Assembly: GCA_037349105.1 (NCBI GenBank)
Contig: JAYJMM010000037.1
Location: 806,001 to 870,000, forward strand
Direction: 5' to 3'
Length of the DNA: 64,000 bases
Source: Limnomonas spitsbergensis
Taxonomy: Eukaryota; Chlorophyta; Chlorophyceae; Chlamydomonadales
Positions 1 through 64,000 of the stretch are shown in pieces. A program made the translations under genes and the position numbers. Below the pieces are notes generated by a model. That model did no database searches and was not told the DNA's origin. It saw only the letters and a list, made by a program, of their open reading frames with translations. Each line of letters begins with the position of its first letter. Within the stretch, counting starts at the first letter, position 1.

Positions 1-239
1 AAATGCTGTTGAGGCAGAGGATGTAAGAATGGCCATACAAGTTTGAACACGCTCTTCTTATCAGCCACTCAAAACTTCTTGCGAACCTGGAGTGTGCTAC
101 ACATTATCCCCAGTCAATGATTTGTTCATCTGGGTTTCTAACTTTTAAAGACGATAGCAAATACTCTGTGACATGGCAGGTCTTTTGCAACGCACATAGT
201 ACATGCAACCCAGCCCTGCCATGGATGCTTGCATGCCAC

Positions 240-530
240 AGCAGCGGCAGCAGAATCCACTAAAGCTCAGTATTACGACTCAGCAGCGGTGGCAGCATCA
301 ATATCAACAGCAGCAGTGGCAGCAGCAGGAGCCAACGAAGCAGAGTGTTGCCACTCAGCATCGGTGACAGCAGCAGCAGGAAAAGCAGAAGCGGAAGCCA
401 ACTAAGCTCAGGGTTGCAACTCAGCAGCGGTGGCAGCAATAGCAGCAATGGCAGCAGCAGCCGCCGATTAAGCTGGGTGTTGCGACTCAGTATGGGTGGC
501 AGCAGCAATGGCAACAGCAGAGGCCAAAGA
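240..530. repeat. CAG-rich degenerate repeat, duplication copy 1
   Basis: This stretch has CAG/CAA-rich repeats with recurring aactcagcagcggtggcagc modules, downstream of the stop of the ATPase fragment on the minus strand. It is a shorter allele-like version of 8653-8980. Open frames on both strands (poly-Gln on plus, poly-Leu on minus) come from base composition and I do not call them genes. Confidence 0.85.
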
Positions 531-594
531 AGCAGAGCATTTCGACTCAAAGGACACCAGTACCTGCCCCTCGTCAGATCGTCACTGCCGCCTG

Positions 595-1916
595 TCAGCT
601 TCGCCCCCCCTTCCGCTTAACAGGGGGTCCACCCTGCTGGCCACGTCTTGATGCAGCAGCAGCAGGGGGACCAGGTGCGCAAGCAGAAGCCAACTGGGCT
701 GCACGTTGCGTCTCATAGTACACCAGCACCTGCCTCCCGTCAGGGCCGTACTGCCGCCTCTCAGCATCACCCCATCCTCCGCTCAGCATGGAGTCCACAC
801 TCCCGGCCACGTCTCGATGCAGCCGCCACTCCCCCTGACTGACCAGCTCGATCACAACGTCAAACACGGGCTGCCCCTTTCTCTCCAGGCGCTCCTTCTT
901 GTTGTTGTTCTTCCGGGCCGCCACATCGCCAATGGTGACCTGCAAGGGAGGAGGGGTTGTAAACCTGATAACCCACATTGGCGACACATCTAGCTGCAAG
1001 GGTCCCCCGGCAACGAGGGAGATTTGAATGCAACTCATTCTTGCAGCACCGCGAGCGCCGACCCCCAAGAAGAGATACCCCCCCCCATATATATAAATCT
1101 CCCTCATAGAGATCAATCCCCCCAAAGAGATAATGCCCCCCCATGGAGATAAATCCCTCCCAAGAAGAGATAAACCCCTCAAGAAGAGATAAATCCCCCC
1201 CCATAGAGAAGCTTTGGCCATGACATACCTGAGCCGAAACTCGGAAATGCATGAATGAACAAGATGGTTTGCAGTTGTTCATGGAACATTTCGCTTTGAG
1301 CCACCTCGCATACCCTCTTACCGCGTCAACACCGCCCATGAGGATGACCAGCTCGGGATTACTCAGCAGCGACGAAATGTTTGTCCCGTGTGCCGTCGCC
1401 ACCTGGCAGAACAGGAAATCGTGTGAAATTCATTTCCTTTTGTGGATAAAAAGCGTGGGTGCAAGCCTGTGTGTTTTCAGAAAAATAAATTCTTTTTGTG
1501 GATTAAAAAGCAAAGGGTGCAAGCCTGTGTGCTTGGTACTGTTCATCTGTTCAGGCTGTCCATGAGTTCAGGCCCTCAATGTACTTCAACAATATTTAAG
1601 CCTTGTATTTAGTATCTTCATACTCGAGTTATCCCGATGATTCTCTAAAGGGCTCATGATACTAATAATTATGACCCATTGGCTTCCCCCCCCTTCACCC
1701 GGGCACTGCACTCCAGTCGCACCATGATCACTCCACGCTGAGCTATGGTGCGCACCGCCGCCACCTCCGCCTTGGTGCTGATCTCATCCACCACCACCGG
1801 CACCTGGGGCGTATGATTCTGCACCGCCTCTAGGAGGACCTTGTGCTGGTTCTCGCGCTCGCCCACCATGATGCGCCGGGCATGGCCGATGCTGCTGTGG
1901 GGGACATGGCCATCGC
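595..1916 (-). pseudogene. Truncated duplicate of SpoIIIAA/Ycf45-type ATPase, last three exons only
   Basis: Three exons are visible on the minus strand: 1723-1916, 1322-1402 and 595-939. They are the same exons as 10244-10434, 9842-9922 and 9110-9454 of the complete gene and keep intact frames and splice sites. The first holds the Walker B-like VVVDEI stretch, the second the TAHGT motif, the third the conserved FDVVIEL segment and the stop codon. The Walker A exon and everything 5' of it are missing: the duplication breaks at 2034, about 120 bp upstream of the first of these exons. The fragment cannot encode a working ATPase unless it splices to unrelated upstream sequence. The frames have not decayed, so the duplication is young. 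I infer a gene fragment, not a second gene. Confidence 0.85.
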
Positions 1917-2034
1917 CTGGGAGGGAGGCGGAAGTGTGACGGAAGGTGTGACAGATGAGGATTACCCTTGGCTTGCAAGTAACCTTGTAACCGCACATTG
2001 CGGATGCTGCTGCGAGGTAGACGGCCATCGCCTG

Positions 2035-3043
2035 GGCTGAACTGACTTAACACATAAAAGACAACGCACCTGCTTATGATCACCTATCAGGGCTCATAGC
2101 ATGTACTTGTTGATTTCAATGGTGTTAATTCCTTGGCTCTGTATATGTGTGAAGGGTGCCTATGTCGGGTTTTCTGTCTTCAGTAATAGCCTGGGCTCAA
2201 TAGTGTTGATTCCATTGGCTCAGTTTCTGTTTGACGGGCGCCTATGTCGGGTTTTCTGTCTATTTCCAGTTATGGCTTGGGCTAAGTGGGGTTGGGGAGT
2301 GAGTATCAGGGGGTATGTCTGGTTCGTTCAATTAAACTTTCATGTGGTTGTGAAACACATGGCTGTTCCTGTTGCCTGCCTGCCTATGACCTGGATTCAG
2401 ATCCAGCTTTGACTCTTTGCCATCAAGGTGTTTGATTCTTCATAGTGGACTTGGTAACGGCTAAGATGTGGCCTCGAAAGCTTGGGTGTTCCCATAGTTC
2501 CTTCCCACGTCCCATGGGGGGCATATTTCAATTTATTTCCCGTGGGCATAGCTCACAGCGGGCACCTGTGCCATGGATGTAGCCATGCTGGCGCTTGCAT
2601 GTAACCATCCTGGCGCCAATGCCCCCCTTAATTCCCAAACCTAGAGAACATACATTTATATAAATATGTGTGGCCACGAAAGGTGCAGCTACAAGTGGAT
2701 TTTTATGTACTGGTACCAAACAGCTAACCGGCATCAATCTACCAAAAATATAATCCTGCTTGAAAATCTGTTGCAGAGTTTTCATAGCCCGCGACTGCAT
2801 ATGCTTGTGACAACACAACGAAACAAGCAGAAAAACGAAAAATTATCAACAGAATAGGCAGGTTACAGGCAGCTTCCATGCAGCTTCCCGCACTCACTCA
2901 GGGACACAAATTGTAGGATCCGTACTGAATGAACCAAAGACCTAGCCAAGCCTGGGGAAAGAAACTCCCTCTCACATGGGGCACAGGAGTGACAGAGGCA
3001 GCGCAGCATAGGCCAAGGCCACATCCAGCCACACATTCAAGAA
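2035..3043. other. Intergenic: no gene seen
   Basis: No exon-like open segment with family resemblance is visible. It lies downstream of the J-domain gene stop and probably includes its 3' UTR. A TGTAA motif (minus strand, near 2864) sits about 180 bp past the stop and could be the polyadenylation signal, by analogy with chlamydomonadalean algae. A weak internal repeat (gggcgcctatgtcgggtttt-like) occurs at about 2150-2260. Confidence 0.5.
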
Positions 3044-6000
3044 CTACCTCCTCCCCCTACTCCTGTTCTTTCCCTTCTTTGCGGAGCGTCGGGGTGAAGT
3101 CCCTCTGCGGCCGCTGCTGGTGCTGGTACCAGGTGGTGGCTCTTGAAATGATGTAGATGTGCCGGCAGAGGCCCAGCGGTTGCTGGCGGAGGGGAAGAAG
3201 GGTTCTGGCGGTCTCGATCTCATGGCGGGGGGCGGGCCGCCCATCCCCCACATGCCAGGCATGCCGCCCATGCTGCCCATGCTGTGAGACCCTGCAGGCC
3301 TGCCGCCCATGCCCCTTCGGGAGGTAGAGAAGGAGAAGTGCCCAGGGCCGCTGCTGAACCTGCCGCAGGGGGGGGGGGGGGGGAGGAAGGTGGACGCCCA
3401 CAGTTACTTGGTTGTTGCGGAGGATATGCTGCAGCCTGAAAGATGTGGCTGAATGAAATGAGTGTTAGATGAAAGCCGTGACCTGATGACAATCCCTCTT
3501 TTAATCCCGTCCCCTTCCCCGTGATGGTGCATGTCTCGATTTTGACAGTATTTCAATGTTTTTAGCTGACAGGGGGGACCAAAAGGCCACTTGCATAGCC
3601 TTGAGCCTTGGCCTGAGCCTATAGACACTTTCAAAATGTATCAGTGTGAAGTGGTGTGTGCCCACTTGGCCATCGAACAGGTCAGAGAACAAGGGGGTCC
3701 TACTAAATACGAGTCAGAAGACTGAAGTCAACACAGCATTGCATGTTTTCGTTAGTGTCAACTTAAATCAGCTACAACCACCATCGGTCAGGAGGACCTG
3801 GTGCAGCAGGCCCTGCTGCTTGGGCTCATTTGAACAAAACTACCGTAGACGCTCTTTGCGCACAAAATTTATGTTGTTTTGCCGTCGCGCCTTATGAAAA
3901 CCCCAACTTATCCGGAAAACACCACTTTTGGGACGTCAAAAAAAGTTCTCCAGTGAAGCACGCTTTAGCGCAGAACTATATTCATTTCTCGTTTGCGGAG
4001 GCAAAACAATTATACGGTAGGTTTGCTGTAACTTGGACCAGTAGTGGTCTAGGCTCATCAGCCTGCAAAAGGTGATGCGGTGCAGAAAACAATCAATGTT
4101 GGTAGTATTACTGGCAATCACTGGCCGCGGCCAGGGGATTTCAAGCTTTATTCCTCTGGGCCTTCTGCTATCCAGGACTGCTCATCAGCCTGAAGAAGGT
4201 GATGCAGTGCACAAAACAATCAAGGGATTTCAGGCTTTATGCTTCTTGGCTTATTTAGCTATCCAGGTCTGCTCACATCATGTCTTGGAACATGTCTGCG
4301 AAAAACATGTCCATCATGTTCCTGGCAAAGAAGTGCCCGTGACAGAAGTGGTGGAAGTCATCGTCGTCCTCCTCCTCGAAGCTGCCCTCCTCAGAGTCAT
4401 CGTCACCATCCCCTTGACCATCTGTCAGTCTATGCAGGGCAGCAGGGGATGCGTCTGGATTGTTTGGATTTTAAAAGTAGGAAGGCAAGAACAAATGGAA
4501 TGCAACCACACGACTGAAGTTCAAGAATCAGGGTACGTCTCAGGGTGGGGCAAGGCCGTGTGAGGCTCAATACATCAGGGGACAGCAGGACCAGCCTGAG
4601 GCATATAGCTAGCGGGGAGCGAATCGCGTTCCGGTCACACTTCTGAAGCAAGACCCTAATCAGCAAAGTTCCAGTTCTGGATTTGTTTATTTCAAACGCT
4701 CAAATTTACAGGACCTTCAATGTCGAGCAAGCTGCGCTGTTCCCTTCACTCCCAAGCACAACCTGAAGGAGGGGTGTTCGAGATTTCTGCCTAACTGAAC
4801 TCACTTTGCATAGGCTGCCCCGACTCGTTTGAACTTCTCAGCGCTGTCCTCCCTGCCTTCGTTTTTGTCAGGGTGATGAGCAAGGGCCATACGCTTGAAC
4901 GCAGACTTGACGGTGGATGCGTCAGCGTCCTGCTCGGTTCATAAAGCAGTCGCAAAAGTTCTTAAAAGCAAATTTCAAGTGTATTTCTAGACGGCATGGC
5001 GTGCCTGAGGCTGTGAATTGATATTTTCAGCCGGCCAGCAGTTAGGATTGCAATGAATGACAATCCTAAGGGATCATTTGAAACTGCAAGTAATTAAAAC
5101 CAAGCCTTTGCTTTAGAGCAAGCCACGTGGGTGGGATGCAACAGGGTGGGTGGAGGCAAGGACCTATCCTCCAGGAGATGAGATATTTTTGTCAAGCAAC
5201 GTGAGGGTATCTAGAAGGATATCAAAACTCAGGGATTATGCAGGGGGGCAAAGTGAAGAAATTAGGTACACAGAGGTGTATTTGCTTTTAACATGCTTCA
5301 ATGTCCGATACAATGAAGAGTGTGAAGCTCGTTCAAGTTATTTTCAACCTCGCACAGAGCAACGCAGTCAAAGTATCCGGCTTCAGGACACAGTGTACTT
5401 GAAGTCCAATTCAAACTCGAGAGGAGCGATGCTGATACAGATAGAGGCGAAGGACTCATGCAATAGCGACTGGATTGTCGTCTTGCAATAACAGCAGCAG
5501 GAAGAAAGAAAGAAAGCTCCCTCTGCAGGGCCAGTGAGGGTTCAGGGAACAGATCAGCATGGGCCCAGGCTGTGTATGCGCTGTTACAGGATGATATCAG
5601 TCAGGGGAGATGCGAGATTGCAGCAGGGGCCAAGCGAGAGATACCAAATAAATCCTGTACATCGTAGTTAATGGCCGGGACATCTATCCCAAGCATGATG
5701 CCAGATTTCAAATTTCAGACAGTATGAATAGGAAGGCAGGGCTCATCATTGGGGGCCAAATTACAGTCAACATTCGATTGGCAGCCAGGGCTCTTTTTCA
5801 ATTGCGCCTGTCGTTTGTTGCGTGAATAAGATTCGACGCGCAACGGCCTGCCGGGGGTGGGCGTGGCCGGAGGCAGGGGGGGCGAATATCGACACTGGGG
5901 AGGGGAAGAAATGACTGAAGAATGTCGTTGGTGATCAAAATTCCCAGCCAATACCAAGAGAATGAAGCAGCCGTGTTTTAGTTTAGTTTTAAAGGTACTA

Positions 6001-6197
6001 AAGCCCTGCACTGCAGCTGCAGGTTGAACAATGGACAAAATGCAGGGGGCTAGGTCATATATTCTTGTGCCGCGGGTGCCCACAGCCCCACGAAATGTTT
6101 ACATCGGCAATCACTGGACACTCTGCAGAATCGAACTAAACGCATTTACCTGGGAAACCTCGAGAACCGCCCTGGCCTCTTCATGGGTCAGCTTCAT
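3044..6197 (-). CDS. J-domain (DnaJ/HSP40) co-chaperone, small, five exons
   Basis: Proposed exons on the minus strand are 6150-6197, 4805-4929, 4277-4429, 3408-3428 (21 nt) and 3044-3359; summed phase gives 220 aa plus stop. Exon 1 starts at ATG 6197 and encodes a J-domain first helix (MKLTHEEARAVLEVSQ). Exon 2 continues with ASTVKSAFKRMALAHHPDKN, containing the HPD motif that stimulates Hsp70 ATPase activity. Exon 3 is very acidic (DDDSEEGSFEEEDDDD) followed by Met/Phe-rich sequence; the C-terminus is Gly/Met-rich (GMGGMPGMWGMGG) and then strongly basic (RRSAKKGKNRSRGRR), which could be a nuclear signal. There is no Cys-rich zinc finger, so it is a class C type. The 21-nt exon is the least certain part: an intron with a C17 tract follows it. 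The whole gene lies inside the proposed 8.5-kb duplicated unit. Confidence 0.82.
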
Positions 6198-8413
6198 GAT
6201 TGCACTCCAGACTATACCTGAGCCGTCAGCAGTGTTAAATTAAATTACAGCTGTTCCGATGTATGCCTGCTCGGCTGTGTCTCTAAAAAATCCGAGCTAC
6301 CGTACTGCGGAAGTTTAGACTTTTGATGTCGAGTAAACCCTAATCAAGCCAATTCCACTTCTGGTACTGGTAGCAACAGAGATGGTAGCACACATGCTTG
6401 CAGTGTCACCATAAATGCTGTGGCCTTTGGGTGATAGGGTCCAGACAGGGGCGGTCCAGGATCGTGATGCAAGGTAAAGCACCTTGCAAACCGAAGTTGC
6501 GTACGTCGGCTTTTCCGCTTTTGTGTCCACAGATGTCAACGTACCCGGAAGTATGACGACCATCCCAAAATGTGACGATGCATGACAAGATCGAGGTCTG
6601 TCCAGTAGGAGGGGAGATCTGCTGACTGCTGCCTCCAAATGTGTGAAACATGATACTGCTGTAAGGTCCACCACTATACACCCTGGAGGCCCTACCCCTT
6701 CCTCCCCCTCCTTGCACCCACCCCGTGCAGGCCCTGCTGATCTGCGGCACTCAGCTGGAGCAGCAAAGCCTCTCATGGCATGAGAGACTTTATTTGAGGT
6801 CTCATTATTTTCCTCCTCAAGGCGGGGTGCGCAGCTTTGGCATCTCATCCACGGCTGCATGCAACGCGCCCCGACCTATGCCCCTGCATGATTAAAATCG
6901 CAATCAAATGAGATGCACGATGTTGTAGCTTCGGCACTTCGTGAGCAGCAGCCACAGCAAGTTGGAGCGGTGGGTCTCAAGCAACGACCTGCTCTGCCGC
7001 TGCAGGGCTGCAGGGTGACATGAAGGAGCAGCCACGCCCCGTTCCAGCACATGAGCCTTGCTGCAAGCGAGGCCGGGAGTTCAAATGCTGCGTCAGCACC
7101 TAGGCCACGATACACGCCAGCCTGCTCAAGGTGTGAACCAATATTGTGCAAATACGAAGGCGGGCCCGAACAGAAGCTGCTGGGCCATGTGGGCATCCTT
7201 CATGCTGTGAGACCGTCCGCAAACTCTCACAGCTCCTGAAGGCTTGCATGACCTATTGCCAGCATGTTGTGATTTTAGTACTGGTTGTTGCCCATAGAGG
7301 TAAATCATCTAGCCTAAGCTTCTCGATCTTATTGGCATGAGTAGTCTTATAAGACAAATCAGGATGTAGCTACAATATCTCTGAATTTGAATCATGCAGA
7401 ATAGGGGAGAGCTTGAGCTCTGAGTCTGTTCATTAGGCTGTTTGCAGGAATGGCACTTGCTCCTGCTTGAACAATCCCAACTGTAGCCTTTCCCCCCCCT
7501 CCCTCCCCAAGATCAAGGTCAGTGTGATTTTGAAATCACCGGACTTGGGGTAAGGCTGCAGAGCCTCTCCTGCCGAGTATGCCTTAGCAACAGCGGAACT
7601 GAGGCTGTCAGTATCTGACTTTGCCTTTGAAGAATTTGATGTTGCTAATAAATAAATTGCTTCTGACCCGCTGCTTGCATTTATTTAGAGATTAGTGGAT
7701 CTCCGTTAAACCGCAATGCGCTCTCAGGGCAATGACTTAAGCAGAGCTCTTGTACCATCAGGCCTGACTGCTCGCCAAGAGGGAGCAAATTTGCATTGGA
7801 CCTTTGCAATCAACTGTTAGATCCTAGTAAGATCTAAAAGCCTAGGAGCAGATCAGCGCCAACAGATCTGCAGCTAGGTTTGAATTTGCTTGATGGTCCT
7901 CATTAGTCTCAACCCTGATGCTGCTCATTGGATATCAAGTACAGAGTTTCAAGTTTGTTCGAATCAGGAAAACGCATCTGATGCCCCAAACCGGTGTCGC
8001 GTGGAAAAGAATGAAGGTCTGATCTCTGGTCTGATCATATGCATCGGTAGTGAACTATGCAGGGAAGTTGAGATCTTTCCTGCGAGGTCGCACAGTTTTT
8101 GTACAGTACCACACAGGCCTGGGACTGATTGACTACTTTATCTGGAGTTCCAGGCTGATTAATCGATCCTGTTTCCCGCTGAATAGATTCAAGATGGCTG
8201 AGGCCTGAGAATTTGCAAGAGGTACTGCACATTTCATCACCTAGCAAACATTCCTAGACCTTGCCACATTCCTACTGCGTGCAGCAACGTACCTCAGGCT
8301 GCATCCCTACACCTCTTGCGCAAAAGAGTACCAGAAGCAGGACCAAGATTTCTAGCATCATAACCACTGGTTGCCCCTCCCCTGACCAGAAGTGTGCTCA
8401 ATCAAAATGCATG
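6198..8413. other. Intergenic: upstream of the J-domain gene, no gene seen
   Basis: No segment shows convincing coding structure on either strand. It should hold the promoter of the minus-strand J-domain gene (just right of 6197) and end near the 3' end of the ATPase gene. No TATA box, tRNA or mobile element was recognised. The left boundary of duplication copy 2 is at 8414. Confidence 0.5.
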
Positions 8414-8791
8414 AAATGCTGTTGAGGCAGAGGATGTAAGAATGGCCATACAAGTTTGAACACGCTCTTCTTATCAGCCACTCAAAACTTCTTGCGAACC
8501 TGGAGTGTGCTACACATTATCCCCAGTCAATGATTTGTTCATCTGGGTTTCTAACTTTTAAAGACGATAGCAAATACTCTGTGACATGGCAGGTCTTTTG
8601 CAACGCACATAGTACATGCAACCCAGCCCTGCCATGGATGCTTGCATGCCACAGCAGCGGCAGCAGAATCCACTAAAGCTCAGTATTACGACTCAGCAGC
8701 GGTGGCAGCATCAATATCAACAGGAGCAGTGGCAGCAGCAGGAGCCAACGAAGCAGAGTATTGCAACTCAGCAGCGCCAGCAGCAGCAGAA

Positions 8792-8843
<52 letters not shown>

Positions 8844-10553
8844 GAGCCAATTAAGCTGAGTGTTGCCACTCAGCATCGGTGACAGCAGCAGCAGCAGAAG
8901 CAGAAGCGGAAGCCAACTAAGCTCAGGGTTGCAACTCAGCAGCGGTGGCAGCAATAGCAGCAGTGGCAGCAGCAGCCGCCGATTAAGCTGGGTGTTGCGA
9001 CTCAGTATGGGTGGCAGCAGCAATGGCAACAGCAGAGGCCAAAGAAGCAGAGCATTTCGACTCAAAGGACACCAGTACCTGCCCCTCGTCAGATCGTCAC
9101 TGCCGCCTGTCAGCTTCGCCCCCCCTTCCGCTTAACAGGGGGTCCACCCTGCTGGCCACGTCTTGATGCAGCAGCAGCAGGGGGACCAGGTGCGCAAGCA
9201 GAAGCCAACTGGGCTGCACGTTGCGTCTCATAGTACACCAGCACCTGCCTCCCGTCAGGGCCGTACTGCCGCCTCTCAGCATCACCCCATCCTCCGCTCA
9301 GCATGGAGTCCACACTCCCGGCCACGTCTCGATGCAGCCGCCACTCCCCCTGACTGACCAGCTCGATCACAACATCAAACACGGGCGCGCCCTTCCTCTC
9401 CAAGCGCTCCTTCTTGTTGTTGTTCTTCCGGGCCGCCACATCGCCAATGGTGACCTGCAAGGGAGGAGGGGTTGTAATCCTGATAACCCACATTGGCGAC
9501 ACATCTAGCTGCAAGGGTCCCCCGGCAACGAGGGAGATTTGAATGCAACTCATTCTTGCAGCACCGCGAGCGCCGACCCCGCAAGAAGAGATACCCCCCC
9601 CCATAAATATAAATCTCCCTCATAGAGATCAATCCCCCCAAAGAGATGCCCCCTCATGGAGATAAATCCCTCCCAAGAAGAGATACACCCCTCAAGAACA
9701 GATAAATCCCCCCCCATAGAGAAGCTTTTGCCCAAGGCCATGACAAACCTGAGCCGAAACTCGGAAATGCATGAATGAACAAGATGGTTTGCAGTTGTTC
9801 ATGGAACATTTCGCTTTGAGCCACCTCGCATACCCTCTTACCGCGTCAACACCGCCCATGAGGATGACCAGCTCGGGATTACTCAGCAGCGACGAAATGT
9901 TTGTCCCGTGTGCCGTCGCCACCTGGCAGAACAGGAAATCGTGTGAAATTCATTTCCTTTTGTGGATAAAAAAGCGTGGGTGCAAGCCTGTGTGTTTTCA
10001 GAAAAATAAATTCTTTTTGTGGATTAAAAAGCAAAGGGTGCAAGCCTGTGTGCTTGGTACTGTTCATCTGTTCAGGCTGTCCATGAGTTCAGGCCCTCAA
10101 TGTACTTCAACAATATTTAAGCCTTGTATTTAGTATCTTCATACTCGAGTTATCCCGATGATTCTCTAAAGAGCTCATGATACTAATAATTATGGCCCAT
10201 TGGCTTCCCCCCCCTTCACCCGGGCACTGCACTCCAGTCGCACCATGATCACTCCACGCTGAGCTATGGTGCGCACCGCCGCCACCTCCGCCTTGGTGCT
10301 GATCTCATCCACCACCACCACCTGGGGCGTATGATTCTGCACCGCCTCTAGGAGGACCTTGTGCTGGTTCTCGCGCTCGCCCACCATGATGCGCCGGGCA
10401 TGGCCGATGCTGCTGTGGGGGACATGGCCATCGCCTGGGAGGGAGGCGGAAGTGTGACGGAAGGTGTGGCAGAAGAGGATTACCCTTGGCTTGCAAGTAA
10501 CCTTGTAACCGCACATTGCGGATGCTGCTGCGAGGTAGACGGCCATCGCCTGG
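8414..10553. repeat. Segmental duplication, copy 2 (direct, partner 1-2034)
   Basis: This is the right-hand partner of 1-2034. It is continuous with the 5' part of the ATPase gene, so it is the copy inside the complete locus. The right breakpoint (10553/10554) falls in the second of two nearly identical 20-bp acceptor-containing motifs about 112 bp apart (10428 and 10540). If the event was a tandem duplication, the unit is 2035-10553 and a second J-domain gene should lie just left of the window. Confidence 0.93.
8653..8985. repeat. CAG/CAA-rich repeat, expanded relative to copy 1
   Basis: This is the same module as 240-530, with an extra block of about 105 bp (roughly 8757-8862) made mostly of cagcagcag and aag codon-like triplets. 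The extra block is bounded by similar gagccaa...aag..gagt motifs, so it could have been gained or lost by recombination between short direct repeats. It lies 3' of the ATPase stop codon (9110), as CTG repeats in the transcript if the 3' UTR extends this far. Confidence 0.85.
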
Positions 10554-13500
10554 GAGGGAGGACGAGGTGTGACAGTGGAATCATCCACATTTTTCCTGCA
10601 CCCACACAGACTGGGAAGGAAAATACCTTGAAGGCATGATAAAAATCTCTGTTGCCCCGTTTCCTCCCTGGTCTATACAACTTGTCATCACTTACGAGTT
10701 TGTTGCCTCCTCCCGGGCCCCAAGTAACCCAACCCTACCTGTAACCCTACCTGCAACCCTACCTGCAATCTCATTGCTGGTGTCCACAACAATCACCGAC
10801 TTTCCATGCTCGTCTGACAGGGAACGCACAATGTCCCTACAAAAAAGGGCCAGGCACGTCCAACTCAGGCAGTGAGAGACGTGAGAGTCATTAAAGGTCA
10901 ATCATTAAAATGCATGCTTCAAGTACGGAATGCACCCCTTAAGTACGGAAAGTGATGGCAAGCAAAATTTGCAGCTTCAGCACAAATATCTCGTTTGAAT
11001 TACTCTCCTTTAAGATTGATAAGGCATGCACACAAGAGGCCATAACAGCTTTAATTTGAGGCCACCCCTGGGGTGAACCCTGGATCAGCCTACGGCTGAT
11101 GGTCAAGGCAGCTGGGTTATCTGCACCAAGCCCCCTGAACCTCAGGCCGTGATACAGCCCAAGTGCAGTTGAAGCACAAACAGATAAACAGTGCGCAAGA
11201 ACCCTCAACCTCAGGCCGTGATACAGCCCAAGTGTAGTAGAAACACACTAAAATAAACAGTGCGCAAGGTGCCTGCACCCGGGGCTCACGCACCTGAGCA
11301 GCGTTGTCTTGCCCAGTCCCGGAGGCCCCACGAGCAAGATGTTGCGCGCCCTGCCTCCCACCACGTCCGAAAGGATGTCGGAGAAGATAGCAGAGAGGCC
11401 ACCCACATGCCTGCCCACCCGGAGGGTGAGGCCCAGGATCATTCCACTCCGAGGATCTTGCATTCGACTGATCCTGTGAGGCAGTGAACAGGGTGTGTGT
11501 GTGTGCGTTGTGGGGAGAGGCAACACCTATCTAAGCGGGAATTAAAATCCAGGGATGTGTTTGGCGTACAACATGTAACATGTCTGTGTGTGTAGGGGGG
11601 GGGGGTAACATGGAACATGTGTAACAACGTGTAACAGCATGTGTACAACATGTAACATGTGTGTGTGTAGGGGGGGGTGTAACATGGAACATGTGTAACA
11701 ACGTGTAACAGCATGTGTAGGACATGTAACATGTGTGTGTGTGTGGTGGGGGGGGGAGGGGTCCTAGGTGAAGGAAACAAACTGAGGCACAGCCTCGAGG
11801 GGTCATGGTAAGACCTATATGTTTCAATGAAATGCTATGTAGTGGGCCTGTTGAAACGTGTTCACATTTACCAAACAAATTGTGTAACGTTAACACTTTA
11901 CATGTCCACACGTTACACGTTTTTCCCTTGAGCGTTGACATTTTACACGTTGATATTTTCAGTCCATGCAGCACAAAAAAGGTGCAAGGGAGTACGGGAC
12001 TCCTAGGCCTGAAAAGTGAGCCTTGCCTGTGGAGTGAATCTGGTAGGGTCATGCGACCATCTGACCCAAACAGCTCCTCTTTGTCCCGCTTTGCAGAAGA
12101 TGCCAGGCTGGCGATGACCGTGGCCACAGATACCTTGGGAGCAGGGGGCAGCAACAGCAGTGTTTCTTTTAGTGGGCACCAGACCACCTGTAGGGGACCG
12201 CCGGGCGGCCACCACTGGGCCGATTGGGACAAAATCTTGACCGACCTACGGCCGGTGGCCCGGGCAGCAGGACTTGCTGCCCCAGGTCCCCTCGGCCATG
12301 ATGTACCTGAGTTGTAGCTGACACGCGACAAAAGAAACACTGAGCAGCACTGGCTGGTTCCAGGGGCACCACGGACAAGGGCAGCAACATAACACATGGT
12401 CCTCGCCTCTTCAGCATGGTTCCAGGGACACCACGGACAAGGGCAGCAACATAACACATGGTCCTCGCCTCTTCGGCATGGTTCCAGGGACACCACGGAC
12501 AAGGGCAGCAACATAACACATGGTCCTCGCCTCTTCGGCATGGTTCCAGGGACACCACGGACAAGGGCAGCAACATAACACATGGTCCTCGCCTCTTCAG
12601 CATGGTTCCAGGGACACCACGGACAAGGGCAGCAACATAACACATGGTCCTCGCCTCTTCGGCATGGTTCCAGGGACACCACGGACAAGGGCAGCAACAT
12701 AACATATGGTCCTCGCCTCTTCAGCATGGTTCCAGGGACACCACGGACAAGGGCAGCAACATAACACATGGTCCTGGCCTCTTCAGCATGGTTCCAGGGA
12801 CACCACGGACAAGGGCAGCAACATAACACATGGTCCTCGCCTCTTCAGCATGGTTCCAGGGACACCACGGACAAGGGCAGCAACATAACACATGGTCCTC
12901 GCCTCTTCAGCATGGTTCCAGGGACACCACAGACAAGGGCAGCAACATAACACATGGTCCTCGCCTCTTCGGCATGGTTCCAGGGACACCACGGACAAGG
13001 GCAGCAACATAACACATGGTCCTCGCCTCTTCAGCATGGTTCCAGGGACACCACGGACAAGGGCAGCAACATAACACATGGTCCTCGCCTCTTCGGCATG
13101 GTTCCAGGGACACCACGGACAAGGGCAGCAACATAACACATGGTCCTCGCCTCTTCGGCATGGTTCCAGGGACACCACGGACAAGGGCAGCAACATAACA
13201 CATGGTCCTCGCCTCTTCGGCATGGTTCCAGGGACACCACGGACAAGGGCAGCAACATAACACATGGTCCTCGCCACTTCAGCATGGTTCCAGGGACACC
13301 ACGGACAAGGGCAGCAACATAACACATGGTCCTCGCCTCTTCAGCATGGTTCCAGGGACACCACGGACAAGGGCAGCAACATAACACATGGTCCTCGCCT
13401 CTTCGGCATGGTTCCAGGGACACCACGGACAAGGGCAGCAACATAACACATGGTCCTCGCCTCTTCAGCATGGTTCCAGGGACACCACGGACAAGGGCAG

Positions 13501-16500
13501 CAGCATAACACATGGTCCTCGCCTCTTCGGCATGGTTCCAGGGACACCACGGACAAGGGCAGCAACATAACACATGGTCCTCGCCTCTTCGGTATGGTTC
13601 CAGGGACACCACGGACAAGGGCAGCAACATAACACATGGTCCTCGCCTCTTCAGCATGGTTCCAGGGACACCACGGACAAGGGCAGCAGCATAACACATG
13701 GTCCTCGCCTCTTCGGCATGGTTCCAGGGACACCACGGACAAGGGCAGCAACATAACACATGGTCCTCGCCTCTTCGGTATGGTTCCAGGGACACCACGG
13801 ACAAGGGCAGCAACATAACACATGGTCCTCGCCTCTTCAGCATGGTTCCAGGGACACCACGGACAAGGGCAGCAACATAACACATGGTCCTCGCCTCTTC
13901 AGCATGGTTCCAGGGACACCATGGACAAGGGCAGCAACGTAACACATGGTCCTCGCCTCTTCGGCATGGTTCCAGGGACACCACGGACAAGGGCAGCAAC
14001 ATAACACATGGTCCTCGCCTCTTCGGCATGGTTCCAGGGACACCACGGACAAGGGCAGCAACATAACACATGGTCCTCGCCTCTTCAGCATGGTTCCAGG
14101 GACACCACGGACAAGGGCAGCAACATAACACATGGTCCTCGCCTCTTCGGCATGGTTCCAGGGACACCACGGACAAGGGCAGCAACATAACACATGGTCC
14201 TCGCCTCTTCAGCATGGTTCCAGGGACACCACAGACAAGGGCAGCAACATAACACATGGTCCTCGCCTCTTCGGCATGGTTCCAGGGACACCACGGACAA
14301 GGGCAGCAACATAACACATGGTCCTCGCCTCTTCAGCATGGTTCCAGGGACACCACGGACAAGGGCAGCAACATAACACATGGTCCTCGCCTCTTCGGCA
14401 TGGTTCCAGGGACACCACGGACAAGGGCAGCAACATAACACATGGTCCTCGCCTCTTCGGCATGGTTCCAGGGACACCACGGACAAGGGCAGCAACATAA
14501 CACATGGTCCTCGCCTCTTCGGCATGGTTCCAGGGACACCACGGACAAGGGCAGCAACATAACACATGGTCCTCGCCACTTCAGCATGGTTCCAGGGACA
14601 CCACGGACAAGGGCAGCAACATAACACATGGTCCTCGCCTCTTCAGCATGGTTCCAGGGACACCACGGACAAGGGCAGCAACATAACACATGGTCCTCGC
14701 CTCTTCGGCATGGTTCCAGGGACACCACGGACAAGGGCAGCAACATAACACATGGTCCTCGCCTCTTCAGCATGGTTCCAGGGACACCACGGACAAGGGC
14801 AGCAGCATAACACATGGTCCTCGCCTCTTCGGCATGGTTCCAGGGACACCACGGACAAGGGCAGCAACATAACACATGGTCCTCGCCTCTTCGGTATGGT
14901 TCCAGGGACACCACGGACAAGGGCAGCAACATAACACATGGTCCTCGCCTCTTCAGCATGGTTCCAGGGACACCACGGACAAGGGCAGCAGCATAACACA
15001 TGGTCCTCGCCTCTTCGGCATGGTTCCAGGGACACCACGGACAAGGGCAGCAACATAACACATGGTCCTCGCCTCTTCGGTATGGTTCCAGGGACACCAC
15101 GGACAAGGGCAGCAACATAACACATGGTCCTCGCCTCTTCAGCATGGTTCCAGGGACACCACGGACAAGGGCAGCAACATAACACATGGTCCTCGCCTCT
15201 TCAGCATGGTTCCAGGGACACCATGGACAAGGGCAGCAACGTAACACATGGTCCTCGCCTCTTCGGCATGGTTCCAGGGACACCACGGACAAGGGCAGCA
15301 ACATAACACATGGTCCTCGCCTCTTCGGCATGGTTCCAGGGACACCACGGACAAGGGCAGCAACATAACACATGGTCCTCGCCTCTTCAGCATGGTTCCA
15401 GGGACACCACGGACAAGGGCAGCAACATAACACATGGTCCTCGCCTCTTCGGCATGGTTCCAGGGACACCACGGACAAGGGCAGCAACATAACACATGGT
15501 CCTCGGCTCTTCGGCATGGTTCATAGTATGAATGTCTGCCTCATCAAGGATTGATTAACAGGAGTAGGTAATGGCACACGGTCTGACCTTTTTTGTAGGC
15601 AGTGCGGCGCGGCACTGCCTTATCGACGCGGCACCAAGTGATTCTTGACCAAAGCACACAAAACTTATTTGTGTAACTCCAGTGCTGGTCCAGCGCGCAA
15701 AGCCGGCGCTCTTTCCTGATCCAGACTAGCAGGGCCGGCCTTCCCCGTGGCAGTGGCAACGAGTACACTTCGGTGCAAGTCAGAGTTTCTTTTTTCGGCT
15801 ACGAGCCCACCTCTGGCAGGCCCCTGCGGCTGCCAAAGGCCCGATTGGGACCAAACCAGGACCGGCCTATGACTGATGGCCAATGCAGCATGGCTGGCCA
15901 CAAATGGGGCCTCCGGCCAGAAGCTGCAGTGTAGCTGGCATGTAGCTGAGTTACGAAAAATAACACTGGTGCAAGTGCTCCTTGCATACATTGAAAAGGC
16001 TTTGAATGTCCCCACCGCCTTGGCTCCTCCTCTCTGATTGTACCCACCCTGTACCCACACTCTTTGTTTGTCCCCACCCCTTTGTACCCACTCCTTTGTA
16101 TCCACCCTCTTTGTTTGTTCCCACCCCTTTGTACCCACTCCTTTGTATCCACCCTCTTTGTTTGTTCCCACCCCTTTGTACCCACCCCTTTGTATCCACC
16201 CTCTTTGTTTGTTCCCACCCCTTTGTTCCCACCCCTTTGTACCCACCCCTTTGTATCCACCCTCTTTGTTTGTTCCCACCCCTTTGTACCCACCCCTTTG
16301 TATCCACCCTCTTTGTTTGTTCCCACCCCTTTGTTCCCACCCCTTTGTACCCACCCCTTTGTATCCACCCTCTTTGTTTGTTCCCACCCCTTTGTACCCA
16401 CCCCTTTGTATCCACCCTCTTTGTTTGTTCCCACCCCTTTGCACTCACCCTCGAAGCGTCGCTCAGGATGACCCGGCTCCTGTCCCTGAGCAGCACGGCC

Positions 16501-18539
16501 GGGTGCCTGCCCTCGTCCAAGGCGATCTCCATCAACGGAAGAGCACTTTTGAAGCGCCATCGATCCAGGGCAGAGGCCAGGCTACAGCAGCCACCAGCGG
16601 GCAAAGTGGGTGTCAGTGCGATGCACTTCCAGCATCCGCCCTTGCAGTCCAGCAGGGGCCGTGAGGCATGCATGCGACCCATGTACACAAACACCTATGA
16701 GCGCTCTTGAAGCGCCATCGACCCAGGGCAGAGGTTAGGCTGTAGCAGCCACCAGCGGCAAAGTGGGTGTCAGTGTGATGGCTCTCAGGACGGGCCGCAT
16801 GAAAAAGGGAGCGCGAGAAGGTTACTGGGTTTTGGTTGTGAGCCGAGCGGCTAACCCGCGGGGCCGCTGCCAGCTACCGTAACCCGCAGGGTCCAAATAA
16901 TGAGCTTGGATTAAAAATAAGAAAACTTTTGCAGCCTCTACGTTTAAAACTCTGTGGGGAGCGGGTCTCAGTGATCCTCCGCTAGGTGAGGGGACCTCGC
17001 CTACTTGCATACTTCCAACATCAGCCCTTGCAGCAGCCACCAGCGGGCTAAGTGGGTGTCAGTGTGATGTACCGGTATTTCCAACATCAGCCCTTGCAGT
17101 CCAGCAGGGGCCAAGAGGCATGCATGTGACCCTTGTACACAAACACCTATTGACCTATGAGCGCTCTTGTTTCAAAACCGGGACAAAGACACAAACAGGG
17201 ACCAAGCATCCCTCATGAGTCAGGGAGGTAAGCCTCTTCATTTCGTACCTGAGCCTGTCCATATACCCTAACCTGTTCGTTTTTACCTGAACCTGTCCAT
17301 TTGTACCCTAACCTGTCTAAACCTGTCCAAATTGTACCCTAGGCTGTTTTAAGCTGTCTATTTCGTACCCGAGCCAGATCAAACCTGTCCATTTGTACCG
17401 GAGTGACTTAATAAGCACCCTCACACACCCCACTATTGTGCATACCTCTTGGGCAAGAGGGCGATCACCTCGGAGGCCTCCTCGTCCACCTCCTCTACAA
17501 CCTCCTCCACAACAACTTCCACCTTCGGTGTCTCCCCTCCTGCAGTGAGCAAGTTTCTCTTCTGACCCCTGGTTCTGTCGTTTCGAACCTGGGATGTGGG
17601 AGCTGGCTGTGGCATGCTGTACGCAGTCATTGCGGGGGGCTGAGGAAGGCTGTACGGATTTGCAACAGCTGGCTGTAGCAGGCTGTACGGATTCGTGGCA
17701 GCTGGCTGTGGCAGGCTGTACGGATTCGTGGCAGCTGGCTGTGGCAGGCTGTACGGATTTGCGGCAGCTGGCTGTAGCAGGCTGTACGGATTTGTGGCAG
17801 CTGGCTGTGGCAGGCTGTACGGATTCGTGACAGCTGGCTGTGGCAGGCTGTACGGATTTGCGGCAGCTGGCTGTACCAGGCTGTACGGATTCGTGGCAGC
17901 TGGCTGTAGCAAGTTGTACGGATTTGTAGCGTCTGGTTGCGATTGGTGGTAAGGATTCAACGACGCTGCCAGCTCAGAGGGTCTATCCCTTTGACGTGAC
18001 AACTTGTTCCCGGCCTTCTTGTTCTTTATCCCAAACTGACGTTCAATCTGGTCCACCTGACACAATGGCTTGCCCCTTTCCCTGAGCTGATATTTGAGCG
18101 GCGCTGGTGAGGCCTCAACTTGTTGGGCGGGTGGTTGGAACCCAGTATAGACTGTGACTCTCCTGTCCTCCTGCGCAAGCTCAGTTGCAGTGGGCGGCTG
18201 CTGGTCCTCGATTTGTGGCATAGACGAGAGCGCTGCCCGAATTGATGCTGCCTGCGTTGCTTCTGGACAAATGATGCTGGTCTGGTTGAGCTGATGCTCG
18301 ACAAATCGCTGTTCGTCATGGAGGGAGATGAAATGAGGCGCATTAGAACCGCCGCCAGCATGGTGACTGTCAAAACGTGGGTCATGCTTGACTAGAGCTT
18401 TCAGCTTGGTTTTGGTGTAGAAAGAGCAGAGAGTCGCTGCGGCACTACCCAGCATGGTCTGGTCAGGTTGGCGGCCAAGAATCAACAGTAAGGCTTCTTT
18501 GGCTGTCATATCTTCAAAGGTTTCAGTCATCGTGTTCAT
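9110..18539 (-). CDS. SpoIIIAA/Ycf45-type P-loop ATPase with long NPY-repeat N-terminal exon
   Basis: Exons on the minus strand are 17446-18539, 16449-16581, 12027-12133, 11294-11473, 10763-10836, 10244-10434, 9842-9922 and 9110-9454; all phases agree, giving 734 aa. The C-terminal half follows the cyanobacterial/plastid Ycf45 and bacterial SpoIIIAA order: LMEIALDEGRHP, SLHRISRMQDPRSG, LTLRVGR, Walker A GPPGLGKTT, VIVVDTSNEIAGDG, IGHARR, Walker B-like VVVDEI, TAHGT and FDVVIEL. Land-plant relatives include plastid proteins such as SPD1, so a plastid role is possible, but the N-terminus seen here is not an obvious transit peptide. The first 365 residues are unlike the family: unknown sequence, then eleven 11-residue repeats (NPYSLPQPAAT type), then an acidic stretch. 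Its end (VIALLPK) joins well to LASALDRW, which supports one protein, but a separate gene is not excluded. The intron after 12027 uses a GC donor. The intron between 12133 and 16449 is 4.3 kb, almost all repeats. Confidence 0.85.
10730..10836 (-). repeat. ATPase exon end with donor site tripled in 12-bp units
   Basis: Exon 10763-10836 ends ATTGCAG and is followed by gtagggttgcaggtagggttacaggtaggg. The 12-bp unit TTGCAGGTAGGG, which contains the exon end and donor, therefore occurs three times. Use of the second or third donor would extend the exon by 12 or 24 nt in frame (GRVAGRVTG). Confidence 0.8.
11130..11275. repeat. Tandem duplication, about 75-80 bp, in ATPase intron
   Basis: The segment cctcaggccgtgatacagcc...aaacagtgcgcaag occurs twice in direct succession, immediately 3' of the Walker A exon donor on the minus strand. 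Confidence 0.8.
11545..11760. repeat. GT-rich minisatellite in ATPase intron
   Basis: Nearly three copies of a ~77-bp unit containing tgtaacatgtgtgtgtgtag, a G-run and acatggaacatgtgtaac. It lies in the intron between exons 12027-12133 and 11294-11473. Confidence 0.8.
12158..12342. mobile_element. hAT-like MITE, 185 bp
   Basis: The element starts CAGTGTTTCTTTT and ends AAAAGAAACACTG, with CAGTG/CACTG termini typical of hAT transposons. The flanking 8-mers agcaacag and agcagcac match at 6 of 8 positions, an eroded target-site duplication. There is no coding capacity. It sits only 24 bp upstream of the acceptor of ATPase exon 12027-12133 (minus strand), so the branch point of that intron probably lies in the element. 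Confidence 0.8.
12349..15520. repeat. 62-bp satellite array, about 51 units, with 21-unit higher-order repeat
   Basis: The unit is catggttccagggacaccac plus ggacaagggcagcaacataa and cacatggtcctcgcctcttc with one variable base. About 51 head-to-tail copies fill most of one ATPase intron. Marker variants recur exactly 1302 bp (21 x 62) apart: acagacaagg at 12929/14231, tcgccacttc at 13271/14573, catggacaagg near 13919/15221, gcagcaacgtaac near 13933/15235. Within the block a smaller 3-unit (186 bp) repeat is visible (cagcagcataac near 13500 and 13686). Long minus-strand frames arise because the unit has few stops; the common A/G variant at cttcRgcatgg creates or removes a TGA, so these frames are not genes. 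Confidence 0.97.
15781..15968. mobile_element. hAT-like MITE, 188 bp, with perfect 8-bp target duplication
   Basis: The element runs from cagagtttctttttt to cgaaaaataacactg and is flanked on both sides by gtgcaagt (15773-15780 and 15969-15976). The interior (ggccacaaatggggcctccg, agctggcatgtagctgag) is shared with copies at 27137, 30461, 31114, 40790 and 62393. It is a non-autonomous element in an ATPase intron, in opposite orientation to the 27137 copy. Confidence 0.9.
16055..16445. repeat. Minisatellite, 17-48-bp units (ccctttgtacccacc type)
   Basis: Alternating cacccctttgtacccac, cctttgtatccaccctc and tttgtttgttcccacc modules occur in about eight cycles. The array ends directly at the donor of ATPase exon 16449-16581. 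Long open frames on both strands are by-products of the repeat. Confidence 0.93.
16555..17140. repeat. Duplicated copies of the 5' edge of ATPase exon 16449-16581
   Basis: The exon start and acceptor region (gaagcgccatcgatccaggg, gcagccaccagcgggcaaag, tgggtgtcagtg) reappears at about 16710-16780. Parts reappear again at about 17030-17150 with the same downstream companion (cagcaggggcc...gaggcatgcatg). These copies lie in the upstream intron. Confidence 0.8.
17220..17405. repeat. Degenerate short tandem repeat (aacctgtccatttgtaccc type)
   Basis: About seven imperfect copies of a 22-30-bp unit in the ATPase intron next to the donor of the first exon. Confidence 0.7.
17590..17955 (-). repeat. 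In-frame 33-bp coding minisatellite (NPYSLPQPAAT repeats)
   Basis: Eleven consecutive 11-residue repeats in the first ATPase exon. Consensus is NPYSLPQPAAT, with variants NPYHQSQPDAT, NPYNLLQPAAT and TAYSMPQPAPT at the ends. The 33-bp period keeps the frame, unlike the intronic arrays. It predicts a disordered Pro/Gln-rich segment with regularly spaced NPY. Confidence 0.93.
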
Positions 18540-20356
18540 GTCAGTAGGCTGTTCTTGAAGGAATAAATGACCAACGTATCTGTGAAAGAGGGGGGCAGCA
18601 GTGGAGAAATATTTAATGAAGGCAGCGCTAAGGCTTGGGCTACCATGTCAGAGCGCCAGTCACAGCCACCGCCCATACGACCACTGACCAAGGCATGCGT
18701 GAAACACCGCCTAGGAACCGACACAGCCAAGCTCACTGAAATGGATGAATAGGCCTATACCGCCCATGCAGATTCCATGCAGATTTAGCGCTTAAAGGCA
18801 GCAATCTTTATTAGGCAGGTCGTAGGCAGCAACCAATGCAGGTCTGATGCACCCAGGCAGCGATCTTTCCCTAAGCAGATCCCATGCAACAAGGCAGCAC
18901 TCTGTCCCCAGGCTGATCCTAGGCAACGATTTAGGCGGGTCCGGGTAAGCAACAAAGCTGCACCACGAGGCAGCACTGCCATAATGTGAACTTGCCTCTC
19001 AATGCTGGTAAATTACATTCACAAACGTCGTCTGCGTACGTCTCCTCCAGCCACACGTAGTCCCAAGCCAATGCAAGCCTTATCTCATACTAGGGGGGGG
19101 CGGAGGCGGAGGGGTATACAGAATGTCACGAGTTCGAAGTCGCCGATGGTTCATACTTGTCGGTTGTACAGGCCAGGGGGGAAAGTAGACATGTATCGAT
19201 CTCTGGCCAAGCTAGACTCCTAAGTAGATGCCTGACGACAATCACGATAAAGCTGTCAGCATGATTCATCAATTACAATGATGTCTGCGATGGACCTGAT
19301 GCTGATCATATCCTGATCCTAGACCCTTGGGGCCATTCTCGGAAATGCTGGCGAGCGCAGGCCTTGTAATGCGGGTAGTCTGTCTACACTCGTGCAGTGA
19401 ATGGTATGAACTGCACTACTGCAGTCGCAGATTCTGAGGTTCACGTAAACGAGGACTGGCGGGACGAGGACGATGTTTAAGAACGCACCTGGCATTGTGA
19501 GCGGAAAAACAGACCTAGCCTTGCAATTGATGTGCAGCCTTTCATTAAGTTTAGAGTCAGCTCCAGCAGGGGTCCCCTGATTCAAGCATGCCCTCATGGG
19601 TTTCATTTAATAATTGCAGGGGATAAATGCCATGCTGCACTATTTCATCAGCTGCTGGAGAACGCTGAGTAGATCCTGACAGGGAGCCAAAGTGGTAGAG
19701 ACGAAAAGCTCCTTCTGACCATTCTCCCCCCTTTCTGACCATACTCCTCCCCCCTCCTGGCATTCCAATGGCTCCATCATTATCGTGCGTCACACACTTG
19801 TGCCTGGACAGGGTGGGTCTGTGGCCTACATCATAGTGTAGTATTGGCAGCAGGGGCAGCAAACAAGGGGGTACCTGGCAATTTACATACACTCACGGTA
19901 AGCTCACGAATCAATGGCAGCTATGGAGGGAGAGACCATGCATGCTTTGCTTTGCGGGAGGCTGCAACTGCTGTTAAAGTAGCTGCTGAGACTCATGCTG
20001 CAGCTTGAGCCTCCTCCTTGCCACTGTTAAGATCAGGAGCTACGCTGATCTCTGCCTGTCATTAGGCCGGAAGTGCAGCTGCAGGTAAACGAAGGTACCC
20101 CTCTGGCCCCTGCTCAAAACATCGTTGGCGGCGTCCAACTGACTGGTTCGGAACAAAAGGTAAAGAAAGCAGGAGAATAACAAAATTACATCGTGTTTTT
20201 CAGCACAGCTTACAATGCATCATACCAACAGACATCATTGACATAAGTTCCTTTTCAGAAACACACTGCCAAGTACCGGTATAAAAATACACAACAGTCA
20301 CTCAGTCAGTGGCAGCTTCTTTCGCTTCCTCGCAAGCCTCCTCGCTATTTCAGCTT
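18540..20356. other. Intergenic: between ATPase start and WD40 gene stop
   Basis: No convincing exon is visible. It contains degenerate aggcagcgatcttt-like repeats at about 18790-18980. Toward the right end a TGTAA motif (minus strand, near 20213) lies about 145 bp past the WD40 gene stop and may be its polyadenylation signal. It should include the ATPase promoter unless that gene has further 5' exons here. Confidence 0.5.
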
Positions 20357-23300
20357 CTACATGATTCCGAGGTCAAAAGCACTGCCCTTGCCCCCGTCAT
20401 CCTGATACACAGGCACGACGCCCTTCTGGCAGATCAAGGCAGTGCGTGACTCACAACTGAACCACCTGCAGGACATTGAGGACGACGCCTCGCTAACATG
20501 GTACATAAATAGTACAAGCTGGCCTAATAAAGTCATCCACCAGGTCTCCACCGGGCTGACCCAAGGGGAGGCCCCCCCCTCAGCTTCCAACCGAGCTGAC
20601 CCAATGGAACTCACTCCTCAGGTTCCAGCCAGGCTGACCTAACAGAGCCACCTCCAGCTCCTAGCTGGGCTGAACTAATAGAGGTCATCCATATGGCCCC
20701 CATTAGATGGGGGCATGTTCCCGTTATCCTCTGGGCCCCACTCCACCACACTCCCGTCCCTGCAGTCAGAAGGAAAAGAGTAATGTCAGAAAGAGTACTG
20801 TCGTTAAACAGACCTACGCTGCCATTGGAAAGATTAATGGTGTTGTCTGAGTATCGTTTCTGCTGTTACAGCATTCTTGATCCAGCTGTCAGCCTTGTTC
20901 GAAAAGACCAAACAGGAGGAGCAGGATGCGAGAAACTGGTCCAGCAGTAGTACAGCGTGCATGGGACGCCCCCCAAACGACGTGGAACCTATGCCCCTGT
21001 ACAGCATAAGGACACTCACATGGTGGACCCTAACTTCCTTTTCCTTTCTCCCAACGGGACAGTTGGGCGCCCACGCTGCCGAGCCTTTGTGAGCAGGGCC
21101 CAGAGGTGTAATGTCATTGACATGGTGGACCATGATACCCCCCCCCGTTCCCTCCCCTGCACCAACTCACCAGGCAAGGGGTGGCTCCCCTCAGCTTCCA
21201 ACCGAGCTGACCCAATGGAATTCACTCCTCAGGCACCCCCCCCTGCACCAACTCACCACGACACCGTTGTGAGGCGCGGGTCGTATGGGTGCCAGCTGCA
21301 GTCACGGACCAGCGCCTGGTGGTGTGCGAGGCGCTGCACCATCTCCCCAGTTACAATGTCCCACATGCGCACAGAGCCGTCCATGCCACCACTGTATGCA
21401 AGGGAGCACGTGGGGGTGTCAGCGAGTGAATTCAAACACTCAGCTCAAGCAGCGCACTCGGGATTTCGTGAGAACATAATCGATTTAGCTCATTCCATTC
21501 ACAAAGGCCCTCCCCCCCGCAATGATTGATTCAGCCAACCAGCCAAGACTCTGCCAGATTGCCACATGCACGCTGCACCCCACCAGCCTACTAGTCAGCG
21601 TCAGCCAGCCAGCACTTCACACTACCCGCGCCAGCAATTCATACCTGTAGATGTACCGTTGGCCTGTCGTGAACTGAGGGCTGAAGTACGCCCTGATGAG
21701 CGTCTGGCGGACCTGCGGAGGAGCAGGAATGCAGCGGGCGGGCATGCAGGTCAAACAAAACAGGAGGGAGACCCGATCGCCGGGTCTGCTTAGGCTGATA
21801 AGGTGTGATCAAAACTAGTTCAGGGCTACAAACGAAAGGAGAGCTGCACATTCAGCGATCACAGCAAGGCTCGTGCCTATTCCTAGCTCTAGGCAGACAT
21901 AATCAAAACGCAAAAGTCTTGATTCCAAAGTCAAGGGACTCCACTGCCCAGCGACAGCTTCCCAAACTTCCACACCAGGGAGGCAGCCAGCGGTACCAAG
22001 GTGAAGACAGGAAGAGGGCACAGGAAGTAAGAGCAGGTACATGGGTCCATGCTCCCCCCCTCATTCAAGTCGGTTACCTCATGACCAGTGATTATTTTCG
22101 TGGTTTTGGCCATTCATTGTTGGGTACTGAAATTCTCGCAACGAGCGCTTCAGGCGCGAAAAATTCCCGATCCGAAGTGTTTCTCACTTGTTTTCGGATT
22201 TTTCCGGTACTGAGCGACTGTGTTGGACTCCACGACCAATAATTGACCGACACCGTGTTTCTGTATGAGTCGTACCCAGTACTGAATAAAATAATCACTG
22301 CTCATGACCCCTAGGGTTAAGCCCTAAACCCAAAACCCAAGCCCAGTGTGTCCAAGTTACCTCATGGCCAGTGAACTCTGCGCTTGAGTGGTCGTATGGG
22401 TTTAGTGTTTAGCCCTAAACCCTAACCCCCCAGTGTGTAAGTTACCTCGTGGCCTCTGAACGTGGCAATGGAGTGGTCGTGCGGGTGTCGCACGTCATAG
22501 CCAAAGCCTGGATACTGCATCCACCTGCAGTCCCAGCGGCAATGAGGGAACAGGAGGGGAGCAGGTCGCGATGCCATTTCAGTGACAGGGGGTATCGTTT
22601 ATTTTTTATTTATGACAGCGAGTAGGAAAGGAGGGGGATGATGCGCCATCATGAATTGAGTACTAGTGAGGTGAGGCACACAGTGACTAATGAGGCAGGG
22701 GGGGTCAGGCGGGGGCAATGAGCAATATGGCTTATGATGTCCGGCACTTTCATTATGCCCCCTGACAGTGAGAGCATCGGGTTTAAGGGCTGGGTGGATA
22801 AAAAAACATAAGTTAGATTTAGCCAAATTCACGCACCATCGGTAAGGAATGAGGTCCTTTGCAAGTAGCCTAAGAGTTTTGAAATTGAAGTCTCAGGGTT
22901 TGGGGCAAACTGTATGAACATGCAGCTGATATCACCTTGAACACAAATCGCAGGGTCTGGTAATTAAAGTACGGAGGGGAACCTCAAAACAGGCCTCGGG
23001 ATTTGTGGGCTAAAGCAAACGCATATTGCCGCCCACCTGTAATTCCATCTGAGGCAGGGCAGGGTTCAGAGTTAAGGGTTGAGTTTAAACCCTTGACCCC
23101 TTATGATAACCCTAATCGCCGCCCACCTGTAATTCCATCTGAGGCAGGGCAGGGTTCAGAGTTAAGGGTTGAGTTTAAACCCTTGACACCTTATGATAAC
23201 CCTAATCACCGCCCACCTGTAAATCCATCTGAGGCAGGGCAGGGTTTGAGATTCCAGGGTTGAGTTTAAACCCTTGACCCCTAAAACCCAAACCCTGAAC

Positions 23301-26300
23301 CCCCATCGCCGCCCACCTGTAATCCCATCTGAAGCGGGGCACCCCTGGTCCTCCTGCCAGCTCCTTGGCCTGATGGTCCGTCATCATGCAGCTACGAATG
23401 TCCCACAGCTTGATGGACTGCGGGCACCGCAACAGGTTTACGGGTTGAGCACGGATCACGTTCCGGGCAAAGCACGGATCAGGTTCGGGGTTGAGCACGA
23501 ATCAGGTGCAAAGTTTGGGTTGGAGGGTGGGATGATGATAATAGTTTGGGATATGGGAGCCCCGTTATGGAATGAAGCGTACAATCAACGCATCAGGTGC
23601 AGGGTTTGGGGAGGAGGGTGGGACACTGGGCTGAGGATCAGGGTTTGGGACATGGGAGCCCTGTTGTACGTGTATGGAATTGCAGGTATGGAATGAAGCG
23701 TACAATCCACGGACGGAAGGCGCAGGTGCATCAAAGGGCACTGAGGTGGAGGTCAGCAGGCGCCGTGTGGCAAGGTGAAGAATGGAGGTCCAATGAGATT
23801 CCACCTCTGGGCCCTGCTCTGAGGCTAGGCCGCAAAGAATGGAGGGTTTGAGGGTTCAGGCAGCACACTGGCTATCTAGGAGATGAGTGGCGGTTTGAGG
23901 TTCATACTGTTTTTTTCTACAAAAGAGGAGCAGCAATTCGAGAGCAGTTGCCTTGTCCTGGGCATGGCTCCGAAGGCACGTGCATGGGTTGTTCTTCTGG
24001 ATGCACCTCCATAGTGAAGTAGAACAGCAACAGGCGTGAATTGTGAAGTTGGAATCCTGTGGGTTGGAATCAGGGGTTTATAGAAACCAGCATCGCAGTC
24101 CATTAACGCCACACACTACCTCCTGAAAGGAGTCCTACGTACAGCTGTACAGGTCACCTGCATACAGGCTGCCCTACCCTCACCCACCTGATCCTTACTA
24201 TTGCTGATGAGATACCTGCGTACAGAAAAGGGAGGAGGAGAGTGATGTGCGATGAGCAAGCAGCAAACGAAAAATGAGGAGCGGCGTTTTATGCGTCGTG
24301 ATTTAAGCGTGACAAGGTGCGTCCATAGATGAGGGTGTGTGCATAAAAGCAAGAGCTTTTGCCCTTGATTCCCTGATCCCCCCTGCCTGACCTCCCTCCA
24401 GAGCTGCACCTGTCGTCCCATTGACCTCCCCCTCCCCAACCCTCCCCCTGATCCCCCCTGCCTAACCTCCCCACTGAGCCGCACCTGCCATCCCACTGAT
24501 CTCCCCCTCCCTAATCCCCTCCTCCCTGATCCCCTCCCTCCCCTCCCTCCCCTCTTGAGACCCCGCTCCCTGACCTCCACCCTGATCTCCTCGTAGAGCC
24601 CCACCTGCTGTCCCCCTGATCCCCCCTCACTGACCTCCCTTAACATCTGAGCCTCACCTGCCATCCCCCTTCACATCCAGAAGTGTGAGCCCCTCCGTAT
24701 GTCCCAGCAGCACACCCACTGACCTCCTCTCCCCTCCCCAATCTCTCCTCCTGCCCCCCCCCCCTCACTGACCTCCCTTAACATCCGAGCCTCACCTGCC
24801 ATCTCCCTTTGCATCCAGGTGTGTGAGCCCCTCCGTGTGTCCCAGCAGCACACCCACTGGCTGGCAGTGACCCCTCTGATCCAACATACGACGATCCCAG
24901 ATCTATGGGGGGAGGGCAAGATATGAACAGGGGCAAGATATGGGAGCAGAGGAGGAGGAGGAAGAGATAGAGGATGTAATTTTACCCAAGGGAGATCCCC
25001 ATATCTAGGAATGGGGGGGGTGACAAGCTATAGGAATTAGGAACAGAGGAGGAGAGGGAATAGAGAGGAGGATGCAATGTAAACCAAAGAACAGTATCAG
25101 ATCTGATGGGGGGTAAGATATGGGAGCAGAGGAGGTGAAGAGAAAGGACAAACAGGGAGTTATGTAAACCAAAGGGAGGTCCCAGATCAAGGGGGAGGGC
25201 GCATCTGGAAGGATTATCAGGGTGGAGGATGACGATAGTTTCCTTTGAGCTATGCGAAAGTCCCAGATCCAAATGGGGGGGGGGGGGGGGTGATATGGAA
25301 AACAAGGGAGTTGGAGATGAGGATGCACTCACAATCAGTGTGCATGGGGCCTGTGCTCTCACTGGTGAGTACCTGAATGCAGCCAAAGGCGTGGCAAAAG
25401 CTCATTTGGAGGTTGAGGTCAAGAAGAAACGTTTGTAGATGTTGGTTTGTAGATGTTGGTTTGTAGATGTTGGTTCAGATGATGGGGCTTATCACAACGT
25501 CTCTGAGGTGCGCAGTAACCCGTTTTGATTAGGGATCGTTGGGTTTGTTAAGAGCTGTGTGATGAACAGGACCTCTTAAAAATCAACGATCCAAGTCATC
25601 ACCCCCCCCACACACACTGAGTGCCTACAAACCTGGCAGCCCACAGCAGCCAAGCGACAGCCTGGAAAACACAGGCTGAGAGCTAACAGCCAGCAACCCA
25701 AGCCACACAACCTGCTGCTCACACATTTCCACACCGCAGACCAAAGATCTCGAGGATAATCTGACAAATCCACCAGAACGGGTTCCAAAAACCAATTTCA
25801 TTTTCCTGGCACCAGCAATATTTTTTCTTTTGGTAAAACCGCTAAAAAAAACCTGGCAGTGCTCTTTACAATAAAACCACTAAAAATCGTAGAAACCCCA
25901 AACCTCTCGATGCCAGCCAGCCTCACCTTGACAAAGCCATCATCACTGCCGGATGCAATGATGTTCGGCGTCGTATCCATGTAAGCAACCTACACACATC
26001 AGCAGTACAGGGCAAGGATGAAAATAGTGGTAGCAGTACAAGAAGCCTGGCAGTACAGGAGGCATGACAGTACAGGAGGCATGACAGTACAGGAGGCCTG
26101 GCAGTATAAGGTGTCTGGCAGTACAAGAAGCCTGGCAGTACAGGAGGCTTGGCAGTGCAGGAGGCCTGGCAGTACAAGAAGCCTGACAGTACAGGAGGCG
26201 TGGCATTACAAGAAGCTTGACAGTATAAGAAGCCTGGCAGTACAGGAGGCTTGGCAGTACAAGAAGCCTGACAGAAGGAGAGGCAGGTCACAAGCGCAGC

Positions 26301-29300
26301 AAGCAGCGACTGCAGGCGCAGCTTCCTCTACGGCGCAGGGTGCCAGGTTTAGGGGTAGTAATCCAAAGCCATGATAGCGTTCCTTAAGCTACTAGGTCTG
26401 AGATGGAATACTGTTGCACATGTGATGTACGTCTGGACTGTGCAATATGTCTATATATACTGCATCCTGAGGAGGCACAGACAGTCGGAGCGAGGCAGTG
26501 CTCTTTACAATATAAATACTGTTAAACAGCTGCACCAGGTGTGCAGGTTGCTACAGTAATCAGGGAAGCTTTCGAGGCAGCTGAGGCGGGACAGCACCAC
26601 AAGATACAAGTTGAAAATTAATGGACGTGCTTGACAGCAGCGTTGTGTTACAAAAATATCCATCATTACAGAAATATCCATAACCTTAACATTCATTCCT
26701 TCAGAATTATCCATTATTTCCCGCACTGACCGAGTTGACGTCGTCCTCATGGCCGTCCACAAAGGCCACGACGCGGCTGGATTCCACATCATATACATAC
26801 ACCCGCTAAATGAAGAGGAGTAGAGGCCAGGGTTAAAGGAGAGGAGGGCAAGCAGGCAATGGTGGATGTGGCAAGAGAAGAGGAGGGGAGGAGGGGTAAA
26901 AGGAGAGGAGGTGAGGCAGGCGGTGGTGAAGGTCATGGTCAAGGCAAGAGGAGAGGAGGAGGGCAGGCGACGGTGAGACGAGGGGAGAGGAGGCAAGCAA
27001 GGGCGGAGGCATGGGAATAGGGTGGAGACAGGAGCATCACATGGAAATGGTTCAAAACGTCACCCAAATGCAATCCTTGCAAGATCCTCATGCGCATGTG
27101 CGCCTAACTGCGTGCATGCATGCATGTCACGCCATGCAGTGTTTGTTTTTTCATGTCTCGGCTACATGTCAGCTACACTCCAGCCGCTGGCCGGAGGCCA
27201 CATTTGTGGCCAGCCTTGCTGCTTTGGTCACCAGATGCAGGCCGGTCCAGGTTTGGTCCTAATTGGGCTTTTGGCGGCCGCTGGGCGGCCATCTGTAGTT
27301 ACATTTGTAGCCACACAAAGAAACACTGACACCACGTTTCTTTATCACTTCCTCACCTCATCGTTAGTGCCCGCAATGATCTCCCGCCCATCTGAGCTCC
27401 ACTTGACGGACCAGATCCCAAACTCGCGGACGCTGCGCTGCCCCTCGTTCGTCGAGTGCATGTCAAAGCACAGCGCCTCATGGATCTGAGCATGAATCGC
27501 ATGTAAAAGATCGTGGATCAGTTACGGGTATATAGCATCCATGTTAGCATCTTGAGAGGGCGATAAAGAGCCGTTGGAAGGTGAGATGCAACAGGAGTGC
27601 ACCAAACCTTTGCTTGCCAGAGGCGCCACTTAGCAGAGACCTCGGCGCAACCCATGGCTGGGACCGCTGCTAACCTTGGTGACGTTTGAGATGCTATGAT
27701 TGCTAGCCGCTATAGTGGCGGTTGCCAACAGGAGTGCACAAACCCTGCACGGCCAGAGGCGCCACATGGCAGAGACTGCGTCGCAACCCATGGCTTGGAC
27801 CGCGCCTCACTTAGATGACGTAGAGATGCTCTGATTGCTCTCCACACAATATTATCGTGGCAGTTGCCAGCAGGAGTGCACAAACCCCTGCATGGCCTGA
27901 GGCGCCACATGGCCGAGCCGGGACGGCGGCTTACCTCGGTGACGTTTGAGATGCTCTCCACAATGCTGTCGTGGCGGTTGCCGACCGCTAGCAGGTGCAC
28001 AACCGGGGAGATGCTCGCGTAGATAAGGAAGCGCTGGTCGGGCGAGACACATGCGTCCGTCACCGTCCACCTAGATGGGGAGGAGTGAGGGAGAAGGGGA
28101 GGGGGGGGGGGCGCTGGTCGGGTGAGACACATGCGTCCGTCACCGTCCACCTAGGTGGGGAGGAGCGAGGGAGGGGGGGGGGAGGGGGGGGGGGGCGCTG
28201 GTCGGGTGAGACACATGCGTCCGTCACCGTCCACCTAGGTGAGGAGGAGCGAGGGAGGGGGGGAAGGGGGGGGACGCGCTGGTCGGGTGAGACACATGCG
28301 TCCGTCACCGTCCACCTAGGTGGGGAGGAGCGAGGGAGGGGGGGAAGGGGGGGGGGACGCGCTGGTCGGGTGAGACACATGCGTCCGTCACCGTCCACCC
28401 AGGTGGGGAGGAGCGAGGGAGGGGGGGGGGAGGGGGGGGGGGGGCGCTGGTCGGGTGAGACACATGCGTCCGTCACCGTCCACCCAGGTGGGGAGGAGCG
28501 AGGGAGGGGGGGGAGGGGGGGGAAGCGCTGGTCGGGTGAGACACATGCGCCCGTCACTGTCTACCTGAGGGGGGATGGAGCGAGGGGTAGGGGGAGGGAG
28601 CGAGGGGGGGAGGGAGGGAGGGGAGCGTGTTAGGAGCAGGTGTCATAGTGGCAAGTCTGTCCTAGTCGTGTCGAAAATGGGGTCATGAGGCATGACATGA
28701 ATCCCAAACATGATCGTGACTTGTCTCGATAATAGAGGCGGATGGCCCATTCTCAAAGCCTAATTTAGAATGGATCCATTACCTGTATGTCCGTAGTAAT
28801 TTACTGGTAACTAAATATAACTGAAATTGAAGAGCTGATGGACGAGGATCCAGCAGAGAAAATGTAGACGGTTTACCGAGGCTTGAGGCGAACACCGCGA
28901 GACAGCCACGGAGGCTAATCCACCCAGGCTATGCAAGAATAACAGGATATTGATGTACCATACCGTAGATTTGAATTGCCTTCCCCCAGGTGTGAATTAC
29001 GAAAATTTGAATTTTTCATGCTTCCCTCGTGCCGAGAAATGGATGTAAACTCTGCATTTCTCACTGAATTTGTTGACAAAGGAGTTCGTAATTGAATGAA
29101 TCCCTCATTCTTCAACGACGCCAATTTTGAGTCAAGGCATTTCAATTGTTGCCTTCACCAGTTCACCCCACCTGCACATCCTTGTCCGCACGTCCTTGCG
29201 CAGCTTCCACCCTCTCTCAACATCATACAGCCTCACGCGCTGATCCTGTGGGACAGGGTTTCAGGGACAGGGTTTTGGAGACAGGGTTGCGTGAGGGGCA

Positions 29301-32300
29301 CGTGGAGTAGGGGTGATGCAGTACAAGGGGAGGGGGCAGGGCATGCCATCACAACAAACCAACCAGGCGACCAAGCAGCCCTGCGGGGATGACCTGTGGC
29401 AAGCCCTGTTGAGACCATGCCCACCTGGGATGATCTTCTGTGGCCATGCTGGGATATAACCCTGTTTAATTACCCTGTTTGATTATATCCTTTAAAACCC
29501 TTAAATTACTCTTTAAGTATCCTTTCATCACCCTTTAATTTAATTATCCTTTAATTACCCTGTGGAACAACTGGAACGTCGCTGTGACCTGCTGATGCAG
29601 CCAGCATTAGGTAACCTTCAAGGTAACACAATCCGGCTGAACCTGTGCCATGTCGTGCCGCATTGTGCTGCCTTGGGAATCTAAACCAGCTTTACCTGTA
29701 CCGTATCGTGCCATTTTGTGCTACCTTGGTAGCACAATCCGGCTGAACCTGCGCTGTATCGTGCGATTGTGACACGGAAAAAGTTCATCTCAATGTGGCG
29801 TTTATTCTTGTGAGCATTTTGGTGTAGGCGTTTATTGTTGTGTGCATTCTGGTGTAGTTGTACACCCTGTATGTAAACACTGATGCCCTCTAGTGCGGTA
29901 ACCCAAGCAGCAAATCACATCCACAGTACACCAGCACACCTTTCACAGCACAGGCAGGCCCTCCCTCCGGTAAAAAAAATCTACCTGAAAAGCGGCCACA
30001 AAGAAAGATCCGTCCTGGCTGTACTGCCCGATGTACGCACGGGCGCTGACGGCCTCGACACGCCGCAGCGGGTGCAGGGGCAGGGTGCTGGATCTGCCAA
30101 TGTGCAGGTGCCGCTGCGCCTCGCGGGAGAAGCCGCCCCGCTCACCCAGACCCAGGTCCCGCTTGAGGATCATCCGGGAGGTGTTGACCAGCCGCGCGTC
30201 AGGGCACTGCAGGGGAGGTGAGGGGGATAGGCGGGGCAGCAGGGGGACAGCAGGTGAGGTGTAAGTCATGGAAGCCAGCATGGGCAACGCACACCACCAC
30301 CAAAAGCGCACCAGCCACCAAGGAAGGAGCGGGAGGCCCGGGTGGATCTTATTTTGTTGCATGGTAGCCCACCTAGTGTACGGCCAAACGGGTGGCTTCC
30401 TTAATCTATGCCCCAGGGTATATTTATTTATTTATTTATTTAAGTCGGCTGGGGGTTCGACAGTGTCTCTTGCTTCGTGACTCAGCTACATGTCAGCTGC
30501 AATCCAGCCTCTGCCCAGAGGCCCCACTTGTGGCCAGCCATGCTGCTTTGGCCAACAGCCGTAGCCCGGACCAGGTTTGCTCACACTCGGGCCTCTAGTG
30601 GCGGCCTGTCGAAGGTACACTCGTCGCCGAAAAAAGAAACACTGGGGTACAAGGAGCCAGCGGGGGCAGGTTGTGTGCAGAACACTCATTGAGACTGGGA
30701 AATAAAAACCGTGAACGGAACGGGGTTGGGATTCTGCACCTACCGAGCGGTCCTGCAAAGGACGGTTAAATATCCGGCCCGCCAGTAACTGTCAGGGCAG
30801 GCAGTACTGCCGCCGCCAGCACCAGCCAGGCAGGCAGTACTGCATTTGCCAGCACCTATCAGGGCAGGCAGTACTGCCGAGCCCAGCACCTGCCAGGCAG
30901 GCAGTACTCTACTACATCCGCCAGTACCAGAGGTCATACCCTGGATCCCCAAAAGGGGGGGAAGAAGCGATATCTATTATCTACTCATGCAGTGCTTTTA
31001 AGGGAGGAAGGGAGCGTCTCCCCCCCTAGACAATCTGAAATGCAGCCCTCATTATTGTCATCGTGTCCTCATCAAGCCCCCCCCAGTCCCAACCCTCATT
31101 CATCACCCTCAACCAGTGTTTGTTTTTTCGTGTCTCAGCTACATGTCAGCTACACTCCAGCCCCTGGCCAGAGGCCCCGTTTCTGGCCAGCCATGCTACT
31201 TTGGCCACCAAACATAGGCCGGTCCAGAATGTTGTACCGATGGGGGGCCCTTGGTGCCATGGGGTGGCGCGTCCAAGGTGGCTTTGATGCGATATAAAGA
31301 ATCAATGCCCTCAACCCCTCACCGAAACAGCTGGAGCGCTCCCTGCTGCTGGCTTGGGTCCCTCCTTGTCCTTATCCTTGTCCTTCTTGCTCGCGCTCCT
31401 CGTGACGCGATGGGTGGCGCACCCGCCCTTCGTGGCGGACCCGTCTGCGCCAGCACCTCGACCACCGGTGCAGCTACTCGCGAATGCGGCCAAGACTCCA
31501 AAGGCACCGCCGCTGCTGCCGCCACTGCGGGGCAGCGCTGGTGCCGGCGCTGCAGCTGTAGGACAGGATGCTGCTGCCGCCGCCGCCGCCGCCGCCACAG
31601 GTGCCGGACGGGTTCTTGGCGGGGAGTCATCAGGCTGCCTATGGATCATGTCTTTGCCTTGGTCCAGTGATGGCTGGGTAAGCAGCAGCCACAAGAGTGC
31701 AGGGAGTAACATACCTGGTGTTAGAAATAAAAAAATAAACGATACGCCCTGAGGCGTGGATTGAGGAAGCCACCTATTTAGCCGCGGCATTAGGTCAGCT
31801 ACCATGATGTCTGGTGTAAATGCGGCTGACGCAGGTAGGTGGGCGTCAGTGTGGAGAGGAGGGATAGGAGGGAGTGCTCAGTGCTGTACCACTTAATGAG
31901 GTATCAGGGATGTTGTTATGGGTGTGAGTGTGGAATGGAGACGGGGGTTGTGATGTTATACAATGAAGAAATATGAAGTAGGGCACTGTATTCGGTCTGT
32001 GTCCTTTTTATGCATGAGACACTAAAATGTAATGTACTGTAGTTGTGCTTTGCCTTCCCTCATAGTTAACGTTGTTTGGGGTTGAGGGATTCATAAATAT
32101 ACCAATGATCAATTATCGACGCCAGTCTTCAGTCAGAAATGAAGAGTTTGGTCAATAATCTGCCCAGAGGACAGCATTAAAAGAAATCGTTTTTTCATAC
32201 CCGAGGGTAGGCAAATCAAATATACTGTACTACAGTGAACTATAAACCAAACACCCCTAAACCCTAATACACCCAACATCACAGAGAAAGAAGCAAATCT

Positions 32301-33154
32301 TTCCGTTTTCAAGAAACACACACGCCATGCGCATGGCCCCAAGAGATACGATGCTGGCCTCACCACCACCACCACTCCCGCCCGCTAGTTCCTGCCGCTA
32401 TGCACCATGCACCCTCCACAACACACACACACACACACTCCCACAAACATTGTAGCGACATCACTTGCTCCTGCAAACATGCGCCATGCAAACCTACCCC
32501 CCCTCACACACCCAACAACACTTTGAAACACACCATGTGGCAGCAGCACCGCTAGTGCATGGCGCCATGTGCCATGCACCCTCCTTCCAACACCCTGACA
32601 CGTACCACATGGCAGCGGCGCCGCTTGTTCATGGCGCACGTCTCGCTGTTGAGCTGCCAAGCCAGCTCGTGGCGCAGCGGCTTGGGCGGTTGCGGGAGGC
32701 TCTTGTAGCGAGAGAGACCTGAACCACGCGGCTCTGCAGTAGCCTCCCGGTCGCGGAACCCTAGCATGAAACTCAGGGCGCGTGAGGCAAGACTGTGGGA
32801 CCTCACCATGGGCGCGTCCTCCTCCTCACCCTCGTCCTCCTCATCATCATCCTCCTCTTCATCCTCTTCATCTAAACTGCTCTCCTCATCCATGTCAGCT
32901 AGGAGGGGCATCATCCTCTCATCATCCTCATCCACTTCCTCCTCCTCGTCCTCCCCCTCCTCGTTATCGTCACTGTCGAGGTTCACCACATTGATTCCAG
33001 GCGCGGTGCTACGACCAGAGGCTCTTGCTCCTGTTATGTCATTAGTTGAGACTGTATCCGGTGCTGCATGAAGCGGCAGGTTTGCTGCTGCTGACGCTGC
33101 TGCAGGTGCATCTTCGGCTGTTACCTCCCGACTGGAGCGTCGCGTGTCCACCAT
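20357..33154 (-). CDS. DCAF11: WD40-repeat protein of the DCAF11/LEC14B family
   Basis: Exons on the minus strand are 32606-33154, 31323-31673, 29985-30206, 29172-29245, 27935-28070, 27357-27485, 26731-26805, 25927-25989, 24796-24902, 24188-24215, 23317-23417, 22446-22524, 21645-21712, 21257-21391 and 20357-20465; phases agree, about 741 aa. A 9-nt microexon at 30744-30752 is possible. DCAF11/LEC14B landmarks appear in order: ARAYIGQYSQDGSFFVAAFQ, VRLYDVERGWKLRKD, WTVTDACVSPDQR, GIWSVKWSSDGREIIAG, HEDDVNS, WDRRMLD, GDGRYLISNSKDQ, SIKLWDIR, WDYRW, TLIRAYFSP and VRDCSWHP. In other organisms the family acts as a substrate receptor of CUL4-DDB1 ubiquitin ligases; that role here is inferred. The first two exons encode a ~300-residue extension with a long Glu/Asp run and an Ala/Lys-rich stretch, longer than usual. 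The last exon joins as WWFSC where the family has WDG, so that junction is less certain. Confidence 0.9.
21070..21140. repeat. Short dispersed repeat, family B
   Basis: The core gccgagcctttgtgagcagg followed by gcccagaggtgtaatgtcat recurs at 33785-33830 (gccgagccttttcgagcagg, then ccaagaggtgtaacgtcatt). Weaker pieces occur near 23800-23830 and 35575-35605. No termini could be defined. Confidence 0.6.
21150..21275 (-). repeat. Duplicated donor edge of WD40 exon 21257-21391
   Basis: The donor context ctgcaccaactcaccacgac at 21244-21263 is repeated at about 21158-21177 as ctgcaccaactcaccaggca. Confidence 0.65.
22065..22460 (-). repeat. Copies of WD40 exon 22446-22524 donor edge
   Basis: The exon end and donor (gttacctcgtggcctctgaa, gagtggtcgtgcggg) recurs about 90 bp away at 22353-22405 (gttacctcatggccagtgaa, gagtggtcgtatggg) and more weakly at about 22073-22100. 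Both copies are in the downstream intron. Confidence 0.8.
23020..23345 (-). repeat. Tandem array carrying the WD40 exon 23317-23417 donor, four copies
   Basis: The exon end plus donor (plus strand cgcccacctgtaatcccatc) heads four units beginning near 23030, 23118, 23207 and 23308, spaced 88-101 bp. Each continues with a shared intronic part (gttgagtttaaacccttgac). The rightmost unit is the real junction; the three intronic copies keep a GATTACAG/GTGGG-like donor. Confidence 0.92.
24370..24850 (-). repeat. Degenerate array of WD40 exon 24796-24902 donor edge
   Basis: The true junction (gagcctcacctgccatctcc) is followed leftward by gagcctcacctgccatcccc at about 24650, gagccccacctgctgtcccc at about 24596, gagccgcacctgccatccca at about 24476 and gagctgcacctgtcgtccca at about 24400. 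The copy at about 24650-24715 also repeats 50 more exon bases (gtgtgagcccctccgtatgt). Confidence 0.85.
26025..26280. repeat. 15-bp minisatellite (ggcagtacaggaggc)
   Basis: About sixteen copies of the 15-bp unit with single-base variants, in the intron between WD40 exons 26731-26805 and 25927-25989. Confidence 0.93.
27137..27328. mobile_element. hAT-like MITE, 192 bp
   Basis: Starts CAGTGTTTGTTTTTTCATG and ends AAAGAAACACTG. The flanking 8-mers acgccatg and acaccacg match at 6 of 8 bases. It shares its interior with the other copies. It lies 28 bp inside the intron from the donor of WD40 exon 27357-27485. Confidence 0.85.
27600..27985 (-). repeat. Copies of WD40 exon 27935-28070 donor edge
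   Basis: The exon 3' end and its intron flank (cctcggtgacgtttgagatg, cagttgcc...caggagtgcacaaaccc) occur at the true junction and again at about 27805-27890 and 27675-27755, each with the shared segment cagaggcgccacatggcaga. The two intronic copies are diverged but clear. Confidence 0.88.
28071..28575 (-). repeat. Tandem array of WD40 exon 27935-28070 acceptor edge, about seven copies
   Basis: The first ~37 bases of the exon plus its CTAG acceptor (plus strand gcgctggtcgggtgagacac, atgcgtccgtcaccgtccac, ctaggtgggg) recur about every 78-83 bp, separated by purine runs (gagcgagggaggggggg). All intronic copies have gggtgag where the true exon has gggcgag, so the copies resemble each other more than the exon. 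Most keep a usable AG. Confidence 0.95.
30461..30644. mobile_element. hAT-like MITE, 184 bp
   Basis: Starts cagtgtctcttgcttcgtga and ends aaaaaagaaacactg. Flanking 8-mers gggttcga and gggtacaa match at 6 of 8. It lies in a WD40 gene intron, preceded by a TTTA microsatellite (30420-30441). Confidence 0.82.
30780..30920. repeat. Imperfect 45-50-bp tandem repeat (ggcaggcagtactgc)
   Basis: Four copies of a caggcaggcagtactgc core with intervening gccagcacct, in a WD40 gene intron. Confidence 0.85.
31114..31307. mobile_element. hAT-like MITE, 194 bp, rearranged interior, perfect target duplication
   Basis: The left end is CAGTGTTTGTTTTTTCGTG and the right end has decayed to aaagaatcaatg. The 8-bp sequence ccctcaac flanks both sides (31106-31113 and 31308-31315). 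The right third differs from other copies. The element ends 15 bp from the donor of WD40 exon 31323-31673. Confidence 0.82.
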
Positions 33155-33951
33155 CGTGCGCTAGACAGGGCCGAGTTAGGTATAGCGAGCTTATTATTGC
33201 ACCGGTTGAAATGTCAGTAGTAATTTCACCAATGCCTGTGTCGCAGCAGGGCTTGTTTCACAATGGATCCGATGCCCCCCCGGGTTATGCCTGCTTGTCT
33301 GGCGAAAAATAAGGCGCTGCTAAAGGCTCATGCATGCAGGGCGCTTGGTAGCAATCGTGGCGGATGGAGTATAGCGATGACGTGCTTGGCATCATTTGGT
33401 GTGGTGTGCGATCGAAGGGCCACGTGTGAGGCCCCTCGGCTCCGATAAATGTTCGGAGGGTTCGGACAGGTCCCAAGCATAAACTCTCACCTCTGGCATA
33501 ATCTGAGCATACCGCTGTGGCTGGCAGATTGACGAGCTGACCCGAACCTGCTTGCTGCCCGGGTGGTACCGCTGATTAGGGTTTCAGTGTGCTGATCTCT
33601 GTTCTTAGGCTGTTTGGTTGGTTGGCCCGGGATATCTTTTCACAACTTCATTGGTAGGGTGCCCAGACTGAAAGAGTGTATTCTGCAGCTCAGCTCGGAC
33701 AGTGGTTGGTGAGGTTCAGTCCTTAAGTTGTTATATTGCACCAAAGCAATCACAACAGAGCCATACTGTACTAGAAGTGCGGCCGAGCCTTTTCGAGCAG
33801 GGCCAAGAGGTGTAACGTCATTGACTGTGCTAGAAGTGCCAAGTCAGGTTGAATATAATCTGAGGTGCCCAGAATATTTACATAAATAAGGACAGCGAGG
33901 CCGGCTTGAACCAGCTTTTACAGGTACTCATAAGGGACCTCCCCGCCCTCA
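33155..33951. other. Intergenic: between WD40 start and CCDC33-like stop
   Basis: About 800 bp without recognisable exons. It should contain the WD40 gene promoter and the 3' UTR of the CCDC33-like gene; a TGTAA motif (minus strand, near 33917) lies about 35 bp past that stop codon. It includes a family B dispersed repeat at 33785-33830. Confidence 0.5.
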
Positions 33952-36900
33952 TCACTTCTTCAGCGGCGGCACAGCCTGCTGCATGCGGGACTGGCTACTG
34001 CCGCCCTGCCGGGTCTTCGCGGCCGCAGGCGGTGGGGGCGCCTGCTTGGCAGCCACAGGCTTCTTTGCGAGCATCGACCCCTCCGACTCCGCGGAAGAAG
34101 AATCCTCATCCGTTGTCTCTTCCTCTGAATCTTCATAATCGCTACCATCATCGCCTGCAGCTGCTCGGGGAGGCAGCGGCAACAGCAAGGCAAAGGTTCA
34201 GAAACCGGTGGAGATGTTGAAGGGGGAATAGAGGGAGAGCGACTGCTAGAAAGGGCGAGGGCGAGGGCGAGGGGAAAGGGGAAAGGGGAGGGGGAGAGAG
34301 GGGGAGGGGGGAAACAGGTAGAGTGAATGCTGGAAATAAAAAAAGGGAAGAGGTCGAGGTCGTCAACCCCAACCCCAGGGTAAAACCTACACAGTCAACC
34401 CCAGGGTAAACTCTACACAGTCTACCCCAGTGTAAATCCTACACAGTCAACCCAGTGTAAACACTACACAGTCAACCCCAGGGTAAACCCTAGACAGTCA
34501 AGCCACTGTAAACCCTACACAGTCAACCCACTGTAAACCCTAGACAGTCAAGCCACTGTAAACCCTACACAGTCAACCCACTGTAAACCCTACACAGTCA
34601 ACCCCTCTCTTGCATCCCCCCCCTGCTTCTCCCCGTACCTGGCGTTGTCTGGCGGGTCGAGGAGGAGGCGGCGCTTACGGAGTGCTGCGCGGAGGAGGGC
34701 GGCATGGTCTTGGGGGGTGTGTCCGGCTTGCTGCCTCCGATGACGGCAGATGAGCGCCCTTCGGGACTCATGCGCCGCGGGGCGCTGGCCGCCGGGGCAT
34801 TGCGCGGAGAGGCATTACGCGGAGAGCTGGCACCTACCAGAGCAAGTGAGCAAGAGTGAGAGAGAGTGGACAAGTGCGGCAATTACTGGTTGAGCAAGTG
34901 TGTGACCGCGCGTGTGAGGGGGAGAGTGAGATAAGGTCTCACTGCTCAATGCATCTCCTCTCCGTCCTTCCCCTTGCCTTAATTTCCTGCTGCCTCCCTC
35001 CAGCTTCCCCCAGCTTCCTCATCTTCCCTCCAGTTTCATTCAGCTTTCCTCAGCTTCCTCATCTTCCCTCCAGTTTCATCCAGCTTCCCCCCAGCTTCCT
35101 CATCTCCATCCCGTTCCATTCAGCTTCCACCCAGCTTCCACCCAGCTTCCACACCTTCCCTCCAGTATGACCCAGCTTCCCCTCAGCTTCCCCCTCACCA
35201 GGCAGCAGATCCGGCTTGCCTCCCGCGCTGTTAGACCTAGGGGGTCTGCTGTTCCTCAGGCTGCCTGATGAGTTCAGCCGTCCAGGCGTGCCCTGAGGGA
35301 GCCAATCCATGGTTTATAATTTAGGGGTGCTACCTGGGTGTGCTTTAGGGGATGTGCAGGATTCAGAATAAACTATTTAGGGCTGTCCGGGTGTGGCGTA
35401 AGAGACCCGCAATGGGTTCAGGGTTTCTTCGGCTACATTATGGTATTCCTCCCACTCCCTCCCACACCTGCAAGCTTGGCATCATATGACCGTAAGGATG
35501 CCCAGGTCATCATCCTAGTCCCTAGTTCAAAGTTTTGAGGGCTGAGGTTATACACTTATATTCCATGGGAAAGGGGCAATGACGTTACAACTCTGGGCCC
35601 TGAGGGCTGAGGTTACATTTCATGGGAAAGGGTAGCGGGCGTAGTGCATGATTTTATATCTCCCACACCTGCGACGCGGGCATCATGACCATCGGGATGC
35701 CCAGGTCATCATCCATATTCCGTAGACGGCTCATGTCTCCAAAGCCGCCCATCAGCTGCGCATCCTTCTCTGCAAGTTTGACCTGATGAGACAGGGACAT
35801 ACACACAAAGCCAAGTGAACACACAACACACACACCACACCCACACCCACACACACACTCACAGGTGTTTTGGAGAAGACTCGAGAACACTCAGGATGAG
35901 CACCCCCCCACACACACCCACACGCCAAACACACCCATACACACGCCAAGCACCCCCCCACACACACCCACACCCACACCCACACACTCATAGGTGTTTT
36001 GTTTTCATTCAACAGGTCAGCACACAAGCACTGATTGTACAGCATTCTTGTACCGCATGCTGTGTGGTTTTACCCCTGCAGAAATTGCCACGAGATCAGC
36101 CGCCTGGTCTAGGGTTCTGAGACGATACTGAAAGCCCTGAACCCTCAACGACCATCTTACCTCATTGTATTACACATGCCAATATGTGTCAACATCAAAG
36201 CATTGCTTATTTTAAAATCCCTGATGCTCCCACCTTCAGATCTGCCACCTCCCGGGCATATCTCTTGATGGCATCGATCATTTCCTCCTGTATGCACCGC
36301 TGCATCACACAAACAGGAGGGGTGGGGAATGTAGCTGAGAATTTTCAGGGTTGGGGGAAATGTAGCCGAAGATTTGAAGGGGTAGGGGGGAATGTAGCCG
36401 AGGATTTGCAGTGAGAGGATGCACCTGGATGCACCGCTGCATCACACAAACAAACACGGCATAGCAGCATGAATAGTTGAGTACTTGACAAAAAAGCGAC
36501 ATCACAAGACACGGCACTGCAGCATAACGACACGGCAGAAAGCGACATCACAAGACACGGCACTGCAGCATAACGACACGGCAGAAAGCGACATCACAAG
36601 ACACGGCACTGCATAGCAACACGACAAACAGCACATAAGACGAAGGGGAGATTGAGACCAAGTGCCTCCTAAACTCACAGCTGTCTCAGTGTAGCCTATC
36701 CATCCACCCATCAGCCTGCTTCAAAAGGACTTCACAGAATGAACAGGGGAGGCAGAGGAAGCAGAAAGGGCATGTAGCAACATTGAGGGAGTTACCTCCC
36801 TCTCCCCCCCCCTCCCCCCTTCCCCCCTCTCAAGCTCTAACCCCTCTCCCACACACCCCTCCTAACCCCTCTCTCATGCCCCCCCCCCTCTTATCCCTCT

Positions 36901-39900
36901 GCTCCTCTCTCATGTCCCTCCCAACTCCTGTTTCTTGCCCCTCTCCCCCCACACTCAACTCCTATCCTATGTCCTCCCCACTCCTCTCCCCTCCCATTCC
37001 CCCCCCCCCCTCTCCCCTTATGGAATACTCGCCGCTCAGTCCTCCACCCCCCTCTCTCCTAAACCCTCTCCCCTAAACCCTCTCCCCTGATGAAAACCTC
37101 ACCGCTCTGTCCTCTGTCTGTTTGAGCTGCAACTGCAGGCTACCCATCTCCTGCTGCATGGTATCCTTCTCCTGCTGATCATGACGGCTGATGCTGGCAA
37201 CCTGGTGGAGAAGGGGAGCAGGGAAGAGAGGTCGAGAGGAAGGTTGGATCATGTAATGTTGAATGATATCGTTGTCGGCTGATGCTGGCAACCTGTTGTA
37301 GGGAGGGGGGGAGGGCAGGGATGAGAGCTTTAGAGAGAGGTCGGGTCATATAAATATATAATCTTGCATGACATCGTTGACGGCTGATGCTGGCAACCTG
37401 TTGTAGGGCGGGGGGGGATGAGAGGTGGGGGGTGGGCAGGGGTGGAGGGGACAGGGGTGGGGGAGGGCAGGGATGAGAGGTTGAGAGAAAGGTCGGGTTG
37501 TATCACGCTGCATGATGATAGCCTTCTCCTGCTGATCATAACGTCTGGGGCTGGCAACCCGTGGAGGGCAGGGTTTAGGACAGGGACAACAGGCTAAACA
37601 TAGGGGTCAGGTAATGTAACAAAGTCACTATGAAAAACCCGGCACAACCACTTGTAAAACACTGCATCCTGTCCTTTTTAGTCAGGGGTGTATCAGATAT
37701 AACCCCAGTGTAACTCCTGCACAACTTCAGTAGAAACCCTGAACCTTGGTATAGCAGGATGCAATGCATGGCAGAGGTCGGACGACTTGAAAGCTGCCAA
37801 GGCCAGAGGGTTGACCGAGTCCAAACCCTAAACCGTCAAACACACGTTATTAATCCACAGGGTCGACAGGATCCACCCCGTTTTGCTCAGTCTGGCCCTT
37901 TCGAAACAGGCTCTGGGCCGTCTGGCCCTTTCGAAACAGGTTTTGCTCAGTCTGGCCCTTTTTGCTCAGTCCACCCCGTTTTGCTCAGTCTGGCCCTTTT
38001 TGCTCAGTCCACCCCGTTTTGCTCAGTCTGGCCCTTTTTGCTCAGTCCACCCCGTTTTGCTCAGTCTGGCCCTTTTTGCTCAGTCCACCCCGTTTTGCTC
38101 AGTCCACCCCGTTTTGCTCAGTCTGGCCCTTTTTGCTCAGTCCACCCCGTTTTGCTCAGTCTGGCCCTTTTTGCTCAGTCCACCCCGTTTTGCTCAGTCT
38201 GGCCCTTTTTGCTCAGTCCACCCCGTTTTGCTCAGTCTGGCCCTTTTTGCTCAGTCCACCCCGTTTTGCTCAGTCTGGCCCTTTTTGCTCAGTCCACCCC
38301 GTTTTGCTCAGTCTGGCCCTTTTTGCTCAGTCCACCCCGTTTTGCTCAGTCTGGCCCTTTTTGCTCAGTCCACCCCGTTTTGCTCAGTCTGGCCCTTTTT
38401 GCTCAGTCCACCCCGTTTTGCTCAGTCTGGCCCTTTTTGCTCAGTCCACCCCGTTTTGCTCAGTCTGGCCCTTTTTGCTCAGTCCACCCCGTTTTGCTCA
38501 GTCTGGCCCTTTTTGCTCAGTCCACCCCGTTTTGCTCAGTCTGGCCCTTTTTGCTCAGTCCACCCCGTTTTGCTCAGTCTGGCCCGTTCGAAACAGGCTT
38601 TGGGCGGGTGCGTCAACTTTGTGACAACAACAGGCTCTGACCCATAAGTCACCCAAGACCCCATTTCTTCCCACATGAGGGGGGGGTGGTGGAAATCGCA
38701 GTACAGGGGGGTAGGGGGCAGCCCAAATAGGAAGTAGGAAGGGGGAGACGGAGACGGAGAGAAAAGGGAGGGCCCCTCCGCTCACCTCCTGCAGCTTTCT
38801 GTCGTAGTCCTGGACGGGCCGCCCAGTCTGCTCTGCCAGCTCCTTGCTAAGCTTCTGGCTTTCCAGTCTTAGTGTCTTGTAGTCTTGGGCCAGCGTGGCA
38901 TTGGCTTTGCACTTGCCCACTTCTTGGGCCAGCAGCTTCTCGAGGTTACCGATCACCTGCCAGTTTTGTGACGGAGTTGTTTGAGTGTTAGGGGAAGAAG
39001 CCGTTAAGATGCTACAAGTCCAACCGGGACCAGCTGGCACACGGACCTTCTGCTGCATAGTAGTCCAAACATATGGTGAAGGTAGTTGGGTTATGGGGTT
39101 AAAGGTTTGGGGTATCTTCTGATGTAGGTAAGAGTTTTGAGAATGGGGATCTTCTGATCTAGGTAAGGGTTTTGAGAATGGGGATCCTCTGATCTAGGTA
39201 AGGGTTTTGAGAATGGGGATCCTCTGATCTTGGTAAGGGATTTGAGAATGGGGATCTTCTGATCTAGGTAAGGGTTTTGAAAATGGGGATCTTCTGATCC
39301 AGGTAAGGGTTTTGAGAATGAGGATCTTCTGATCTAGGTAAGGGTTTTTGAGAATGGGGATCTTCGATCTAGGTAAGGGTTTTGAAAATGGGGATCTTCT
39401 GATCTAGGTAAGGCTTTTAAAAATGGGGATCTTATGATATAGGTAAGGCTTTTAAAAATGGGGATCTTATGATGTAGGTAAGGGTTTTGAAAATGGGGAT
39501 CGTATGATCTAGGTAAGGGTTTTGAGAATGGGGATCTTCTTATCTAGAAGGTACCACGGGTACAGAATTTTGTTGGGCGGGATGGTGTTGGGCAAGTGTG
39601 AGAGTGGGCTTTCATGCCACTACGAGCAAAGGGCACTCGAGTCGTAAGGGTCAGATCACTCCGACTATATATACTGGCGCTCCACCCACACACCTAAGTA
39701 TCTCTTTTAGCAAGACTCGGAGCCCCTTTCCCGCAATTGCTCCCCTTCACCCATCTGCCTCCTCTCCCTCCTTCCGCACCTGCTCCTGCGTCTTGATCGT
39801 GTTCATAAAGGCAGAGCGGCCGCTGGGCTTGCCGCCCTCCCCGCTCTGCTTGGCCAGAGCCATGTGAGCGCCTTGAAGCTCATGGTACCTGAGTGCAGGG

Positions 39901-42900
39901 AGAACCATCAGCGCTGCGGAAGAGGAGCGTGTGGCAGTGGGCTGCCAAGAAGGGGACAGAGAGTCAGGGTTCTGATGAGCATGCACCAGACCGCTTTGAA
40001 GTCCATGTGAGCACCTTAAAGCTCATGGTTTCTGAGTGCAGGGAGAACCATCAGCGCAGCTGGGAAGAAGCATGTGGCAACGGACCGGCAGGAGGAGCAG
40101 GGCATCAGGGAGCTGCATTCTGATGAGCGTGCACCAGACCGCTATGAAAGCACGGCTTCAATATCACCACTGGGGGCTCCATTGGGTTAAACAATATGAC
40201 CAGCCCACGACTGGTTGTAAAAGCAGCAGTGCTTTCTGCAGCAAGCCAATCCGGCCGCAGGCCAAGACGTTAATATAGTGTATTTAAGTGTTTAGAAAAT
40301 ACTTATAGACGGATGCTTGGAAACCTCCCTCTCTCCCCCTCCTCCATTCATTGTTCCAGAGGGTCCACACCTGCTCCCCCCTCCTGCTACCTGCTCCCCA
40401 GCCCCTTCCCCTCACCTCCTCCTGAGTCCCAGCGTATCCACCTGCTCCCCAGCCTCCCTCCCCCCCCATCCTCTGTCCTCACGCTCCTCCCCCCTCACCT
40501 CCTCTTGAGTGTCCACCTGCTCCCCAGCCAGCCCCTCCTCCGCCCTCCCGTCCTCTTGTCCCCCCCTCCTCACCTCCTCTTGAGTTCCAGCGTGTCCACC
40601 TGCTCCCCGTGCATCTGCTGCAGGCGGTGCACCAGCTCCGCATTGCGCCGCCGCTCGCGCCCAAACGCGGCCAGCCCCGCCTCTGCACGCTCCACCAGGA
40701 CCTCCCGGCTCATGACCGCGCTATTCTCCAGCAGCGGGGGGGAGCGCGTGGACTCCTTCTCCTCGTGCAGCAGCTGCCTGCAATGGGGGGGCGCTGGACT
40801 TCTGGACAACCTCCCGATTGGCTCTATTTCCTGGCCGCGAGTCCACTTTTGGCAGGCCGCCCTGCGCCTGTTGAAGCCCCATTAAGACCAAACCTGGACC
40901 GGCCTACGACTGGTGGCCAAAGGAGCATAGCTGGTCACAAATGGGTCCCCCGGCCAGAGGCCAGAATGTAGCTGACATGTAGCTGAGACACGAAAAAATA
41001 AACACTTGACCACCCCGGCATGCCATCCCTGGGACTCCTTAAATCACATCCGTTGGATCGTATACCGACTCTTGATTTATGCTTTTTATTTAGGATTGAA
41101 TAGAATATTGTATACAATTTTGGATCCCACCGTTTACATCCCTTTATCTGGACCCCGTTCTTGAAACCCCACTTCTGAATCCCATCTCGTTTTTGAATCC
41201 CACCTCTGCTTTTGAATCCCACCACCGCTTTTGAATGATAAGGTTGTGTAAACCCCGGAGCATTTGTGTACCCGAGCTTTGAGACCACTGCATTTGAATC
41301 CCATGATGCAGATCCCACCTGAGCTGTTGGTTGTCCGCGGCCATCTTCTTTGCCTGATTGTCTGCATCCTGCAACCGCCACACAGCAACCTCGCATCGCG
41401 ACTCGTTCACATCACTGGCGCGGACCACCCGCTCAACAGCCATCTGCTTGAGAGCGAGATCATCAACCTGGGGAAAGGGTAGAGGATTGAGGGTTGGGAT
41501 CTAGGGTTCGCGGCTACGAGATTTGGGATCTAGGCGTTTTAAGGATCGCAGGGCTTCAGCCTCCGCCTCCGTGGCCGCCTCCCATCTCCGCCCTCCAGCC
41601 ACATCTGCAGTTGTTGGTTAACCCCGTAACCCCGACCCTAAAGCCCTAAACCCTAAAGCCCTTAACCTCACCGGACCCTGTTCACCAGTGTCTCAAGGAT
41701 CACAGGGCTTGAGCCTCCGCCTCAGCAGCTGCCTTCCTACCCAGCCTCACGCCACGTCCTCCAGTTGACGGTTATCCCCTCAAACCCAACCCTAAGGCCC
41801 CAGACCCTACACCCCAACCATCAGGCTCTACACCCTTCACCCTACACTCCAACCTTCAGGCCCTACACCCTTAACCCCAACCCTAAGGCCCTAAACCCCA
41901 ACCTTAAGGCCCCAAACCCCAACCTTAAGGCCCTAAGCCTGATCTCACCAGCGTCTCAAGGATCGCAGGGCTCGCGCCTCCTCCCCCGCGGCCGCCTGTC
42001 CCGCCTCCGCCCTGCCACATCATCCTGGAGTTCGAGCCAGAGTCGCGGATGCCGCCCGCATCCGTCGTGTCGTCATACGCCTCGTCACCGTCCGCAGGCC
42101 GCACCTTGCGTGCCAGCTGCCCCTCGTACGCCCGCTTATCCCAAACCTGCAGCTCAAGGTTTGTGGTGATGCCTGTGGGGCCACGCAACAGGGGGAGGGG
42201 AGGGGGGAGCAGGGGGAGCAGAATCTCAGCCTTCATGTCTCAGCCCTCAACATTTCCACTACGTCTTCAGTGTTTCCTTCAGTGTTTCCTTCAGTGTTTT
42301 CACGAGGGGCTTGAGGAGTGTAGGGCTTCAGCCTCCATGTTACCCTCCATCTCCATGATTTCCACGCAGGGCTCGCAAGGCGCAGGGTGTCAGCCTTCAG
42401 CTTTCAATCAGTGTCTTTGTGGTTTCCAAGTATCAGATTTTGCATTTTACCTGTCTGCCTCCCCCTGCCCCGCCTCCCCCCCCTCCTGTAACGTCCTCCT
42501 CCCCTACTGTCCTCCTTCTACCCCTCTGTGCCCTCTTCCACTGCCCCTCTTTGTCTCTCTGCCCCCACTGCCCTCTTCTCGCCCTTTCCCCCACACGTGC
42601 GCTGGTTCTCCATGTCCTATATCACCAGCTTCTCCCCCCCCTCATTATTCTTCCTCAGCCCCTTTGACCCACTACCACTCTTGACCCATTCCCCCACATA
42701 GCCGCTGGTCCTCCATTCCCTTTATCCCCACCCTAATCCCCCCCTCATGCCCCCCCCCGTCCAATTACAAACAACAGCCCCCCCATACCCCGACTACCCT
42801 CCTCCTGTTTATTAAAAACACAGGTCTCCGCAACGTCGTAATACAACATAAGGGGGCTGACGCCTGCCCAGTGCCAACTTCTCCCCCACGCACACACTGC

Positions 42901-45900
42901 ATTAACCCATCTATATTCGTAAGCTTCAACACTCCCTCATGCCACCGCGTCCAATGTCACCCAACAGCGCCTCCCTGCACCCCACTCCCCCATGCCCCCA
43001 CTCCCCCCGCACATACATTGGTTGGCCGCGTCTTTAATTACCAGCTTCTCCACCACCTCATGCTCCCCAGTCCGGTCCAAAGGCAGCTGATCCCAGGGTA
43101 GGCGCAGCCATGCAAGCGGGCGCGTGCGTGTGCGCTCCTCATCGGTAGCAGACTTGGATGCAACGTCCAGCAAGTGTAATTCCACCACCAGGTCACACTC
43201 CCCAGTGCCAGGCTGGCACAACAGATGCGCCTGCGCCAGTGATCAGGGCAGGCTTGCTTAGGGTCCAGTGCGCGTCTAAACCCTAGGCAAGCGGGGAGAG
43301 GGGGGGGGTAGCACGTAGCGGTGACAGTCGCAAGAGGGTGAGAGGGGAATAAATCTTTCACCGTCCCGCCTGCTGGGGTGTGTGAGCTGAGGCAGCAGCT
43401 TGGCTGAAGGGGCCGTTGCATGAAGGCAGAGCATTCCAGGGAAACGGATTCCCATGCACCATCCAGGCACGCACTATGAAAAGCTCGGCTCCCACCTAGC
43501 TTGCCCGACTGCCTTTCGGACTCGCGGCCAGCCCCAATTGCTTGCCCGCCTGCCTTTCAGATGCGTGGCCAGCCCCGCTTGCCTGCCTGTCTTCCGGACT
43601 CGCGGCCAGCCCCCCTTGCTTGCCCGCCTGCCTTTCAGATGCGTGGCCAGCCCCGCTTGCCTGCTAGCCTTTCAGACTCGCGGCCAGCCCCCCTTGCTTG
43701 CCTGCCTGCCTTTCAGACTCGCGGTCAGTCCGCTAACACCCCCCGATCATCGCCATCCCGAGGTTTCAAGCTCCTCATCTCAAATCCGCAAAAGTTTCGA
43801 AATCGAGTTTGAATTCAAATTTTAATCCAGCCTGCACCCCCGCACCATGTGATCTGGCGGCCATGCTGATGACATGAAGCCGTCAGATTGGATGGGCAGT
43901 GCGTCCAGGATGCCCGACAGACCTTTGAGACCGGGTAGCTGCGGCCCGCCGGCAGAGGCCCCCGTGTACGCCTCCGATATCTGCAGGGAGGGGGGCAGTA
44001 AGGAAGGCGAGGGTGGATGAGCGGGAAAGGTTGGGTGGGTGTTGAAGGACGGTCAAGCAGGAGAGCTGGGTTCAAGACCCGGTAGGTGTGGCTTGCTTGC
44101 AGAGGCCCCTGTGTACGCCTCCGATGTCTTCGGGGAGTGTGGATTCAAGGAGGGCGAGGGCTGATGAGATGGTTAGAAGGGGTGGGTGTTGGAGGACGGT
44201 GAAGCGGGATAGAGCGGTTCCGACTTAGTAGCTGCGGCCCGCCTGCAAAGGCCCTTATGTACGCCTCCGATATCTGCAGGGAGTGTGGATTCAAGGAGGG
44301 CAAGGGCGGTTGAGATGGAAAGAAGGTGTGGGTATTGAAGGACGGGAGAGCGCGGTTCAGACCCACTGGTCAGAATTTTTTGAGGGCAAGGGCGGTTGAG
44401 ATGGAAAGAAGGGGTAGGTATTCAAGGACGGGAGAGCGCGGTTCAGACCCCGTAGCTGCGGCTTGACTGCAAAGACCCCTGTGTACGCCTCCGACATCTG
44501 CGGGGAGGGGGGCGGTTGAGCTGAAGGGCGGTTCGGCGGGAGCAGTAGTGCATGGGTTCATCTGTAGAAGGGCGTGCACAATGAGGGATTAAGGGATTGT
44601 GTTTAGGGTTTAGGGTTTAGGGTTTAGGGAGAGAATTCACCTGGCCCAACCTGACCCTTGACCCTGATTCTAGACCTGAACCCTGACTCTACACCAGAAC
44701 CCTGACTCCATATCTGAACCCTGACTCTACCCCATAACCCAGATTCTAGAGCTGAACCCTGACTCAACACCAGAACCCTGGCTCCATACCCGAACCCCAA
44801 ACCCTACCTGCTGCAGGGCACGTGAGCAAGACTCGTCCGACTCAGCATTGACGGGGTGGTACAGCGTGTCGATGTCTAGAGCCTTGGGCATGGCCACGAC
44901 AGCCACGGGAGGCGGCGTCCCCGGAGGCGTCCGATCGCGTGAGGCAGGCGCGGTGCTCTCCCCCTCGTCCCCCTCGGCAACGGCTCGCCCTCCGCTAGGG
45001 GAGGCTGGCGGCGGTGCCGCGGCTGCCGATGGAGAGGCCTTAGGCGGCGTCCGGGTGCGTGAGGGCTGGCGGACGACACCCGTGGCGGGGGGGTGCGGGG
45101 AGACAGGCTTGCGCGGCTCCAGGCGCCACACAGCAAACACCTGTAGGCGACGTTAAGAAGTGGGGATGCAGTGTCAGTTCCATGGGGACTCTTTGGGGAT
45201 TCAATGGTATTTTTAGGGGAGTCTAAAGCGTTAGAGTGGGATTCAGCAGCAATTTAATAAGAATTCAATGCGAGTTGAATGATGGCTCAACAAGCAGAAG
45301 AGACAGGATCAGCAGCAATTCAGTGAGAATTTAATGGCACTTTATGGCGACTCAACCAGCATTAGGTCGGGGTTCAATAGCAATTCAATAAGGATTTAAT
45401 GGCAGTTTCATGGCGACTCAACCAGCACTAGGTAGAGGTTCAGCAGCAGGGCCCTCACACATAGCATGTTGCGAGGGTTCCAGCCTAGAGGCGGCGGCGA
45501 GGTTTTAGGGTTTAGGGTTTTGGGTTCAGCAACAGTGCCTTCTCACATCCGCGTGTTGCGAGGGCTCCAGCCCAGAGGCGGCGGCCAGGCGCGCCAAGGC
45601 GCCACTCTTCGCCATCCTCGCTTGCATCGCCAGAGTGGTTGAAGAGCCGGAGGCCAGCTGCTTGAAGCGCCTAGAGGGGGGCGGCAGGGGCAGCAGGGGG
45701 GATGGGGTCGGATACCCTGATAACATCATTGATACATTTTGAGGGCTTGACTTCATCCACAGTGCAGCGCACGAGTGCAGCCATGCATTAATTCTGAAAG
45801 GTTGGAGAGGCCCGTCAAGACATTGGGTGGCTTGAATTGGGAGGGTGCCTCCAGATAAATCTCCAGATCCACACTCAAGAGATTGAGGCTGAATTGTTTT

Positions 45901-48900
45901 CTTTCTCAGCCCTGCCAACCTAGCTGGTTATATTACGTGAGTCAGGTCATGCCCCGCCTCGAACCCGTCCCCCCCCCCTGCCCTTCTTGCCTGAGCTCCA
46001 GTCTTGGCGTGTCAGTGAGGCACAGTGTCACATAGAGCGCAACGCTGCTCCCCAGAGGTCCACCTGGCATTAAGATCTTGAGGCTGCACAAGAAGGAGGA
46101 GAGTTTAGGGTTCAAGATTCCGACCCATGTCTTTAGAGTTTAGGGTATAGGGTTCATAATTTCGACCTATCTCTTTGCGCTGAACGAGAGGCCTGAGTTA
46201 TCATGATTCAGAGTTTAACCCTAGAACACTGAGGGTGAAGAATCAACGATAAACATGAAAACCTAAGGGTGTGTAATTCGGGATTGTTTCCCTAGACCCT
46301 AAATGTTTATGATCGAGGTATAAACCCTAACTCCTATACCCCATAGTGTTCATCATCCAGGGTTTAACCCCAACCCCTAAACTCAAAGACTTCATATTCT
46401 GGATTTCACCCTTTCAGGATACATGATTTAATGTCCAACCTTTCACCCCTGTTATCCTGCCCAACCTATAATGCACGCTGGGCAGCATGTGAGCTAACGG
46501 CAGGTTGCACTTGAGCATGAGCTTGCTGTTTGCGTCGTTGACGATGGCGAGGTGCAGCTTCTCAGTAGCTACCTCATCTTCCCTGAACTGAACCTGCGGG
46601 ACGCATTGCGCCACAGGAGGGGAGGCAGGGAGGGGATAGGGCAGGGCAGGAACTCAGATCAAGGGGGTAGGGCAGGGACTCAGATTGAAGGGGGTAGGGC
46701 AGGGACTCAGATTGAGGGGGGTAGGGCAGGGACTCAGATTCAGGGGGTAGGGCAGGGACTCAGATTCAGGGGGTAGGGCAGGGACTCAGATTGAGGGGGC
46801 AGGGTATGGGCTCAGATTGAGGGGGGTAGGGCAGGGACTCAGATTCAGGGGGTAGGGCAGGGACTCAGATCAAGGGGGGTAGGGCAGGGACTCAGATTAA
46901 GGGGGCAGGGCAGGGACTCAGATTGAGGGGGCAGGGCAGGGACTCAGATTGAGGGGGGTAGAGCAGGGACTCAGATTGAGGGGGGTAGGGCAGGGACTCA
47001 GATTGAGGGGGGTAGAGCAGGGACTCAGATTGAGGGGGCAGGGCAGGGACTCAGATCAAGGGGGTAGGGCAGGGACTCAGATTGAGGGGGCAGGGCAGGG
47101 ACTCAGATTGAGGGGGCAGGGCAGGGACTCAGATTGAGGGGGGTAGAGCAGGTACTCAGATTGAGGGGGCAGGGCAGGGACTCAGATCGAGGGGGCAGGG
47201 CAGGGACTCAGATTGAGGGGGCAGGGCAGGGACTCAGATTGAGGGGGGCAGGGCAGGGACTCAGATTGAGGGGGTAGGGCAGGGACTCAGATCGAGGGGG
47301 TAGGGCAGGGACTCAGATTGAGGGGGCAGGGCAGGGACTCAGATCGAGGGGGCAGGGCAGGGACTCAGATTGAGGGGGCAGGGCAGGGACTCAGATTGAG
47401 GGGGGCAGGGCAGGTACTCAGATTGAGGGGGCAGGGCAGGGACTCAGATCGAGGGGGTAGGGCAGGGACTCAGATCGAGGGGCCAGGGCAGGGACTCAGA
47501 TTGAGGGGGCAGGGCAGGGACTCAGATTGAGGGGGCAGGGCAGGGACTCAGATTGAGGGGGCAGGGCAGGGACTCAGATTGAGCTGGTAGGGCAGGGACT
47601 CAGATTGAGGGGGGTAGGGCAGGGACTCAGATTGAGGGGGCAGGGCAGGGACTCAGATTGAGGGGGCAGGGCAGGGACTCAGATTGAGGGGGCAGGGCAG
47701 GGACTCAGATTGAGCTGGTAGGGCAGGGACTCAGATTGAGGGGGTAGGGCAGGGACTCAGATTGAGGGGGTAGGGCAGGGACTCAGATCGAGGGGCCAGG
47801 GCAGGGACTCAGATTGACGGAGTAGGGTAGGGACTCAGATTGAGGGGTTAGGGCAGGGACTCAGATTGAGGGGGCAGGGCAGGGACTCAGATTGAGGGGG
47901 CAGGGCAGGGACTCAGATCGAGGACTGGAGGGATCACGGAGAATGGTGCCTAGCTTCTTTGACCCATCCTAATTAAGGTTCAGGTATTTCGATCAAGATT
48001 TCATACTAAGGCCAAGTCACTTGTGAAGCAGAAACAGCTCCACGTTGAAATGTACAGCTCCACGTTCAGATGTACAGCTCCACGTTCAAATGTACAGCCT
48101 GATACGTCTTGTCCACCTGCATAAGCCTGTTCAAACCTAAGCCCTCCACCCTCAGAGTTGCAGTCCCCCTCTCACCTGCAGCAGCTCTCCTCAGCAGGGG
48201 TCAGGCAAGTTTTGGTCACCTGCATGATCCTATTCACACTTCACCCTGAACCCTCAGTAGCAGCCCCCCCCTCACCAGCAGCAATTCTCTCCAGATATGA
48301 TGGCCAACTGCATGACCCTGTAAAACCTGGCCTCAGCCCTCAGCCGCAGCTTTCACATGCAGCAGCTCACCCTAGCAGGGGTCAAACGCCTTCTTGGCCA
48401 CCCGAATGACCTCACATCCGTAAGCTTCACCTGCAACAGCTTTCCAAGACCACTTGCCCAGCCGCATCACCCTGTACACCCTAAGCCAGAAGTATCACCC
48501 CTCTGCCATCTGCAGCCGCTACCCTCAGTAAGGGTCCAGTGCCTTCTTGCCTACCAGCAGTATCCTGTTCCACCCTAAACCCTATACTCTCAGCAGCAGC
48601 CCCCCTCTCACCTGCAGCAGCTCCCCCCAGTAAGGGTCCAGTGCCTTCTTGGCCACTCGAGTGACACGCTGTGCGGGCTTGCCCTCCTGGGCGTCCTGCT
48701 GCAGCTTGGCCGCCACGAAGGTGCTGGGGGGCACGTCCTGGTTGGTAGGCCTTTGTAGGGGGGAGGTAGGGTTTAAGGTTAAGGGTTTAACCCACGAAGG
48801 TGCTGGGGGGCACGTCCTGGTTGGTGGGCCTAAGGAGGGGAGGTGGGGTTTAGGGTTCAGGGTACAACCCACGAAGGTGCTGGGGGGCACGTCCTGGTTG

Positions 48901-51900
48901 GTGGGCCTAAGGAGGGGAGGTGGGGTTTAGGGTTCAGGGTACAACCCACGAAGGTGCTGGGGGGCACGTCCTGGTTGGTGGCCGAAGAGGGGGAGGTGGG
49001 GTTTAGGGTTCAGGGTACAACCCACGGAGGTGCTGGGGAGCACGTCCTGGTTGGTTGGCCTAAGAGGGGGAAGGGGGGAGAAGCGAAGGTGAAATCCTAA
49101 GCCCTTAACCCTAAAATAGGTGCTGGGGGGCACATCCTGGTTGGTGGGGGGGAGGGGGGAGGGTGGCACGTCCTGGTTGGTGGGGGGGAAGGGGGGGGGA
49201 GGGGAGGGGGGAAATGGGGAGCTATAAAGGTGAGACCCTCAATCTTAACTGGTTCAGGGGCAGATATTGGCAAGGTGGAAAGGCAGGGTAGATAAATAGG
49301 TAAATCTTGGGGTGGCTATGTGAGTGGAGGTCAGTAGCGGGTGGAGGGGTGAGAGATAGGGTGGAAAAGCAGGGTACATAAAAGTAAAAGCCCTGGACTT
49401 GTTGAGTGATCGGAGGTCAGCAGCGGGTGGGCAGAAGGGGGGGAAGGTATCAAGGTAGATCTATGGTTCAGACCCTGCACTCACCATCGCTCTAGGGAAA
49501 TTTTTTCCTGCCCTGGACACGATCAGCAGCGGCGTGCATTGCTACAACTGGAGTTGAGGGTCTATGGTTCAGACCCTGCACCTACCTTGACACTAGGGAT
49601 GGCTTCTCCTGCCCTGGACACGAGCAGCAGCGGCAAGCATTGCTACAACTGGAGTTGAGTGTTTATAGTTCCGCGATTCCGCACCATACCGCTACCCGCA
49701 CTCACCCTCTCACTAGCGGCAGGTTTTCTGCGCGAGTCACAAGCACCATCAGCGTGCACTTGTGCGCCTGGTTTGATTCTGAGTCCTTGCCTGTCCGCCG
49801 CCGCTCCGCCGCCTGCCGCATCAGCACCTCGTCCCGAGGCAAGGACACCTCAGCATCGACCATCATGAGCTCAAGCAGCAGCTCACGCCCCGAGCGCCCG
49901 CCACCTGAGGGTTGTTGTTACAAAGTTGACGCAACCACCCACAGCCTTTTGCGATACGTCCAGGCAGAGCGAACCGGGGGGGAACAAGCTACAAGAAGTC
50001 AAGAGCCAAACCATGATTACAAACACGGGGTCAAGCCAGAAGGGTTCAGGGTTTAGGTTCAGGGGCACATCAGCATCGACCATTATGAGCTCCCACCACC
50101 TGATTAGTCCAACAGTAGGGTCCAGGGTTCAGGGTTTGGGTTACGGTTCAGGGTTTGGATTTAGGGTTAGGGATCTCTGTGGGAGAAGCCATGCAGAGGC
50201 GGGGGAGATGAAGCGACCATGCAGTGAGAGGAAGGAGAAAAATGTCGTTTTCAACAGCCAGCCAGGCTGCTAGGGCCAGCGTGCATAAATCAGTTCGGTT
50301 TGGGCCATAATCGGGCCTTGGGCGACCGCGTGGTGGCCTGCCAATGGTGGCCTCGTAGCGGTGAAGGAAAACTACGACCATAAAAGCATACCCTAGGACC
50401 GTCTCTTATCCCTTCACTCCAAGGTCATGTGCCTCACAAGGGCCGCGCTCATCCAACATGGACGTATTGGCCACACCGAGCGAGTTCAGGTTGTGGGATA
50501 TAGGATTTTCTGGGGTCTAAGGTAGATGTTGCCATCATGCAGTCGGAGGTCTTGCTAACAGAATATGGACACGCTAGCCATGCTCACGGAATCTCCACCA
50601 TAGCAAACGGAATAGCACTTGTGCCTAGTCCTGCTGCCCCGGAAGGTCCTCCTCACAAAACATGCATGTGTTGTTGCCACAAAGTTGACGCAACCACCCA
50701 CAGCCTTTTACAAAAGGGCCAGGCAGAGCAAATCGATGGAGGAGACCAGAAGACGAAAACCCTGCATGTACTGGCCTAGCCCAGAGAGTTCAGCACAGCT
50801 AAACCCTAAACCCTTATGAAAACGTAAAATCCCTGAACCCTTATAAAACCCCTACCCCTTTTGAAACCATAAACCTTTATGAAACTCTTACCCCTTTTGA
50901 AACCCTAAGCCCTTATGAAACCCTTAACTCCCTAAACCCTTATGAAACCCCAAACTCCCTAAACCCTTGTGAAACCCTTAACCCTTATGAAACCCTAAAC
51001 CCTTGTAAACCTTAATCCTGATGAAACCCTGAACCCTTATGAAACCCTGAACCCTTATGAAACCCTAAACCCTTATGAAACCCTTAACCCTTGTGAAACC
51101 CTAAACTCCCTAAATCCTTATGAAACCACAAACCCCACATTGCTGCCCCCCACGATGGTCTTGCTCACCGAACATGGACGCGTTGGCCATGCCCAGAGAG
51201 TTCAGCAGATCTCCCGCGCCTGAAGGTTGAGAAGCCAACACCACGGGCAGGGTTATGCGCTCGCCAGCAACCAGCCGGCTGGCCATTTCGCCACCAATCT
51301 GAGGGAGTTCGGGTACAGGGATACAGAGGCAGAGTGAAATGTTCAGGTCTTCAGGGTTCCAATTCAGGGTTTCGGATTCAGGGTGCAAGCTACAGGATTG
51401 CAGGATTGTAATCGCAGATTGACACAGCTCTGGGTCTTTTTCGTGACGAGCTTGGTTGACAGCCTGTAATTGCCGGTGTCTGTTTGGGGATGATTGTGTA
51501 GGGTGCAGGCACAAACCCTCAAAACCAGATATGTGAAGTAAAGGAACACTAATAAGTAATAAGCCTTGACATTTTTCGTAAGTAAGAGAGGATGGCAGCC
51601 AGGAGTCCCCGAGCCAATCATGAGGGTACGGAGTGCCCAAGAGATGAAGGGGGCCAGGAGTCCCAAAGCAGGTTATGGAGGCCAGGAGTCCCAAAGCAGG
51701 TTATGGGGGCCAGGAGTCCCAAAGCAGGTTATGGGGGCCAGGTGTCCCAAAGCAGGTTATGGGGGCCAGGAGACCCAAAGCAGGTTATGGGGGCCAGGAG
51801 TCCCAAAGCAGGTTATGGGGGCCAGGCGTCCCAAAGCAGGTTATGGGGACCAGGAGTCCCAAAGCAGGTTATGGGGGCCAGGAGTCCCAAAGCAGGTTAT

Positions 51901-54900
51901 GGGGGCCAGGAGACCCAAAGCAGGTTATGGGGGCCAGGAGACCCAAAGCAGGTTATGGGGGCCAGGAGTCCCAAAGCAGGTTATGGGGGGCCAGGAGTCC
52001 CAAAGCAGGTTATGGGGGCCAGGAGTCCCAAAGCAGGTTATGGGGGCCAGGTGTCCCAAAGCAGGTTATGGGGGCCAGGAGACCAAAGCAGGTTATAGGG
52101 GCCAGGTGTCCCAAAGCAGGTTATGGGGGCCAGGAGACCCAAAGCAGGTTATGGGGGCCAGGAGTCCCAAAGCAGGTTATGGGGGCCAGGAGTCCCAAAG
52201 CAGGTTATGGGGGCCAGGAGTCCCAAAGCAGGTTATGGGGGCCAGGAGACCCCAAGCGATTACGGGGGCCGGGAGTCACAGGACTGCAGAGAGCACGAAA
52301 AGTGACGAACAGGACAATGATGACGTGGCTAAATCAAAACAAGGGGTCACAACCTCAGGGCTCCATCGCTTCCATGTCATGACATCAAAAATACACGCAA
52401 ACAATCGTTCCAGGTCTATACATGGGAAGCACCTTCTGACACGGAAGCATGAGGGGAAAGCTGGGCACAGGACCAACCTGAAGTGTGGATGCTCCCATCA
52501 GCTCGTCCACCTCTTGTCCCGCCACCATTGGACCTAAGGTACACATAATTCAAGGCGTCAGAGTGGAAGTTGGGTTGCACATATTGGACATGCCAGGGTG
52601 GCATGGTCATATAATGTTCAAGTCAAACGCGGCACGTAGATACCTCATATCAGCCATGCAAGACACTTACACTAACCAGAGATACACTGCAAGCTGAGCA
52701 GCACTAAGCAACAGAAACTTTTAACCTATCAGATTCATTACACGTGCACTGCCGCGCTCGACAAAGCAACCCATGCAGCAACCCATGCATCAGCCCATGC
52801 AGCAACCCATGCAGCAACCCATGCATCAGCCCATGCAGCAACCCATGCAGCAACCCATGCAGCAACCCATGCAGCAACCCATGCAGCAACCCATGCATCA
52901 GCCCATGCAGCAACCCATACAGCAACCCATGCATCAGCCCATGCTGCAACCCATGCAGCAACCCCCAAGCATCACCTGCCGGCGTATTCATCGAGGGCGC
53001 TGCAAACAAGTTACACTGCAGCGTGAAGTGTGGATCCGCCTGTGTTGCCATGGCTTCCGGCAGCCGCATCACAAACACGCGGTTCAGGAATTCCGGGTTG
53101 TTGCTCATACCGCATGTCTCGGTACGCGCCACCTGTGGCAGACCAGTTTTTGTCGTCGGGTAAGTATTGGTAGTCTTTCTTCAATTGAAATTCAACAGGA
53201 TGGATTCGGGAGCTGATGCTGGCTCTGTTCCCGGGTGCTATGCCCCACGTACCCATTTGAGTAGAAAGTAAGACCTCTAATACTGACAGCAGGTCCTTGC
53301 ATGTCAGCACCCCGGTAGCTGGTTGCATGATTTGACATTTCGGAATCGTTCAACCGCATGAGCGGCAGAGGCCCCCGGGGTCCAGATTTCAGGATCAGCG
53401 GAGAGGTCAACCCTAAACCCTAAACCACGGGTGTAGATTACTGGCAGAGATGCGGTTTCCGATGTGCAGCGGGAGGTTTTATAATTCCCGGGGGGACAAG
53501 GGAAGTGGTACCCAGCGCAACTGGTGGCTGGGATTCTCCGCAGGGTTTAGATCAGGGGCTGCGTACCTGTCAGTAGTTGGACAGTAAGAACAGTGGAGAA
53601 CAGGGCAGTTTACAGGGGGGGGGGGGTAAGAGCATCCCTTTGTGGCCGCATGGGTCTTCTTCCAAAATCAGGCCATTCTTAGTTGGTGAGTTGCCTTTTG
53701 TCAGTTGGATTCCCGTAACGAACGAGGGCAGTTTACAGGGGGGGGGGTAAGAGCATCCCTTTGTGGCCGCATGGGTCTTCTTCCAAAATCAGGCCATTCT
53801 TAGTTGGTGGGTTGCCTTTTATCAGTTGGATTCCCGTAACGAACGAGGGCAGTTTACAGAGGGGGGGGCAAGAGCATCCCTTTGTGGCCACATGGGTCTT
53901 CTTTCAAAATCAGGCCATTCTTAGTTGGTGGGTTGCCTTTTGTCAGTTGGATTCCCATAACGAACGAGGGTAGTTTACAGGGGTTGTGCAAGAGCATCCC
54001 TTTGTGGCCGCATGGGTCTTCTTCCAAAATCAGACCATTCTTAGTTGGTGGGTTGCCTTTTGTCAGTTGGATTCCCGTAACGAACGAGGGCAGTTTACAG
54101 AGGGGGGGGCAAGAGCATCCCTTTGTGGCCGCATGGGTCTTCTTCCAAAATCAGGCCATTCTTAGTTGGTGGGTTGCCTTTTGTCAGTTGGATTCCCGTA
54201 ACGAACGAGGGCAGTTTACAGAGGGGGGGGGGTAAGAGCATCCCTTTGTGGCCGCATGGGTCTTCTTCCGAAATCAGGCCATTCTTAGTTGGTGGGTTGC
54301 CTTTTGTCAGTTGGATTCCCGTAACGAACGAGGGCAGTTTACAGGGGGGGGGGCAAGAGCATCCCTTTGTGGCCGCATGGGTCTTCTTCCGAAATTAGAC
54401 CATTCTTAGTTGGTAAGTTGCCTTTTGTCAGTTGGATTCCCGTAACGAACGAGGGCAGTTTACAGGGGGGGGGGGGAAGAGCATCCCTTTGTGGCTGCAT
54501 GGGTCTTCTTACGAAATCAGGCCATTCTTAGTTGGTGGGTTGCCTTTTGTCAGTTGGATTCCCATAACGAACGAGGGTAGTTTACAGGGGTTGTGCAAGA
54601 GCATCCCGTTGTGGCCGCATGGGTCTTCGTCCGAAATCAGGCCGTTCTTAGTTGGTGGGTTGCCTTTTGTCAGTTGGATTCCCGTAACGGACGAGGGCAG
54701 TTTACAGGGGGGGGGAGCAAGAGCATCCCTTTGTGGCCGCACAGGTCTTCTTCCGAAATTAGGCCATTCTTAGTTGGTGGGTTGCCTTTTGTCAGTTGGA
54801 TTCCCGTAACGAACGAGGGCAGTTTACAGGGGGGGGGGGGAAGAGCATCCCTTTTTGGCCGCATGGGTCTTCTTCCAAAATCAGACCATTCTTAGTTGGT

Positions 54901-57900
54901 GGGTTGCCTTTTGTCAGTTGGATTCCCGTAACGAACGAGGGCAGTTTACAGGGGGGGGGGGGCAAGAGCATCCCTTTGTGGCCACATGGGTCTTCTTTCA
55001 AAATCAGGCCATTCTTAGTTGGTGGGTTGCCTTTTGTCACTTGGATTCCCGTAACGAACGAGGGCAGTTTACAGAGGGGGGGGGTAAGAGCATCCCTTTT
55101 TGGCCGCATGGGTCTTCTTCCAAAATCAGGCCATTCTTAGTTGGTGGGTTGCCTTTTGTCAGTTGGATTCCCGTAACGAACGAGGGCAGTTTACAGAGGG
55201 GGGGGCAAGAGCATCCCTTTGTGGCCGCATGGGTCTTCTTCCAAAATCAGGCCATTCTTAGTTGGTGGGTTGCCTTTTGTCAGTTGGATTCCCGTAACGA
55301 ACGAGGGCAGTTTACAGAGGGGGGGGGGTAAGAGCATCCCTTTGTGGCCGCATGGGTCTTCTTCCGAAATCAGGCCATTCTTAGTTGGTGGGTTGCCTTT
55401 TGTCAGTTGGATTCCCGTAACGAACGAGGGCAGTTTACAGGGGGGGGGGCAAGAGCATCCCTTTGTGGCCGCATGGGTCTTCTTCCGAAATTAGGCCATT
55501 CTTAGTTGGTAAGTTGCCTTTTGTCAGTTGGATTCCCGTAACGAACGAGGGCAGTTTACAGGGGGGGGGGGGAAGAGCATCCCTTTGTGGCTGCATGGGT
55601 CTTCTTACGAAATCAGGCCATTCTTAGTTGGTGGGTTGCCTTTTGTCAGTTGGATTCCCATAACGAACGAGGGTAGTTTACAGGGGTTGTGCAAGAGCAT
55701 CCCGTTGTGGCCGCATGGGTCTTCGTCCGAAATCAGGCCGTTCTTAGTTGGTGGGTTGCCTTTTGTCAGTTGGATTCCCGTAACGGACGAGGGCAGTTTA
55801 CAGGGGGGGGGAGCAAGAGCATCCCTTTGTGGCCGCACAGGTCTTCTTCCGAAATTAGGCCATTCTTAGTTGGTGGGTTGCCTTTTGTCAGTTGGATTCC
55901 CGTAACGAACGAGGGCAGTTTACAGGGGGGGGGGGGAAGAGCATCCCTTTTTGGCCGCATGGGTCTTCTTCCAAAATCAGACCATTCTTAGTTGGTGGGT
56001 TGCCTTTTGTCAGTTGGATTCCCGTAACGAACGAGGGCAGTTTACAGGGGGGGGGGGGCAAGAGCATCCCTTTGTGGCCACATGGGTCTTCTTTCGAAAT
56101 CAGGCCATTCTTAGTTGGTGGGTTGCCTTTTGTCACTTGGATTCCCGTAACGAACGAGGGCAGTTTACAGAGGGGGGGGGTAAGAGCATCCCTTTTTGGC
56201 CGCATGGGTCTTCTTCCAAAATCAGGCCATTCTTAGTTGGTGGGTTGCCTTTTGTCAGTTGGATTCCCGTAACGAACGAGGGCAGTTTACAGAGGGGGGG
56301 GCAAGAGCATCCCTTTGTGGCCGCATGGGTCTTCTTCCAAAATCAGGCCATTCTTAGTTGGTGGGTTGCCTTTTGTCAGTTGGATTCCCGTAACGAACGA
56401 GGGCAGTTTACAGAGGGGGGGGGGTAAGAGCATCCCTTTGTGGCCGCATGGGTCTTCTTCCGAAATCAGGCCATTCTTAGTTGGTGGGTTGCCTTTTGTC
56501 AGTTGGATTCCCGTAACGAACGAGGGCAGTTTACAGGGGGGGGGGCAAGAGCATCCCTTTGTGGCCGCATGGGTCTTCTTCCGAAATTAGGCCATTCTTA
56601 GTTGGTAAGTTGCCTTTTGTCAGTTGGATTCCCGTAACGAACGAGGGCAGTTTACAGGGGGGGGGGGGAAGAGCATCCCTTTGTGGCTGCATGGGTCTTC
56701 TTACGAAATCAGGCCATTCTTAGTTGGTGGGTTGCCTTTTGTCAGTTGGATTCCCATAACGAACGAGGGTAGTTTACAGGGGTTGTGCAAGAGCATCCCG
56801 TTGTGGCCGCATGGGTCTTCGTCCGAAATCAGGCCGTTCTTAGTTGGTGGGTTGCCTTTTGTCAGTTGGATTCCCGTAACGGACGAGGGCAGTTTACAGG
56901 GGGGGGGAGCAAGAGCATCCCTTTGTGGCCGCACAGGTCTTCTTCCGAAATTAGGCCATTCTTAGTTGGTGGGTTGCCTTTTGTCAGTTGGATTCCCGTA
57001 ACGAACGAGGGCAGTTTACAGTGGGGGGGGGGAAGAGCATCCCTTTGAGGCTGCATGGGTCTTCTTACGAAATCAGGCCATTCTTAGTTGGTGGGTTGCC
57101 TTTTGTCAGTTGGATTCCCATAACGAACGAGGGTAGTTTACAGGGGTTGTGCAAGAGCATCCCTTTGTGGCCGCATGGGTCTTCGTCCGAAATCAGGCCG
57201 TTCTTAGTTGGTGGGTTGCCTTTTGTCAGTTGGATTCCCGTAACGGACGAGGGCAGTTTACAGGGGGGGGGAGCAAGAGCATCCCTTTGTGGCCGCACAG
57301 GTCTTCTTCCAAAATCAGGCCATTCTTAGTTGGTGGGTTGCCTTTTGTCACTTGGATTCCCATAACGAACGAGGGTAGTTTACAGGGGTTGTGCAAGAGC
57401 ATCCCTTTGTGGCCGCATGGGTCTTCGTCCGAAATCAGGCCATTCTTAGTTGGTGGGTTGCCTTTTGTCAGTTGGATTCCCATAACGAACGAGGGCAGTT
57501 TACAGAGGGGGGGGCAAGAGCATCCCTTTGTGGCCGCATGGGTCTTCTTCCAAAATCAGGCCATTCTTAGTTGGTGGGTTGCCTTTTGTCAGCTGGATTC
57601 CCGTAACGGACGAGGGCAGTTTACAGGGGGGGGGTGCAAGAGCATCCCTTTGTGGCCGCATGGGTCTTCTTACGAAATTGGGTGGTCACAAGACTGCGTG
57701 TATTTGAGCGCATGTAAGCAACACCCTGTGCTGCCGGAAAGGGACGTGGTGGTGCAAGCCCCATTGCTTGGGCCACAGTAATGGCTTGTCCCAGTCTGCT
57801 CCCAGTGATGGCATCCTGCCAAACCCCGAAGGAAGCTGCCTAGTGCCTGCCATTTATTTGCATTCAAACTAAATCAGCCTGCCATCTGTCCCCCCAGATC

Positions 57901-59073
57901 TGCACCTGGCTGGGTCGGGAGCCGTCCAGTGTCCCGTCTGAGAGGCCGACCACACCGGCCGGTGCCTGGCCAGGGGCGAGGACCTGAACCACAATGTGGT
58001 ACTTGCGCGCATCCTGGGGGGAATGGAGGGGGCATGCTTTGGGGAAGGGAGGGAGGGAGGGAGAAGGGGAGAAAGGGAGAAAGGGAAGGGGGGAGGGAGA
58101 AAGGGAAGGGAGAAAGGGGAGGGGGAAAGGGAAGGGTGAAAGGGAAGGGGGCATGAATTGGGATTGAGGGAGAAAGGGAGAAAAGGATAAAGGGAGGGGG
58201 GCATGCCTTGGGAGGGAGAAAGGGATGGAGAAAGGGAGGGAGGGAGATCGACACACCTCGGGAGAAAGGGAGGGAGGGAGATCGACACACCTTGGGAGAA
58301 AGGGAGGGAATGAGGAACGCATTAAATGTGTGCCTTGGGCCCCTCGCTATATGTGAGGGAGCGAGGGAGGGGGGGAGAGAGGGAGGGAGTGTGAGGCAGG
58401 CAGGCCATGGGAGGAAGGGATAGAGGGGGGGATGGAGGAAAACATTTATGTTGTGCCCCTCGCGATACATTTTGGAGCGAGGGAGGAAGGTAGATATGTC
58501 AGCAGGCATGCCTCGGGAGGAAGGCATAGAGGGAGGGTGGGAGGTTATAGAATGGCAGTGTGCGACGTGTGTCTCATGAGCACATGCCCAAGGCAAGTGA
58601 ATGGGTTGATGGATATCAGGTTCGCCGACTGTGCTTCTTAGTATTGTACAATTCGTCTACTGGGTTGTGCATGGCATATTGGCATCTGAGGGGGTCGACA
58701 ATAGGGCCATGCGAAGCGCATGCCATGCGTATGGGCCCTTCACAGCGACGCTGTGACCTGAGCACATGCAGTGGCCTTATCAAAATATGTACAGCATTGT
58801 GCCCCATTGTCCCCATGTGCACTAGCGAAGGGCTCAACGGGGTGGCTGGGCATTTGATGACGGTTGGGCCGACCTCTGAGAGGTGCCCCAAGGTTAGACG
58901 TACAGTCTTACTCCCCTCAACTCAACATCATTGGATATGTGCTGCCCAGGCGATCACACGCAAGGTGCATGCATTATTCAGAGTACATCCGGCTCGGGTG
59001 GCAGCAGGGCCCCGCGCACCTGAACTTTGACGCCCAGGATGGACACCCGCAGGGTGCGCGCAGCTCCCGGCAT
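33952..59073 (-). CDS. C2-domain and coiled-coil protein, CCDC33-like, 24 exons
   Basis: Exons on the minus strand are 59020-59073, 57906-58013, 52976-53132, 52478-52533, 51169-51298, 49714-49904, 48612-48737, 46466-46593, 45991-46083, 45547-45670, 44808-45140, 43846-43980, 43042-43230, 41949-42146, 41319-41467, 40574-40777, 39780-39888, 38786-38956, 37103-37201, 36234-36287, 35669-35782, 35199-35292, 34639-34833 and 33952-34154. Every junction keeps phase: 1137 aa from ATG 59073. The N-terminal half has C2-like stretches (TLRVSILGVKVQ; TETCGMSNNPEFLNRVFVMR; CTLMVLVTRAENLPL with DPYWGELLQV). The middle is Pro/Ala-rich; about residues 680-935 are charged and coiled-coil-like (QMHGEQVDTLELKRR, SQKLSKELAEQ); the tail is Ser/Pro-rich, then acidic, then AVPPLKK. 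The order (N-terminal C2-like part, second C2, coiled coil) and local matches resemble metazoan CCDC33 as I recall it; a ciliary role is inference. The 45991 donor is GC. Confidence 0.8.
34380..34605. repeat. 25-30-bp tandem repeat (aaaccctacacagtcaaccc)
   Basis: About nine copies with cactgtaaaccctacacagtc and cagggtaaaccctagacagtc variants, next to the donor of exon 34639-34833. Confidence 0.92.
34975..35195. repeat. Pyrimidine-rich short tandem repeat (cagcttcctcatcttccctc)
   Basis: Imperfect ~20-bp repeats (cagcttccacc, cagtttcatc) ending at the donor of exon 35199-35292. Confidence 0.8.
36290..36660. repeat. Exon 36234-36287 acceptor-edge copy and short tandem repeats
   Basis: The acceptor flank tgtatgcaccgctgcatcac (36291-36310) is repeated at about 36424-36450 as ggatgcaccgctgcatcaca. 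Further right are ~40-bp repeats (agcgacatcacaagacacgg) in three copies at 36495-36612, and a gaatgtagccgaggatttg repeat at 36325-36420. Confidence 0.8.
37185..37570 (-). repeat. Copies of exon 37103-37201 acceptor edge
   Basis: The exon start (gacggctgatgctggcaacc on the plus strand) with its intron flank recurs at about 37275-37300 (gtcggctgatgctggcaacc), 37380-37400 (gacggctgatgctggcaacc) and 37520-37565 (ccttctcctgctgatcataa...ggggctggcaaccc). The last copy includes about 45 exon bases. Confidence 0.92.
37880..38610. repeat. 38-bp minisatellite (ttttgctcagtctggccc / ttttgctcagtccacccc)
   Basis: About nineteen copies of a 38-bp unit made of two ~19-bp half-units. Both ends carry ggcccgttcgaaacaggctt-like sequence, and the right end continues into gcgtcaactttgtgacaaca, the reverse complement of dispersed family C seen at 49913 and 50671. 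The array therefore grew inside a family C element. Two long plus-strand open frames are by-products. Confidence 0.95.
39090..39550. repeat. 34-bp minisatellite (gatctaggtaagggttttga)
   Basis: About thirteen copies of gatctaggtaagggttttga followed by gaatggggatcttct, in the intron between exons 39780-39888 and 38786-38956. Confidence 0.95.
39875..40145 (-). repeat. Duplicated acceptor edge of exon 39780-39888
   Basis: The segment ccatgtgagcgccttgaagc, tcatggtacctgagtgcagg, gagaaccatcagcgc recurs about 143 bp away (40003-40063) as ccatgtgagcaccttaaagc, tcatggtttctgagtgcagg. The next flank (gatgagcatgcaccagaccg / gatgagcgtgcaccagaccg) is also shared, so the unit is about 143 bp and includes 30 exon bases. 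Confidence 0.92.
40370..40610 (-). repeat. Copies of exon 40574-40777 donor edge
   Basis: The true junction (tcacctcctcttgagttcca, gcgtgtccacctgctccccg) has copies at about 40412-40455 (tcacctcctcctgagtccca, gcgtatccacctgctcccca) and 40494-40530 (tcacctcctcttgagtgtcc, acctgctccccagcc). Confidence 0.92.
40790..41008. mobile_element. hAT-like MITE, reverse orientation, degenerate left end
   Basis: The interior (ggccggcctacgactggtgg-like, tcacaaatgggtcccccggc, tgtagctgacatgtagctga) and right end (gacacgaaaaaataaacact) match the family. The left terminus cannot be placed exactly; it lies within about 30 bp of the acceptor of exon 40574-40777. Confidence 0.72.
41540..41965 (-). repeat. Copies of exon 41949-42146 donor edge, with telomere-like spacers
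   Basis: The junction segment caccagcgtctcaaggatcg, cagggctcgcgcctcctccc recurs at about 41680-41730 (caccagtgtctcaaggatca, cagggcttgagcctccgcct) and about 41545-41590 (taaggatcgcagggcttcag, cctccgcctccgtggccgcc). Between them are ccctaaaccctaaagcccta-like runs. Weaker traces occur at 42290-42400. Confidence 0.88.
43490..43735. repeat. 35-55-bp tandem repeat (gcctttcagatgcgtggcca)
   Basis: About six copies of gcctttcagactcgcggcca / gcctttcagatgcgtggcca with gccccgcttgcc, in the intron between exons 43846-43980 and 43042-43230. Confidence 0.9.
43970..44530 (-). repeat. Copies of exon 43846-43980 acceptor edge, three extra units
   Basis: The acceptor and first exon bases (tgtacgcctccgatatctgc on the plus strand) recur at about 44113 (tgtacgcctccgatgtcttc), 44259 (tgtacgcctccgatatctgc) and 44482 (tgtacgcctccgacatctgc). 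Each copy includes about 50 exon bases (tagctgcggcc..cctgcaaagg) and flank (gagcg.ggttcagaccc); spacing is 146-223 bp. Confidence 0.95.
44598..44632. repeat. Interstitial TTTAGGG telomere-like repeat
   Basis: About four perfect tttaggg units in a row. Related shorter runs (ccctaaaccctaa) occur at 22320-22430, 41630-41665, 45508-45530 and 53410-53427, all in introns. TTTAGGG is a plant/algal telomere motif. Confidence 0.9.
44655..44800. repeat. Short tandem repeat (aaccctgactctacaccaga)
   Basis: Seven or so imperfect ~21-bp copies (cctgaaccctgactc) next to the donor of exon 44808-45140. Confidence 0.85.
45230..45565 (-). repeat. Exon 45547-45670 donor-edge copy and flanking tandem repeats
   Basis: The junction plus 45 exon bases (cacatccgcgtgttgcgagg, gctccagcccagaggcggcg) is duplicated at about 45458-45502 (cacatagcatgttgcgaggg, ttccagcctagaggcggcgg). 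To its left are three ~75-bp copies of cagcagcaattcaataagaa...tcaaccagca. Confidence 0.88.
46615..47930. repeat. 26-bp minisatellite (gggactcagattgaggggg), about 49 copies
   Basis: Unit gactcagattgagggggcag plus ggcagg, with frequent T/C and G-run variants. It starts about 40 bp upstream of the acceptor of exon 46466-46593 and fills most of that intron. Short frames encoding RGQGRDSD-type repeats are not genes. Confidence 0.97.
48000..48110. repeat. 19-bp tandem repeat (agctccacgttcaaatgtac)
   Basis: Three consecutive copies of cagctccacgttSAAATGTA type at 48039-48098. Confidence 0.85.
48155..48625 (-). repeat. Degenerate copies of exon 48612-48737 donor edge
   Basis: The exon end (ctcacctgcagcagctcccc, ccagtaagggtccagtgcct, tcttggccact) is echoed at about 48510-48560 (ctcagtaagggtccagtgcc, ttcttgccta), 48353-48405 (tgcagcagctcaccctagca, ggggtcaaacgccttcttgg), about 48270-48310 and 48172-48225 (tcacctgcagcagctctcct, cagcaggggtcaggcaag). 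Units are roughly 90-160 bp and increasingly diverged to the left. Confidence 0.87.
48715..49195 (-). repeat. Tandem array of exon 48612-48737 acceptor edge, about six units
   Basis: The first 25 exon bases and acceptor (cacgaaggtgctggggggca, cgtcctggttggt) recur at about 48795, 48870, 48948, 49023, 49117 and in part 49165, with a shared intronic part (tagggttcagggtacaaccc). Unit length is about 75-90 bp. Together with 48155-48625, both edges of this exon have been amplified. Confidence 0.95.
49485..49735 (-). repeat. Copies of exon 49714-49904 donor edge
   Basis: Two intronic units, at about 49482-49560 and 49572-49650, each carry a cac.ctagggatggcttctcct / ctctagggaaattttttcct plus cctggacacgagcagcagcg segment. 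These match the exon end (cactagcggcaggttttctg, agtcacaagcaccatcagcg). Confidence 0.75.
49913..49985. repeat. Dispersed repeat family C
   Basis: ttgttgttacaaagttgacg followed by caaccacccacagccttttg and ccaggcagagcgaa. It is shared with 50671-50740 and, in reverse, with 38580-38632 and 37890-37950. It begins only 8 bp from the acceptor of exon 49714-49904 and so supplies that intron's pyrimidine tract on the minus strand. Confidence 0.82.
50225..50385. mobile_element. Degenerate hAT-like MITE relic (tentative)
   Basis: ggtttgggccataatcgggc followed by cttgggcgaccgcgtggtgg resembles the right half of the 27137 element (ggtttggtcctaattgggct, tttggcggccgctgggcgg). The ends have decayed and no target duplication was found. 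Confidence 0.45.
50671..50740. repeat. Dispersed repeat family C
   Basis: ttgttgccacaaagttgacg, caaccacccacagcctttta, caaaagggccaggcagagca. Same family as 49913-49985 and the ends of the 37880-38610 array. Confidence 0.85.
50800..51130. repeat. Telomere-like degenerate repeat (ccctaaacccttatgaaa)
   Basis: About eighteen copies of an 18-19-bp unit combining ccctaaaccc with ttatgaaa, next to the donor of exon 51169-51298. Confidence 0.93.
51640..52265. repeat. 28-bp minisatellite (gggggccaggagtcccaaag)
   Basis: About 22 copies of gggggccaggagtcccaaag plus caggttat, with few variants, in the intron between exons 52478-52533 and 51169-51298. Plus-strand frames of up to 323 aa are by-products of the repeat. 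Confidence 0.97.
52764..52975. repeat. 12-bp minisatellite (catgcagcaacc)
   Basis: About seventeen copies of ccatgcagcaac / ccatgcatcagc, starting directly at the donor of exon 52976-53132. The 12-bp period is a multiple of three, so open frames occur on both strands, but the position inside an intron argues against coding. Confidence 0.95.
53147..53333. repeat. Dispersed repeat family D, copy 1
   Basis: About 185 bp from tttttgtcgtcgggtaagta to gtagctggttgcatgat. Matches 59402-59605 over several blocks (aattcaacaggatggattcg, cgggtgctatgccccacgta). It ends 15 bp from the acceptor of exon 52976-53132. Confidence 0.85.
53625..57665. repeat. ~121-bp satellite array, about 33 units, with 1096-bp higher-order repeat
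   Basis: Each unit reads a G-run of 7-13, then caagagcatccctttgtggc, cgcatgggtcttcttccaaa, atcaggccattcttagttgg, gggttgccttttgtcagttg and gattcccgtaacgaacgagg. Variant patterns recur every 1096 bp (nine units): starts at 54123, 55219 and 56315; caggggttgtgcaagagcat near 54583, 55679 and 56775. It occupies nearly all of the intron between exons 57906-58013 and 52976-53132. Open frames on both strands are not genes. Confidence 0.97.
58020..58545. repeat. Purine-rich tract (ggagaaagggaggg) with short tandem repeats
   Basis: Long G/A-rich sequence with repeats such as gagatcgacacacct.gggag (58245-58305), next to the acceptor of exon 57906-58013. On the transcript it is an extended pyrimidine tract. 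Confidence 0.85.
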
Positions 59074-59401
59074 CCTTTGCCTGGTCCTCCTCCGGCTGCT
59101 CCTGCCTCTGTCGGATTGCTACTGATATTTGACGTTGCTTTTGAACCTAGCAACGCCTAGCTGCGGTTGGTGTAACTAGGTCGGTCTTCTCTACTAGGTG
59201 CGATACAGCCCGGACCCCTGCAGTGACTGCTAGAACGGTACGAGCACGTAGAAATTCGCGGTACTATCATGCCACCTCTGGTTTGCTAAACAGCTGGTTG
59301 AGCTGAGTTGGAAGGGCTGGGTATCCAAGCTCCTGCCACTGCCCTTCCGCCGAGGCTTCCGTCTGGCCCCGAAACCAACTTCGAAGGAATAGAGGACTGG
59401 C

Positions 59402-59605
59402 TTTTTGTCGTCGGGTGAGTACTGATGAGTAGCCTATCTTCAATTGAGTAGTCTATCTTAAATTCAACAGGATGGATTCGTAAGCCGATGCTAGCTCTGT
59501 TCTCGGGTGCTATGCCCCACGTACCCATTTAAGTAGAAACTATAGTAGAAACTATAAGCCCTCTTATATCGACAGGTCGTTTTATGTCTGCAGATCAGTA
59601 GCTGG
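59402..59605. repeat. Dispersed repeat family D, copy 2
   Basis: Diverged copy of 53147-53333 starting tttttgtcgtcgggtgagta and ending agtagctggttgcatgat. It contains a local duplication (tcttcaattgagtagtctat). No terminal inverted repeat or coding region was seen. Confidence 0.85.
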
Positions 59606-59828
59606 TTGCATGATGACACATGCTTTAGTGCTTCCCCCTTTTCCAGGGAGCACTATTACAGGTACACATGCCATGTGCATGTGTCGCGGCACAGGGGTGC
59701 ACCCTAAGGAATGGGTGCACCAAGCAAAAAGAATACAAGACATTAAACAAGTACTAATAAACTCTTACAGAGCTTATAGTAGGAGCTTCTCAATTCAGTG
59801 CTGTAACTCAGTGAACTGAGCTCGATAA

Positions 59829-59856
59829 CAGGTGAGTAGCTAGAGCTACTCACCTG
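59829..59856. repeat. 13-bp perfect inverted repeat with 2-bp spacer
   Basis: caggtgagtagct and agctactcacctg flank ag. Each strand therefore reads a consensus splice donor (CAG/GTGAGT). It could form a strong hairpin; function unknown. Confidence 0.85.
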
Positions 59857-60954
59857 GACTTCTTCGATACTGTCGACAGGATTCCGTTTAGCCTCGACTC
59901 CTGAGGTTCTTCTAGACTTCCTGGGACGATCTTGGGCGAATGTTGCCGTTGATCTGCTGTGATGAGTCGCTTGCTTGGCGACTTCTGATGATTGAAGATA
60001 TCTCTGATTGCTCAGATGGTCGACTTGGAGCCACAGGAAAGGCTTTGTAGTGGACGGAGATGTGATGGTTTGGTGGTGGTAATATCCAGCCGTAGGGCTG
60101 GACATATGCCTTGTTAAGAGGCAGGAATAACTTTAATTGCTGCAGATAGTCGACTGTTGGCCTAGCTGCTCTGCCAGCTTCGTATTGGAGACTTGTTGAT
60201 GCTTTTAGGGTCGCTGTTGGCCTAGATGCTCTGCCAGTTTCCCCTTAGTAAGACTTGGTGACGATTTACTTGCAAAGACAATATTCAAGATTGAAAGCTC
60301 GGAAACGTTAAGGGCTATCAAAGGCTGTGAAATCACAGTAAGAAAGAAAAAGTAAAGGACCCAATTCGGGACCCTCTAAGACGGCAAACACACTTGTTCA
60401 TATTCACACATAACTTCCAACCGAAAAGCAGTTGGCACGGTCAAACGCACGGTGCAGTCATACGTCGTGACATATGAATCGGGGGATCATCATGGGATCA
60501 TGTGTGGGGGCCCCTTGTCAGTGACAAGTTGTCACGGGCCATGCCTATCACGACCTCGCGGTTGTCTCATGGCTGTTGTCCCCAACCAAAATAATGGTTA
60601 TCTACTTACACGAGCCATTCATTGGTCCCAGTTCCTGTCTCCCAGTGGTAAAGTCGCCTGCCTCTAGCGTCCTCTTGCACGGGTCCCTGCGGTGGACCTT
60701 TCATATTTAACTACTGCAGTTGGGGACCCCATTCAAGATACTGGAAGTGGACTTGCTTGTAACCTACTTCCAACAAGTTGCTTTGTCTTGCCCCTTCTAA
60801 GTGGGTGTATGCTCTTTCAAGTATGCCCTACAATTGGGAGGGAGGATTCAGACTGAATTTTAGCACCCTAAACAATTTCACACTTTGTATCGAGCTTCGT
60901 ATGTCATCTTTTGGCATCCCATGTCGAACACCAAAATGGACAAGCGCAACAGTA

Positions 60955-61115
60955 CGAACAATGCAACCCCAAGTTTTGTTATGGGTGCATGCAACCCCAA
61001 GTTTTGTCATGCATGCAAGTATGCAACCCCAAATTTTGTCATGCGTGCATGCATCCCCAAGTTTTGTCATGGGTGCATGCAACCCAAAGTTGTGTCATGC
61101 ATGCAAGTATGCAAC
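60955..61115. repeat. ~36-bp tandem repeat (gcaaccccaagttttgtcat)
   Basis: Five imperfect copies of atgcaaccccaagttttgtc followed by atgcatgcaagt or atgggtgc, intergenic. Confidence 0.92.
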
Positions 61116-61530
61116 CGATGACCACTGAGTCCTAGGTTGATGAGGGGTGTGGAAATTGGCACAACAACGTGATCAGAACGGTTGCACACTTCGGATGTTT
61201 TACAGTTCATTTCTCGACAAGCGATGCATGGTGCCTCGTGCTTGCAACGCTATGAGTGAATAGCACACACTAAATGTTCTGGATGCCCTCGATACGAAAG
61301 ATCGTCAATAAATAGCATAATTTGAGATAGTAATACAAGTAAGAAATATCCAGCAGCCCCCTCCTCTGGCCCACATCAGCTCCAGAACCTCCATGCAGGC
61401 CGCCAACATCATCATCTCTCATGCTTAACACAGTGATTAGGACAGGCCTCTGCCTTGCCTCGGCCCGCATAGAGCCCCGTCCCGCACGTACCCAGCCGGA
61501 GGACCCCATCCCGCATCCATTAACCTATTC

Positions 61531-62562
61531 CTATGCCTCCTGCTGCTGATGCGCCATCCCCTGGATGTAGTTTTCCCGTTCTACATGTTCAATGGCGTCG
61601 CAGATGAAGGAGACGAGCTCGTACCAGTCCACGCTGCCGTTTTCGTCGGCATCAATGGCGGTGAACATGGCTCGCATGTGCATCTCAGACAGCTGGATGG
61701 CCTCAGATGAGCCCAGCTGCTCCAAAACCTACAAGAGGCAAGGTCATGACATGGTCAACAGGTGTTGGATATATCACTTTCTGAACATGTGGCCCTCAGT
61801 AGAGAAGGGTTGCATGGAAGGAGCGACGGATATGATATTTGACGCATTTCAGGGTGGGAGCAATTAAGGCAGGTTCTGAAGTAGACTGGCTGCTGCTTTA
61901 TGTAGCAGCTGTCAGTTACTTCCGCTACTGCGGGTTTCGGCACATTCAAAAACTTGGTTTTGTGAGAGATCACCTGATTAGTATTTTCTTTCAAGTTGTA
62001 GGACTTGAACTCCTTCCCACCAGCATGCCCACTGAATTTAGCGACGGATCTCTGCCCCTCCAGCTCAGGTCCTAACCCACAGTTTCAAGTTTATGTTGTT
62101 CTATGTGTTCTCATTTCAGTTCGCAGTTGCAACACAAGTCAACCGCTCCTGCATAACAACCAGGCCCAGGCTTCTCGCATCATCAGTTCGCCCCCCCCCA
62201 CCCTGCCTGCCTGCCCGACCACCCGCACCCACCGACATGACCTCAGGCAGAGTCAGCTGCCCAGTGCCCTCCACATCCGCCTCCTGGAACAGCTTTTGAA
62301 GCATCCCCTTGAGGGCGTCAAAGTCCATCCCCGTCATCATCTGCACCCCACCGGCATCGGCCACCTGCTTCACGGCCTGCGGGGGTAAAAAACAGTGTTT
62401 GTTTTTTCGAGACTCTGCTACATGTCAGATACACTCCGGCCTATGGCTGGGGGGCCCATTTGTGGCCAGCCATGCTGCTTTGGCCACCTGCTTCACGGCC
62501 TGCGTGGGGAAGAAGAGCAGATAGCAGCGCAGCCGGCATGTGAGCACGGCCGCAGTGGAGCG

Positions 62563-62606
<44 letters not shown>

Positions 62607-63654
62607 GGGGGGCATGCTGCCAGGTCAAGAAACATTATCCGAAGAAGCATACTGGCAGGTTTTTTGATTGCGGGATTTGCGGCACAACGCAATTGTAACA
62701 TCCAACATCATGCATCCCATACCTAGATCCTAAGTTCCATACCTAGATTTTAAATTCCACACCTGGATCCTGAGTTTCATACCTATATGCTGACTTCCGT
62801 ACCTAGATCCTGAGTTCCATACCTAAATCCTGAGTTTCACACTCGGATCCTGAGTTCCGTACCTACATCCTGAGTTCCACGCCTGGATCCTGAGTCACGC
62901 AGCTAGATTCTGATTTCCATTCCTAAATTATGAGTTCCACATCCGGATCCTGAGTTCCGTACCTAGATCCTGCGTTCCACACCTGGATCCTGAGTCACGC
63001 ACCTGGATCCTGATTTTCACACTATCCACGTCATACATGCTGTATATAATGGTGGCGGCCACAGGCACAAACTGGACGTAGTGGATGCTCCCCTCCGGAG
63101 TTGACGGCGCTTGAGACATGATAGTCACAAGCTGTAACGTGCTCAGTCCCAGAGTCTGCACGATGCATGGGCGAGGGCGGGGGGAGGGTAAGATGGAGTT
63201 CTGTGCTTGTGTTTGTGTATGGGGGGGGAAATTGAGTTGTGTGGCAGTGTCACTTGGGGGACTGGGGTGGTGAGACTTGCGGCGGCCAAAAACTGGTGGG
63301 CAAGGCATCAAAACTGAGGTTTTGGGAGAATGGGGGGGGTGCAGCCATCAGTACTTGTAGAGCTTGGCGCCAAATCCATGCACAGGAAATCCCCTTTTAG
63401 CCCGAGTATCTCTGTCCCCGCACCCTCGTCAGCCCCTTGCCCTGTTTCGCCACACCCATGCCTGCGTCCATTGGCTCTGTGCGCACCTCATACGACAACT
63501 CTTGGAGGACCTTCTTTGTCGCTCTCTGAGAAAGTGTTCCGCTGCCGTCTGTGTCCGCAGCCTTGAACGCCGTCAGCAGCATGCCCTGCAGGCCGTCCTG
63601 GTTGCTGAGGATGTCGTTTGTGACGATCTCGTCCTTGAAGCGCTCGACTAGGAC
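61531..63654 (-). CDS. EF-hand calcium-binding protein, C-terminal part (5' end outside window)
   Basis: Four exons on the minus strand, all phase 0: 63487-63654, 63003-63155, 62233-62376 and 61531-61728, giving the last 220 residues and the stop. Two EF-hand loops are clear, DTDGSGTLSQRA in the first exon and DADENGSVDWYE in the last; a third (DVEGTGQLTLPE) is weaker, lacking the usual Asp/Asn at its third position. Between them, LGLSTLQLVTIMSQA and FVPVAATIIYSMYDVD look helical. The C-terminus is MAHQQQEA. The arrangement resembles multi-EF-hand proteins found in algal cilia, but I cannot name an orthologue. A calcium-sensor role follows from the loops; location is inference. The gene continues past the right edge. 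The acceptor of exon 62233-62376 is accompanied by a MITE that carries a second copy of that acceptor. Confidence 0.85.
62357..62512 (-). mobile_element. Truncated hAT-like MITE (from 62393) with duplicated acceptor
   Basis: CAGTGTTTGTTTTTTCGAGA starts at 62393 and the interior (ggcccatttgtggccagcca, tgctgctttggccacc) follows. It then runs into cctgcttcacggcctgcg (near 62488-62506), a copy of the exon edge at 62364-62381. The right half of the element is missing. The junction uses the shared ggccacc, suggesting microhomology-driven rearrangement. Using the upstream acceptor would add about 25 residues and then a stop (HRPECI). Confidence 0.8.
62558..62604. repeat. GA dinucleotide microsatellite
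   Basis: About twenty ga units (gagagagagaga) in an EF-hand gene intron, preceded by gagcgagc. Confidence 0.95.
62700..63020 (-). repeat. 31-bp array built on EF-hand exon 63003-63155 donor
   Basis: On the minus strand the exon ends AATCAGGATCCAG with donor GTGCGTGACTC. The intron then repeats CAGGATCCAGGTGTGGAACG-type units about ten times, most keeping AG/GT at the same place. The last exon codons and donor are thus the seed of the array. Confidence 0.9.
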
Positions 63655-64000
63655 CTGGGGGGCGGGGAGCACAACAATGGGAGGGGGAGCGGGGACATCA
63701 GTCCTAAGCATTGATTGCTTCAGTCATACAACATTGAATACGTAAAGCATAGAATGCCATACCCTAGGATGTTCAACTAGGACCTGGGGGGCGGGGAGCA
63801 TACCAAGGGGAGGGAGGGGGACATCAGTCCTAAGCATTGATTACTTCAGTCATACAACATTGAATACGTAAAGCATAGAATGCCATACCCTAGGATGTTC
63901 AACTAGGACCTGGGGGGCGGGGAGCATACCAAGGGGAGGGAGGGGGGACATCAGTCCTAAAGCATTGATTGCTTCAGTCATACAACATTGAATACGTAAA
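63640..64000 (-). repeat. ~126-bp tandem repeat carrying EF-hand exon 63487-63654 acceptor, about three units
   Basis: The exon start and acceptor (ctcgactaggacctgggggg on the plus strand) recur at about 63772 (ttcaactaggacctgggggg) and 63898. They carry the shared intronic segment gcattgattgcttcagtcat...cataccctaggatg. The third unit runs off the window edge. Confidence 0.95.

Follow-up and report, generated by a model that had tools for sequence, protein, structure and literature searches.

The window, i.e., the whole stretch of 64,000 nucleotides that was analysed, covers bases 806001-870000 of contig 37 in the 260.2 Mb assembly (124 contigs) of Limnomonas spitsbergensis. Its modelled genes are intron-rich and all lie on the minus strand. 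One of them is a WD40 gene at 20.7-30.2 kb, a DCAF11/LEC14B (WDR23)-like gene (20738..30188, minus) with a WD40 Pfam hit, for which 13 exons were found by spliced alignment and whose N-terminus is incomplete in the model. The alignment used a purpose-written spliced protein-to-DNA aligner and a profile of 16 homologues, and placed exons 1-7, in listed order, at 29985-30188, 29172-29245, 27935-28070, 27357-27485, 26731-26805, 25927-25989 and 24796-24902, and exons 8-13 at 24188-24215, 23317-23417, 22446-22524, 21645-21712, 21257-21391 and 20738-20759. The last of these, with 22 bp, is the least certain exon of the model; its intron was recovered in three runs. When the exons were joined by hand and used as a query, the best match was to LEC14B/DCAF11, with 56% identity over the full query, and among the matches listed 118 of 120 homologues covered 100% of it. 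The named DCAF11 homologues among these listed matches came from mosses, land plants and algae such as Closterium and Cymbomonas. A gene region without a name follows at 34-51 kb (minus), where the minus-strand frames of 34-49 kb gave no Pfam match above the cut-off, and an EF-hand gene lies at 61-64 kb (minus).

The window is also rich in repeats, with 128 rows reported within it by Tandem Repeats Finder (TRF). Two arrays are very large, one at 12355-15522 (62 bp x 51, 97% matches) and one at 53598-57678 (122 bp x 34, with a 242 bp period too, 92-93% matches). A near-identical pair of reading frames (RMSCIQISLVAGGPLQLDV...) lies at 595-1221 and 9110-9604 on the minus strand, about 8.5 kb apart, and both frames are adjoined by similar repeats, namely 19-37 bp units of the CCCCCCAAAGAGATAAA type and CAG-rich arrays.

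It had been claimed from the sequence that splice junctions throughout this region are copied in tandem into the adjoining introns, and the five edges cited for the DCAF11-like gene (22446, 23317, 24796, 27935 and 28070) proved to be the exact edges of exons in the protein-supported gene model. One case is the acceptor-edge array at 28031..28610 (minus), in which TRF found about seven copies of an 81 bp unit, each made of about 40 bp of exon start and about 41 bp of intron; at the true acceptor (28070|28071) the copy covers positions -41 to +40 with 74/81 identity. At the other end of the same exon, donor-edge copies occupy 27589..27955 (minus; junction 27934|27935) with a TRF period of 136, the nearest detected copy lying 260 bp intronward. 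The donor edge at 24795|24796 was duplicated once (24621..24859, minus), the single copy being located 138 bp intronward and identical at 94 of 101 positions, 64 bp of which are exonic. Three intronic copies with a 90 bp period, separated by telomere-like filler (see below), accompany the real donor junction 23316|23317 in an array at 23028..23341 (minus), and a weak duplication (53/73 identity) with an offset of 85 bp, again with telomere-like filler, was found at the donor junction 22445|22446 (22312..22486, minus).

Similar structures were found in the other gene regions, all on the minus strand. In the unnamed region, the acceptor edge 39888, which belongs to an ab initio predicted exon (39780-39888), has a copy at an offset of 143 (39859..40079), and the donor edge 40574 has copies at an offset of 75 that were also detected by TRF (40408..40608). 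Copies of the acceptor edge 43980 (43928..44516) have a TRF period of 147, with a further copy at an offset of 517, and those of the donor edge 48612 (48160..48638) include one at an offset of 436. The acceptor edge 48737 lies in an array of 77 bp x 4.7 with telomere-like filler (48713..49078), where the ab initio model put the exon edge at 48723 instead, and the donor edge 51169 has a weak copy (29/40 when centred) at an offset of 609 (50548..51195). In the EF-hand gene region, an array with 20-bp sub-units and a 100-bp higher period (62717..63019) overlaps the junction 63003, and an array of 126 bp units (63647..64000) is associated with the acceptor edge 63654, the best copy being centred slightly off the junction.

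The direct check of junctions in the window covered the 18 positions that the original prediction had listed, and counted a copy as spanning when it reached at least 8 bp beyond the junction in each direction. Thirteen positions stood up to this check, with junction-spanning copies at the donor edges 22446, 23317, 24796, 27935, 40574, 48612, 51169 and 63003 and at the acceptor edges 28070, 39888, 43980, 48737 and 63654. Three (41949, 36287 and 37201) matched a copy only when the window was shifted off the junction, by up to 12 bp, and for two (45547 and 49714) no copy was found by ungapped matching. Centred 40-mers matched at 30 or more of 40 positions for 9 of the 18. When well-scored exons from ab initio prediction were taken, 9/52 of their edges in the interval 20357..64000 had copies, and with a second filter, applied to the whole window minus the DCAF11-like gene, 14/60 did. 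The chance level was gauged with one order-1 Markov sequence modelled on the stretch of 19.5-30.5 kb, which gave no 40-mer matches, compared with 14.6% in the real stretch.

To obtain a wider sample, exons were modelled at kinesin (PF00225) and chaperonin (PF00118) loci of the same genome, and the DCAF11-like gene was added. An intron was retained only if each of the three runs recovered it and its flank scores were 8 or higher, which left 119 robust introns; four contigs were then swapped for longer versions, whose 41 introns all entered the sample (2 of them had been absent from the three earlier runs), and edges of exons shorter than 24 bp were excluded, so that the final set comprised 292 edges of 149 introns. 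At 31 of these edges (13/146 donors and 18/146 acceptors) a copy was found that extends 10 bp or more on each side of the junction; without the window gene the count was 26/269. Junction copies thus recur in unrelated genes, and the window is richer in them than the rest. In the modelled genes, protein homology identifies the exon-proximal copy as the authentic site. Roughly a tenth of the exon edges sampled are caught in a side-by-side duplication that has left spare, apparently inert copies of the splice site.

Within a search distance of 2.5 kb, 96 copies were found for the 31 edges; every one of them shares its intron with the junction and is in direct orientation, the donor copies downstream and the acceptor copies upstream, and at a threshold where 23 of the 292 edges have a direct copy, an inverted one was found at none. 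Since the copies are all local and direct, they must have arisen by tandem duplication rather than transposition, and their head-to-tail arrangement is that of intronic tandem duplications or minisatellites. The view that no single mobile element is responsible was supported: the copies recur in unrelated genes, and in a genome-wide search made with one unit (28031-28120), which skips very common words, that unit matched its own array only. The duplicated units measure 27-111 bp (median 78), with an exonic part of 12-72 bp (median 39), and the copied fraction declines with distance into the exon. Pairs are 73-94% identical, half of them 84-92%. Local duplicate segments make up 22.5% of the intron sequence and amount to at least 60 bp in 54 of 149 introns. 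In keeping with the supposed enlargement, copies occur in longer introns, the median length being 660 bp with copies and 344 bp without.

The stronger part of the original prediction, that the process is centred on the junctions, was not borne out by the control that had been proposed with it. Junction 40-mers were copied locally in 25 of 297 cases (8.4%), intron-internal ones in 9.3% when averaged by intron and 15.2% when pooled, and exon-internal ones in 2.1%; within the DCAF11-like gene the corresponding values were 4/23, 19.4% and 6.3%. If junctions were random 40-mers of their own introns, 29.4 matches would be expected and 25 were seen, or 13.4 and 15 when only single copies are counted. 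The uncollapsed donor rate was 13 of 123 at the edge and 11, 11, 14 and 20 at 20, 30, 40 and 60 bp intronward, and for acceptors it was 18 of 122 at the edge and 16, 20, 18 and 24 at the same distances. The profile thus lacks a peak at the edge and goes up over the first 60 bp of intron. Undirected duplication, when simulated, gave a profile of the same shape at a lower level. The duplication process thus appears not to be centred on the junction.

Taken alone, the 40-mer comparison is biased as a null, since the intron rate grows with the number of copies that a duplication produces, and duplication events were therefore also counted. In the 119 robust introns 22 of 43 events cross an edge, compared with 8.7 +- 2.4 expected under uniform placement, and with 20 bp required on each side 10 of 35 do, compared with 4.3; before filtering, all 198 introns gave 32 crossings (14 donor, 18 acceptor) with 10.9 expected. 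The edge-to-intron ratio was 1.88 (95% 1.38-2.42; 1.85 in an earlier run) when collapsed by array copy number and 1.49 (1.12-1.90) when collapsed by local copy count, and 1.81 and 1.43, respectively, without the window gene. Simulated undirected duplication with slower decay in exons gave 0.79-1.05 by the array-number count and 0.72-0.78 by the local count, under assumed unit sizes, ages and indel rates, of which heavy indels widen the range to 2.2. A 20 bp criterion gave ratios of 1.40 and 0.98, compared with simulated values of 0.81-0.89 and 0.62-0.72, and arrays having a pair at least 90% identical gave 2.47 and 1.83 with the 10-bp criterion. Within the family-modelled sample the collapsed ratios range from 0.87 to 1.88 depending on the criterion. 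Pooling with ab initio edges outside the window gave 30/348 and a local-count ratio of 1.36 (0.98-1.74); those ab initio edges alone gave 4/79 and 0.95 (0-1.65), which are too few to decide. Under the assumptions of the simulations, edges are raised roughly two-fold relative to undirected placement, and a broad preference for intron ends is possible on the same assumptions.

The observations are probably best explained by frequent tandem duplication throughout introns, which is not aimed at splice sites but is tolerated across exon edges and lengthens the introns. Replication slippage or the repair of staggered breaks, the presumed molecular causes, would duplicate segments of about 30-110 bp anywhere in an intron. 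Where such a segment happens to straddle an edge, the exon-proximal junction would be left unchanged, and the spare piece of exon with its splice site would fall into the intron. Because the exon-proximal junction stays intact, an edge-crossing duplication should be nearly neutral and survive like other intronic duplications, while the same duplication inside an exon would be removed by selection. The outcome would be longer introns with copies of real junctions that are presumably not used in splicing. Alternatively, intron ends and exon edges could be true hot spots, where breaks, R-loops, stalled forks or AG/GT microhomology start the duplications. This is possible but rather unlikely: the excess of edge-crossing events over uniform placement speaks for it, as do the collapsed ratios, about two-fold those of the matched simulations even for the most identical arrays, and the published finding that tandem repeats of Chlamydomonas and Volvox are in excess near the ends of introns (PMC3887541). 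Yet the raw junction and intron rates are equal, the edge is no higher than positions 30-60 bp intronward, the overlap with the exon is broad instead of being anchored at the splice site, and the small ab initio replicate outside the window gave a ratio of 0.95 (0-1.65).

If selection maintained the copies as decoys, as had also been suggested, or as back-ups for splicing, their dinucleotides should outlast the surrounding sequence. The copied donors give this a slight opening, the GT being kept in 55 of 62 when 48 would be expected from flank identity, but the AG of copied acceptors was kept in 26 of 34 with 25 expected, and the nearest copies, with GT in 12/13 (9.5 expected) and AG in 13/18 (13.0 expected), do not change the picture. 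The copied GT and AG appear to decay like their flanks, which fits neutral leftovers. Offsets divisible by 3 occurred at 13 of 31 edges, without a clear bias that would point to selection on the reading frame, and the paralogue lacked a detected copy in 10 of 11 cases (see below). Selection for decoys is thus highly improbable. It is very unlikely, too, that the duplications mainly record intron creation, i.e., intron gain of the type described by Rogers, in which the intron start would copy the downstream exon start in register: at a score of at least 6 this signature was seen in 4 of 140 introns, with 3.1 expected by chance. One of the four is the intron of a KIF2-like gene that would speak for such an origin, being 1215 bp long, missing in the paralogue and largely an array whose unit is similar to the opening 18 bp of the exon that follows, but in each of two paralogue pairs the 10 introns compared lie at matching positions. 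Misassembly usually falls in repeat arrays, and the copies could in principle be assembly artefacts; this is scarcely credible, as the pairs are 73-94% identical (half of them 84-92%) and hence not identical copies, and one edge-crossing duplication is common to two paralogues.

The comparison of paralogues rested on two gene pairs, CCT-like and cpn60, with 20 comparable introns and four-fold-site divergences of 0.70 and 0.32. Eleven distinct edge-crossing duplications were detected in these pairs; one is shared by the two paralogues, and each of the other 10 was seen in a single paralogue. A similar contrast exists at a KIF2-like (kinesin-13) donor, which is single-copy in one paralogue but accompanied by six or seven additional copies in the other. 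Since presence is mostly one-sided, the duplications must be recurrent, and the duplicated state seems to be derived; one-sided presence could also reflect loss or decay in the other copy. The KIF2-like intron mentioned above lies at 2735-3950 of the gene modelled at the locus L040 (C34:291501-297500, read on the minus strand), where it falls at DSDAR|HVPFR of the protein, has GC-AG ends, and is found in one paralogue and absent from the other. Its array has a unit of about 46-47 bp by eye and 95 bp by the array tool.

Several of these features are known from other systems, here compared by way of the accessible parts of the respective reports. In Chlamydomonas reinhardtii and Volvox carteri, green algae with intronic repeats like the present species, repeat density is highest in introns and repeats become commoner toward the intron-exon junctions (PMC3887541); units of 1-50 bp were counted there by position, and copied exon bases or splice sites are not described in that part of the report. 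A tandem duplication across an intron-exon boundary is known from the potato RdRp gene (PMC4974935), where the 3′ side of an intron and the 5′ side of an exon were duplicated as in the acceptor-edge cases, and the same kind of boundary-spanning segment was found here at 31 of 292 edges. In potato, however, a single gene was concerned and a new spliced intron arose, whereas here many genes are involved and the copies are known from the sequence alone. The repair of staggered double-strand breaks has been described in Daphnia as a passive source of intron growth (PMC4202315). Intronic direct repeats, some of them in common with the adjacent exon, and passive lengthening of introns are shared with that case, but the Daphnia repeats are 4-12 bp exon-intron repeats at new introns and the units here are far longer (27-111 bp). 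In Drosophila, novel intron positions arose by tandem duplication (PMC2891723), which adjoins splice motifs as it does here; there the duplicated coding sequence turns into the intron, and here the corresponding signature is at chance level. The original prediction knew of no description of such copies at this density, and indeed none was found in the accessible parts of the literature, including PMC2812944, PMC10400597, PMC6330051 and PMC8226300, although isolated instances had already been published, as had repeats close to the intron ends of green algae. The kind of event is already known; what is added here is how densely it occurs, how the copies are distributed between paralogues, and a decay of the copied sites that fits neutrality.

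If about a tenth of exon edges carry near-identical spare sites, the genome would offer a natural setting in which to test how the spliceosome chooses among similar sites, and the duplications show one route by which introns lengthen. Ab initio gene prediction can be misled in such repeat-rich genomes: in the DCAF11-like gene, a simple ab initio predictor produced, at all three settings, short spurious exons whose ends coincide with copied donors (about 23217, 23127 and 23037).

Degenerate telomere-like sequence (CCCTAAA and CCCTGAA, on both strands) belongs to the most strongly over-represented words in the introns of the sampled genes, and it frequently separates the units of a duplication. 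In the window it occurs at 22312-22480, 41635-41935, 44601-44629, 48713-49078 and 50831-51133. The word CTAAACC was found in the sampled introns at 10 times its order-1 expectation. The motif density is 9.4/kb inside arrays and 2.2/kb outside, a difference inflated by copying, and for its association with copied edges Fisher p values of 0.005-0.14 were obtained, uncorrected for two motif sets at distances of 100, 150 and 250 bp. Because the arrays multiply the motif, this association is only a lead. Clean telomere repeats were not seen at the three contig ends inspected. It is conceivable, though doubtful, that intron ends including the exon edges are break-repair hot spots of about two-fold strength, where telomere-like filler (CCCTAAA/CCCTGAA) is inserted and the adjoining exon-intron segment duplicated, and that the same process within exons can give birth to introns, possibly that of the KIF2-like gene on C34. 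At another locus (L082, C112:1-300, minus), the contig starts within an array whose units carry the donor-like sequence CAG|GTGAGC, and arrays of this junction type may be points where the assembly breaks.
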